Shown piece after piece: positions 1-64,000 of a stretch of 64,000 nucleotides of DNA. Under the pieces are notes generated by a model that worked only from the letters and a program-made list of their open reading frames with translations, searched no databases and was not told where the DNA came from. The DNA comes from Bryum argenteum. Lineage: Eukaryota > Streptophyta > Bryopsida > Bryales > Bryaceae. The DNA lies in the NCBI GenBank assembly GCA_037043015.1, contig CM073325.1:11263001-11327000 (forward strand), read 5' to 3'. The position numbers and the translations under genes are program-made. Within the stretch, counting starts at the first letter, position 1, and each line of letters starts with the position of its first letter.

Positions 1-411
1 AAATGTCGAGGGTCCACTAGCAAGAAAAATACAAACAAGGGAGTCCAATAACCAAATACACTCATTTGTTTTTGTTTTTATCCTTAGTAGGTACAGCTTC
101 GAAGATTGATTGGTTGTTGTGTTCCAAGTTCTACTGATCTTGGTCAATTTTGGTGAAAGTCCAATGGTCAAAGTAATTATATATGAAGAAGATGACCAGG
201 TTCAAGCATGAGATTAAAAATAGGATTGTGAAAAAAACATGACTACATTCATGGCATGATATTTTTACTTTGTAGATGTTGAATTACTAGTAGTCTTGGT
301 TTGGTTCTAGCTAGATTGATCAACGTGACGATATTGTAATATAGAGCCTATGTATTTTAAGATTGGGTTTTATTTAGGGAATGTCAAAGTGAAAAATCGA
401 TAATAATTGGA

Positions 412-431
412 TGTGTGTGTGTGTGTGTGTG
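412..431. repeat. (TG)10 microsatellite
   Basis: Ten uninterrupted TG dinucleotides in spacer DNA. Confidence 0.95.
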
Positions 432-1868
432 GAGGGAAGTTGTCGATGTTAGGTAGGAGAATCTAACTTTGAGCTTCTTCTATGATTGGGCATTTTTATT
501 GGAAATGAAGATTTCCTTGAGATTGCATGTTTGTTATATGGACATGTAATAGGGCAAATGATTATAGGTATAGCTATTCTAAAGTATGGCCATTGATTGA
601 TTGAATACGGCACGGAACGAGAATTTCCAAGGTGTCTCTTTAGAAATGAGGGCCTATGTTCGAGCTTTGGAATGGAATAAGGCTCCTATGCACATTGAAA
701 AATTGTCTTGAGCTCGCTCTCTTGTCAGTTAGAGAAGAGTTGAACGAGTTCATCAATTCTTTGTTCTTCACGTTTTGGTGTCGTTAATGTGAGTTCTTTT
801 TGTCATTTACTGAGCAGGTTAGGTGACGATAGAAGCAAGGAAAGTTGAGAGCAATATGAAACGCACCTCTAGGGGCATGGCTAGGATTCCAAAGAGTATA
901 AGGCTCTCAATGTGAGAAAGAGGACTAAATAGCAAGAGTGGCATGCCCTTGTCACTTCTAAACTTTGTAATTATATTTGTAAGTGCTTTTGAATACTGCA
1001 AAAATAAGCATACTTTATCTTTTTAGGAATCCGTGAAAAATAGTAATTTACTCATTCCATCACTTCAAGTATAGCAAAATGCTTAAATGCATGTTCATGA
1101 TAGGTTTGTCTATCATAAACAACAACTATAATAGGTGGGTTTGTCACATTCCTTTCCAAAGGATATCTAAACACTATGGTGAGCCAAGAGGACCTCGGGA
1201 GTAACGTCTCGGGCTCGGCAAGAGACAAGGTGAGGTAACCAAGGGGAGTTCCAAACAAACAACATGCAACGGTGTCGTGCTTGGAACGAACTTGGTGGTG
1301 TACCATATGTGGTTGGAAATCTTGTTCGACCACGCACCTAAGGATCCATAAAAGGTGCAATTTGGAGTTGTAAGTGTTGAGATATCACTCCCTAAAGTTG
1401 CAGCGCATTCGCGGGACAGTTCAGGATTGTTGCCTCTTGATACTCCAAATGACTTCCTTCATGGAATGCAACATCTTGCATGTCGTTGAAATGCTACGGA
1501 CAAGAGCTTTTAAGAATGCTAAGGGTTATGGTGAGCAAGGCAATGGTTTAGGAGATATAGCTCGTCAAAGTGCTGGGACTCGGGAATGTTACCTCATGGG
1601 ACACAAAATGTTTAGATGGGCATATCTCCCTTAAAAAAAGTTGTGATTGGGACAAGTAGGTAATTCATCAATATTTCCTTGAAGAGTAGATGTCAAAAGT
1701 GGGCTTGCACATCCCATTTAGATATATGTGCTAGGAGCTAGCTCAAGGGGAAGTTATTGGTCATTTTTGAGACTAAGGCAAAATAACATGTGGTCTTCCA
1801 AAGAAAAGTGTATCATGGAAGGCTCCTTAACACAAGATGTGGGAGCTACCGAAGAATACAAAGAGTAC

Positions 1869-1916
1869 TATCTTGCCAAGAACTTTGCCAAGAACTTTGC
1901 CAAGAGCTTTGCCAAG
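1869..1916. repeat. 12-bp minisatellite, four units
   Basis: Four consecutive copies of a unit close to AACTTTGCCAAG, the first and last slightly diverged. The period is a multiple of three, so short frames stay open on both strands here. They look like by-products of the repeat. Confidence 0.85.
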
Positions 1917-2090
1917 GCTTCCTTGCTCTCCATTTCTCCATACATTCCCCTTCTTTTGAACAAATTTCCGCTTTTATTAGCTATGACAAGATCAAGCATT
2001 CTTCCTAGATTTCTACGCTCATTCTTTTTCCAATTAAGGCGAGAATGTTTCATGTTTTAAGTGTTGATATAGATAAGCGAATTTATCATA

Positions 2091-2760
2091 ACATTGTAAA
2101 CATCCGCGCTCCGGCAGGTCTCGCATCCAAACGGTAGCGTCCGCGCCCCTCCCGTCAGCATGTCCTCATTGCCTTATGTCCACGTCCCTACATTCGTGCC
2201 CTATCTATTCGTCCACACCACGTCCTCTTTCCCATGTGGCGCCCATGTGCCAACCACGTCCCTAATATTTCACCTAGGCACAACCACATAGTCAATTTTA
2301 AAATTACCAAATAGTTGATGCCTCGTTGACTACATCGGGCAGACTCAGACCTCTATCGGACGTCCGTCCGTCACCCAAATGTACCCGGAGCGTGTTTGTT
2401 TTAGTTGGCATCAAGGTGGGCCGTTTCAAACCACCAAGAGCATCGTATAGCTTGTTCGTCGCTCTCAACCAAAACCTAGGTGTTTTGATCACAGGCTCCT
2501 TTGATCTCCACTTAGGCCACCTATCCGCTATCGACATCGCGGGCAATGAGGAACCAAGAATCTCCTCTCTCCGGGTTGCCAACATCGCCGTGGACAACCA
2601 CGCGATGGCTTCCGCAACCTTGTAAGTGTACAACCTTCGCGGAGCTCAACATCCAAAATTGCGAAAACTAGAAAGCTAGAGTTAGAGTTGCCGCGCCCTC
2701 CGCCTTGCACGCACCGTCAACCTCCCCACAAGATACCATTAAAAAAAGCCATACCTTCTT
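2091..2760. other. GC-richer island of unknown nature
   Basis: A block clearly richer in C and G than its flanks, with many CG dinucleotides. Overlapping open frames of about 100 codons run on both strands (2326-2625 plus, 2304-2633 minus) but neither protein is recognisable. It could be a decayed gene fragment, an old element or a promoter-like island. Confidence 0.35.
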
Positions 2761-3964
2761 CATCCTAGTACAATAAACATCGTACTCAAGACTATTCACA
2801 ACCATCTACATTCACCGAACTCCACCACACAATTTGTCATATGAAACAAATTTCTAATGCTCCAACATTGTTGAACAAATCCTTCGATGTCAACGTACTT
2901 GTAGAACAATCTTTAAAAAATGAGCCACTTTCTACATAGTACAACCATCTTCTTATTTTTATAGTCAAATAATGTATTATAGTACGACCATCTTTTTAGT
3001 GTAGCCAACGTGTGAAATGAGAGAAGCTAAACTGAAGATATACACGAGGCAATAATCTTTTTGGACTTTTGGTTTGGTACAACAAGATGAGAATATTCAT
3101 ATGCATCCCCATTCCTTATAATTTTCAAATGACACTTTTGGGGGTGTTTCCATTGGTTTTAAAAACACCAATAACAGAGAAAGTGTTAGATGACAAACAA
3201 CATGTGACTCAATATAAGTCAACACATCCATAGCATCACCGTACTCAAAATCAGGTAGCTTTACATGAATTTTTATTTTTATTATTTTTTTTTTTGCTTT
3301 TAGCACGTTGATGTAATTCATGGTCTGTGCCATTCACCATTAGAACGAAAAAGCAAAACGTGTATGGGTGAGCATATCTATAGTGACATGGAAACGAGTT
3401 CGTTATACTTGATGAAGCATCGTACTTTGTAACACAAGGTTTTTATGTACTTTGACGCGGTTATCTTTATAAATTGGTTGCATGTGGATTTTCCTTGAAA
3501 TTCTTCTATTACAATAATTAGTTTTTGGTATGATCAATTTGACATGCTTATTCTTGTATTTCTCACATGCCCTCTAGGTTGTCTTAATTAAATTTCATCA
3601 TTTTCATGCACAAGTACAATGGTATTGGTGAATAGAATATTTTGTGTTTACGAACCTTGAGTTTCGATAAGAGACATACACTAGAAGTAAAAACAATACA
3701 TGTAGAGTTAATTTAGTTTAGGGGATAAAAGAACTAGGTTGTTGTGATCAATGAAGATTCTCGTATGCAACACATGGTTGTTTTTGTTGTCTAGAACATG
3801 TAAAATTGACATAGTTATTTTTTTGGTTTTGTGCTTATGGGTAAATGATGTGCATAACGATAGTTTCTCATTAAAGTAATGGGTTTATAAAAAGAATATC
3901 ATTTGTTTATTCCTTCACTTCCTTTTACATGTTTTTATTCTTGTATGATGGGAAATGAAGACTT
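2761..3964. other. Intergenic spacer
   Basis: AT-rich, no supported gene. Contains a T-rich run near 3275-3295. Confidence 0.5.
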
Positions 3965-4044
3965 TTAACCCTTAAACTTCAAGCCCCTCTGAAAATACAC
4001 TGGAAACCAAGCCCGAGGGGCATGCTCTGACGTTTAAGGGTTAA
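3965..4044. mobile_element. Ultra-short TTAA-flanked MITE (72 bp body)
   Basis: Flanked by TTAA on both sides (3965-3968 and 4041-4044). The body begins CCCTTAAACTTC and ends GACGTTTAAGGG, an inverted pair. Further in, GCCCCTC and GAGGGGC form a second inverted match. Its right arm resembles the termini of the 361-bp element at 10947 and the 331-bp element at 45334, so it looks like an extreme deletion product of the same family. No coding capacity. Confidence 0.7.
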
Positions 4045-5376
4045 GTGTCTCAAGGGAAATACCTTATTTTCACTCTATAATTGTACAATTATAATTCAAT
4101 TTGGTGAATGGAATATATTATGTTTGAGAATTATTCAAAAAACACTTTGAGATATGTGCACTTAATTTTAGGTTAATAATGGGTTTGAATTTCTTTTAGT
4201 CCATAGGAGAGTAAGTTTTGTATGAAAATAGTTCATAGATCTCATTATGATGATCGATGTTGGGGGAGAATATATATAGATTGGTGTTCCTAAAAAACTC
4301 ATCCAGATATAAAATTCTCTTAGTGGGTTTGACTAACTTTGAAGTTCACAATCTTTTAGAGATAAAGTGATTCTACAAACTAATCATGAACAATTTAGAG
4401 TGCGCCCATTTTCTCTCCTAGTACAACTATTTGTGTATAACAAACTATAATCTTTGGACTATCAATTAGCAATCATGTTTGCATCAATTAGATTTTTATT
4501 TTCATAACTCAATTTTTATGGTTCAAATATCATGTGTGCATTCTCAATCAAAATACTAGATGTACTATGACATAACCAACATAAGGGTTTGAATATTTTC
4601 CACAAGACATCATGCCAAAGTTGAATGAATTTCACTAAGAAGTTGTGTCATGGTTAATTTATTAGACTTTAGCAGTTTTCCACTAGATGCACAATCAAAA
4701 TTTTCTTTTGGTTTGATGATATTATTATTAATATCAAAGATGTAGATACATGAAAGGCTAATTTGGAAATACTGCTAAGAAAAAGGCCAACCAATAAAAG
4801 CCTTTTTAATCACTTACAAGCCTGTAAAAATTTTAAAGTTTAGTAAATAAATTTAAGATTTTAAACTTTCAAAGGTGAGATCTTGACGATAGCTTACTTA
4901 TTTATGTAAATGAGTAATTTGTTTACCAAGAATGAATGTAATTCATAAGATATAAGGTTCAACCATTCGAATATGTATGTTGACCACATAGGCAATGTAG
5001 GTTTTCAAATTCCAATGCCTAAAATAAGTGCCTTAAGGATGTTTGGAATAATTGAGCCTAACTCATGAATAGAAGAGATTGATGTAAGGTGGACACTAAT
5101 TCCATCTCTCATATCTTATATGTCCCATCTTTGGTAAGAATTTGTCTCATACATGTGGTTTTGGTATCCCAGTAGAAAGTGAGGAGAAATTGTCTCATAC
5201 AACTTGTCCCATTGGAAAGGTCGTATTGGTTTGTGTTAGTCATTGTGAATGACTTCTATTAGATGGTGTTTTTTATTTAGCATTATTGGCTTCCAACAAC
5301 CCAAATTGGAACACAAATTTTCATATGTATTACACGATTGAAATTGAAACGTGAATACTGCATATACGTAATTACC
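4045..5376. other. Intergenic spacer
   Basis: AT-rich and featureless to inspection. No gene supported. Confidence 0.5.
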
Positions 5377-5686
5377 TATCGTACCACCATATCAAATTCG
5401 TTCATAAATAATTATATTTTTGAAAAACCGAAAAAATTCAAATATCTTAAGCCAAGAGGAACGAAAAGTTGATATATCATATTATGAAAAGGATATCCAA
5501 AAGTTGGGAAACTATATCCAAAAACTCCTTTAGTGTGACAAAAGGGTATCCAAAAGTTGGAAAATTATATCCAAAAAAACAAAAGAACGATGTTTAAAAG
5601 AATCTATTTCCAATAGACGAACCTTATTTTTCAAAATAAATAAATATTCGTTCGTTGAGGACCAAACCTGCTATGGTGGTACAGTA
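5377..5686. mobile_element. TA-flanked MITE, CGTACCACCATA family, copy 1
   Basis: Body of about 306 bp between TA dinucleotides. The left end reads TCGTACCACCAT and the right end reads ATGGTGGTACAG, its inverted counterpart. The same ends and much of the interior recur in the element at 44866-45146. A TA duplication and short matching ends are typical of Tc1/mariner-type MITEs. Internal direct repeats around GGATATCCAAAAGTTGG occur twice. Non-coding. Confidence 0.75.
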
Positions 5687-7450
5687 TACCACACAATTTT
5701 CTAGTGAATGAAAAATGGTTAAAGGAGAGAGAATGAACAGATTACATCATACATGAAACTCATAACGAACGCACAAAACAATTCAGAACTAAAGACTTAC
5801 ACTAAAATCAAGCAAATTTCTCAAAAACATCTCATAAATGTAATTTCCACCTCTTCAAAATCAACCTTCTTCTACAATCCCTCATTCTAAATGTCCTAGA
5901 TCACCGGTGCCTCTACAGGCCCCCACCCTACGATAAGAACATTCTCTTGAACCAAAATTCTAAAAACATCAGTTTTCCCTCAATTCAATTATAAAATGAA
6001 TACACTTTTAGAACCTCGAATGTGATGCGCACCCCACCGACGCTCCTTCAGAGCAACCTCGGAAAGGGGGGGCCGGGGGGTTCTACCGGCACTTGCTTTT
6101 GCTATGGAGCGACAAGCATACCGGTATTAGGGTGAGGGTCTAGAGCAGAATGTGGGTATTAGTTTTTTCCATTTTTAGCCATAAACCCCAATTGCCCCCA
6201 AATCAGCAAAATGGGAAAATATGATTTTAAAAGGGCCAGGGCAACAACCCTAATTTAATGCATGCAGCTGAGCGTATGATGACTGGCAGTGAAGGGGGCG
6301 GGCCAGGTACATTGGTGGCTCCATGCTCCTGGTCCACAGGCTTGACCCGGTTCATTGCACTTGGCCTGACCGGTCAGCCCGGTCACTTGGAAGAGGGCTG
6401 GATTGGCGTCCAGGGGGGATGCACCTGATGATTTGAATTCCACCCCCTTTTCCGATGCATGAGATTATGCAGTGGAGTGTGCCATCATCAGATTTTGTGA
6501 GGCTATGGTATGTGTGTTCCTTCGCTTGGTCACGGTTTTTTCTATGGACTCCCCGCGTGGAGAATGTAGTTGTGATCGTTATCGTATCGTTGAATGCGAC
6601 CGTTGCACGTTTCGAACGTTATGCATGTTGTCTTTTTGGTTGTTATGTCTACCATATTTGAATGAGGATCGTAATTGATATGGATCATGAAGATTATAAT
6701 AAACCTATGATCTAATTTGTTTTGCCCAATAAGTAACATGAACAATCAAACCTACAAATAACATAAGAAACTAACCATAATGGGTACCTTTAAAAGGTTT
6801 TATATTAAGTCATGATACGTTTAATGATTTATAGTCACAATAACTAAGTCAAGAGATATGTTTGTTTAAAATACCACGTGCTGATAGAATTCCTTGTCCT
6901 ATAAAATACCAAAATAACTTATGAGAGGAAATAGTTTTTTCTCGATGGCCCCAACGACACCAAGAGTCCACGATTACCCAAATGGCCAAACGCTCCCCCT
7001 TCGAATTTTAAAGCACAACAAAATTCCCCGACCAAGGAAATATTTTCAAGAACAAGAAGGAACACATTTGCAAAAGTGCCTCCACCGAAAAGGGACTCCA
7101 CAAAACGAGGAAGACAACATAATGGCCAAACAGATCTAGCAAACAGGCAACCGGAAAGCGGAAGGAAAGTATTGCCTCGGGGGACCCCGAGCCTAAGGAC
7201 CGTCAATATCTTCCCAACAATCAGGGACCCAGCCTTGGTCCAGCCTCGGATTCATCCACCCAGGCTCGGCACCAACACTTTCTCATCCACTTTCATCCGC
7301 TCCATCCCTGGGTACTCGGCCAGTGGCCATCTCTCCATCGTGGTTCCCGAGGGCAGGCACTACACCACCACCCCTGCTTGCAACTCGTTTTTGCTCCTCT
7401 CTCGCTTGCGATCACAACCCACATGAGATTCGTCTACACACGGACGGACC
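5687..7450. other. Intergenic spacer with GC-rich patches
   Basis: Two GC-rich patches, about 6020-6470 and 6930-7450, sit in otherwise AT-rich sequence. Short frames are open in several phases, but I recognise no protein. The second patch has repeated CCTCGGG/GGCTCGG words and may be the remains of an element or distal promoter sequence of the gene at 8120. Confidence 0.4.
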
Positions 7451-8119
7451 TCTCGTGGGCTGTACCGCAACAAGCCGTTCTTTCATAGATCGTTCTTTGC
7501 CCCTGTTCTGTTCCTTTTCAAGCAAGCCTTGGATGATGCAACTCTTTGTCACGATGTACAGCACATTGCAGCGTTATCCACCCTCTTCTTCTTAGTACAT
7601 ATACTGCATTCCCTCCTCAAAGCTCCTCACTCCCTCTACTCAGTTCTTACTTCAGAGAGAGTGTGCTCCAAAAGCACCCGCAATCATTTCCATTTCCTCC
7701 TAAGCAGTGAGTGTCAGAAGGAATTAAAATCACGACATTACTGTCTCACCTTTTTGGTTCTCTTTTATCTAGACCACTACCTCTCTCCTGATCAGCTCCC
7801 TTGGGTGGCTTCCGATTCTCTTTTCGGCGCCCTCTTTGAAGAGAGTGGATTGAGAGCCATTTTTCCAATCGTCGAGACATTAGTGTTCAAGACAGCGACT
7901 AGCTACCTCCAGGTACTAACTTCAAGTGCAAGCAACTGTTTGTAGTAGATTTTGTAGCGTCTGGTTTTAGGAAACCCTCAGTTGGGCTTGGTCAGAGAGC
8001 AATTAGGTGTGCAGGTTTCTTTAGCATTGTGTGCTTTGTTTTAGTTTTGCTGTTGTGAATTGCAGGTTTTCTGAATTGGCTTGTGTTTGATATGCAGGTT
8101 TAGTTGTGTGCTTTGCACC
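7451..8119 (+). promoter_or_regulatory. Probable promoter and 5'UTR of the ChaC-like gene
   Basis: CT-rich sequence rises in 7480-7700, typical of a plant 5' leader, and the coding start is at 8120. A donor-like CAG|GTACTAAC near 7911 and an acceptor-like ATATGCAG ending near 8098 could bound a leader intron of about 190 bp. No clear TATA box was found. Assignment rests on position and composition. Confidence 0.35.
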
Positions 8120-9757
8120 ATGGTGCTGTGGGTGTTCGGTTACGGTTCTTTGATATGGAAGACGGGGTTCGAGTACGATGAACGTGTGGTGGGGTTCATC
8201 AAAGGCTACACGCGTGTGTTCAATCAAGGTTTGTGCATACATTGTCTCAATCACATCAGTCCATCTCTCTTCGAAGTCGGAAAACGTCATTATCTAGACT
8301 CTTCGCAGCATGATTAACCCTAATCCATTGTTCAGCCAAAATAGCTTCCCTCCATTTCAAAGGATTAGTAGTCGGTATATGAGGATCGGTAGAATCAAAG
8401 ACATGGAGGTTCTTCGGAGAGAGAAGGATGCTTAAAGTGCAGAGCAATTTGTATGTGTAGATTTTAGGGCGGGAGTGTCACGACGAATTTCTTCGTGCAT
8501 ACCACTCTTCAATATTCAGTTTTAGGGTTGGACTATGTATGGTTTAGAATCTAGTTCGCTGATGCCATTTGTGGTCAATTGCAGCGAGCACTGATCACCG
8601 AGGAACACGCGAGTATCCGGGACGAACGGTCACTCTGGAGCCGCAAGAAGGAGCTCGAGTAGATGGATGTGCATATCGAGTCACCGGCACTGATGCCGAG
8701 CAGCTTGTACTCTCGGTAAGCTAAGCTTCGCTACTCATCAAACTTCGAGAAAATGCCACATTTCTTTTCTTTTCAGAGACTGACTTCGCCAAGTACTTGT
8801 GGGTGCAGTATCTTGAGCTTCGAGAGTTCGAGTACGACATCCGGACCTTCGTCGACTTCTACACTGTAAGTATTGCATCTAAGCATTCTCTCCATGGATC
8901 ACTTAATCTTGGCATAATTGGATGCAAGCTTCGATACAATCGTTGGTTAACATTGGTGATCGATGATTCTGTGCAGGATGATTCACCAAACCAACCAGCA
9001 ATCACGGGGGTGTTAGTGTACATCGGATCTCCATGCAGAACGAAGAACCAATACTACCTAGGATCAGCTCCTCTCCGGGACATGGCCAAGTGAGTTACAC
9101 TTTTCATCATGAAGCCATTTTACACTACACCTCGACATTCCAAATGCCTTCATACACATGTCGATATTCTTACCATATCTGTTGAATCTTGCAGCCAAAT
9201 TGCAACGGCCAGAGGTCCTGCTGGAACGAATTACGAGTACTTGTTCCGGCTTGAAGAAGCCCTATACGATATTGGTAAGTCCTCACAAACCATATCCAGC
9301 TCAGTAAATTGTATCGTTTCATCATCTCATAGATTATCTTACTCACGATCAGTGTACGCTGAAATAAGATTGTTGATCATGCTATGAAAGTCTCGAAGAT
9401 AACCATATCTTTAGATAAAGAGTAGCCACATTGTATTCTTTTCATTGCCGTTAAAGTCTAATTGCTAATATTTATGGTGGTTGTGCAGGTTGTGTGGACC
9501 AGTATATCATAGACCTAGCCAACGAGGTGCGGAAGATTCTCGGAGTATACGAGGATCGAAAACAAGTGGTACAAAAGTTCGAGGATGAGAAGCCAGTCGA
9601 GGATTTCGAGCACGACAAGAAGAAGTTGCTCAAGGCATTTCAAAAAGAGGAGAAGATGCTACTGAAGGAGGACAAGCTGTTGTTGAATCGACAAAAGTTG
9701 CTCAAGAGTTTCGATGATCGAAAACTGCTGGACAAGTGCGAAGCAATTGTTTGCTAG
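8120..9757 (+). CDS. GGCT2: ChaC-like gamma-glutamylcyclotransferase, six exons, long charged tail
   Basis: Predicted to split glutathione (or gamma-glutamyl peptides) into 5-oxoproline and Cys-Gly in the cytosol. Exons 8120-8228, 8585-8715, 8779-8865, 8977-9089, 9195-9274 and 9489-9757 join in frame through GT-AG introns to give 262 residues. The start [13 protein letters not shown] is the family N-terminus. An in-frame ATG at 8081 is less likely. Other family landmarks are DHRGT near residue 40, [10 protein letters not shown] (E96 is the likely catalytic glutamate), YYLGSAPL, and [13 protein letters not shown] followed by ANEVRKIL near 184-191. Plant relatives usually end near here at roughly 190-220 residues. 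This protein adds about 70 residues rich in Lys, Glu and Leu, with KKLLKAF/KLLKSF quasi-repeats and a CEAIVC terminus, probably helical or coiled coil. The third exon uses a CAGAG|ACT acceptor. Confidence 0.9.
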
Positions 9758-10942
9758 CAATTAACACCGACACAGCAACAACAACAAAATGAGACCGAAT
9801 ATCGACATAACAACAAGGAAGGATGATTCTCTTTATTAGCATCATCACTTCTCTTCTCACCTCCTATTTTGAGGTGCTTTGAACTGTACTTAGCAACCCC
9901 CTTTTTTTGTGGATTGCTGCAGAGACTGACACATTCTTCCCTCGTGGAAAACTCACATGGCCCTGTTGTAAGATTAGTTATGGCCACTACTGATGAGATG
10001 ATGGCGAATCTCTAACCTATATTCCAGTTGGAAGTTTGCACGAGATGCTTTTGCTCACTTCACGGCAGTACATTAAAATAACCTTACTATTTATTTATTT
10101 ATTCTTTCATCACTGCAAAGATGGTGATGAGTTTTTAAATCTTTCTATTGATGTTGATATGTATCGATGTTTTGCCAGTTGGATGGTTGCTAACATTGTG
10201 CTGATATTCAGGAGGAAATATTTGCTGTTCTAAAAGCACACAATGCCATTATAAGAATGTCACTTTTCTCATACTAGTAGAGAAGGAGATTGAGCCAAGT
10301 TTGTAGTATGTTTGAATGCATAGTTAATTTGCTTGTTCACTTTTTCATGCTTGTAGAACAGGCAAGTTTGTAGGATGTTTGGAGGCACAGATAACTTGCT
10401 CGTTGATGCTCACTTAGTGCGTCTTGGAAGTACATGAGTGGACTTGCTTGTTTAGCGTTTTCTGGAACTACATGATTGGTGAATGCAACACACTACTAGG
10501 TCGAAAATAGGCTGATGTTGTGCATGTGTATTAAAAGTATCTGATTGGGAATAGTATCTGATTGGGAATAGGCAGGTGATATGAAACAAGTGAGGAAGGA
10601 AATTTTTGTATGTACAGATTTGCAATGTATACCGACACAACGAGAGAGAATGCTCGTAGAACTCACTTTCTATGCAGGGTGCATAGCATGGGAGTTGGGA
10701 AGTTCTATATTCAGTTGTTATTACTTGGGAAGCACTTGTTGTGTAAATGCAGGATGTTACTCTATGATTGTAAAAAGTGTATATTCCCTAAAAGAGAAGC
10801 TCTACAGTTACCTCCAGACAGCCATGTCTGAATTTTCTTGACGATTTCTTTTTTTATTCAATTTTGGAAAATCTAATTGTAGGATCTTGTTCATAAAGGT
10901 TAAATTAGTGAACAGTTTGGGAAGTTTTTAGAGGTCATTCGG
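9758..10942. other. 3' flank of the ChaC-like gene and spacer
   Basis: The 3'UTR begins directly after the stop. No distinct poly(A) signal could be fixed. The short overlapping frames at 10581-10841 are not recognisable. A small direct repeat, GTATCTGATTGGGAATAG, occurs twice around 10536-10571. Confidence 0.4.
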
Positions 10943-11311
10943 TTAACCCTTAAAGGCGCATGTCAGCCCCTCGGGCTGTTTTCCAACAGAATCTTGCCTG
11001 TAGCTCTTTTGATTCTCAAATTTTCACTTACTTTTTTATATCATTCTGGTCAACTTTTTGTGATGCATCTACAAAGTGAAATCCTACAATTCAAATCGCA
11101 ATTTGTATGAGTGATTTGTGCTTTGAAAGGATTGTAGTAAGTAGGTTGAGATTGCACAAAACCTTGTAGGAGGTTGCAAACTCATCATTGATTGGTTCAT
11201 TCATGCTGCCCAAGTTCAAAAAGTGCACTATTCATGTTGCCCAAGTCCAAAAGGTGTTGAGATCCAATTTCGGGCTGCCCATTGAGGAGTGGAAGGACCT
11301 TTAAGGGTTAA
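10943..11311. mobile_element. TTAA-flanked MITE (361 bp body)
   Basis: TTAA at 10943-10946 and 11308-11311. The body starts CCCTTAAAGGCGC and ends GACCTTTAAGGG. The interior is closely related over its whole length to the element at 45334-45664, sharing for example CTTTGAAAGGATTGTAG and CCTTGTAGGAGGTTGC. It has one internal duplication of a TGCCCAAGT segment. Non-coding, so any transposase must act from elsewhere. Confidence 0.8.
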
Positions 11312-12058
11312 TATCCTCCACTTCACATGATGTTCACTTCTGACTGATACTCATGTTATACGTGGATGGTACCCATGTCATAACCCTGTGATACTTGGGG
11401 TAATTTTCAAGAATTTCAACCTGTAAAAAGCCTAAACCTTGAAAACTTCATTCGGAAATTCTTGAGATAAACCGGCCAACTTCTAACTAAATGCTGGTAC
11501 TTCCCGTTCATTGAATTAGTCTACTCACCAACTTTTATCAAATTCTACAATACAAATCTCAAGATATATCGAGTCGAAGTTTCAGTTTTTGTAGAAACAA
11601 CCTATATTTTTAAGCAAATCGACTCAATTCAAGCTTCTCTCTCCTTTAGGGCATATACATAAGAATAGTAAAGAAACGGTGTATGCAATTGTTGTAAGTA
11701 GAGTTGTGAAATTGTGATATGTAGTGTTGACTCGAATTGTGGTGGTATTGATTTATTGTTTGTGAGAATACGTATAAAGTCAAGGTGTCTAGTTTGCATT
11801 ACATGGTTTTAATCCTAACCAATAATATAAGCCTCTTTTATATATGGTTTCTTTTGTAATGACACGAAGTTTAGTACTCATGAGATTTGGACATGAGGAA
11901 TTTAGATCCCTAGTTTTGAGAATCTTCCCAACTTACATCCTAGTGCAATTTTTTGAATTTGTTTGGTTGGTTTACATTCTCATACGCTTGTTGTAAGAGG
12001 GTTGTTAGCAATTAGTTGATACTACAAATAGGTAAGGTGGTAACATTAATATAAATTT

Positions 12059-12164
12059 TACTCCCTCCATCCCATTATTATTGTCCAGTGGGTTCTCTCA
12101 AATCTACAGCACAAGGTAGATTTGAGAGAACTTATTCCACAATTATAATAGGACAGAGGGAGTA
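12059..12164. mobile_element. Stowaway-type MITE (102 bp)
   Basis: TA on both sides, left end CTCCCTCCATCCC, right end GGACAGAGGGAG. These are the classic Stowaway termini found across land plants, belonging to the Tc1/mariner superfamily. The middle, AAATCTAC...GTAGATTT, is also inverted, so the whole unit folds into a hairpin. Confidence 0.9.
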
Positions 12165-12495
12165 TCTGCTAGTAGTTGTTGTACCCATGAATGGAAGGCA
12201 TTATATGCATTTTTTACGGTGTACCAAATGCAAGTTGAATAAATCTTTGAGATATCATCTCATCACATTTGTTATTATCCACATGATTTATTGAATCTAT
12301 TTTAATACATTGCATTAGTTGGTTCAATTGCTAAACGCCCTTGTGTTCATTTTGGAACGATGTGAAAAGCGCAACATTGGTCAAACTCCCTCCTCCTACC
12401 ATTTGACATATGTAGGAAAGAAAAAGGTTTCTAAGTCTACTCTTGTATTTAATTCTCTAAGTATGTGGAATATTAATTGCATAGTTTTTTATAAG

Positions 12496-12828
12496 AAGTA
12501 GAGATTACCAACCTATTTAGAGGCCATGGTGAATAGATTGTTTGTTCAACGTATTCTTGGATATGTGCTCGAAGGCTATCACACAAACCCCTATCAGGGT
12601 GAATACTATGCTAGTTCCTACCTAGCCACTAGTGCCTTAGAGATACCCAACATGGTATCCCCCGAAGGGCTTTGAGGTACCCATACAACGAGGTTGAAGA
12701 ACCCCACTCCATAGTTGGGTGGACTAAGGTGGTGAGCACCACGGTGACATAAGGAGTAGAAACCACAACCTCCTCATTGGGGGCCATGAGTCCTGATCAC
12801 CAAGTCAAGGCTTGTAGTGCTTGCATAG
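12496..12828 (-). mobile_element. tRNA-derived SINE copy A, near full length
   Basis: Read on the minus strand it runs from a tRNA-like head near 12828 (GCCTTGACTTGGTGAT box A region, then CCCAATGAGGAGG) through CCACCCAACTATGG, GGTACCTCAAAGCCC and CTAGGTAGGAACTAGC to the 3' end CTAAATAGGTTGG near 12500. It matches the complete copy at 27123 throughout. A second, oppositely oriented 3' portion abuts its head. Confidence 0.8.
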
Positions 12829-12966
12829 TCTTCACCTCAAGAGGTTAGTAGTCCCACCACTGGTGTTCTACCTTCAAGCATAGATCATGGATAGGTTCAA
12901 CAAATACTCTATTCATGCCCACGCCAAGTAGGTTTGAAGTTTTTTTTTTTTTTTTTTTTTTTTTTT
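12824..12966 (+). mobile_element. SINE 3' fragment fused head-on to copy A
   Basis: Plus-strand 3' half of the same SINE: AGTCTTCACCTCAAGAGG, then CATGGATAGGTTCAACAAA, CTCTATTCATGCCC and AAGTAGGTTTGAAG, ending in a run of about 27 T. It starts exactly at the head of the inverted copy A, giving a head-to-head composite. Confidence 0.7.
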
Positions 12967-13216
12967 GAAATTTCACTTATATGATTCGAACAATAAATTG
13001 TCACTACAAGATGGTTTGTTGAAAGCTAAAACAATTTATGTTTCTCAGAAGGTTGGGCACTCTCAACTTTGGTCTTGGTTCTATGCACTATGAGCCCTAG
13101 TAATATGCGAGAAAGAATAAGACCTGTTATTCTTGAAGGAGAGGAAGCCCTTTCTAAATGAGTGTTTATGATTTAGTTATTGATGTCAAGCTCACCTTGT
13201 GACGGACAAGTGGAGG

Positions 13217-13494
13217 TAGAAGAAGAGAAACTCCGACCTATTTAGAGGCTAGCGTGAGTAGAGTGTTCATGTGACCTATCCTTGGTGTATGCCCAAAGGT
13301 CATCACACCAATGGGGGACTACTAACCCCTCTCGGGATGAACACTACGCTAGTTTCTATTGAGTCACTAGTGCTTGAGAGATACCCAACATGGTATCCCT
13401 CAAAGGGCTTTGAGGTACCCAAAGAACAAGGTTCAAGAACCCCCCACCATAGTTGTGTGGACTATGGTGGTGAACACCGCTCCAGCATGGCGAG
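13217..13494 (-). mobile_element. SINE copy B, 5'-truncated
   Basis: Minus-strand copy whose 3' end is GGAGTTTCTCTTCTTC (13217 onward). It extends back through GGTACCTCAAAGCCC and the CCACACAACTATGG block to the region just downstream of the tRNA-like head, which is missing. Short TTC repeats form its tail. Confidence 0.8.
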
Positions 13495-13710
13495 GTTGAG
13501 TTATTTTCGAGGAAGCTCCTCGTCAACAATGGCTTCAATCTAATTGTGCGGTATTGATTAGCAGAGGAGTTCAATCATACGCAATTGTTTTATGTTGTGA
13601 GCATTCATTGCTGCTCTCTTGTTCTTGGTCGCATCGCACGGGGTGTCGAATGAGAGGTGAGGTAAATGGAAAGTAAGCTACTTGCCATGGATTGTGTTAA
13701 GCGGAGGTCG

Positions 13711-14040
13711 TCCGTTTGCCTTTACATGGGGGAGTCAAGGCCAATTTTCTGAAATTTTAATGGGTGGGGGACAAGTTATGACACGGCCCACCCTCCGAAA
13801 GTTGGAAGATACAAGAATACAAGGCCAATTCATGGGCTACAGGCCTTGTAATGAGGAATAATATGAAGTAGCCCCATGGCCTTGTTTTCCCTTTTACAAA
13901 TTGGCCTTAAGGGCTTTACACATGAGAGGATTAGCCCACACCTTATCAAATCTTAATTACGTTCTCGGAGTGGTCCATTGAGTCAATTGGGCTCAAAATG
14001 TGAGTGAATTGGCTTGGAGACTCCCATGTAAAGCGTCCCT
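13711..14040. mobile_element. Tourist-like MITE, TTTACATGGG family, copy 1
   Basis: The right end reads CCCATGTAAAGCGTCCC followed by TAA. The left end has the inverted TTTACATGGGGGAGTCAAGG. Internal blocks (GGGTGGGGGACAAGTTATGA, AAGGCCAATTCATGG, TTACAAATTGGCC) recur in the longer element at 41630. A 3-bp TAA flank and GGGACG ends fit PIF/Harbinger (Tourist) MITEs. The exact left boundary is blurred. Confidence 0.65.
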
Positions 14041-14825
14041 AAAAAATAAAAATCCACGTAGCTATGTTGGAAGCCATGAGCCTCTAACATTGACTTGGCC
14101 TCCACAAAGGGAATCATAAGAACCATGCAATGTCATAACAAGTGGAACCAGCCAATAAGGACACTTGAAAGAGTCTCTTATACTTACCATTAAAAAATGA
14201 ATAATCTTTTCTCCTCATGCTAAATCATATGCTTGCATGCAACTACTCCACGTGTACCATTTGCAACATCATTGTTCAGATTTTTCTGCATGAAAATGTG
14301 TCATGATATTGTACTATGATCATTCATTTTACTATTCAAATTTGAATTTGAAGTAACAGCACCTATAACCGATCAGTCAAGAGTTGTATTTTTTGGGAAT
14401 TGAACCTTAATCAATAAATAACATTTTAGATGAAGGGTAAAAATCTTTGAAGAGTTATTACTTCTTTATTACGGACTCTGTTTTTGTCGGGATCACTTGG
14501 GTTGTGTCCCAAATCAAGTCTAGGTTGTGTGATCAAAATTGGAGACCCATGTAATGAAGTATGAATTAATAATTTATTTTTTAGTGATGGCAGATTTTTT
14601 ATGGGGATTCCAAACATGGGGCATGTTTTATCATTGCAAAACATGAAAACTAGTTTTAACTTCACATGTGACGTCAAAACTAGTTTTTCATGTTTTTTTA
14701 TTTTTTGTTTTCTATTCTTTTAAACATAAGTATGAACTTTAGATGCATCCTTACAACTTTCCTTCTACAACTCTTTTAATCCAAATAAATTTGGTATTGG
14801 AGTATATGATGTTTTGATAATGAGA

Positions 14826-15405
14826 AAAGTGAAAAAATGAATGATTCTTGAGGAGCTCTATCTCCTACATCCACCCTTAGATCTTGACTTTAATTTTTTT
14901 GGTATGGACTCCAATCATAATCTAGTTTTACTAGTAGAAACGTTAAGCTAATCGAAGATGTATTGAAAATAGGGCATGGATTTGAATGCAAAGGGTCTAG
15001 TTTTGGAGTGTTTTCCCTTTGTAAATTTCAGGGTAGTTTTCACGATTGCAAGGCAACTATTTGAGCCAAGATATTCTTTTGATGAATTATTTTGCTACTA
15101 ACGTGTTTTTGAGATGAAGATGCACAACTTTCAAGTTTGGGATTTTTTGGTTGCTATTTTTATGTTGGTAGCATTATCAATTCAAAGTGAAAATGATGGA
15201 ATTATGTAGCATGTTTTGCACACTAATATGTTACAATTATGCAATCTATGAGGTCTCATAAGTCAAGTTTTGGGCTACATGACCTACAACAAGTCTATCA
15301 CAAGTTTGTACGGTTGAGATCTAAATTGCTTAAATTCTTTGTCATCTTTGACACTTTTACTGAAAACTTTTGGTTAAAAGTACCCCAAGGACATATAGGG
15401 GTTAG
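14826..15405 (+). repeat. Anonymous dispersed repeat, copy 1
   Basis: Aligns by eye with 44447-45333 over its whole length, for example AATCTAGTTTTACTAGTAG, CGAAGATGTATTGAAAATAG, ATTGCAAGGCAACTATTTG and TGCAATCTATGAGGTCTCA. It ends with ATATAGGGGTTAG, close to the CCCCTAAA-type termini. Fainter relatives lie near 15845-16030, 16190-16340 and 23640-23830. This copy lacks the TA-flanked MITE present in the other one (empty site at about 15224-15225). Confidence 0.7.
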
Positions 15406-16362
15406 AATGATTCAAATTATGTTATATGAACCATTTGGCAAGGTCCTGAGATTTCAAGAAAACCTAACATGTACTTCAAATTGTTATATTGGACGTGTTC
15501 ATAAACTCAATTGGAGGAAATTTTATGGTTTTGGATGCATCCTAGTAGAGAGAATAGTAATTGCGCCCTCGGATTTCTAAACTCTCCAAGTAGTGATGAA
15601 GCTATGGCATTTACCATATCACAAAACCCCTAGGGGTACCTCGGATCCTACCAATAGGTTTATAAGTTTCATATTTTGTGTAAACATCAATTGTATAAAC
15701 ATAAAAGTGAAATGCGTGAGTATAGCACATCCCAATATTATATACAATTCTAATTAGTATAATCTAGAATATGTGTAATCATCTACAAGCAAACGTGCCA
15801 TTATTCTAAAAATCCCTTCACCCCTAAACGATCACAATGTTGTACTTTGATGTTTTCTATGAAGGTTCAAAATTTGAAGAATGATTTGATGGCTCTTAAC
15901 CTAATGAAGTCTAGTTTTCAAGGTAATTATTTCATTCATGCATATAAGTCCAAAGAGCTATTTTTTAGAGTGTTTACACATGTGACATGTTTTGCCATTG
16001 TAAGCCAATTATTTTGGAATACATTCCCTTTTTAATTTTTCTTTGAAAATGAAAGAGTGATAATAGGATTAATTTGAACAATTTTTCCGTTGGAAGTTTT
16101 TTGACTGAAATAATTTTGGTATAAAATTTTCCAATGGTATTTCTATATTAGGAAAATTGTAAAAATACATGGACCTTGACGAGTGGTATCTCATTCCAAC
16201 ACCAATGGGTTTCACCATTATCTGTGGGTTTGATTTTAATTCTAATCTAATCCTTAAATTTTGGACTATTTTTCCTTTGTAAATTGGGAAACTTTCACTA
16301 TTGCAAGGCTCTTATTTGAGACAACATACTTCTTCTAGTGATATTTTTTTTGTTCAAAAGTG

Positions 16363-17380
16363 CTAATCCTTAAATGATCATGGTGTTTTGGGAGCTCCAA
16401 ACTCCAAAATTGCGATTTTACACCACCTTGTAAACTTTGGGGTATGAGAAACTTTTTTGCACTTTTTAAAACTTTCAAATGTACATCTTGAAGAGAACGA
16501 CCATCAAAGGCAGTGGCTAAAATTTCAGATATTGGATCTTTGTCATTTGTAAGATCATAACATTCAAAGTTGATACAAACTTTTTTTTAGCAAACATAGT
16601 TTACTTTGTGCAAAGGAGATCTTGATGATTAGTACCTCAAACATTCTGCTCATATTCTTTCCCATGTAGATAATCTAATTAAGCATGCGAAAGTCTAGAC
16701 ATTCATTTTGCTTCTTGAACTTTTCATTCAAAATATCTCTATAGCTTTACTTCACCAAGTGTATTGCCATATACGAAAATAATAGTGCTCTAACAAATCA
16801 CGTTCTGCAAATGATAAATTGTGAATGGAGATTGGCTTAATGGGAGGGAAAAAAACCATTTTTTGTGAAAGTATGGGCACTCATAAGCACTTCCTAAAAC
16901 ATCAACGTCTTACTTATGGTGCATGTTCACCTCCAAAGTCTTGTTTTTGGTCAACCATAAATTGTGGTCTTAAGACACTCTTGGTTTACAAATTTATAAG
17001 GAATCAATTGGTGAGAAATAAAATTGAGGAAATGCAATCAACGTGCACCTTACATAAACCTTTATTATTCATTAGTTGGAATTAGTTATTTTTTACTATC
17101 ATATTATAAGGAACTTATCTTGTGTCTTAAATCTCTAAAAATTTTGTCAGCTCGCTCTATACAAGAGCCAATTTTTTTGTAGGCAACCCTTATAATTTTG
17201 CAAATTGAAACCAATTTTTCAATTGCAACAAATTAACTACACAATCATGATATTTGACTTGAGGACCTTGCACCTCCAAGTTTGATATATTAGCTTCTTT
17301 ACCAATCCTCTTAATTTTTAACAACCACAACTCAAGAGATTTTTTAATGAGTCAAAAGGTCCTGGGCATTTAAGGGTTGG
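16363..17380. mobile_element. Possible long, decayed CCCTTAAA-type element
   Basis: The left edge reads CTAATCCTTAAATGATCATGG and the right edge reads GGGCATTTAAGGGTTGG. The interior near 16400-16720 resembles 42680-43070 (TTTGTCATTTGTAAGATC..AACATTCAAAG). The ends are degraded and the flanking four bases do not match, so the boundaries are tentative. Confidence 0.35.
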
Positions 17381-20074
17381 AAGTTTAAGGATATGAAAAA
17401 ATAAGTTCATGAGCTTTAATTCTAACAATTTCAAAAAGTTGATGAAAAAATGCCACCGTGTTGGCCAAAAAATAAGTAAATAAATTAAAAAATCTTAATA
17501 AGTTAGTTGGTTGTCTTTAGGGCACCAAACATCAAAACATTGTAGCCACACAATATGATTAGAGTTTATTCTAAACTTATAATAGGATCTCCTACAAGAA
17601 CTACACTCATTCAAGCTACTTCCAAAGAGGTATCCTTGTGAACATAGTCAACCAAAAATTCATTAAAAATAAAAATTCATAATAACTACATTAGTGTAAT
17701 TAGTGTAAATAACTCTATTTATACATTATTAGAATAGTGGTCACGTAGAAATAATACAACGCCTATTAGTAATCTAACCATTAGTATAATGACCTTAAGA
17801 CATAAACATCCAAAGATAAATAAAAATAAGCTCTCTATCCATTCCCCCTCAAAATAGCTTCCAAATTCCCTTTCTATAAGGTTAGAATTTTCCAAACGTA
17901 GTCTTCACATTCCTAAGCCTTACCGTATGCAATGTCTTTCACAAACCACAAAGTTATCATTCAACTCTTGTCGACGAGGTGAAGTACACCAAAATTGTTT
18001 GTTCAACTACACCCCCACATGGTGAAATTCTTCAAAGAAAACAAATTGATATGTGGTCCTCATGCAAACCTCTACAAAAAATGCATGTACGACCACATTC
18101 TATATAGTAAAAAAAAACAAAAAACATAGCAAAAGTAAAGTTAAATGTTTATGACTTTCTTTTTCTTTCCTAGGAGTTGAAATGCCCATCCCCTTTAGAG
18201 TACTACTCCCCATGTTTCCTTTTTAGGTAGGCGGATTCTTTTGAAAGACTGTCAAATAATGGGGTAACATGTTACCCCCTGTACTTTTGTAATAGAATCT
18301 TCCAGCAAGGGCATGCAAGCAAACATCCAGCAGGAATCCAGTGTGCTTCAAGCCTAGCCTAATTATGTCAGGCACCTGTCCAGCCTAGCTACCCCCCTCC
18401 CTCCCTCCCACAATAAAAGAATAATCAAAGAATAATAATATTACAGTAATAAGAGAAATGTGGCATTTTAAAAAGGGGGGGACCCTTTCTCAAGGGCTTC
18501 TTGTATCATTTGGGTGTATTTCAAAAGCTTGGTTCAATAATAGTGGTGAGCCCCATTCACAAATTGTTGTGGACCAAGACTTGTATTGTATCATTTGGTG
18601 CATGAGAAGGTTGTATGATTGGCTACAAAAGGAGGTACGAGGAAATATGCTTCACTCACCAAGTCCTCAATCTATGCATATATGTTTGTTTCACGTCGAG
18701 AAATCGTGTGTTTTTCTTGCGTGGCATTTGTGCCTTCAGTACATTCTTCGATTATGTATTGTGCATGAATAAGGTTTAAACTTTTTAGGTGACCAATATT
18801 CTTGAACCAAGCTTTTGGAATTACATATAATAATATATGTTCAATAATAGTGGTGAGAATAATATATGATCAATGATAGTGGTGAGCCTCATAATATTAT
18901 ATGTAATAAATACTATGTAATTCTATTTGAAAAAAGGATAACGCTTTTACAATAAACATATTGTTGATGGTTAGTTTGAACAAATTTGTCATAGTCCTGG
19001 GATTGATGACACTATGATTGCAAATTCAAATCTTGTTTGCAAATTCAAATCTTCATAAAGGGCCTTGATTCCTTGCTCTATAAACATTCAAAACACATTT
19101 GAATATGACATAATGGCACAATCTTCTTCAAACAAGATCAAACAGCATTTCATTGCAGATATCGAAATACTTGGACCGAGAGTTTCCAATAACTTACAAT
19201 TGTTCATGTTTTGTTCGTCAAGAAATGGAACTAAGAGAACCATTAAGTAGTGATCACAAAAACAAAATCGCAGCAGTGACTCAAAACACAATCGTTACAC
19301 AAAGTTTTACAACATGCACTATTGCACCTATTACAAATAATTTCACCTTCTGTGTAGATTGTAGAGATTTGGTTGAAATATAAAAACAAGTCATGTGCAA
19401 GTTGTCATGAGCAGCAATCTTGTCCAGCAAGAGCTCCCTGACCGTAATGAGCAAGCAGCAGCAGAGCACAGAGCTGAGCACTACGGATATGATACTGTCA
19501 CCCCCCCCCCCCCCTCCCCTCCCACTAGTCAGTGTCTCGACCTGATGCTCGAATTGCAGCAATGGTGTCAGGAAACAAAACAAAGTACTGGACGCCAGTT
19601 CAGCAAGAACACGACAGGTTACACAAATCACCACTCCGCTCACAGCTCACGTAAAATAGCTTATAATTCGTGAACCTTCCACAGTAATGGCTCAATTTTT
19701 AGCATGGAAAATTACCAGTGCAAGCAATTTTCGTGTGCGGGGATAATTAGTAGAAAGATAGAGCAAGTGGAATCATCATTTCTGGACTCTTCTACTATGA
19801 GTTATGAATTTTTGAAGTTGGAAATCAATAGGTGTTACTAAAATGGTGCCCTTAAGTGATACCTTGTAATGTCTGCCGTGAGTACATGGGGACATTATTA
19901 AGTGTTTTTGAGTGAAGATTACTAGAGCTTCATTATGGGACCAACTCCATTTTAGACCACTCTACTGTAGTAAGTTAGAGCACCATCACTGGTTCACGCT
20001 ACAGGAAAAATCTCTGGGAACAAGTACTACTAACACCCACAATTGCTACCACTTTGTCCCCATTAGGTTTCAGT
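17381..20074. other. Intergenic spacer with short repeats
   Basis: No supported gene. Holds short direct repeats of TTCAATAATAGTGGTGAG (18532, 18840), a duplicated TTTGCAAATTCAAATCTT near 19015-19050, and a run of about 14 C at 19501. Reading frames around 19065-19673 overlap on both strands and are unrecognised. Confidence 0.45.
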
Positions 20075-20225
20075 GCACTAAATTACCTCTCCATCTATCT
20101 TGATTTACATGTTTAATCTTGTGCAGATTAGTTTTGGCATCCAGTGAGTTTTGGCACTAAATTAGCTCTCCATCTCTCTTGATTTAGCTTGTGTAGGTTA
20201 GTTTTGGCATCAAGTTAGTGTGGAG
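20075..20225 (+). repeat. 79-bp tandem duplication
   Basis: Two consecutive copies beginning at 20075 and 20154. Each contains GCACTAAATTA(C/G)CTCTCCATCT, then a GATTTA block, then TTAGTTTTGGCATC. Roughly 85% identical by eye. Confidence 0.75.
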
Positions 20226-21189
20226 TGCGGAAGGGTGGAGATTAGGGCATTGGGAACAGAAAGGTTGTGGGTGGCTATGCTCGTAACTTGGAGGTAATAC
20301 AACAATTACGCGCTAAGAATTCTCCCAGGAAGAAGCAAGTGAGGAGGCTGTACGTGAGGTTTTGCATGTCAGTGTTTTTGAGCTGGAGGACACTCGAAAG
20401 TGGCAGGCAATAAGTCAGAAGATGGTGATGCTTGTACTGGACTTCACAAGGTGCCAGCTGATGGAGTTGCTTTCTTACCAGCCCTTGTTTCATCTCTTAA
20501 CGATTTTGCACACAAGTTACATTTTCTGCTGCACCGAAAATCATTCTCGAAGTGCATCTTCGCTTATTGTTGGCGTTCCGTCGTTATATAAACGACACTC
20601 GCTCCTACAAAGCATATACGCCATGTCAAATCGATTAACCCCTCCTCTCTGAGCACGATCTAGGGTTAATTACACTCCTAAATAACCAACAAGACCATGT
20701 TTGGATGCTACTTATGGGTCATGATACAATTCTTCACTTGGTGCATGATTTGATTCAGAGTTCATCAAACGTCCATTGCAAACCTTCGCAGCGCACTGCA
20801 GCCACATGGGCTGTGTCTGTAAAGATGACGTACCAGTTGACAATATCAGTTGGGTAAGAAGCTGGTTAAGTTTGCACAAATCTGTAATGATCCTGAATCC
20901 ACAAATTCTGGCATGTCGTAACATTAAAGAAATCAATGATTTGCAAGACATCAATCGATCAGGGACAGACGTGAAAGAAGTATTCAGCGAGATATTGAAA
21001 CGAGATTCCGGAAACAAACAGGAAGAAGAGTCTGAACAGTACAGATGGAGCCCACGGTGGTCGTGCAACGTGCATACAGACAAGTCCACACATGCAAAAT
21101 AATTCAAAGAACGAATGGACCATAGAACTGGAAGGCCGAGATGTGAAAGATTTGGTATTAGAGAATCGGTCGTATATGTGAAAAGAAAC
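20226..21189. other. Spacer 3' of the first AG-peptide gene
   Basis: A 108-codon plus-strand frame (20776-21102) and a 131-codon minus-strand frame overlap and are not recognisable. TTATATAAACG near 20583 could be a TATA box, but no gene follows clearly. Confidence 0.35.
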
Positions 21190-21211
21190 GATGCAATAGT
21201 CTGCCACCTAT

Positions 21212-21217
21212 TTTATT
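21212..21217 (-). terminator. Poly(A) signal AATAAA of the first AG-peptide gene
   Basis: GGAATAAAAT on the minus strand about 335 bp after the stop codon. It lies in a 3'UTR segment (CCCAACAATCTTTCTT and neighbours) that is shared with the second gene, whose equivalent signal is at 31574. Confidence 0.6.
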
Positions 21218-21550
21218 CCATGTAAGCGTAAGCTAAATAAATCCCAACAATCTTTCTTCAGTTATTCCCCCAAAAATCATCTGTCTTCAAATCTAGACAT
21301 GTAGTAACATCAACACCCTCCCAACCGAGTTAAATATTTGCCACTCCATAGTCCCCGAATCCGCTGTAAATGATCCAAGGACTTTCTTTTTTTTCTGGCC
21401 TACAATCCTGTACACAAATCCCTGTCCCCAAACCACCGTAACCAAAATTGTTGGTTGCTGCAACAAAAGCTGAGAACTCCATCATCGCGAGCGCGACGAA
21501 AGCTAAGAAATCTCGAACTCCATGTCGCAGTGCCGGGCCCGGTAAAGCGT

Positions 21551-21736
21551 TCAGCACATCATGCGGCTGCCGAAGAAGGCGAGTACCATGGCCACCGCTG
21601 GGCCTACCACGGACGGCACCAACGAGAAGCCGGCGCTGGTTGGCGGGGGTGCAGGTGCCAACGCCTGCGCGTTGGCCATGACGGCCATGCTTGAAACGAC
21701 TGCCAACACCACCACGGCGCTCCTCATTGACGCCAT
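21551..21736 (-). CDS. Arabinogalactan peptide, copy 1 (61 aa)
   Basis: Encodes a tiny secreted proteoglycan backbone expected to be O-glycosylated on hydroxyproline and GPI-anchored at the outer face of the plasma membrane. Residues 1-23 are a signal peptide (cleavage ANA|Q). The mature core is only QALAPAPPPTSAG, with Ala-Pro motifs that become arabinogalactan sites. Residues from about 37 form a hydrophobic C-terminal GPI signal ending LAFFGSRMMC, with S34 to G36 the likely anchor site. This matches the AG-peptide plan of Arabidopsis AGP16/20/22/41 in size and order, although the C-terminal signal differs. I chose the ATG at 21736 rather than the upstream in-frame ATG at 21844 because it gives a proper signal peptide and matches the paralogue. 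An acceptor-like TTTGGTGCAG just upstream suggests a 5'UTR intron. Confidence 0.85.
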   Translation of the reverse strand: MASMRSAVVVLAVVSSMAVMANAQALAPAPPPTSAGFSLVPSVVGPAVAMVLAFFGSRMMC

Positions 21737-22167
21737 CGCTGCTGCTTGAATCGGCTTAAAAAGAACTGCACCAAAGAACACGACCCACATCAGATCTAGC
21801 AATCTTTCACTCTCTACTACACTCCCATTACACACTCTAGCCACACAAACTAAAAACCCATGTCAGCATGCATGTCTATGATCTCAACCTCTACACACTT
21901 AGCCCCGATCTAAAAGGAAACTGTAATGAGATCCTCGAAAGGAAACAGTAATGCGATCCTCGAAAAGATCAAGAAAGCTATGGGTCAATCGAATCCGCAC
22001 AAACTCTTCGGGCCTAGAGCAAAGAATGCGAGAGAGAGAGCAAGCGAACCTGAGAGTGCGCGAGTGAGATTGTGGGTGAGGAGCAGGAGACTCAAAAGCA
22101 GATGCGCTGTGGAGAGCGCGAGTGCTGCGAGAGAGGGAGTGCGGCTTCTGAGCAGTGGAAGTGGCAG

Positions 22168-22190
22168 AGAGTAATTATAAGGGGGGAGTG
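22168..22190 (-). promoter_or_regulatory. TATA box region of AG-peptide copy 1
   Basis: Minus strand reads CCCCCCTTATAATTAC followed by TCTCTGCCACTTCCA. The same arrangement occurs upstream of the paralogue at 32902-32920. It lies about 440 bp before the ATG, and CT-rich leader sequence follows. Confidence 0.7.
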
Positions 22191-22434
22191 GGGCTATTCT
22201 GACGGCAATTCTACTACCGTCCCACCTTCCTGGCGCCGACCGCGAGAGGGGAACTCCACCGTGTTTGTCGTAAGCGTCTTTTGCGTGGCCAGCTGCCCGC
22301 CCGCCAGCTCCGTAAAAACGCCCTCTTCGGGGAACCCCCCCTCACCACCGAGTCGAACCGAGTCATTTTTCCTTTACTTTCCTTTACTGTGGGGCCTGTG
22401 ACCGTGTCCCTGACCGTTCGTGTGGTGGTAGGTT

Positions 22435-22449
22435 CTATGACCGTTGGGA
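22435..22449 (-). promoter_or_regulatory. MSA-like Myb element
   Basis: TCCCAACGGTCATAG on the minus strand contains a perfect match to the M-phase-specific activator consensus (YCYAACGGYYA) bound by three-repeat Myb factors. It lies about 260 bp upstream of the TATA box. Another AACGG core is at about 22415. Confidence 0.45.
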
Positions 22450-22499
22450 GGCTGAGAGAAGATTCGTTGAGGGGTCCGTTGGGGGGTTGCGGGTGACTG

Positions 22500-25400
22500 G
22501 GCCGTCCGGTGACCGCATGATTGGGAGGCGGGACTCATTATTTGGGGTGCCACCTGTCACCGAACGTGCTGATGTGGAATGAGTGAGGGGGCTTTCGAGT
22601 ATCTTCCTTTGTGGCGGGTGGTTCTTTTTTCAATTTGAAGTTATTGTTGTCATTTTTGTTTTGTGGAGTGGCTTGGCAATCAAGAAATGATTTTGTTTAA
22701 CGAACTTGCATGGTGTCAATTTTTTAAAAAATTGCAGATTTTAAGCACTTTGAAAGTGAATTGAGTTACAATGGGAAGAGTATATGTATTGTGAAGCGAC
22801 ACTCGTAGTGGCTCTTCGTAGTATGTGAATTTTTTATGTTCCATCATTGGCCTTTGAGAGATGCCTCATTACAACTCTCTTTCAAAGCATCTCCAATGGG
22901 ATCATTGTTGAGGAAGATTTTAATCTAGCTATTATCCCCTTATTCACGAAATTATTTGGTAACTCTTGTATGATACCTATATGATACTTGGATGATATTT
23001 AGGTGATATATAGAATATGAGTTTGAAAACATCCTAAATCTTTTAAATTGAATTAATAATTTGATGACTTCGTTTGCCATATTTACAATTGACTGTCAGG
23101 TCTCCCCGATGACCCTTCGAAGGTGACTCATGCTACTTTTTAAACTGAAATGGTTGCTCTTCGTGCAAAAAATGCACCAAAGGGCAACCAAATAATCTCA
23201 CGTTCATGATTTAATTATTCATTTCAATTATCTTGTTATTGACTTTTGGAAGTCTTTCATTAAAAATGATGTTGACTACATTTAGCATCCCAGTCGTCTT
23301 TGAGGTATTTAACAAGACTCTTAATATTGCCCCATATGAACCTATTGGTGGGGCCCCGAGTCGAGAAGGTTTCCAAGAGCAACTTCAAAATTTTATTGCA
23401 CCTCTTCATAAACTCTATGGAAATAAATAACTATATTTTTTTAATGCATCTCAATGAGAAGCTTTTGGAAAGCAATTATTCTTTTCAAAACTTCTCAAAC
23501 AATAATGAAAAAATGGCATTTTCCAAAATGGAATATTCCTATGGGAACCAAAAGGCTCAAATGTGATTGGTTTTCAGGAAATGACAAAAAAAATGCTAAC
23601 CAACCTTTTATGTGGCGTGTCTATTAAGAGCAAAATTTTGAATAGATTTTAAACGTCTCTACCCCTATAGTGTAAAGTAACACTTGCAAGGCCCTTCAAA
23701 GGCTTGTAAAATGTCTATGCTTTATTTTAGTATAAGGGGTCTAGTTTAAATTCATTTTCTTTGTAAATCAACTAAGAGTTTTATGACTTTTTTTGGTACA
23801 AGATTGTTAATGAGTTTGGGATAAGTTTCTCATTGCAGATTTTTTTAAAATTTTACTGGGTTAAAGTGAAAATGATAAGATTCTTGATCCATCTCCACAA
23901 GCTTTAATTTCTCTCTCTAGAAACTTATTCCCCTCTTTCATCTTCCATAAAACATGCTAGTCGAGGCCTCGCACTACTCAAAAATCTAACCATTGCTACT
24001 GTAGAACTTATAATAGTCTGAGGTTTTTCTAATTACAGAATACCATGTAAGTGAGTCAGGCACATTCTGCATGCGGTATCTCTTGAAACCCCAATTTCAA
24101 ACACTTTCTAAATTTTCATGAATAATACATATTCCCTGTGATATGGTGCCCAGATTTTGAGCTGGGCAGATTATATTGAAAGAGTCCATCATCTCACAGT
24201 TGGTACAATAATTTCACCTTACAATCTCTTTCTCTCTCTCTCTCTTTTTTGTTTATTTTTATTATTTTTATTTTCATTGGGTTTCTTTTATATGGTGTTG
24301 TGTTTTGTACTCTTTGGTGGGGAGAACATAGAAAGACAGCATGATGAGAGAAGAGCATCTAAGCCTGCAATTATTTGTTCCTGGGGAATAATAAGGAATC
24401 ATATGACAACGGAAAAAGAAACATGATTACTGCTACAGTAGTTTCAACTAATCATGTTTGTTTGTAAACTACAAGAGTCTCGTGTTTGAAACTGTTGTTT
24501 GCTGTATTAAAAAAGGTAGGGAACAAAAGAAGGGGCCGGAGATTATTTGTTTGATTATGTTATTTGTCACAAGTTGGGTAAAAAGGATTGTGCTATCCGC
24601 CATGGGGTCTTCCGGGGAGAAGGCCACCAGTCGATTAAGAATTTCATTTTCAATCAATCACATCCAAGAGTTTTTTTTAAAGCAAAATTATTTTAGTTCC
24701 GACATGATTGGGACATAAAGAAAGAAAAAGTGAAAAAAAAGGGGGAAAAAAGGGGGGGGGGAAAAAAAAAGGAAAGAAAAAAGAAGAAGAAGAAAAAATT
24801 TAGATTATTATTATATTATTATTTATTTTAGTTTAGTTTATTTTCTTATCATGTTCTTGATCAACTACTTGACAAATTTCTAACAGACCCAGCTTGAACA
24901 ATTTCTCAAATCAGCAAGGGCAACGTCCAAAATTAATGAAAAAAATTTACACGTATCTATGGTTTTTTAACAACTATTTCTCTCAAAATTTGAGATTTAA
25001 GAATTTTTCGAAATATTTTTTGTCTAAAATTCAAAAACGAGCGAAGGTACCTACTCGTCGTCCTCTTTTTTCTTCCAAATACCTGATGAGGATAACAAGA
25101 TGTATGTTTTACCCCGTCGTTTTCTTTATACTCTCTCGTAGAAATTATTTGCATGGAAGGTTTAAAAGGCCAAATGAGTCTATAAAATTTTGCATGAGCG
25201 TACCCAACTTTGGTTATTATGAATCTTGTGGATGATAAACATCCAACAATCAATTTTTGTGGATTGTACTATAAATAATCTAAGCTACAAGATCTTCCAT
25301 TCAAAATCCATAAAATAATTCAAAAATATGATTCTCACTCCAAAGGTACATAGAGGTAGTAAATTGCAGCTTTGAGGTTTTAAGCTCCCATAAACACAAG

Positions 25401-26300
25401 AAACTGGAGGAATTAAGATCTAGGAATGATATTATTTATCAATTCAAACAGCATTATGGAAATTGAGTTCCCATCATCAAATTTTAAAATCCTCATTCGA
25501 ACGGTAACATATTCCAAAAACTTTTGAATTTATTATGTCCAAAGCTGCCTTTTGAATTGCCATAGGGTAGCATGAATCATTAGGGCCTCTTATATTCGTT
25601 TTAAAACTTTACCTCTCCAGCACAAATACCAAGAGCATCATTCGGATTTAGAAAGGTATGTGTTATGAGTAGTAAAGAATAAATGAAATCATTACAAGTT
25701 TCCCAAATCCCAAGAATTTGTTGGACTCCACACTCGATGGATCCCCCACAATTTTGAAAGCCCCTCTTTTTTCAAGAATCAAGATTACCGTTTGCATTCG
25801 TAGTAACAAATAATAACAATAAATTACATGATGTTTCACTCGTACAAAAGTTACTTATTAAACATAGAAGACTGCATTGATTGTATAAGAAAAAACGGTA
25901 CAATAAACACCAAGTTTTTTCATCTTAAAATAAAAGTTCTAGGAGGATGAATAATGATCCCAATTTGGTATATCATAGTGGTGAGGTATCTATAAGGCTT
26001 TTGTTATTTAGAGGTTTGTCAATTTGATCCGATGTTGTAAAATCTCCTTGATGCAAAAACCTCGCATTGTGTACTTCTATTCTTTGTGTGCATCATAAGA
26101 TAAAAACATAGTTGATTGGTTTACAAACCTTAAGCAAGTTATGATGCCCACATGGGTGTTCACAACAAAATTGTGGCCTAACCACACTCGAGGCATGCTT
26201 TGTTAGCAACTCCATACTACGTTCTACATATAGTATGATTCTTCTAGAGGGACAACAAGCTTCAAAAATAAATTCATTGCAAAGTGAATAAGTGGTTCAT
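22500..26300. other. Intergenic spacer between the AG-peptide genes
   Basis: No gene supported. Contains diverged pieces of the anonymous repeat (23230-23900), a diverged GGTTTACAC-type MITE piece near 24600-24690, a short CT microsatellite near 24230 and a polypurine tract. The region 24890-25240 resembles the interior of the element at 35779-36492. Confidence 0.45.
24714..24808 (+). repeat. Polypurine tract
   Basis: About 90 nearly pure purines (A and G runs, including about ten consecutive G) on the plus strand. Long homopurine mirror-like tracts can form triplex DNA. Confidence 0.8.
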
Positions 26301-26304
26301 CATA

Positions 26305-26410
26305 GAGACCCTGGTCACTTGGTAGGAATTAACAAAGTTTTCACCTTCAGAGGTGATACTAGTCCCACCATGGGTATCACGACATCCTCGCATACATTTG
26401 AAGATAGGTA
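26305..26410 (+). mobile_element. Diverged SINE fragment
   Basis: CTTGGTAGGAATTAACAAAG, TTCACCTTCAGAGGTGATAC and TAGTCCCACCATGGGTATCA follow the order of the SINE's middle and 3' half. Both ends are lost. Confidence 0.5.
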
Positions 26411-26583
26411 AAAAAAAACTACACTGATTTTTGCCTCAACAAAGTTCTTGTTGATCCATGAGATCAACACTACACTGTTAGCATGTGCTTTGTGAGATAA
26501 ACACCATAGTTCAACCAATAATGGTGGAAAATAGAACCTTCTTTTATAGTTAGAAGAACAAGAACACAAACGCTACTTAAGGC

Positions 26584-26880
26584 ACACGTCATAGAATGTT
26601 CGTTTGACCTGTCCTTGGATGCATGGTGGAGATCATAACACTAATGGCGTGACTACTACCTTCTCTCGGAGTAGACACTTTGCTAATTCCTACCTAGCAA
26701 CAAATACCTTAGAGACACCCAATGTAGAATCACCCCAAAAGGCTTTGAGGTACCCATACAACAAGGCTGAAAAACCTCCCACTGTAGTTGGGTAAACTAC
26801 GATTATGAGCACAATAATAGAACCTACAACCTTCCCATTGGGAGCCATGTGCTCTAACTACCAAGCTAAGGCTTGTGGCG
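26584..26880 (-). mobile_element. SINE copy C with tRNA-like head
   Basis: On the minus strand the head at 26880-26815 reads CCTTAGCTTGGTAGTTAGAG (box A-like), then CCCAATGGGAAGG and GTAGGTTCTATT (box B-like). Body blocks CCCAACTACAG, GGTACCTCAAAGCC and GCTAGGTAGGAATTAGC follow. The 3' end near 26584 is eroded. Confidence 0.75.
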
Positions 26881-26881
26881 C

Positions 26882-26970
26882 TTATGCTTTAGAGGTACCT
26901 CAAAAGCCCTTTGGGCGGATACCATGTCAAGTATTTACAAAGTACTAGTAGCTAGGCAGGACTGAAATCC
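26882..26970 (+). mobile_element. SINE fragment head-on to copy C
   Basis: Plus-strand piece GAGGTACCTCAAAAGCCC, GGATACCATGTCAAGTAT, TAGTAGCTAGGCAGGACTG. It abuts the head of copy C in inverted orientation, the same geometry as at 12824. Confidence 0.65.
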
Positions 26971-27109
26971 TAAAAGAGAGTAGCCTTATAACAACCGAAA
27001 CCTTCAAAATTGCTTTCTATTGGTGCAAAATGCAAATTTATCAACTTTTAACAAGTTTCAAAGTATGTAACCATACGATCTAGTAGCCCTAACACGAATT
27101 CCTCTAGTG

Positions 27110-27498
27110 TAAGCATAGGCTAGGCACCACAAGCCTTGGCTTGGTGGTTAGGGCTTAGGCCCCCAATGAGGAGGTCGTGGGTTCTATCCCCCATGCCGGC
27201 GTGGTGCTCACCACTATAGTCCACCCAACTATTGTGGGGGTTCTTTAAACCTTGTTGTATGGGTACCTCAAAGTCCTTTGGGGGGATACTATGTCAAGTA
27301 TCTTCAAGGCATTAGTAACTAGGCTAGAAACTAGCGTAGTTACAGTGTCCACCCTCGAGAGGGGAAGTAGTATTGTTCCAATTTCCCCTTGCCCGGTGGC
27401 CATCGGGATATTAGCATTACGAACGGACACTTCATTCACGCCGGCCTCTTAGAAAGGGACCGGAGTTTCTATCTATCTATCTATCTAAGCATAGGCTA
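27110..27498 (+). mobile_element. Complete tRNA-derived SINE (copy D) with target duplication
   Basis: Body 27123-27485 (363 bp) lies between two copies of TAAGCATAGGCTA (27110-27122 and 27486-27498). The head has a box A-like TGGCTTGGTGGTTAGGG (27137-27153) and a box B-like GGGTTCTATCC (27179-27189), at the spacing of an internal RNA polymerase III promoter. The body carries CCACCCAACTATTG, GGTACCTCAAAGTCC and GAACGGACACTTCATTCACG. It ends GGAGTTTCTATC with a TATC-repeat tail. This is the reference copy for all other SINE calls here. It does not encode protein and would depend on a LINE for mobility. Confidence 0.9.
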
Positions 27499-28287
27499 TT
27501 TCCAAAGTTGCATATTCCTTTGCCAACCAACAGCAAAGGTGGTATCCTTACACTAGTGGGCATTTTTTTCAACATCATATAGTTGTGATGGTGTTGCCTA
27601 GTCGCATTTATGGAACAAAACAACAAAATATCAGTTATGAAAATAGCTAATATTAAGAATCCACCTCCCCTAGTCCCCTCATGTTGGGGAGGGGGCCAAA
27701 TCATTCCTTCTCATTTGCAAAGCTCCAACTGGTTGCATAAAATAAATGTGTGGCTGGAGCAATGCAGGTATCATGTCACAATGAGCTGTGCATGGAGTGT
27801 GCCAGACTGGACATCATTGGCCACCTACAACCCCCCCCCCCCCTTCTTTTGCCGACTGCCCTCCTATTAGGGCTAATAATTCTCCATGGCCAGAATCATA
27901 AGAACCTTTTTTATGCCACCTAACTTGTTCTAATTATAAATAGAGCCCTAATTTTACTAGGAGCCTAAGAACAAAAATAATATTTTAATGGGGTTCTTGA
28001 GCCACTTAGCTGGACTCCCTCCAAATCTATGCCTAAATTCGACACCTCCATTAATGATTCATTGCCTTGGGTTGTGAAGTGTTCACTTTGGATGGATCCA
28101 AGAGTTGAATTGAATGTAAAATTCTTTGTCAGTTCAGGACATTGAGAAATTCAGGCTTTCTGAGATTCCTAGGTACAGGATTTCAAGTTTTTGAGTTAAA
28201 TAATCATTTTTTGGTCCTTGAAGCAAGCTCAAAATTGGACTGGTTTCTACTGGCGTTATCTGGTGGAGGTTCTTGTATCGCAAAGTA

Positions 28288-28338
28288 GGAGAAGAACTCC
28301 AAACCTATTTGAGGTTGGCGTAAATAGTGTTCGTTGAC
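28288..28338 (-). mobile_element. SINE 3'-end fragment
   Basis: AGAAGAACTCCAAACCTATT and GTAAATAGTGTTCGTTGACC are the 3' terminus of the SINE in minus orientation. ATCGCAA occurs just before (28277) and just after (28339), a possible short target duplication around a severely 5'-truncated insertion. Confidence 0.6.
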
Positions 28339-28492
28339 CATCGCAAGAGTTCCAAGTTAAAGGTTCACATTATGTACCATTAAATTTACTCTAAATGAAA
28401 ATTAGAGTTGGAAGGTAACACCCTTTGGATTTTCTAAAAATTGCGCCATTATTGACCACCTTACTACAAATACCTTAAGAAACTTGACATAG

Positions 28493-28497
28493 ACTCT

Positions 28498-28539
<42 letters not shown>

Positions 28540-28628
28540 GAACAAGTGGTGGATTCCATTGCATGAAGAGAGATACACCGATGCAGAACCTGGCTCGAGT
28601 ATGCTTCGGGCCGGCGGACTAACTCTAA
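28493..28628 (-). mobile_element. Poly(A)-tailed 5'-truncated retroposon
   Basis: On the minus strand, about 80 bp ending ATCCACCACTTGTTCC is followed by about 38 A, the signature of a target-primed (LINE-type) insertion. ACTCTAA lies at both edges (28493-28499 and 28622-28628), a plausible 7-bp target duplication. I do not recognise the source family. Confidence 0.6.
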
Positions 28629-29044
28629 ATTTCAAACCCAAAAATGAAGCCACTTAGGAAGAATCTAGTTGGGGGGTTAGGTAAGCTATTAGCATGAAAC
28701 AATCCCTCACATGCTACAACAACAAGCTAAGAAGTGTTTGCAAATGTAGGGATAGCAATGAAAGAAAGAAGATGCCCTTTCTTGACTGCACATCCCTCAT
28801 GGGCTGTTTCTTTTCTTTTGTGGCAAAATCATGGAGCAGGAAACTTCGATGATTGCCTTGCCAGCATTTTTCCCCTACACTTTCAAACTCTTTATTGGTT
28901 GCCATGTTGTGCGTCAAAGTAGTCCCCTCACACTTTCAAGTCATCCAACACTCCCAAAGTTCCCATTCGCCCCTGCCGCTTTGTCAATGCCTCCTGTTTA
29001 CTTTGTGGGTGGGTGGGGGAAGAATCGGTACTTCCAGAAGATTT

Positions 29045-29298
29045 TTGACCCTTAAAGATCTTTGATGCAAAATTTTCTCATTTATGAAGAATGACCCTCT
29101 TCTACTTGAACACCAATTTAGTTTAATATAAGTATCATTGAGAAGATTTAGTTGTAGGATGTGAAATTCGATTTAACATATTACTTGTATGCCAAATTTG
29201 AACTGTTGATTCTTCTTCATTTGTAAGATTACAATGAATTTTGTTCGTGCGGGAACCCCCAAAACCCATTTCAGATTTTAAAAATTTTGAGGGGTTGA
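29045..29298. mobile_element. TTGA-flanked member of the CCC(C/T)TAAA MITE family (246 bp)
   Basis: The left edge reads TTGA then CCCTTAAAGATC. The right edge reads ATTTTGAGGGG then TTGA. The four flanking bases are the same direct word on both sides, not an inverted pair. This shows they are a target duplication and not part of the terminal inverted repeat. Confidence 0.6.
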
Positions 29299-29602
29299 AA
29301 AAGCAACTTGTATTTGTATGTTAGAGACATTTTTACAAGTTAGAATGATTTTCATCGCTATTGTCAAAATTGATGTCTTACCCTCTTTTCAAGGTTTCAC
29401 TACGATACTCAAGTGTTAGAGCATGTCGAAAATGCTCTCGTATGGAAGAAGAAGTTGTTGTGTGGCTGTTGACCCAAGGGATGTCCAGTAGTTCTCTTGT
29501 TAGAAAGTATAGCTTTTACCCTTATGCTAAGAGAGGACAAATCAAGAGTTGTGTGCCGAGCCGAGCGCAACCAAAACTTCTAGTTTACCATCGAAACACC
29601 AT

Positions 29603-29955
29603 TTGCATATTGGACATTGTGTGCTAGAAATTGCTTGTAAGACCTAGTCCAAGCCTACTTCACAAGGCATTGGAAATGTTCTTAAATCGTGAACTAGAAG
29701 TTTCTAAAATGATAATCTATGTCACTAATAGGGATGTGTATAGCTTTACATTGACATGAAAAACTACCCATTATGGCGTTTGCATATTGGAGGCCCCGTG
29801 CTAGAAATTGCTTGTAAGACCCGGTCCAAGCCTACTTCATTAGGCCTTGGAAATGTTCTTAGATTGTGAACGAGAAGTTTCTAAAATGATAATCTCTATC
29901 ATTGATAGGGACGGATATAGCTTGTACATCAACATGAAAACTACCCACTTGGAAA
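29603..29955 (+). repeat. 177-bp tandem duplication
   Basis: Two consecutive units starting at 29603 and 29780. Each opens with TTGCATATTGGA and contains GTGCTAGAAATTGCTTGTAA, CCAAGCCTACTTCA and AAGTTTCTAAAATGATAATC. Roughly 85-90% identical by eye. No coding sense seen. Confidence 0.8.
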
Positions 29956-31554
29956 TATCTTTCATCAAATCCCTTTTACTACTTAAATAAGAATTACTCA
30001 GAAAATGTTGCCACTGCATTCCAAGATGATACAAAAGCAAGAAATAAGAAGATAGAATAAAAATTTGAGGGCATGCAACCATTGGACAAGTAAATTACAG
30101 GACAGAAGGAATTCCAGCAAGACCACCTCCACGAACGTGTATGTCAGCCTATACTGTCAGGAGTTTTGAGCTGGAGACAGTACTCTCTCAGATGCAGGTC
30201 AGAAAAAAAATACAAAATAAAAAACAAAATGTTGATACTCGTTCGCTGGTCCAGATAATTGCCAGCGGATAATTGAATTTGCAGTTTTTGAAATTTCAAA
30301 AAATTGGAGATTTTTTAACCTCACCCGCCACTTCTTTTTCTGGATCAACTAAACTTCATTCTGGTTCCGTTTGATTCTACTTGGCGACTTCTATACGCAT
30401 GATTGTTTCACTAGTTGGTTAAGAAGACACTCTTGGGGACACTTTACATGCGAGGTAAGGCCATCATGTCCCAGGGCTATCAAAGTCAGGGAAAAGAAAG
30501 GCAGCCCAACAAGCAGAAGTGAAAATATCAATGTTTTTATTATTATTATTTGTGTGCACTTGGATAGTAGGTGAACAAAGTTTCAATCCCTAATTGGACC
30601 AAAGGTCCCTACATGGATGTAACTTATTTCTTTTATCCTCTGGGAAAGAGTATGCATGACCATTCACAATCCTAGTCAACCACCAGGCATATGGGATATA
30701 TCAATTAGGTCCGTCGTACCAGCAATTAGGTCCTCCCATAGGTCGTTTCACATCACATAGGAACTTCAAGCTTTCAAGTAAATGTGTCACCACAAATTAC
30801 AATCATTCGGACTTCAGAGGCAGCAGGTTTGACGCAGTGAGTAAAGTACCAGTCAAACAATTTCAAGAGGACGCCAAAGTATCCAACAAGGTGGGAGCTA
30901 TGAAGTGAAACAACGCCTACTCTAACGTAACTTTGACCTGCACATCAAAACCCCTAGTATTTCTGATAAATCTCTAGCTTACTCAACCCCCTTCCATTTC
31001 GGAATCACCCTCAATAGCATGTAATCTGAACGCCTCAATCCTTTCAACAAAACGAATTGCTCCAATTCAACACCGCACACTATTGGTACTCATACAGCGA
31101 AGGAAGGAACCCCGGCACAACCATACACACAGGAGTTTCAGATTAAAAAGCAAAGAAAATATCAGTTCTGAATTTCACCATGAGTTACGTGTTATAACAA
31201 ACCATAGGCCAGAACTTCGGAGAATCTTCATCCCTACCAATACTCTAGATGCATCTTACCTTGACCCCGAAGAAATGAAACTGTCGGATCCAGAATAATT
31301 AGCATATTGATGGTTGAGGAAATTCGAAATTAAAAATTTCAGGCCCTAACACATGCTAGTACCAAGTCGTTCACAAACCCCTAATAATTGCGGTGTGGGG
31401 TATACGACAAGAGTCAAACGGAAGTTCAAAGCCCATGCTTTCAAAGCGAAGAAAGCGAAGCACTTGTCTTCTAGAGAGACAATAGTGGACTTTAACAAAG
31501 AGAAAAGCATGGGGCTTCATACAAACGACGTAAAACAGTACGAGAAGGAAATAT
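29956..31554. other. Spacer 3' of the second AG-peptide gene
   Basis: Mixed-composition sequence with short unrecognised frames (31083-31298, 31353-31556). No gene or repeat supported. Confidence 0.45.
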
Positions 31555-31573
31555 AAAATAACCTGTTCAAAGC

Positions 31574-31579
31574 TTTATT
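31574..31579 (-). terminator. Poly(A) signal AATAAA of the second AG-peptide gene
   Basis: GGAATAAAGC on the minus strand about 315 bp after the stop. It lies in the same context (GGGATTTATTAAAGC) as the signal of copy 1. Confidence 0.6.
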
Positions 31580-31893
31580 CCACAAGCTTTAATAAATCCC
31601 AACAATCTTTCTTTCCTGAAAATTATTCCCCAAAAATCTTCTGCTGTTGCCAGTATCTACGGATTACCAAACACCCCGCCCCACGTTTTAGAGATTATTG
31701 ACCCTAGAATCCGCTGTTTACGCTTCATCGTCCAGGGTCCCCAGCCATGGTCAAATCGGCACTAATACCACCAATCCTTGCCCTGCACAACCTATACCTT
31801 TTCCTTTCTTCTATACGCAAAATTGCTGGTGGTTCTTGTTCGTCTTCTTGGAGAAGACAGAGATTCAATCATCATGTTTGATGATGATGATGT

Positions 31894-32088
31894 TCAGCAC
31901 ATCATGCGGCTGCCGAAGAAGGCGAGTACCATGGCCACGGCTGGGCCTACCACGGACGGCACCAACGAGAAGCCGGCGCTGGTTGGCGGGGGTGCTGGTG
32001 CCACCGCCTGCGCGTTGGCCATGACGGCCATGCTTGAAACTACGGCCATCACCACCACGGCGGACCTCATCACGCTGCTGGATGCCAT
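31894..32088 (-). CDS. Arabinogalactan peptide, copy 2 (64 aa)
   Basis: Paralogue of the gene at 21551-21736. The last 50 codons are about 95% identical in DNA and the C-terminal 32 residues are identical in protein. Residues 1-26 form a signal peptide (cleavage ANA|Q). The mature core QAVAPAPPPTSAG is followed by the hydrophobic GPI-anchor signal ending LAFFGSRMMC. The N-terminus is three residues longer (MASSSVMRS versus MASMRS). TTTTTCAG about 30 bases before the ATG and a donor-like CATTCCG|GTACGT near 32750 suggest a 5'UTR intron of roughly 620 bp, longer than in copy 1. The role is inferred from the AG-peptide family: a short cell-surface proteoglycan. Same orientation as copy 1, so this is a dispersed tandem duplication. 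Confidence 0.85.
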   Translation of the reverse strand: MASSSVMRSAVVVMAVVSSMAVMANAQAVAPAPPPTSAGFSLVPSVVGPAVAMVLAFFGSRMMC

Positions 32089-32901
32089 CGCTGCTTGAAG
32101 CTTGAATATGATCTGAAAAATGTTGAGGACAGTCCATGAGGAATGCTTTTCAAGAAAAAATCGACTCTCCTAATATCCTTAATTACAGAACCACTACATC
32201 GCGAACTATTTTCTCGCTAAGATCGCCTACATGAGAAGATTCGGTTAAGACTACCGCCGTAGTTACCTGCGCTTCTCCTCACTGCACCTCTACCCCTAAT
32301 GTAAGCTAGCGAGCAAGATCGCAATCGAAGTCAAGAATCGTTAAAGATCTTAACTCTGTCGCTACTCTAACCCCAAGAAGACCGAAAAGAGAAAACAAAC
32401 TAGCATTGCCACATTTAAATCTAAGATGAGCGAAAAGTACACAAACTAAACAGAACGAAGCTGATAGCAACAAAGATCTCCCTTCTCCGAATACCTCCGC
32501 CGTGTACGAACAAGAAACAACAGCGGGAGACCCAGATACTACTTGATCGAGAGCGGAGCACACAAAGGGACGCTAGAAAAGATTAATGCGAATGAAGATC
32601 TTCATTCTACTAACGCACCGGCTATGCAAGATGAAGAACAAGAGCGGCGGATCCGAATACTACTTGATCGAGAGGGCACAGACAAGCTTCGGATCTGTTG
32701 CTGTTGAAGAAACAAGACACGAAAAGACAGAGTAGGGAGAGAGGAACGTACCGGAATGCAAGAAGCGATAAAGCGAGAGAATGCAAATGTGACGATGGAA
32801 TAAATGCGACGCACGATTTGTAGGCTCAAGCTCTTCTCGAGAGGAGAGTGAGAGAAGACTGAAGCTGGAAGTGCGTCTTGTTGTGCATGGAAGTGGCAGC
32901 A

Positions 32902-32920
32902 GGGGAGATAATTATAAAGG
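32902..32920 (-). promoter_or_regulatory. TATA box region of AG-peptide copy 2
   Basis: Minus strand reads CCTTTATAATTATCTCC, and TGCCACTTCCA follows a few bases further on, as upstream of copy 1. It is about 825 bp before the ATG, the extra distance falling in the presumed 5'UTR intron. Confidence 0.7.
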
Positions 32921-32939
32921 GAGGACTGCTACTGGCACG

Positions 32940-33600
32940 TTGCTATCTGACGTGAAATTGCTTGCAGCGCCGCCCGATTACCACACTGCCCGTTTCGCCC
33001 GCTACCAATTTTGCATTGCTGTGGGCACTTGGAAGCTCCACATTCACCGATCCCACCCCCAATTGCCCAATTTTTCCTCGTCGCCAACAATTTTTCCTTT
33101 TTCCTCGTCGACCCCCAATTTTCCTTTTTCCTCGTGGCCCCCCAATATTTCCTTTTCCCTCGTCACCCCCGATTTTTCTTCCATTGACGAATTTCAACGA
33201 AAGCCCCCCATTCCGCGTTTTTGACTGATCTATGACCGTGCCCCCCCCCCCCTCTTTCCGACCGTTCAATGCGGACCGTTGGTTCGAAGGGTTTAAGCGG
33301 TGAAGGTATGACCGTTTGGTTGCCGGAGAGTTCCGTTAACGCGGGGTGACCGGTGCGGCCGGTTCGTGGGAACGGGGTTTTTTCGGGTTGGGGTGGACCC
33401 TGCCCGGGCTTTTTCCTTTTGTTCGGTCCACGGTCCGTGTCTGCCTGGGCCTTAGTGAGTTGTACTGGGAAAGGCGGAGTGTGGCCTCACTTATTTGAGT
33501 TATTTTCCACTTGGCAGTCCACCTGTCGACAACGATGTTTCGCTTACCTTCCACCCTGGCCACACTAGATGTTATTATGGTTCTTTTTTTCATCATTACA
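32940..33600 (-). promoter_or_regulatory. Upstream region of AG-peptide copy 2, rich in AACGGT cores
   Basis: C/T-rich and GC-richer than the flanks. GACCGTT (AACGGTC on the gene strand) occurs at about 33260, 33274 and 33309, the same Myb-type core found upstream of copy 1. CCCCAATTTTTCCT-like words recur at 33050-33180. A run of about 13 C is at 33240. Confidence 0.4.
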
Positions 33601-33643
33601 GGAAATAAATTTATTTACTATGGGAAAAACAATTTGGAATTAA

Positions 33644-33876
33644 TTAACCCTTAAAAGTCCCTTGGGGATAGTATGTACGCTGTCGTATAATTAGGATTTG
33701 CTACCAACAAAAAACTCTAAACTGGAATCGTAATAACTCACTAGAACAACATTAATTCAAATGTCAACTTCTTCTTTGAACTCAAACCCATTAAAGGTGT
33801 GCATTCACTCCAAATACAACCAAAATACATTGTATTCTATTGGTCGCCATGGCACGCTCAGACATTTAGGGGTTAA
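33644..33876. mobile_element. TTAA-flanked MITE (225 bp body)
   Basis: TTAA at 33644-33647 and 33873-33876. The body starts CCCTTAAAAGTCC and ends GACATTTAGGGG. Non-coding. The middle does not obviously match other members. Confidence 0.75.
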
Positions 33877-34456
33877 GCGAAAGACCATCAAAGATGATAT
33901 TAGTTGTGAGCAAGAATGTTACTACAAAAAATGAGGCAATTAGAATAAGGTAGTTGGAATAGAAGTGACCCTACAAAATGGATATAAAAGAGTCGTTTAA
34001 AAATTAATACCATCTTTCTGCAAAGTTTCAATGGGCTATCTAATTTGAAAGGTCGCATTACATCTTTTTACGTGGGCTTTGGAAAGGATTGAAAACATGT
34101 CAATATTGTGTATAGGTATGTTTCAAACGTGAGATCAAAGTGAGTGAATAATAGTTTTATTTATTCAGCTCTTAGAAGCGCATGGATTTATATTTTTGGC
34201 AATGTACCATTTGGGGCCTGAAACAAATGTTACATGCCCGCTTCTAATTTGAAAAATTAAGGGTTGTACAACGTACTACTACATGCAATAATAGCAGTGT
34301 TGGATTTGCTTGACTAGACACTTTTGAGCACTTCCTTAACATCCTCAACCACGGATGTGACCCTTGCTACACCAATCATTACTTATTTATGAGTACCTCT
34401 TGAACTCCGAATCTTTGTTTTCTGTTACTCAACTGTCCCACCATGCATTGTACTAG

Positions 34457-34520
34457 AGAGCGGTCAGGTTCTGCTCTGCTGACTAGCAAGCCCGTAGGGC
34501 GAGCAGACCCTGACCGCTCT
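34457..34520. repeat. GC-rich 20-bp hairpin
   Basis: Arms 34457-34476 (AGAGCGGTCAGGTTCTGCTC) and 34501-34520 pair with one mismatch around a 24-base loop. It stands out as a GC-rich block in AT-rich DNA. Confidence 0.8.
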
Positions 34521-34849
34521 TTGGCGTTAAGCTTTGAGGTTGAGTATTCCGAAAACATACCATCTAATATGTACTGTATACAATTTAATATGAATGATTG
34601 TTGAACTTCTGGATCCGTAAATGTCCTACAATTATCCGCAGTAAAAATAATCGGCAACGCGAGCCGATTCTGGAAAACAATCAAGCTCGAAATGAGCGGA
34701 ATACGCAGAGCTTAACGTGGTATGAGACATTATTAGTTTGCAGTCAACAATTAATTGGTGTCCATAAAATTATGGAAAATATAATCACTTTGCACCCTAC
34801 ATGAACCTATGTGTTTTACCATTTATTTTTTAGAAGAAATTGACAAGTC

Positions 34850-35012
34850 TAAGAGCCAGTTTACACTACGGTGAAGAATGCCATCCGCGGTCAAGAATTG
34901 CATTTTCAACCAATCACATTTCAAGAGTCTCACTTTCAACCAATCACATGTAAGATTTTCTCCTTAGTTCTTGACCAATGGACTTCTCCACTGGAGTGTT
35001 AACCGGCCCTAA
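34850..35012. mobile_element. Tourist-like MITE, GGTTTACAC family (157 bp)
   Basis: TAA on both sides. The left end is GAGCCAGTTTACACTAC, and the right end reads GTGTTAACCGGCCC, its inverted partner. TTTCAACCAATCACAT occurs twice inside. Related partial pieces are near 24600, 41355 and 44172-44275. The TAA duplication fits PIF/Harbinger. Confidence 0.75.
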
Positions 35013-35589
35013 GGCACTAATTTTGTGACTTGAATCTTTAAAACTTTGTTTTCTTACTCTAGTCAACAACCAACATGTGGGATGGAACATTGTGATCTTA
35101 TAACGTATAAACAATTATTGGAATCCTACATATCAATTACATAGGATTATCAAGATAGTTAACTTTAGGATTCTATGATTGGATTCGTTTAAATTTCAGT
35201 TACTTTACCAATCTCTTTTATTTGGAACAACTAAGGCCCACTATATACACAGGTTGGGGCCGGCCGGAGAACGGGCCAGACTTCGGGCCCAAGTTGGGAA
35301 GTTCGGGCCAGGATAAACCTTGTCCCAATTGCATCACTAAGGCCCGGACATTTTGGCGCCAAACCAGTGCCGCATAGGATGCTACGTAGAATAAATTGAA
35401 GTTCTGGTCGGGGCCTAGTATAAAGCCCTTGGGCCTGATTTGAAATAATGGAGCCATCCTATTGGTTGAAATTTGATCCGGCCTCAAGTATAAAGTGGCC
35501 CTAAGTTATGAGATGCTTTTGTGTAATCCAAAAGGGCATGAGTAAAAAAGACTTATGATGGACTACCAATAGTTTTTTTTGGGGTTTAC

Positions 35590-35700
35590 AATATGTATTT
35601 TTTAATTTTTTGACTCTATGAGTATCAACAATATGTTAACAACGCATGTTGAAAACAACATATTGTTGATATTCACCATTAAAAAAACTAAAAAATATAA
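35590..35700. repeat. Fold-back element with 15-bp perfect inner arms
   Basis: TATCAACAATATGTT (35623-35637) and its exact reverse complement (35657-35671) enclose a 19-base loop. Imperfect pairing continues outward through the T-rich and A-rich flanks for about 30 more bases on each side. It is probably an old MITE. Confidence 0.7.
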
Positions 35701-35774
35701 TCATTTGACTACTCAGAAAACTGATTCTTGATTCAATTAGAAAATCTCCAACTAGAAAGCTATTGGAATACATC

Positions 35775-36496
35775 TTAACTCCTAAAGGCCCACAAAAGCC
35801 AAAATGGCTTTTAGTAATTTTGGGTAGCCTAGATAAAGGGGTTAAAAGTAATATTTTTGCCTAAACTTTTTAGTAAGTGTTCCCAATACTGCAAAGTATA
35901 TGTTATAAAATTTGCAAAACCCAGTTACTATTTTGAAACATTCCTTTAGAAATTCAAGTCAAATCTGGCAATTTAAATTAAGAAAAAAGAAGGAAAAAAA
36001 TTCATTGCCAAATAATTATTCAAGTTTTAAGGTGACATAATTCGAAAAGTTTAGTAATTTCACAAGGGCGGCCTCCAAAAATTACAAAAACCATATTCAC
36101 AATTTCTAGTAATTTCCAAAAAAATTCTTACAAAATACTGTCAAAATTCCAGATTTCAAAGTTTTTTCAAATCTTTTTTCTCAAAATTCACAAACTTGTA
36201 AATGTACCTAATCACCGTTCGAATGTACAATTGAACTAAAATATGTAATGAATGCATGTTTTCTTATATCATTGTTTTGGGACCTTCTTCTAGGAAGTAA
36301 TTTGCATGAAGGTAAAAAAAAAGCAAAATGCGTCCAGAAAATTGTGTCTTAGTGCAAGAAGTAAGGTTCAAGATCTTAAAATTAAAGATACAAAAGATGT
36401 AGAGTAAAGTGAATCATGCCTCAACTTATACAATTGGTCAAAAATTAGAGTTTTTGGTTTTTGAGGTCCAAAAACGCATGGGTTTTCAAGGGTTAA
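35775..36496. mobile_element. Long TTAA-flanked element (714 bp body), inverted relative of 42680
   Basis: TTAA at both edges. Left end CTCCTAAAGGCCC, right end CATGGGTTTTCAAGGG. Its left-to-right order matches the right-to-left order of the 933-bp element at 42680-43612, sharing blocks such as AAGGGCGGCCTCCAAAA (versus AAGGGCAGCCTCCAAAA). No protein recognised. Confidence 0.65.
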
Positions 36497-38039
36497 CTCG
36501 TAAATGCTCAAATGGTTTTAAGAATGCTTAGATATGTTATAAAGTATGGATTTTGGAACCCTAAATTGCATCCCATTTATTCATGCTTCATTCGATGGGC
36601 GTGCAATTTATACCATACAAAATAGACTTGGTTTGAGATCCAACCCATGTACCTTTGTCGAACTCTAAATGAAGTAGTTATATTTTATTTGTTCACCCAA
36701 ATTGTACTTTATTGACATCAAGGACATTTATGGTTTAACCCCTTGAGTCAAAAAGAGCTCCAATTGGGTCATTTTGACTTTGTCAGGTTCTCAATCACTA
36801 AAATATTGATCACATGAGGTTGAAACTTTTTCAGATCATAGAGTTTTCCCATAATTTGAAAAGACTATTTATTTTACAGAATTCTTAATACTTCAAGAAA
36901 TATTTGTAGTCTGAGTTAGAAAGTATTATTAGGGCATGATGAAATCGGCCCAAAAATGCAATATATGCTAATTTATTTTAAAAATTTCCCCAATTCAATT
37001 AGATTGTAGTAACTTTTAAAATTTACCAAAAATTGATATTTTATTTATTTCCAAATTTTGTTTTTTGTTCATGCAAATAAGGTTCTAAGGCATGATCACA
37101 CCATTTGAATATTCAACCAAATAATTCTTGCCAAGTCTTTTTTATCATCATATATTAACCTTTGTATTGGAATTTCAGGATACCTCCATGTGAATAGTCA
37201 GGCATTTTATAGGTCCTACAAGGATAAAAAGTATATAGACGTAATTCTAACTCACGTAGAAACAAAATATTGAAGAACCTCACTCAAGGTTTACTCTCAG
37301 ATTTGGCTTTTCTCTGCCTATGGAACACTTCAAACCCATTACATAAAAAGGATTTTTAATTTTTAATTTTTTTAAAAAACAAATTTAAACATTATGATCT
37401 CACTTTGGGTATAAATTTGAATTTAAGATTTGGGGTACATATACATGTGCGAATAAGGTAGTAAATCTTATGGTTATATCCTCATAAATACATCAAATAT
37501 TGAAAATTTTCACCTTGCTTTAAAATGAGGCGGCTTTAACCCCTATGTGTTCTAGTCTATTTGTAGGGGAAAAAAAATGTCAACAAAATAAATTATAAAC
37601 GGAAATGAAAGTAAGATTTTCAAATCTCAATCAAGCAATCTTGTAGTGGACTTAGTGCAAGTTATGTGGGTCAAACTTTGAGCCATGAGGCCTCATTCCA
37701 AGATCATAAAGTACTAGTACACAACATAGATCAATAATTTCATTATTCTCACTTTCAAGTGAAAATACTACCAATAGACTTATTACACTGATTAAATCAC
37801 CGACAAGAAACTTTTTTACTGTAATATTAATAATGACACCTTCTCAAAAAAAAAATGAAACCACGAGGAAATTTTCTTTTCACAATTTTTGAATAGTAGA
37901 GATTTTTCTATGCACGACACGAGAACATGTTTGTAGTAGATTTTGAGCATGATGTGAAGGTGAATACCACTTCGTGTTTGAACAACGACCCTCCTTCTTA
38001 AAGGCAGACCCTGAATAGTTGCGTTTTGTGTTGTTTTGA
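36497..38039. other. Intergenic spacer
   Basis: AT-rich. Solo CCCCT-type ends follow TTAA at 36735 and 37536 without clear partners. No gene supported. Confidence 0.4.
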
Positions 38040-38500
38040 GAGAACGAGTGGCCATCTCCTCGAGGCGCCTGTAAAACAGTGCTACGAGCGTTTCTCGAAG
38101 CCCCCATCAGCCAATGGAATTTTTCCTTTAGAATCACTGGAATTTTCGATAGGACCCCCCCCCCCTATTGTTTGGATAAACTTGAATTCAAAAATGGGTC
38201 ATGCAACCCCAAATTACTCCTAAAGACAACTCGCCTAAATATCAAAAATTTACGGGGCTCTTTACCCCTCCCCCTCCCTTGCCCCCGAGAAATGCTCGTA
38301 GCATTGATTTACGGCGATCCATCTCTTAGGGGTAAGAGGATGGGCATCTCACGCCCCTTCTCATGCCATGGAATGAACATCATAGCATCTACGTCCATGA
38401 AAGATGCCCGTCGAAAAAAACTAAAAAGAAAAGAAGCGAGTAATTCGAAGTCCCCTCCTTTCGCGGAAGTCAAGCGAGAGTCCGAGCAATAGTATGTCAG
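38040..38500. other. Possible organelle-derived (mitochondrial-like) patch
   Basis: Composition and wording change abruptly: a mixed-GC segment with CCCCTCCTTTCGCGGAAGTC and long frames open on both strands, resembling plant mitochondrial spacer style. A 137-codon frame (38079-38492) has a basic C-terminal stretch but no recognised domain. This is a stylistic impression only. Confidence 0.3.
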
Positions 38501-39118
38501 AACACCCTGGTTGCATGCCATTTCTTTATTAAGTCATAAATAATACATCTCACCAATTAGAATATATATTTATATATTTCTAAGTGTCCCAAGAATCCGC
38601 TTTTTTAATATTCCAAGGTGTTGGCTGCATGGGTCATGCCCTCCTCTTCATAGCTGGCCACCCACAATATGAGGTGTCACCCCCAATTTTCTTGATTTTT
38701 TAGCAAACACCTCTTTGGAATATCATTAGCAACAATAATCATAGTGGTTGTTTTTTAAAATCATAATGGTGCCCCTCCATCATCATCATCATCAACTAAA
38801 GAAGTTTGTTAGAGGGCGTCAATAAACGTGATTGATTGAGTGACAAACTCTATTGGCACATGCACATAATTGAGAGTTTTCTTGGTTTCTTCTTGTTCTT
38901 GTAATAAGAAGGTAAATATCTATTTTTGATTTTTTGGAGTAAATCGATATATTTATTGATTGCGAGAAACAAAATAATGAACCTAAGTAGCATATCATAG
39001 TTTTTGAGTTTTTAAGAGGTTTTAATAAAAATTCTCTTGCAAACTACGTAAAAGTAGAAAGAAGGTATAATAATTGCCACGTAGGAATCCATACTTGCTT
39101 TGAGATTTTTTTCTTTGG
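38501..39118. other. Intergenic spacer
   Basis: AT-rich. A short CAT/ATC repeat lies near 38778-38795. No gene supported. Confidence 0.45.
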
Positions 39119-39378
39119 TAATAAGCGTCATAGTCCACCCAACTATGGTGGGGGGTTCTTGGACCTTGTTGTATTGGTACCTCAAAAGCCCTATGGGGAA
39201 TACCATGTCGGGTATCTCTAAGGCACTAGTGGCTAGGTAGGAACTAGCATAGTGTTCATGATTAGTAGTCCTGCAATTAGTGTGATGACCTCAACAATAG
39301 GTCGAACAAACACTCTATTCACGCCTGCCTCTAAATAGGTTGGAGTTTCTCTTCTTCTTCTATTTTAATAAGCATCAT
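39119..39378 (+). mobile_element. SINE copy E, 5'-truncated with target duplication
   Basis: Body 39132-39365 starts inside the SINE at AGTCCACCCAACTATGG and ends GGAGTTTCTCTTCTTCTTC. It is flanked by TAATAAGCGTCAT (39119-39131) and TAATAAGCATCAT (39366-39378), 12 of 13 identical. The tRNA-like head is absent, so it inserted in truncated form. Confidence 0.85.
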
Positions 39379-41094
39379 TTCTTCTTCTACAAATACATAT
39401 ATCAACGACACATCAAAAATTTCAAATATATCCCTAGAGGTTATTGAGTTATTGAGTTTTAATTATACGTGATAAGAGATGATGCACTAACAATGGTGGA
39501 CTAGGCTATCAAGTCGGTTTCAAGGTTGGTGCAATAATGCGAGCACGCCCGTCCCCCCTTCGCAACGTTTATTTTCCAGCTGCAAAGTTGTGTATCATAT
39601 AGATGTGCCTTGTACTCTTTTTGGCATAAGACCATGGCGCATGACAAGAAAAAAGCATGATGAGACCACTCTATCCTTTAGCATAAAAAAAACTAAAAAA
39701 TTAAAACAACACCCCATCCCCGTGCATTATTATTTCTTCCCTTTGGAAAAAGCCAAAAGCCCGAGGATGACCGCTACAGTAAAATTGATTTTTTATTTTT
39801 GATTTTTCGTCTGGAAAGGAGGGCGCATGCGTTTGCAGCTGCCTCTCCACGAACTCCGAGACAACCAAATCATTGGTTTTTAAATATTCCCTACGTTGAA
39901 AGTTTGGTCTATTGTTGGCTATGGCATGGTCAGAATATGTCAAAAAAAATTGGTGACATGGAAAAATAGAGGTAGCTTGAAAATATGGGAGCGTGCACAC
40001 CGAAAAACAAATGAATGATTGAAGTCATTGTTCAAGTACCGTTCTTATTGGTTGCTTGAGTGCTCGTGGGGACTCTACATGCGAGAAAGTTGAAAATTTG
40101 AGGAGGGTGAACGATGCCCCTCATTTGTTGTGTAGCCGCCCTTGAAATTGCATGTATGGAGTATCTTTGTGACATAAAATAGGATCATGAGCTTCATGTT
40201 TCAATTCAAGGTATTTAAAACTAACAATGAGTGTTTCAAAATGGTGAATAACACAATTATTCCATGTTCCTCCATGAAATTGCTAGAATTTTGTTGAAAT
40301 GGGTTTTTAAAAGTAAGGTAGAAGCACCTATTATGAACCATTTGAGTTAACCATGTGATTAGGGCCCCGTGGTTTTTCATGTGATTAGGGTAAATTTTCA
40401 TTGGCGATGAGTTTTATTACGTCTACTCCATGAATCTTGGAGTCTTGTAAACATAGTTGATAATTAATTTGTTTAAAATAGAAGTTATAGCAATTCTAAG
40501 TCAATTAGTAGGTTCACCCTTTAAAGGTCTAAGCGTGCTACAGAGGCCAATGTATCATGTTTTTTTGCATGTCTTCCGGTATGTACCTTGGAGCTCTAGT
40601 CTAAAAGGAAGTTTGTATTCAAACAAATGGCTTTCTATTGATACATTGCTCGCACCATTTTTTGACATACCTTGTGCTCTGCTAGGATTTTAGTATGAAT
40701 TAAATGAAAATACGTTAGAGAAGCCAAACCCTAATTGCAATCAATTGGCTGAGAGACTTGCTCCGCATTTTTTTCGAGTACATACACATCATGAATACAC
40801 TTCTGAGCACCGTTCAGATTGAGTCGTGGTGTCACCGGTGATTTTTTTTTAGAATGTCAAGAGTATGGAGTGAATGTAAACGCACTATCTTGTGGTTTCT
40901 TTTCATGCAATCTCACTAAAACCCTTGGATTGATCACCCTGCATATAATTCTATAGACATAGTGCACATTAATTTTCACATCCAAACGATCAAATTTCCA
41001 AACATACCTCTAAATATCCTGCTAAATTTGAAGTGCAAAACGTATTGCCCACTCCGTGGTCACTAATCTACACCTCCCGTGAGACCTTCAAGGG
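39379..41094. other. Intergenic spacer
   Basis: AT-rich with scattered short frames (39701-40000 minus, 40457-40693 plus) that are unrecognised. A solo CCCTTGAAGG-type end abuts TTAA at 41095. Confidence 0.45.
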
Positions 41095-41096
41095 TT

Positions 41097-41210
41097 AACA
41101 CAAAATTCTATCTTTAACACAAAATTCCATTTTTAACACAAAATTCCACTTTCAACACAAAATTTCATCTTTGACACCAAATTCAATCTTTAACACCAAA
41201 TTCCATCTTT
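41097..41210 (+). repeat. 19-bp minisatellite, six units
   Basis: Six consecutive 19-bp units of the form AACACAAAATTCCATCTTT with no length variation and one to three changes per unit. It starts within the TTAA that ends a CCCTTGAA-type terminus. Confidence 0.9.
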
Positions 41211-41439
41211 AGTGTATTGTTCTGTAACTATAACACTTTGTATAAAAGTCTTTAGAGTAGATTGTCTGTAATGAAGAAGAACGCCCAATGAAATCATGTC
41301 TCTACTTACATTATCATCGATAGTTGTAATTGTTATTTATTGTCAGACTTTCTATTAGGGGGGTTTTACTATGGTGAAGAAGGCCTTCAGTCGTCCAAGA
41401 ATGCTTGGCCGCGACATGATTATATGAGGTAAATGATAA

Positions 41440-41560
41440 TATTTCTACGTCATTGTTGTTATGTTTCGTGGGCATATCATCAAGGGTAGGTCGTAGAGGC
41501 ATTTTATTCACGCAAGATCTACAAGGGTTTGGTGTTTTTATTATTATTATTAGGCAAATA
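41440..41560 (+). mobile_element. SINE-related 3' end, variant subfamily
   Basis: GGGCATATCATCAAGGGTAG and TTTTATTCACGCAAG correspond to the SINE 3' region. It ends in AACAAGG-like GGGTTTGGTGTT with an ATT-repeat tail instead of GGAGTTTCT. A second example is at 62450. Confidence 0.5.
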
Positions 41561-41626
41561 ATAAACGTTTTGAAAAAGAATTGAAGGCAAAAAATAATTT
41601 TTAGGAAGTCTAAACCAACTATAATC

Positions 41627-42135
41627 TAAGGGTTGCTTTACATGAGGGGCCAAGCCATTGCTGAGACCAATTCATGGCAAAATCATGTCTTATGATTGGT
41701 CCACTTCTTGTAATTGGCATGAAGGGCTTTAGATGAGGAGTGGAGGTGAATTTTCTAAAATTATATTACAATGGATGGGGGACAAGTTATTACAGAGCTT
41801 GGGCTCCAAAAGTTGGGAGATACAAGAATGGAAGGCCAATTCATGGCCTAGAGGCCATTGCTTGATTTCATTACAAAATTATTATTTCACTAATTTTTTT
41901 ATTGAGAATAAATCAAAAGCATGGAATGTAGTTAATGATACAAATTGGTTCCATGGCTTGCTTTTTCTTTTACAAATTGGCCCCAAAGGCTTTACACATG
42001 AGGGAATTGGCCCTCACCTTATTGTTTATTTATTGTGTTCTCCAAGCAGTCCATTGAGCCATTAGAGCTCAAGATGTGAGTGAATTGGTTTTGGGAGATT
42101 TGTTGGCCTTGACTCCCCATGTAAAACGTCCCTAA
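41627..42135. mobile_element. Tourist-like MITE, TTTACATGGG family, copy 2 (503 bp)
   Basis: TAA at 41627-41629 and 42133-42135. Left end GGGTTGCTTTACATGAGG, right end CCCCATGTAAAACGTCCC. It shares GGATGGGGGACAAGTTAT, AAGGCCAATTCATGG and TTTACACATGAGGG blocks with the copy at 13711, which is about 170 bp shorter. Confidence 0.8.
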
Positions 42136-42507
42136 ACACCTAAAAGACAAGTCTACTAGAGAAGTTCATTGGTAAAGAGAGCTTCACCAAACGATGATGA
42201 TTTATCATGATAAAAAACCATACTTGTCTACATGCACATTTTATTGAAGAGTTTAACAAGAATTGAGTTTGTGAACAATATATTTATGGCAATTTGATTA
42301 TACTTCAAATCAATTTTATCATCAAATTGTGCCGAAGAGTATTAATTTCGTGTATACATTTTCACTTTTCAATAATTAAATGATGAACCAATATTGGTGG
42401 AGACCCAAATGTACATAAACAATTTATGAGAGACTCATATTTAGAATCACTCACATACAAACATTTACTATACCAAATGTAAATGTTTACTATACCAAAT
42501 GTAAATG

Positions 42508-42544
42508 TTTGACCAAAATTTCAACGGTTGAAATTTTGGTCAAA
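42508..42544. repeat. Perfect 18-bp palindrome with one-base spacer
   Basis: TTTGACCAAAATTTCAAC (42508-42525), one G, then its exact reverse complement (42527-42544). Just upstream, a 23-bp unit ending in CAAATGTAAATGTTT is tandemly duplicated (about 42460-42510). Confidence 0.9.
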
Positions 42545-42675
42545 TTGTTCAACATGCTCTCATGTTAATGGAGCAACTAAGATTCTTCTTGTTCAAAGTA
42601 TTCAATGCTTTGGAAATGCTAAAAGTAAGTTAAATGAATATTTCGGAATCAACACACAAGTCCAGACATACCATA

Positions 42676-43616
42676 TTAACCCCTAAAAATCCAGGCGTTT
42701 TCTCGACCTCCCGAACCAAAAACTGCCATTTTTCACCTTCGTTGGGAAATGGGGAAATGGAGAAACTTTTTTTTTCTGGTTTTAGACTTTGAACCGTAAG
42801 ATCTTGTACCTAACTTGTATACAAAGGACTGGTCAAAATTTCAACCGTTGGATGTTTGTCATTTGTAAGATCGTAACAATCAAAGTTTGTCCAACACTTT
42901 TTTTTGCCGCTGCGTGAGAGGCATTGTCTAAATGGTGCCAAGGGCAACTTGATGATTATTACTCCAGATATTTTTCCCTCATTTTTTTTCATGTAGGTAA
43001 TCAAGTTGGGTATGCTCATGCAAAAGTTTAGAGACCAATTCCACTTTTTGACCTTAATGTAAGATATTTTATGAAAGAAGGTCTAAAAACAACCATATTG
43101 TAAAACAAGCACCACATATGATATATTTAGTTTGAGAAAAATTTGGACGGTGAGAAGGTGCATTTATGATAATGTAAATTTCAAAAAAAAGAAAAAAGAA
43201 ATGGAAAATATCCAATATCTCGAATTTTGACAATTTTTGAAAGAAAAAACTGTAAAATTATTAGAAATTGTGAAGATTGTTTTTAAAGTTTTGGAGGCTG
43301 CCCTTGTAAAATTGGTAAACTTTTTGACTTCGGATACTTTGGAATTTGAACTCTAATTTGGTAATGAACATATTTCTAAAAAAAATAAAAATTAAACAAA
43401 ATTATTTTAAGCTGCCCGTTTTGGACTTGAAACCTAAAATTTCTAGATGAAGGTTATAAAATTAAAATTTGGCTTTACAAATTTTACCACATACACATTA
43501 CACTATGGGGAGCATCCAGTAAAAATCTTAGGCAATAATATCAATTTAATTCCTTAAAATGAGCTGCCCGAAATCTCAGAAAACCGAATCGGTTTTCCTA
43601 GATTTTTAGGGGTTAA
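42676..43616. mobile_element. Long TTAA-flanked element (933 bp body)
   Basis: TTAA at 42676-42679 and 43613-43616. The left end is CCCCTAAAAATCCAGG and the right end is CCTAGATTTTTAGGGG. AACCGAATCGGTT near the right end is itself palindromic. Inverted relative of 35779-36492, and part resembles 16400-16720. It contains no recognisable transposase. Confidence 0.8.
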
Positions 43617-43748
43617 TGAGAGGCTATGTTCTTTAATACACATCTCTTTGTAAAAAATAAATCTCAAATAAGTAGCCATGTAGATTTGGTCGTAATTGCC
43701 TTGGAAGGGGTGCCCTAATTGGTTAAAAATCTAAAAGTCTCTTTATTA

Positions 43749-43984
43749 TTAACCCCTAAAATTTCTTGTGTTTTTTGGGGTTCGAATTTGAAAAACTGCG
43801 ATTTTCAACCACTATGCACTCCCGGGGATATGACCTAAATTTATTTGGTTTTTTATCACATGTTCATTATCGATATATCTATCTTTTGTAAAAAATTAGC
43901 AAAAAATATTAATTTTTACTACTCACTTTCACTGCCCAAAAGAGCCAAAACCCATTTCGGGTCTTAAGGAAAGTTAGGGGTTAA
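43749..43984. mobile_element. TTAA-flanked MITE (228 bp body)
   Basis: TTAA at both edges. Body starts CCCCTAAAATTTC and ends GAAAGTTAGGGG. The next member of the family is only about 130 bp to the left. Confidence 0.75.
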
Positions 43985-44171
43985 TTGTACAAGTTCATAT
44001 TATATTTAATTTATGCATCTTTGGAGGAGTTTCTTCTCCACCCTCTAGAGGCTGAACAAGAAACTTCTCATTAGGAGAAGCCTTCCTCCAAAAGTGCCAC
44101 CACATAAATTGTTATGTCATTCAATCATGCATGAGAAACGTTTGCCACTATTGTGTTTTTCACCTAGTCTA

Positions 44172-44275
44172 AAGGCTCACAAGTTTAGAGTTGCACTTTT
44201 GATCAATCACAATTGAGAATTTATCTTTTTTTCATGTTCAGTGGACTTCTCCATCGTAGTGTAGACCGGTCCTTA
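44172..44275. mobile_element. Partial MITE, GGTTTACAC family
   Basis: The right end GACTTCTCCATCGTAGTG, TAGACCGGTCC is the inverted terminus of the element at 34853. TTGATCAATCACAATTGAGA matches its interior. The left end is unclear. Confidence 0.45.
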
Positions 44276-44446
44276 GTGTAGTAGGCAATAGTGAAGCCTA
44301 TTATATTGGTTAAATTCAATGTCATTAGAGACATAATTTGAATGTGCAAACTTCCATTACCATACCACTATAGCCAATTCTCTTTTTGGGAGTAAACAAA
44401 AATCAAGAAAATATAACAAGGCCAACGGCCACAAAGGGTCTTGAGA

Positions 44447-45333
44447 TGCCTCAGAATGGATGATTTTTGAGGCCCTATATCTCCTTCATCCACCGTTGGA
44501 TTTTGACTATATTTTTTGGGATGGGATTCAATTAGAGTCTAGTTTTAGTGGTAAAAACCTTGACAAAATCGAAGATATTTTGAAGATAAGGCATGAATTT
44601 GAGTGGAAAGGGTTGATTTTTGGACTATTTTTTATTGTCAGTTTTTGGGCAGTTTTCATCATTGCAAGACCATTTTTTGCGGTTTTTTTTTTTTTTTTTT
44701 TCTTTTTCTTTTTCTGTTTCTCATGGCTTTTTGTTGTCAAAAGTGTTGTTGAGATGAAATTAAACATCTTTGTAGTTGGTGACTTTTTCATTGCAATAAG
44801 CCTATTGATAGCATTTTCACTTCAAAATTAAATGTTGAGATTTTGTGATGTCTTTTGAGTACTTACCGTACCACCATAGCAGGTTCGGTCTTCAATGAAG
44901 GTTTATTTATTTTTTTGAAAAAATAAGGTTTGTTTGCCAGAATTAGATTTTCTTGAAATTGGTTCATTGTTTTTAATATAATTTCCCAACTTTTAGATAC
45001 CCTTTTGTCACAATAAAGCTGCTTTTGGATATCCTTATCAAGAATATAATTTCCCAACTTTTCGTTCCTCTTGACTTGTAATTTCTATTTTTTTACGTTT
45101 CTTAAAAATAGAATTATTTAAAAACAAACCTGCTATGGTTGTACAGTAATGTGTTACGATCTTGCAATCTATGAGGCCTCATGACTCAAAATTTAAGTTA
45201 CATCATATGCAATATGTTTACTACAAGATTGTATGGTTGAGATCTAGATAACTTGCCTCAACTTACATTCATGACACTTTTCTTGAGAATCTGTTCTTTC
45301 CTCTACCAGTGAGTCAAACCATTTAGGGGTTAA
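44447..45333 (+). repeat. Anonymous dispersed repeat, copy 2, interrupted by a MITE
   Basis: Aligns with 14826-15405: AGTCTAGTTTTAGTGGTA, CGAAGATATTTTGAAGATA, TTGCAAGACCATTTT. Then, after a TA-flanked insertion, it continues with TGCAATCTATGAGGCCTCA. It ends ATTTAGGGG at the TTAA shared with the next element. Confidence 0.7.
44864..45148. mobile_element. TA-flanked MITE, CGTACCACCATA family, copy 2 (281 bp), nested
   Basis: TA at both edges. Left end CCGTACCACCATAGCAGG, right end CCTGCTATGGTTGTACAG. It sits inside the anonymous repeat, whose other copy (about 15224) has a single TA and no insert, so both the boundaries and the 2-bp target duplication are supported. Confidence 0.9.
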
Positions 45334-45668
45334 CCCTTAAACGCCTAAGGTGACCCGAGGGGTCATATTCCAACAGAATCTCCTCAGTAGCTCTCAATGT
45401 ACTCAACTTTTCACTTATACTTTGATGTCAAACTGGTCACTTTCTTCTGATGCATTCAAAAAGTGGAATTTTAGAATTCAAATCACAATTTGTATGAGTG
45501 ATTTTGTGCTTTGAAAGGATTGTGGTAGGTAGGTTGGGGTTGTACACAACCTTGTAGGAGGTTGCAAGCTCATCATTGATTGGATCATTCATGATGCCCA
45601 AGTTCAAAAGATGTTGTGATTCAATTTTTGGCTGCCCGTTTCAGGCACCTTTGGCATTTAAGGGTTAA
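45330..45668. mobile_element. TTAA-flanked MITE (331 bp body)
   Basis: TTAA at 45330-45333 and 45665-45668. Body starts CCCTTAAACGCCTAAGG and ends CTTTGGCATTTAAGGG. Close relative of the 361-bp element at 10947. The left TTAA is also the right edge of the preceding repeat (ATTTAGGGG), giving two ends back to back. Confidence 0.85.
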
Positions 45669-45681
45669 TCTTGTCTCGTTG

Positions 45682-45782
45682 TAAATCCACTTTACACTAC
45701 AAGAGTGAACAAGTCACTGAAAAATCCATTTTTTATTTATCATGGTCACGGCTCTTGGTCCTTGGTGTAAAGGGACCCTTAA
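45682..45782. mobile_element. Tourist-like mini-MITE, CTTTACAC family (95 bp)
   Basis: TAA at both edges. Left end ATCCACTTTACACTAC, right end TTGGTGTAAAGGGACCCT. Relatives are at 46263 (right end lost) and 48225-48369. A lone end (TAAGGGACACTTTATAAT) is near 45893. Confidence 0.65.
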
Positions 45783-46059
45783 TCGACATAAGCACAAAAA
45801 TAAAATATCAATTCAAAAAATATAACTTGTCTTATTGTAGAGATCTTTTTTTTGAATAATTTGAGCTAGTGCATGGATAAAAACAGGAAGCTAAGGGACA
45901 CTTTATAATATGGACCAAGAGCTATGACCATAGAATTCTAAACCCTTTGATTGGAGGGTGAAGTGCTCTTCGTCCTATTTGGCTTTACACTACCTCAAAA
46001 AAAGGGGATCAACCACTAACTTTGAGGTCCCTAAAGTATGCTAAGTTCTGCAATGTAGA

Positions 46060-46400
46060 TAATGTTTTTAGAGTCTCCCTCAATATAGTTTGGTCAAATT
46101 AAATGCCTCAACTCAACCATAGCCTAGGAGACCATGGGACTTTAACATCATTGGTTGGCTAGTGTACAATTATTTTAGAAGAAAGGAGGTAAATAGGGAG
46201 GCTCAAAGAGCAAATTACAAGGATTTATATTAAAAAATTGATCTTAAGCTTGTGAAGGTCTAAATCCACTTTACACTACAAAAAATTACCTAGTCACTTT
46301 AAATTACAATTTTCATTTTTCATCGTCATGGCTCTTGAAGCTTAAAAACCCAAATTTTAATTTTTTACCTCTATGCATGAAAGGGTGCAGAAACCAAGTG
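46060..46400 (+). repeat. Dispersed repeat ending in a CTTTACAC element, copy 1
   Basis: CAACTCAACCATAG, GGCTAGTGTACAATTATTT, AAGGATTTATATTAAAAAATTG and CCACTTTACACTAC occur in the same order as in 47950-48372, about 1.9 kb to the right. Confidence 0.6.
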
Positions 46401-47369
46401 TATTTACTTTTTTGGGACTTTTAATCATAAGTCTGGTACTTATTCCTATTTTAACACCTAACTTCCCTTAGAAACCAAAATGGTCTTTTGCTATTTTGAA
46501 AAGTCTCGGTTTTGGGGTTAAGATTAATATTATGTTTAAGATTTTGTTTAGGTGTTTCCTATACTACAAGGTGTGTGTAAAAAATTGCAAAGTCAATTTC
46601 TAATTTTTACATCTTCTAGGGCAATTTTTGGGACACGATCCGAGATGGGCAGTTTAGCTTTTGAGCTATGTCAATAACCAAATCAATTGACTCAGAACTC
46701 ACCGCAAAATTCAAATTCAACATTTCATTACCTAACATTTAATCACCCCATTTGTGAGGTTGTAATGGTCAAAGTTGGGAAAATTTTGATTATAATTTGA
46801 ATTTATGTCAATTTTCAAGGGTAAATGAAAACCTATCATGAAAAAAGACATCATAAAATGTAGAGTTAAGGCTTTTTCAACTTTATGGTCCAATGCGCTA
46901 AAATAAAATGTACAACATACAAAGTGCACATTGCATCCAACAAAACATTGTGTTTATTGCTAAATTTAGTGAACGTCAACAATTCCCGGCCATGTCTACA
47001 ACTACCTAGACGTAAAAGAGAATCAAGTCCCAAGGAACTATATGCAAGCTCACCATGCGATGAAATGATTTTTTGCGGTGAGTTCCTAGATCCGCATTTA
47101 AACAATTTATGGCGACTTCAATTCCTCGAGCATGAGTATGGCACGCATGAGTGGATTTTTGGTCGGGATTGGTGGCAATGATATTCATACTTTCAATGGG
47201 AGTTATGGTGTACTAATAAATAAGAGTACGTTTTGTAATCATAGGAGTCGGCAAGCAAGCAAGCAAGCGCGCAAGTGGGCGTGACAAGATTCCAGCCGTG
47301 ACCACTCTGGCAACCAGCTCATTTGTGACATAGCTCTCATTATGGTTCTGTAATTCGGTGAATCTACGA

Positions 47370-50300
47370 TCACATGGACACTTGGGCACCCGACGGATAT
47401 TTCGCTGCTGCAGGAAGGGTGCCGAATACCCGGTCCCAAATCGAGGAGGTCACGCCAAAGCTGCAGTTCTGCATCCCTTTTTTGAAATGATGATTGGAAT
47501 GCTCCTTCTGCCAATGCCCCCCATCAAACAAAAATACATTCAAATATTCATTTTTGAAAACTCCTAAAAGCCGAAGGAGTTTGGAGAATAACTTAGATGT
47601 GATATAAAGTATACATTCTATAAGTCTTATGAAGTTCTGCTCAAAAGACAACATGGAGATCAGGGTGCTTAATTTAGGTGAATACACTTAAAATTCTCAA
47701 TGCTAATTTTACAATGAATTAAAGAGAGTAAAACTTTGAAAATCAATAGAAAATACACTTTTATTATTAGTAGTTGGAAATTGATATGGTTAGCTAAATT
47801 AACATAGTATTTGATAATATAGAGAAAGGCCATATTATGGGAAACACTATTAGTTTCCCAAAATAGTAAGTTTTCCAACACTAAGGGAACCTTGTCATGT
47901 TTGTGTTTGAAGGCTTATTGTGAACAACTTATGATTCCAAACAAGGTTTTGTAAATTGGATGTGGCTCTCAACTCAACCAAACTTTTAGAAAGTAGAAAA
48001 ACAAAATTTAAAAAAATTAAAAAAAAAAAAATCTCTTTTTACTCTGCTACATCTTCTCAAAATTCGGAATCGACCATAAAATGGTTGATTGGGCTTTCAT
48101 GGTCTAATTGATTGACTAGTGTTCAATTATTTAAGGAGAAAAGAGGAAAATGGCGGACGCAAAATGAGAGAACGATGAGGATCTATATTAAAAGAAATTG
48201 AGCTTAAACTTGTCCCAGTTCAAATCACTTTACACTACAAGAGTGACCAAGCCACTCAAACATGGTCAATTTTCAATTTTCAATTTATCATGGTCAGTAA
48301 GAGCCATGATCATGAAAACGATCTTAATTTTCTTGGTCATGGCTCTTGATTCACAGTGTAAAGGGACTCTAAATCTCTCAATGTGATGTCTTTTCAATCC
48401 ACTTTGAATTGTACAGAATTCTAGGAAATGAAAGCACTTTCTACACTATTTGCATTCTACTTTATATTGTCATTTTTCATAGTTCTCATTGAGTTCTATA
48501 ACGTTACTTCATATTCGATACAAATGAGTAAGCTATCCTTGACCAAAGAATGTATGGATTGTCTCAAAATAGTGGTTAAGATCATGACAAAAAACTGTAA
48601 TAGATATGTAAAATGTATCAAATATGACCATTAAATGATCATTCAAGGCTCAAGACCCATATACTTCAGACTAGTTGTCCAGCAAGCTTGAAAAAACGAT
48701 AATAAATTGTTCCGAGAGAGTGAGCGAGCATGCTAACCTTCATTCTGTAGAGATGATCTGAGAATGGTGTTCCGAAGTGAAGAAAATAGTGAGTGAGGTC
48801 GTAGACGATGTATCCCAGCAATGCCCCGCCGAAGAACGCAGGTTTCCATTGTGGCGTGAGAGCCAAGTCCATCATCTTCCATATCTGCACACATCATCAC
48901 CACAATCTTTCGGGTATAAAGGAGAGTGCTCAAGTCTGGAGCGGTACCAATAATGAAGCACTAGACTTCTTCAGTCAGAGATACCCAGTAGCTTCTTCTC
49001 TCGACAGTAGCATGTACTCACGATGCGTATTGTAGGGTGCAAAATTAGGGCACCATTTTAGAAATACCCAGAAGACTGCCTTCACAAATTCATAGCACAT
49101 TGTAGAAGAGTATGAAATTCATGGATCTACTTTGACTATCCTTCTATTTATTTTCCTCATGCACAATAAATTACTTACTTCACTAAATATCAGGAAATTT
49201 GAAATTTGAGCCATTATTAAGTACTATCCCTTACCCCATTTTAGCATACTTAAAACAGACTTCACTTCCTTGCCTTGCCAAGAAAATTCTCACTTGTAGG
49301 CTTCATTTGTATCTCTACATAACAACTCAAGTGTTGATTTAATAGAAGTGACTATTCTGATCATTGCAGTTGACAGCATTATGGTGTTGACCCCTAAAGT
49401 CGTAATAGACCACAATGTGGTTGATTGGCTTCAAAAAGTAATGTTGTTTTTGTAAAAATTGAAACTTTAACACGATAAAAGTCAAGATCCTTATGGTGAA
49501 ATTTGATGAAAATTGGTGAGACAACCAATTTGACAGTTATAAACAAGATCTTATGGTTGGATCTCCTACAATCAAAGTAAAAAAATAAAATAAAATTGAT
49601 CTCGGATTTCAGACATGGCCATCTTGGAGGTTACTATAGAACTTCTCTTTCAAGGATTAACAATTTTTGCATTCATTTGTAAATTATTGAACCTCTCTAA
49701 CAACCACAAGGCGCGGATATCATGCAAATTTGACCATGATTTGGCCTCATGGTTGTTAAAGGGTTAATGATATCCAAAATAAGGAAGAAAATAATTAAAA
49801 GACTCAAGTCAATATTGTCCCTGGTTTTTGTGCACTATGATCACTATCTATATGTAAGAGAGTAGGGATTACTTCACTCTTGACAGAGGCTAGACTCCAT
49901 GTAGTTTCTATATAGTAATTTGTCATCCATGCCAACACTATATTTGTTCAAAAGTACCTAAGTTAAGTTTATTTTTATTATACTTTCTTCAATCATAACC
50001 AAACAATGTATCAATCGTTTGAGGGATACCTCAAGAATCAAGGGAGCTAGTTTGAGATCTAGAGAAGAAGCTTCGATACAACCACATCACTAACAAAATT
50101 GTCAAAACAAAATGGTGATGGACCACGGACTATAAATTTTAGGAAATACGGAAGTGTTACACTCTGCACCAACAAGAAATTATACAAGAACCTTAAATTG
50201 AATACTTAAAAGCAAACGTTATTACCGTAAGATTTTTCGATCAAAACACTTACACCAATACAAATGAGTGCCGTGTACGGAGGGGGAAACACAAGCCGAT

Positions 50301-51956
50301 CCCCGTCCATGGGATGCTTGTGGTGAAATCCATGGATGATATAATGAAAATGGATTGTCCTGCCATATTCCATCCATACCATTAGCACACCATCAAATCT
50401 TATAAGAACAATGCATGAGTATCATAACGAAATTTTTCAATTGGTTCGTTGAACTTTAAATTTTTCAACAATTTAAGGTGCGTTGGAGTGATACTTTACA
50501 TGGGAGAGGAGGCTTTCATGTGGAACACGAAGCGGTGAAGAATATACTCCAAGAACGTCCAAAAAAAGAGGCCCAAGATGAACACGACGGGCAAAATGGT
50601 CGCGGACAAGCCCCTCTTGAGAGCATTGAGTTCACACCATACCACGACGGGCCCCCATATCATGGGTATCATCCACCATTTGCACCTCGTCATAAACTGA
50701 AACATAGCACTCCACAACAACACACTCACTCAAAATAGAAGGAAAAAAATAAAATAAAAAATGTTTGCCATAACCAACTAATTCGTATATTGCAACTAAA
50801 AACATAGTTGTAAGCCGATTGCTAAAAGGTCTCATTTTCTTCTAGTGACGTGAACAAAAGAGCTTGTTTGAGAGAGCAAGTATAACATGAGCATCGACTC
50901 AACCTCAAGGAGATTGTTGTCGAAGAGCCTTGGACTCTCCTTCCGCTTTACGGGGTCGTGAACCCAATCATCGTAATCCAAACCCAGATGGCTAACCTAG
51001 AAGTTATACACTCACAACATATCCATAAGGAACCATCCAATTTTCAAGAGGTTGTCATTAATTCAAACTGCTGAAACCAACAAATAAATATATGTTGTAA
51101 AGGATGCATTAGAGGTTACCACCTATGTTAACCCCTAAACGACCACGGCCACCGATTCGGCTTTTACAGTCAAGGCCAAAACAAATGTATAGTCAACTTC
51201 AAATGTTATGATCTCACATCTAGTGATGATCCAACGGTTGAAAATTTTCACACTACTACCAATGGTAGTCTACTTCAAAATCCTACGGTTGAAATTATCA
51301 AAAATTTCCAAAAATATTGGAGGTACCCCCATTAGTACATAGTGGTCAGTGTTGGGATTTCAAGCTCCCAAAACATCGTGGATCTTTAGGGGTTAATTTG
51401 TGTTGTTTTTTGAGAATATAGGTTGCATATCATTAGTGAATGTACTTGAGCTCATGAATATCCTTGCACATCATAAGGTTGAGAATATTTAACCCTTATA
51501 GATCCAAGAAAGTCAAAATAGCTTATTGGGTTCTCTTAGGAGCAAACGTCAGCCAACTATGACCATTACGATTTCACAAATGTCAAAGAATCAACATCTC
51601 AAATTTGGCATGCTAGATAAAAAGTCAAGTCGATCTCAAAATCCTACGATTCGATCTTCCAAATAATTCTTCGATTGAGTTTTTGTAGCTTGAAGTAGAA
51701 GAAGGTCATTTTCTGTAATTTTCGCAAATTTTGCATTAAGAATTTTGTCTCCTTCCATGAAGGAATTGAGATTCTACATTCAGCATCACATTAGGAAGAG
51801 CGACACATTTTCCAGTAGTAAAACCCAGAGTTTTGAGAATGCTCATACCTGAGCGACCATGGACTTGCTCATGTCCACGTTCCACTTTCTGGGTTTCCCA
51901 TTCGGTACCACTACTGGTCTCGCAACGGCTCGCTCAGTGCGTCCATTAGAAGCCAT
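47370..51956 (-). CDS. FAH: Fatty acid 2-hydroxylase (cytochrome b5-less plant type), six exons
   Basis: ER membrane di-iron enzyme expected to 2-hydroxylate the N-acyl chain of sphingolipids, receiving electrons from a separate cytochrome b5. Exons on the minus strand: 51956-51849, 50996-50904, 50696-50500, 50359-50254, 48884-48738 and 47507-47370. They join in frame to 262 residues through GT-AG introns. The histidine clusters are intact: H121-x4-H126 (HRFVFH), H138-x3-H142-x2-H145-H146 (HYIIHGFHHKHP), H200-x3-H204 (HYFLH) and H220-x2-H223-H224 (HSNHHF), then FGVTSSIWDRVFGTLP. Hydrophobic segments lie near 75-90, 98-120 and 183-198. There is no b5 domain, as in Arabidopsis FAH1/2 (about 237 aa). 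The N-terminus is about 30 residues longer before MVAQ. Introns 1 and 4 hold TTAA-type MITEs, and the last intron carries another repeat. Confidence 0.93.
47950..48372 (+). repeat. Dispersed repeat ending in a CTTTACAC element, copy 2, in the FAH last intron
   Basis: Second copy of the repeat at 46060. Its terminal part (48225-48369) is a CTTTACAC/GTGTAAAGGG fold-back followed by TAA. It lies within the 1.23-kb last intron of the hydroxylase gene. Confidence 0.6.
49387..49767. mobile_element. CCCCTAAA-type MITE in FAH intron 4 (373 bp)
   Basis: The left edge is TTGA then CCCCTAAAGTCG. The right edge is GTTAAAGGG then TTAA. The ends are slightly decayed, so this is an older insertion. Entirely intronic. 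Confidence 0.6.
51128..51396. mobile_element. TTAA-flanked MITE in FAH intron 1 (261 bp)
   Basis: TTAA at both edges. The body starts CCCCTAAACGACCACGG and ends CGTGGATCTTTAGGGG. A further lone end, TTAACCCTTATAGATCC, lies in the same intron at 51489. Confidence 0.8.
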
Positions 51957-52760
51957 TTTCTCTGGACCATATCCACAAATTGAGCATTGTAGCAAACGGT
52001 CATTGTTTTTTTTTTATAGAATCCCATAAACTCAACATATCAATGACATGATATCACACGTACAGTTCAAAGACCTCATGTAGAAGCCTGGAAAAATTTC
52101 TAAAAAAGCATGGAAGCACACTTCATAGACGACCTAGTGTAGGAGCCTCCGATCTCAACGCAACAAATAGCATCGAATAGACCCAACATGCCATGCTTTT
52201 GAAACCTCACAAATTCACAAACTAGAATAAAAAATGACGTGAGAGCTCGAAAATGAAGGCTCAGTACTCGAATTTTGTTCTCGCCTTCGCAAACTTCCTG
52301 CAACAAATCAAAAGCGTATGCATACACACACATGTTCACAAAATGTAGTACAAATAGAAGTCGCAACAAAACAAGGAAATACCGGCACAATTTATATACA
52401 CAAGCTCGGAAAGTGGGTGTGAACCTTTGCAATGCTAATGTAAACCCAGTGCGATTAGACTAATGCTATCAATAACGTCCTGCTGTGAGTGAGTCAGGCC
52501 TCAGTCCAACCGAATATTGCCTTGGAAATGGAGAGACGACGACTACGTGGCTTCCAATGCGCACGATGGGATTCATGCCTCTGTGCACTTGTACTATCAT
52601 GCATCCTCTCCCCCCTACCATGCAATTGTCACCCTTCAGGAATTTCGGCGAAAGCCTTGACTATGAGGGATGTACGTACGCTACTTCACTTGTGAGAGCG
52701 CCGGAGAGGAGTAGGCTAGGCTCGCTCTACGTAAAACTTAGTTTATCGTCGTCATCATCT
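51957..52760 (-). promoter_or_regulatory. Upstream region of the FAH gene
   Basis: Presumed 5'UTR and promoter. TTTGTTGCAG|GAAG near 52300 on the minus strand could be a leader-intron acceptor. 52490-52730 is GC-richer than its flanks. The 110-codon minus frame at 52100-52432 is hydrophobic but unrecognised, and I do not call it a gene. Confidence 0.35.
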
Positions 52761-55700
52761 ATTTTGCATGATGCTTGCTTCCTTTCTCCAACTCCTATGC
52801 GGCAATTTTCATATGATGGTGTTGCCATATTTTTCTTTCTCTTTTTAATACGCTACGTGCTCAATGAGTTAGGTAAGGATACTTCATGTATAGGAAGAAC
52901 GATTCATAATTTAGGAAGAAAATGATGAAAAATAAATAAGGAAACAAGAGAAAGAAGAAAGAGGAAAGAAATTAATTGTCTCTTTTTCTAATTTAATTTG
53001 TTGGTTGCTATGGATTTTTGAACATGTGCCATTACTAGAAATTATACGTAAATGATTGGATATATGCTAAATTATAAAAGCGTATAAGGTGAGTTCACCC
53101 ACTCCCGTCCACGTACCCAATATGAATCAACATAAAACCACTTCACAAGTTGTTTAAGTGTACTACCATATATATATAGGCAATCCAACCAATCAAGAAG
53201 CTTTTATTCACCCAGACTAACAAATCTTTATCATCAAAGATGTGGAGACGGTATAAAAACGCTACTCTTCCTCTATATTCAAATATTAGTACAAATACAT
53301 GGTTTTGAGTGTACATGCTTTCCATTTCTCCCTAGGCAAGGGCGTGATATTGGTACCACTAAGATGCGTATCATTTTGTGTGACCTATGTATAATTCATT
53401 ATATATCAGCCAAAATTTCCTTCATTAACCCCATGTATACAACTATAGCCATGTCACCTATAATACCATCTCGTTAGAATAATATCTCGATATTGTTTTT
53501 GTATGGAAAAAGTAGTTCAAAAAAGATCATACTATTTTTGGAGGGATTCCCATATCATGGCCTTATCCCCCTCCCCCTCGTATTGTGGTTTTCTTGTGCA
53601 AATGTACAGATGGAAATTGGTTTCATGTCCGTATAATACTCACAATTATAATTACCCAATTTTTGATGTCGCTTGAGTGATCCAAATTTTGAAAAGTTCC
53701 AACACGTTTCTGATTTTGAAATACATCAAAAATGTCAATAAAGTATGGCCTAGACAAAAGTTCCAACACCTACAAAACCTCGATGACCTTGCAATTGTTG
53801 TGAATTCAGCGTTGTCAAGTACAAACATATATTGAGTGCTGCTTGAGCCATCAATCATTCATTCTGCGCGCGTGGGTGTGGGATGTTAGTCTTTGAAGTT
53901 TCGGTCCCATCAGTCTTTGCTTTTATTTATTTTTTCATTCCAACACGGCACTCGCAAGCACACAACCATCACCTTCATTTTCATACTACTCAATCTCTCT
54001 CTATAATAACCCTCTCCCCACTTGAATATCGCGCACATTCCATCCGCGCATTTCAAAGGGGGCTTTTTATCATGGTCGGGAATTCCATGAATTTAACACC
54101 TTGCATCATAAAAGAATGGAGAACAATATGTATGAAGGCTCACCAAAGTTGGGTGTAGAGGGAGTACGGGTGGTTTTCATCATTTTTTTCATGTAGAGCT
54201 TCATGCAATGTAGCTTTTGGGTTGTCTTTGCAATGTTGTGATTCAATTTGAACAAAGAAAATAGAAGCGAGAAAAAAGACTTTTAAATGATAATGTGTAA
54301 AACCTAAGTGAAAAATAAGGGTGTGTTTGGCAACCTCATACTTAAATTTTTTCTATGATTCAAGGCCTCAATCTTTGCGAGATTTGCACAAATCACAATA
54401 TAGAGATGCAATTAGCAACCACCTTCACAACAAGGGCAAAGATGAGAGCCAAGAGGGGTGACATGCCAAGGTATAATAATCCATTTTTTATTTCCTAAAA
54501 ATTTGTATTTTGAAAATATAGTAGTTTTTTTAAATATGATAATGGTGGGCTTTTAAACATGTGGGTGCCAATGGAAATGGTGACATTGGGAATATTTAAC
54601 AAAAGTGTGAGTGAGATATCATGGTTTTTAGGTGGCTTCCACACTCACCGGAAGGCCATAATGAGGTTGGCATGAGTTTGTTTATGAACTGCCTTTGCAT
54701 CTAGATTGAGTCTTTACTATTTATAATGATCATGTGTTTTAGATGAATCAGTTTTTGAACGTCAACGTGGTTATGATTCCATTTAGATTTGAATGATAAT
54801 ATGTTTTATTTTTTGACGATGTTTGCAGAAATGAATAACATTATAATACCTATAGGTGGTATAGTAGTTTTTTTTTTGAGAATTTTGCAAGCACTTTCAT
54901 GTCACAAGAATATCCTATGATTTAATTTTTAAACTATCATCACATCAGACACAATATTGTACGTTCCAGTAAATATTAGCAAGAGGATGATCTAGAAAAC
55001 ATGCCGTGAAACTTTACAAAGTATTCATCACCAATGTTGCACAATATGATCTACAACAAGATGATTGATACGATTGATTTGCGCATTTCTGCCCATTCTT
55101 TAATGATGTAGGGCAATGGTAAGCTTGGGGTATCACTTTTTGGACACACTAATTAGGTTATTTTTATTGAAAGCCTCCAAAGTTTGTCTAATTTAGTCAT
55201 TTTAATCAAGTAAAAAGACCCTAAAATAGAAAATAAAATATCATGCACCTCACTGAAATCAAAGTATATATGCCTATAGATTTTCTTTTAGATTTTTTAT
55301 TTTTTTTGGATCCATTCATAGATGAGGGAAAAAGTGCTGAATTTGGGGATTTGCAGGCATTATAGTGCACAATGAATTAATTTTTTTATTATTAAATAAA
55401 TTATTTTGTATTCTATACAAGAAGATGTAGGTCATATTCAAAAATCATATTAAAATAAAATTGGTTGATATTCCATTTGCTTGATTCTATGGATTTTAGG
55501 TTATTGGGACATGACTTACTTTTTCAACTAAAAAATCAAATAAAATTACTTCAAAATATTTTTTTTATTTTTATTTTTTTTTCTTGATACATTATAAGTA
55601 TAGACAACTAAAACCACATCTAATGAAGTCTTATTCTATTAGAGTTTAAAAATGGATATGTTTGTCACACCAGCATAGAGTGCAATTGTTCATGGGACAA

Positions 55701-56920
55701 CCTTTTTGAGTACCCCAACCAGACCATCACCCTGTATGTGTTTTGTACTTGTTCACTTCGTCATTTCACAAAAACACTACCAACCTTGATAAAACCAATG
55801 ACCACATAATGAGTATTTGATTCAATTTGAGGAGTTCTAACATGTCAAAACAAATGATTTTAGCATGCCACATAAGCACAACTTAATTGTGACGATTGTA
55901 ACTTGTCACTTGCATATAGAGCTCCCAACGAAACAATTAATATACAGAGCGCTCAGAGAGGAGGAAAGCAGCCTGTGACCCAATTTCGAGAGGTAATTTG
56001 CTGAAATTAATACAGCTCATTCTTTGCCATTTTTATTCATATGTACAAGCCACATTGTTTTTTTATATATACTCGAAAATCTATGGCCTAAGAGGTTGAT
56101 TTTCCTATTAAAATCTAAATTGAAGCTTTGTTTGAAAACATGTTATTTTAAAATGCTTTTTACAAGTTTTCCATGTATGATCACGTTGAAACTCAAATTG
56201 GATCTTTTTTGCTGAGACTAATTCTTGTTAGTAACACCAATTGGTGTTACTTCGTCTGTAATATCATGTGTTACTGTGTAGAATGTATGTACTGTAAAAT
56301 CTACCATCTTCTCTTCTTTTCAAGAAATCTAGCATAGTTACCAATTTAACACAAACAAGGATAATTGTGGGTCATAGAGTAGCTTTCAATCTCAAGTAGT
56401 GAAAGTTCATAAACAATCCTTCGTCATATGAAACTGGTGTCACATGAATTCGGAACATATCTTCCGGTCTTTTGTACACAAATTCATTGAATACAAAAGT
56501 ACAGAATTGGTTTATGATTCAGTAAAACAGACTAAGAAGTGTTTGAATTTCTGGACAATAACTCCACTTCAACCTAAATCCGCTTTTTGAGTAAGAGTCA
56601 GTCTGCTATGAATTATCAAAAGGAACTGTGATTTTGAGAGATGGCTTGTTTCTGAATTAAGATTTTTTCTTCTGAAAAGCTCATGTTGCTATGCAACTGT
56701 TGGGATCTGAGAGCATAAATCTCGAAGAGTGCGTTTTGTTCACATTTAGAGATTGTCACTGTTCCTTAAGGAACTTGTCCTCATATTCCATTCTTGAGTT
56801 AAACCTAAACCGATCATTTCCTTCATAAATGTGCTCTTCCAATTTAAGCCAAAACACAACAGGGAAGTGGGTGGTCCTGAATTCTAGCAATGGCTTCCGA
56901 TGTTCCTCTCGAGATGACGG
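52761..56920. other. Intergenic spacer
   Basis: AT-rich, with only short unrecognised frames. No repeat family from elsewhere in the window was identified. Confidence 0.45.
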
Positions 56921-56926
56921 CACGTG
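56921..56926. promoter_or_regulatory. G-box (CACGTG) upstream of sorbitol dehydrogenase
   Basis: A palindromic CACGTG in the context GGCACGTGAT, about 234 bp before the ATG. G-boxes bind bZIP and bHLH factors and can serve as ABA-response elements. Function here is inferred from position. Confidence 0.4.
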
Positions 56927-57159
56927 ATGTGCAAGCAAATTCTACCAACAACATCAACCACCAAACACATCATCATACTGTTAGTACTGAAAGAATCAAA
57001 CTCGCATGCAATTGAAGCCAGTCACTCAATAGATTGTTTCACTAGATCTAGTGTTGGTGTGCATGCATGTAACAACAAAAGTACACAGATTTCCCAACTT
57101 TACACATATCTCAACATTCCCTCTCCTGCAAACTGACAGGATCCAAGAGCGAGCAAGCT

Positions 57160-58074
57160 ATGGCGTCGAACCGAGGAGCATATGTATGCGGGATCGACGA
57201 CCTCCAAGTCCGCGAGTACGCAATCTCACCCATTCTGTCTCCGGACCAAGTGCGGGTCCGGATCAAGGCAGTAGGGATCTGCGGCAGTGATGTCCACTAC
57301 GTGAAGCACATGAGAATTGGACCGTTCGAAGTGAAAGCGCCGATGGTGATCGGGCACGAGAGTGCAGGAGTGATCGAGGAAGTGGGGAGTGGAGTGCAGA
57401 ATCTGCGAGTGGGTGATCGAGTGGCGCTGGAGCCGGGTGTCCCCTGCTGGAAGTGTGGTTTGTGCAAGCAAGGGTTGTATAATCTTTGTCCCGAGATGGC
57501 GTTCTTTGCTACTCCGCCTGTGCATGGCTCTCTTGCGGATGCTGTTGTGCATCCTGCCGCCATGTGCTTCAAGCTCCCGGAGAATGTGAGCTTGGAAGAA
57601 GGCGCTATGTGTGAGCCTTTGAGCGTTGCTGTTCATGCTTGTCGGCGTGCTCAGGTATCTTCACATTCTCTCTCTCTCTCTCAATTCTCTTAAAATGGCA
57701 CTATTATGCAAAAATGGTACTTTCTAGTATGCGGTAAAGGAGTAGTGAGGATGCGAATATGAGTGGGGTAAGAAGAGAAACTCCAACCTGAATAGGTCGG
57801 TGTGAATAGAGTGTTCGTTCGACCTATTCTTTGATGTATGTCTGGAGGTCATCACACCAATAGCAGGAGTACTAACCCACCACCATAGTTGGGTGGACTA
57901 TGGTGGTGGTGAGTGGGGGTCATATTATGAGAATATTGGTGTTACAAAGGAGTAATGGGTGTTCATTACTAGGTGGTATTTTAGAGAGGGAATTTCATAA
58001 AGGGGAACATATGTGTAAATATATTTCTGCATAAGGGAACAAATGCAAAATATTTACAACTACAGAACTATTTA

Positions 58075-58169
<95 letters not shown>

Positions 58170-59537
58170 TTTTTTAATTTATTTTTTTCCCATCACTAGT
58201 AGACATATTGAAGCTAACATGAAGAAGATTGTCATCTTAGCATATCAAAACTGACATGTAGCTTCTTTTTCCTTCCCCTCTATGCAAATATTTTGTTCAT
58301 GTTTGAAAATATATTACAGAAGTGTTCCCTGTCATGGAAATTCTTCTATATTATAACATAATCAAATTTGGTCAAAAATATGATACTTTGTGACGGGATG
58401 GCACTTGGGGTATTGCCACATTAATAATATTCTCCATTTTCCAATTTTGTCCCCATTCAACTTTGTCGTGATGGTACATGTAATTGTGTTGAAGCATCGA
58501 TAGTCCATAATGTATGGCACTTCTAGTGTTTTTGGATATTAGTAAAATGGAAGGGTGATTATGTAGGAATAGTGATATTACAAAGAACTTATGTGTGCTC
58601 CATAGTGATGCCATTCTAGAAGCAATAACGTCAATCTCCGGTACCTAGAGTTTTGCAAATTTGATACCTCAAACGTACTATACGAAGGTAATTTGTCACA
58701 AGTTGCCAAGAAGATTAGAAATTGGAAAATCATAGCTATTCCAAATCTTTCCTAAATCATATAATGGCAAACAATATTATTTTAGCTATTGTGAAATTTG
58801 AAGCTTGAGTCAATTTTTTGCTTTAAAATCCATTGAAAGATCAACTTCGATCAACTTTGATCAACTTTCAATGGATTTTCAATTGAAAGTCAATTTCTTG
58901 CATTAGAATCCATTGAAAATGAAGTTTGAGTTGTTGAATGCTAAATTCTGAAATCACTGATTATATATGAATATAGGTTGGCCCCGAGACGAATGTGTTG
59001 ATCATTGGCGGGGGACCCATAGGATTAGTCACTCTACTCGTAGCGCAAGCATTTGGAAGTCCTCGGATCATTGTGGTGGACACGCACAAGGAGCGCCTGC
59101 AATATGCCAAGGATATGGGCGCACACGATACCGTCCTTGTCCACCATTTAGATACGCCATGGGAGAAAGAGATGGAGGAAATGAAAGAGAAAATGGGTGG
59201 GCCAATTGATGTATCAGTCGATTGTGTCGGAAGCACTAAGAGCTTCACACAATGTTTGGGAGTCACACGGGCCGCAGGACGTGTTTGCCTCGTGGGGATG
59301 CGAGAGAGCCACATGAACATCCCCATTGCTGAGGCTGTGTCTCGGGAGGTGGACATCGTGGGGGTGTTCCGGTACCGTAACACGTACCCATTGTGTTTGG
59401 ACTTGCTTAGCAGAGGACGAGTGGATGTGAAACCTCTCATTACCCACCGGTATGGTTTTACGGAGCAAGGCGTCAAAGATGCGTTTGAAACAAGTGCGCG
59501 TGGAGGCAACGCTATCAAAGTCATGTTCAATTTGTGA
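57160..59537 (+). CDS. SDH: Sorbitol (L-iditol) dehydrogenase, two exons
   Basis: Cytosolic zinc- and NAD-dependent enzyme of the medium-chain dehydrogenase family that oxidises sorbitol to fructose and other polyols to ketoses. Exons 57160-57654 and 58977-59537 join at AQ|VGPETN to give 351 residues, slightly shorter at the N-terminus than Arabidopsis SDH (about 364). The catalytic zinc set is C41 (GICGSDVHY), H66 and E67 (GHES) with E152 (CEPLS). The structural zinc cysteines are C96, C99, C102 and C110. The Rossmann motif GGGPIG is at 176-181 and D200 ends the second strand, as expected for NAD. The C-terminus [19 protein letters not shown] is nearly identical to flowering-plant enzymes. 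The 1.32-kb intron carries an antisense SINE and a TA microsatellite. A G-box lies 234 bp upstream. Confidence 0.95.
57760..57918 (-). mobile_element. SINE copy F in the SDH intron
   Basis: Minus-orientation SINE (57769-57909) reading GGAGTTTCTCTTCTT at its 3' end and TAGTCCACCCAACTATGG at its truncated 5' end. The middle, from the GGTACCTCAAAG block to the TAGC block, is missing. TGAGTGGGG flanks it on both sides (57760-57768 and 57910-57918). Confidence 0.8.
58081..58165. repeat. (TA)n microsatellite in the SDH intron
   Basis: About 42 uninterrupted TA units, extended leftward by an imperfect TA stretch from 58072. Confidence 0.95.
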
Positions 59538-62449
59538 AGCTCATCCAAGTTCTTGGGTTTCGAATCCCTCCTCAACTTTGTTCTAAAATTCACTCGATGC
59601 TAGAACACCGTATTCTTAATTATCCTACAATAAAACACGACATGCGATCTCGAAAAAGTGAATTATGATAAGAAGTATATGATGGTATGTTGTATTAGGA
59701 TATGTGCTCTCATATGTACTCATATGAATATTTTGAGGCTGAGTGTAAAAACTTTTATTTTAGCAAGTGATAATGGTTCTACAACATCGGATCTAATTGA
59801 GTATTATTTGAATATATGAAGGTTCATTACGATAATTATACATAGACTTTGTGAATGCGTAGTTTTAATAAGTTATATGATCATAGTTGTGTAGAAATGG
59901 TACTTCACTAGATCATTATGTTACTAGTTGCACTAAAATATTTTTTAAATTTAGGATTGCAAAGAAGTTTTGCCACTAAATAGTACTTTTCTATCGGTGA
60001 TGCACACTTTGTACAAAGAAGTGATGCATTTGTCTTGTTATGGGTTTAATCACCTTCTACAAACAAATTGGTTTGATTTAGGAATACTTAACAACTTCTT
60101 TAGACTAATTCTCTTCATCAGTTGTTTTTTTATTTTTTTTATTTTTTATTTATTTTTTAAGTTTTTTTTAAAAATAAATAAATAAATGAAGATTCCATAA
60201 AGTAAAACTCTGCATTCTTATTATAAAGAAACTGAGGTTGGAAGGTAAAATAATGTCAATTTGTGTGTAGATGGAATTCAGATGGTTTAAGTCTCCCAAA
60301 TTGCTTTCTCCTGCTATTTCCAACTTTCGATAAAAAATTTGACTTCAAATTTGAGTCTAGAAGGATCATATTTCTGTGGAGAGAGTTTTTTTTTTACCAA
60401 TATGAGATTTCGTTGTTAAAAAGAGTTATTTGAAACATAAGAGTTACTTTACAAATACCTTCGCCATGCTACTAAAATCGGTAAAGACATCATTTTAAAT
60501 TTAATTTTCATTAGAGCATTCACAACGGTTGTAGACCAGATAATTAATGTATCAAATGTTTGATGTGGGGTTTTTGATTCACATGGAGTATTGTGAAAAG
60601 TTTGAATTTGAGACAAGATAACAAAGTATTTGTATATTCCATCACAATGTTAGATGCATTGAACTTGACTCTAGTCAAGCCAAATTTTATTTAAATTGAT
60701 TCATATGTAAATTGAGAACTCTAGTTTGTCTATTAATAAAGAAAAGGAAGTGTCGAACTTTCTAAATCTCCAAAAGGGGCTTGATCATATTGAATGTGGA
60801 TTGCAGTATATGACTACCAACAAGTGATCACTAAACATTCCAAGAATCTAATCACCATGTCCCCACAAACTTTCCGCCTTCGCACAAAAGCTTCCATCGT
60901 GCCTAACATAGACCATTGTTGAACTCAGCTTAATTAATGTGTGTTAGACTTGCTAAACAAAGTTACTAAAGTAGAGATTATGATGATCTTGAAAAGTTCC
61001 ACCACTTAATGTATTGTACAGTCGGGTACCAATGGCTAAAAAACAAATTCCAATGTGGATGGAGTTCTTATGAAAATTTTGAAAATTCATTGTGACCTCA
61101 AAACTGTAAGATGTGTTAGAATCACATTAGAGTGTACTACAGTACCATGCTACACAATAATTTCTTATTTGAAATATCAATCAACAATTTACAAATAGAT
61201 TATAGACCATTTACCATTGAGTACTTCTACCTTTTGCTTCAATTAAAATGTGCAAGTCTGAAAGAAGATTCCAAAGTTATTTTTTGAATACTTAAGCGTA
61301 TACTCAAATCATTAATATAACACTTATGTGGTTTTTGGCTTGGAGAATGTCATTAACAAGTTCCAACAACTATCAAACTTTTCCCAAAACGTGTGGAAGC
61401 CTTTCACTCTACTAGAATGTCCCATTATGACTTAAAGGATGGTTGAAGGCTTCCAATCTAAATTTCTTATGATGCCATTTCCAAGTTCAAACGAATATCT
61501 ATTTTCCACTTTGAGTTTTCACTGAAATCTTATCCAGAAACTACTCTAAACAAAAGAATTTAATAAAGGAATTTCTTCTGATAATTCAAACGTGTTCTCA
61601 AGTACCCTAAAAACAAGTAGAAAAGTTGATTGAACATCCTTTCCGCTTTCTTTTCTTGGCAAATTTAGGTGGGATGGGCACCATTACAAGGAGGGGATTT
61701 GATATACATTCAAGTTTGGAACAAGGTCGGGACTCGGGAGAAGAAAAGGGTTGGGGTTTGGAATAGGGTTAGGGGCAAGATATGTTCGAGATGGGGACGC
61801 AAACATGAATAACGACAAAGTTTATAATAAGGTTTGAGACAAGGACAAGGACACCGACAAAAACAAAGACATGTTTAGGAGGGGGTTTGGAATGGGAATA
61901 GAAACTACAAGATTCCAACTACTGGATTTGACAACGCCGGAGGGGGCAAATATTACTTGTTTATAAAAAACTCATGATAGAATAATTTGATTTCTCATGA
62001 TTAGCTTGCAATGGTAAAGCATGCGCCATGTTTGAAAATCCTAAAACAAAAGCTACCTTCACTAAAATGAATGCTATGAATTCTTAGACCCTTGGATGCA
62101 TTTGCAATTCTCGCACAAAAAGTATAGCTGAACCGGCACCCAATTCAACAAATTTTGTCAAATTTGAACTTTGGATAAAGAAGATAGGGCTCTTCAAATG
62201 TTTCAACTTGTCATCCAAAATTGAATTTCAACATTCTAGACGTCAAGAGGTCCAGGTATCTCGAAGTACATATTTGAATTTGTCGACTCATATACATATA
62301 GTTTATGATGTTCCTACCTTGTGCCTCAACTCTAAGATTTTGTTTATGAGAGATACATCCGAAGAGATGATGCAGTTTCCTACTTAGAGGATTCTCAAGT
62401 GGTGGGTTCATGGTCTTTTGGACCGAAATAATACTAGAATTGTTGACCT
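59538..62449. other. Spacer downstream of SDH
   Basis: AT-rich with a T-rich block near 60120-60170. No gene supported. A purine-rich stretch with repeated GACAAGGACAAGGACA-like words lies at about 61720-61870. Confidence 0.45.
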
Positions 62450-62585
62450 ATTGAAGTCCCGATGCCGCCTTCAATTTGATGTTATGTTTTGTGAGCATAT
62501 CATCAAGAATAGGTCAAACTAACACCATATTTTTACCAGCCCCACCCCCAACAAGGATATGGTGTTCTAATTCTTCTTGGTCGGT
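62450..62585 (+). mobile_element. SINE-related 3' end, variant subfamily
   Basis: GTGAGCATATCATCAAGAAT, AGGTCAAACTAACACCAT and AACAAGGATATGGTGTTC parallel the piece at 41440. It ends with a TTC-type tail. Confidence 0.5.
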
Positions 62586-63688
62586 TCGTTGGTTCATGGT
62601 ACCGGTATTCCTCACCGGCCCTTAGCAATGAAGGGCGACCAACTGCTAAAAGTCCAACTTCCGGAGCGTAGCGTGTTCCCATGTGCAAAACAACGAGGTC
62701 ATTGTCAGCTGAACCAGACAGATTCCGTCCCTTGATCCTATCCTTTCCAGCTACTCACGCCTACAACCAACGAACGAAACTGTCATGATTCGTCCAACTC
62801 GCCGTTCATTCCGTTCAGTCCGCCCACCATTCAGAAACGGACGCCGTCGCTGTAACGGACGAAGAAGCCGTAACGGACGAAGCCGTCGCCACAAGGGACG
62901 GAGCCGCCGATCATGGCCAGAACGTGCCGTCATTGTCCCGCCTCCGCCCCCGTCCTCGCGGCGCTCCCGCGCCCGCTCTTCCAGGAAATCGCGTGCGAAT
63001 GCCCGCGTTCATGCTTTTCCACTCCTCCTGTCGTTCAATTTGCAAGTTTTCGTTGCGCTTTTTGGGCCCCTGCTGCTATTCTCTCTAGACTCGGATTACT
63101 ATCCTATTTTTCTGTTATGCTTACTTGCAGTGTGGCGCTGACTGCGCGCTCAAGCATCTTCGCTTGTGGAGGTACACGAGCATTCGAATGATTCACGATC
63201 ACCCATAAAAATGCAGCGACTTTCACCCTCCCAGTAGAATCGTGATTTTTCTTGTGGCGCGCGCGCTCTTTTGAGTTCTCAGCTAGTAACGCGTTTGTTG
63301 GAGGGAGCTTTCTCGTGTCGCATTTTGTGTTAGCTTCGTTGTTGGATTTTTTTTTTGGCTCTAGCTTGATATCTGCACTTTCGTGCAACAGGATTGAGAG
63401 GGAGACTTGTTGTATTGTGTACGTTATCTGATGTAAGCTTTTTTGGTACTTTGCGGAAAATGCTGCAGCTAAGATGGAGACTTGATGGAAGCAGACTTGT
63501 TGAAATTCCAGCCGTGAATCACGAGACTTCTTGAATAAGGCTTAGTAGAAGGGGACTGCTAGTTTTTGAGGTGATGTGCTTGGAGAATGTGAAGGATAAT
63601 AATTGTGCGAGGAGGAGGCAGAATCTCGAGTGGTAGTGGACGAGAATTACATTCAAAATGCTGGAGGTTTGAAAAGTGGATGTAGAAG
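62586..63688 (+). promoter_or_regulatory. Promoter and leader of the OSCA-like gene
   Basis: GC-rich, CG-containing sequence from about 62580 to 63080 with a short repeat of GTAACGGACGAAG (62850-62885). Arg-rich frames here are by-products of that composition. An in-frame stop (TAG at 63683) sits two codons before the ATG, so the coding frame starts at 63689. Leader introns are likely but unresolved. Confidence 0.4.
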
Positions 63689-64000
63689 ATGACGACTTTG
63701 CGGGATATTGGTGTGGCTGCTCTGATCAACATCGGTCTCTCAATAGTGTTTTTGTTGAGTTATGTGTTTCTTAGTCTTCAACCGGTGAACGACCGCGTCT
63801 ACTATTCGAAGCTGTATATTGATGGTCATCGTAAGTCAAGACCAAGGGCGTCTCCTCGCCCGTTAAAACCTCTAGAGAGATATTTCAACCTGCAGTTTTA
63901 TCAGTACTTCAATGTATTTGAATGGGCCAAGGCTGCGCTTCAGAAGGATGAAAATGAGCTCATCAAACATGCGGGACTTGATTCGGCAGTATTTCTTCGC
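63689..64000 (+). CDS. OSCA/CSC1-like hyperosmolality-gated cation channel, N-terminal part
   Basis: First 104 codons of a plasma-membrane mechanosensitive calcium-permeable channel (OSCA/TMEM63 family). The reading frame is open to the window edge, so the gene is incomplete only because the window ends. MTTLRDIGVAALINI is followed by a first hydrophobic helix (about 9-31). Then come the family hallmark QPVNDRVYYSKLYIDG (31-46), a basic linker rich in Arg, Ser and Pro, and HAGLDSAVFLR at 94-104, a near-invariant block just before the next membrane helix. Full-length relatives are about 700-800 residues. The stop codon two codons upstream supports this start. Paralogue class (OSCA1, 2 or 3) cannot be decided from this fragment. 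Confidence 0.88.
   Translation, partial: MTTLRDIGVAALINIGLSIVFLLSYVFLSLQPVNDRVYYSKLYIDGHRKSRPRASPRPLKPLERYFNLQFYQYFNVFEWAKAALQKDENELIKHAGLDSAVFLR

Follow-up and report, generated by a model that had tools for sequence, protein, structure and literature searches.

What are the elements with paired CCCYTAAA-type ends, directly abutting TTAA, that recur along this stretch of the Bryum argenteum genome (the window; 64,000 nucleotides in all), and what moved them? We have found that the paired-end, TTAA-flanked elements of the window are real. Eight were listed in a preliminary description, and each is present as a TTAA-flanked pair: seven of the left ends are exact copies of the tip TTAACCCYTAAA, the left end at 35775 has one mismatch (TTAACTCCTAAA), and every right tip is followed by TTAA (elements ending at 4044, 11311, 33876, 36496, 43616, 43984, 45668 and 51396), with one mismatch each in the right tips at 36496 and 43984. 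The body sizes given for them, 72 and 933 bp at the extremes, are correct (80 and 941 bp minus two TTAA). Three weaker candidates fared less evenly. The one at 29045-29298 stands, with TTGA on both sides; the one at 49387-49767 has TTGA and TTAA flanks and worn tips; and at 16363 the tip is degraded, but the sequence is 79% identical over 235 bp to the start of L025:4295-5609. The proposed density of about one element per 6 kb holds if all eleven are counted (5.8 kb each) but not for the eight alone (8 kb each).

The exact tip occurs 14 times on the two strands of the window, whereas 100 dinucleotide shuffles gave 0.04 on average and never as many as 14; with one mismatch allowed there are 25 tips, against 1.33 expected from the shuffle control. 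Across the genome (258.8 Mb in 25 contigs) the 12-base tip is found exactly 11,520 times in forward and 11,664 times in reverse orientation, giving 23,184 copies or one per 11 kb, approximately 58-fold more than the same pattern reversed (207 + 194 = 401). Table 1 lists the elements together with further, mostly degraded relatives in the window.

Table 1. Elements of the window, autonomous elements elsewhere in the genome and the domain upstream of the transposase domain (L, fetched locus; C, contig).
Feature	Location	Coordinates	Strand	Flanks, tips and relatives
80-bp MITE, including both TTAA	window	3965..4044	.	exact tips; hairpin-capable, fold z -4.33; last 34 bp 88% identical to end of autonomous element L032
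369-bp MITE	window	10943..11311	.	TTAA both sides, exact tips; groups with two L014 copies, 81% identical; no match among four autonomous elements compared
Degraded copy of 980-bp family	window	14411..15404	.	76% identical to positions 34-977 of L020:3115-4092
Degraded copy, first placed at 16363	window	16259..16731	.	related to 1311-bp family and to end of autonomous L033
254-bp MITE	window	29045..29298	.	TTGA both sides, a variant target duplication
233-bp MITE	window	33644..33876	.	TTAA both sides, exact tips; 94% identical to two C1 copies
722-bp MITE	window	35775..36496	.	TTAA both sides; one mismatch per tip; matches near one end of L033 and one end of L029
941-bp MITE	window	42676..43616	.	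exact tips; 92-94% identical to three C1 copies
236-bp MITE	window	43749..43984	.	TTAA both sides; right tip with one mismatch
Right end of degraded 980-type element	window	45144..45333	.	TTAA at 45330-45333 common to next element
339-bp MITE	window	45330..45668	.	TTAA both sides; adjoins another element's end
Copy of 550-bp family	window	47559..48095	.	degraded tips; 75% identical to positions 3-538 of L028:8039-8588
381-bp element	window	49387..49767	.	TTGA left, TTAA right; worn tips
269-bp MITE	window	51128..51396	.	TTAA both sides, exact tips; 91% identical to L013:4203-4470; 68% identical to one end of autonomous L033 over 236 columns
Copy of 268-bp family	window	51489..51746	.	left tip TTAACCCTTATA; 75% identical to positions 1-252 of L009:2754-3021; right tip not recognisable, right flank CCTT
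Autonomous element	L029 (C4)	1298-6998		5.7 kb; TTAA/TTAA
Autonomous element	L030 (C8)	1253-6953		5.7 kb; TTAT/TTAT
Autonomous element	L034 (C9)	1015-6719		5.7 kb
Autonomous element	L035 (C7)	191-5893		5.7 kb
Autonomous element	L033 (C5:11374677-11380518)	478-6319		5842 bp; 47.7 kb beyond window
Autonomous element	L032	2031-6980		4950 bp
Autonomous element	L037	1475-6673		5199 bp
Upstream domain	L031	677-967
Upstream domain	L033	1627-1881
Upstream domain	L029	5579-5836
Upstream domain	L037	5964-6251

We note several other features of the window. A piggyBac-type right end with one mismatch lies at 41087-41211, and its TTAA (41095-41098) doubles as the first one in a 19-bp tandem array (TTAACACAAAATTCCATCT). 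A sorbitol-dehydrogenase-like gene at 57073-59537 consists of two or more exons, separated by a (TA)48 array (58069-58165), and of ten window frames scanned against Pfam only two dehydrogenase frames matched; neither the window nor 14 loci gave an Rfam match at gathering scores. A dispersed repeat occurs in both orientations (12583-12740, 13321-13478, 26663-26812, 27158-27323, 39116-39258 and 57781-57908), and direct copies that are 96% identical lie 10.3 kb apart at 21549-21727 and 31892-32070, the first overlapping a short frame that by eye resembles an arabinogalactan peptide and has no Pfam match.

The elements had been taken for one MITE family, a view that does not survive comparison: 32 elements (22 from C1 and 10 from the window) split into 10 groups by DNA similarity, some of these groups being chains of distant relatives. 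The C1 elements come from 20 stretches chosen around listed tips, which biases this sample towards exact TTAA tips. Apart from one case of 5.9 kb, the compared elements span 80-1315 bp, and their relatives cover approximately 8 kb of the 64-kb window (a hand sum of merged match intervals, two poly-T hits excluded). Pairwise identity inside families ranges from 67% to 98%, and thus older and younger copies both exist. The elements have the properties of MITEs, being short, non-coding and high in copy number with inverted ends, and in 15 of 32 the ends are shared with an autonomous element. Folding gave z below -3 in three of six stretches and not in the other three.

The end consensus, drawn from 62 exact ends, is TTAA CCCYTAAA followed by weaker preferences (G14 58%, T15 61%, C16 79%, C17 68%, G20 71%). 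Beyond the tip, the two ends of the same element resemble each other more than they resemble those of other elements (66% against 44% at positions 13-20, a value reached in none of 2000 permutations), and in 24 of 32 elements at least 12 of the 16 bases next to TTAA are the same at both ends, the other eight having 7-11 such bases. GGCAG stands at position 49 in 12 of the 62 exact ends and may perhaps be a point of transposase contact. piggyBac has been defined by inverted repeats of ~12-19 bp with a CC[C/T]T terminal motif (PMC2872659), and the ends here, CCCYTAAA plus its extension, are inverted in the same way. The preliminary description also remarked that the tips resemble the plant telomere repeat. 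This is probably coincidence, since CCCT is a usual piggyBac tip (PMC12732532) and the lone telomere seen is a TTTAGGG array, and we have rejected a telomeric origin of the tips on these grounds.

If these elements are of piggyBac type, a source of transposase is to be looked for in the same genome. A genome search with the piggyBac transposase domain (PF13843) scored 116 matches among 775 candidates (best E 7.4e-82), and by our own count 93 of the 116 have no internal stop and 23 have one or two; the same domain found no match in any of 14 control genomes. We fetched nine of the 116 loci, all on contigs of 17-44 Mb. An autonomous element such as the preliminary description anticipated, having matching ends and encoding a DDD transposase, was found at seven of these nine, where outward TTAA-type CCCYTAAA-type ends with equal 4-bp flanks delimit elements of 5.0-5.8 kb (Table 1). 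By a hand estimate from tip density, a correctly oriented pair of ends would occur in a random 7-kb locus about once in a hundred. Of the remaining two loci, L031 has an exact right end and a left end with one mismatch (L036:3894), and L038 has no TTAA-CCCYTAAA-type ends in 7 kb. The elements of L029, L030, L034 and L035 are 99.74-99.84% identical over 5.7 kb (five comparisons, all but that of L034 with L035), and they lie on four different contigs with unrelated flanks, which points to recent movement. Between L032 and L037, identity is 97-98% along most of the element. No transposase match was found in the window itself with the nine transposases as queries. A further candidate for an autonomous element, L016:1604-7552, was rejected: its right 675 bp are a 980-family end, and no transposase was recognised by eye in its open frames.

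The 841-aa frame of L033 matches PF13843 at E 4.1e-77 and the solved transposases piggyBat (9c0f) and piggyBac (6x67) at E 2.8e-30 and 2.5e-27, and its blocks TIDEMM, DNYFTS and GVDVADQ align with TIDEQL, DNWFTS and GVDTLDQ of 6x67; we take these three blocks to hold the catalytic aspartates. The nine frames are 28-37% identical from lineage to lineage; L029 and L033 share 61%, and L032 and L037 93%. C-terminal CxxC motifs number two in L031, L032, L033 and L037 and one in L038; the 831-aa frames of L029, L030, L034 and L035 stop before the cysteine-rich tail, perhaps through an intron or a loss. We also note that L038 (C3:13764500-13771500) contains, at 2535-5558, a 1008-aa open frame with PF13843 in which the third block is altered to GVDTAAQ; it may have been domesticated or have decayed.

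Upstream of the DDE domain, three lineages (L029/L030/L034/L035/L033, L031 and L032/L037) share a stretch of ~85-97 residues with a core like FRHHFYRQAAHILGW, and in L031 this domain and the DDE domain lie in one 1331-aa frame. Its likeness between lineages is weak: tblastn against ten loci, a small database, gave E values from 1e-7 to 0.016, and in L038 no match. Three pieces scanned against Pfam gave no match up to E 10, and the best PDB match of the L031 piece, at 0.12, is not convincing. To our knowledge this domain has not been described from animal piggyBac.

The preliminary description proposed a 4-bp target duplication of TTAA type, and the flanks bear this out. Among 39 unique pairs, 32 are TTAA/TTAA, two are identical variants (TTGA and TTAT) and five are unequal, these fractions being biased by the choice of most loci through exact TTAA tips; no 2- or 3-bp signal appeared. 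Four of the five unequal pairs have at least one worn tip, the fifth (L028:1760-2737) having intact tips. The variants deserve particular weight because at a plain TTAA site a 4-bp duplication is indistinguishable from a TA duplication inside TTAA. It is this ambiguity that leaves some room for assigning the elements to Harbinger/Tourist or to Tc1/mariner/Stowaway, with 3-bp or TA duplications respectively, and for regarding the extra bases as part of the element or as target preference. Tourist and Stowaway types are common MITE classes in plants, and the elements described here are like them in being short, abundant, non-coding, bounded by inverted ends and spread through a plant genome; Tourist and Stowaway elements differ in their 3-bp or TA duplication and in their tips. 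The TTGA/TTGA flanks of 29045-29298, taken alone, also fit a 2-bp duplication. PIF/Harbinger elements, however, make a 3-bp TWA duplication, which neither TTAT/TTAT nor TTGA/TTGA flanks display (two cases only). Moreover, L030 is flanked by TTAT at both ends and L029, its sister at 99.8% identity, by TTAA at both ends; such flanks speak for a 4-bp duplication, since a 2-bp duplication would need an extra mutation, and also for recent movement. The transposase-bearing elements with such ends, found in a search with the piggyBac domain, carry PF13843, and we regard a Tourist or Stowaway assignment as very unlikely.

Empty sites, also named in the preliminary description as something to look for, were recovered in part. 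We compared the joined flanks of 32 candidate pairs with the fetched sample (two of the pairs have their right end in common with another pair), and paralogous empty sites were found for two pairs and for none of the others. L021:3124-4056 has two paralogous counterparts without the insertion, 91-92% identical over 304 columns and with a single TTAG. For L019:3918-4181 there is one copy, only 70% identical, with TTAC; it lies inside a 550-bp-family copy, and L019:3918-4181 is therefore a nested insertion. These empty sites are paralogous rather than allelic, and carry TTAG or TTAC rather than TTAA. Two matches at L014 were discarded as artefacts of two similar neighbouring elements sharing one TTAA.

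Are the MITEs in fact relatives of the piggyBac elements whose ends they resemble? At E 1e-4, a match to one of four autonomous elements (L029, L030, L032 and L033) was obtained for 15 of the 32 elements and none for the other 17; the 980-, 233- and 550-bp families have no partner among these four. The clearest case is the element at 42676-43616, the first 373 bp (74% over 379 columns) and last 54 bp (78%) of which are identical to that extent to the two ends of L033, the middle being absent; judged by this alignment it seems to derive from an autonomous piggyBac element by internal deletion. L014:7185-7553 matches 34 bp at the end of L032, as does 3965-4044. Alignments between MITEs and autonomous elements that reach 100 bp are just 68-80% identical, and with 17 of 32 elements unmatched, the exact parents are not found among the four. 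The many families, the unmatched elements and the modest identity of the longer matches are what one might also see if the MITEs were moved by another transposase and had come to share their ends with piggyBac elements by convergence. Nevertheless, the likeness of the 930-bp family to an autonomous element extends ~370-390 bp inward at one tip and 54 bp at the other, which is too long for convergence, and we give this explanation very little credence.

Kolobok also duplicates TTAA and has been reported from green and red algae (PMC9587614), and the Kolobok/T2-MITEs of frogs likewise form large families with a TTAA duplication (PMC6004289, PMC9587614). Their ends, however, start with purines (AGGRR; PMC6004289, PMC9587614), and their transposase belongs to another group; Kolobok ends follow 5'-RR...YY-3' (PMC9587614), whereas those here run CCC...GGG and CCCYTAAA-type ends are carried by seven of nine PF13843 loci, and the chance that these are Kolobok-type MITEs appears to us negligible. 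That the piggyBac genes come from contaminating animal or fungal DNA might be suspected from the description of piggyBac chiefly in animals, fungi and protists (PMC12732532), but is scarcely credible given that the contigs which carry the nine loci measure 17-44 Mb, that one locus is 47.7 kb from the window, that like tips occur throughout the genome, and that the assembly contains a plastid fragment and a contig ending in plant-type telomere repeat.

Six contig ends were fetched. That of C5 is the TTTAGGG telomere array, with 136 units in its final kb; of the others, two read N and three are without telomere repeat. The first 3 kb of C14 (L047), a 12.5-kb contig, are 24% GC and read as plastid ndhD, psaC, ndhE, ndhG, ndhI and ndhA, with ndhI apparently split between two frames. 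Its PsaC differs at 2 of 81 positions from PDB 8htu, presumably a moss structure, and other chains, some of them presumably algal, score almost equally. By these features the host would be judged a land plant, and probably a bryophyte.

Taken together, the PF13843 elements with shared ends, the TTAA-type flanks and the paralogous empty sites support the piggyBac-type interpretation put forward in the preliminary description. We conclude, with a probability of roughly 95%, that the window elements are non-autonomous piggyBac MITEs of several families, with autonomous relatives of 5.0-5.8 kb in the genome. The DDD transposase of an autonomous element would recognise the shared ends (TTAA, CCCYTAAA and further inverted bases), cut the element out and paste it into another TTAA, duplicating the four bases; it would act on the MITEs in trans, excision would presumably be seamless, and movement may still be ongoing. 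We also think it somewhat more likely than not that the genome harbours a diverse piggyBac community, recently and perhaps still active, in which several lineages, with their upstream domain, each feed MITE families of their own and which plays a role like that of Tourist and Stowaway elements in flowering plants.

The elements resemble piggyBac of T. ni and piggyBat of bats in their TTAA duplication, CCC tips, short inverted repeats and PF13843 domain with three aspartate blocks, and L031, L032, L033 and L037 also in their C-terminal CxxC pairs. They differ in their land-plant host, in a long N-terminal region with an unlabelled shared domain, and in their length of 5.0-5.8 kb as against 2074-3465 bp reported in beetles (PMC12732532); lengths of 1.23-9.51 kb have been reported for piggyBac elements (PMC10813416). 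Among the closest known MITEs are the CMITEs of corals, which are piggyBac-related, have TTAA and tips such as CCCTTTAAGCCCTA and share their genome with piggyBac-like transposons; they are ~100 bp long with a conserved core and have, in one coral, 18 to 737 estimated copies per family (PMC2872659), whereas the elements here span 80-1315 bp in many families, with more than 23,000 exact tips. Among the open-access papers listed by our searches, none was found to describe piggyBac elements or piggyBac MITEs from bryophytes or flowering plants, or to report comparable abundance, diversity and apparent recent activity in a land plant; earlier records may well exist in subscription papers and repeat databases. 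In the accessible text of the sources concerned, the superfamily is called occasional in plant genomes, for example in red algae (PMC12732532), plants are named as hosts without detail (PMC10140906, PMC10813416), PiggyBac is listed among plant DNA-transposon superfamilies with no example (PMC10794571), a fern repeat table gives 1,230 PiggyBac copies amounting to 122 kb (PMC6890710), and piggyBac does not occur in a moss paper (PMC7466625).

piggyBac, then, is a known superfamily, and it is the host, scale, diversity, apparent integrity and extra domain that look new. With its many uninterrupted transposase frames and over 20,000 exact MITE-type ends, this land-plant genome offers a conserved protein domain for explanation and a natural system for the study of piggyBac in plants, and it might supply transposases adapted to plants for use in marker-free editing.
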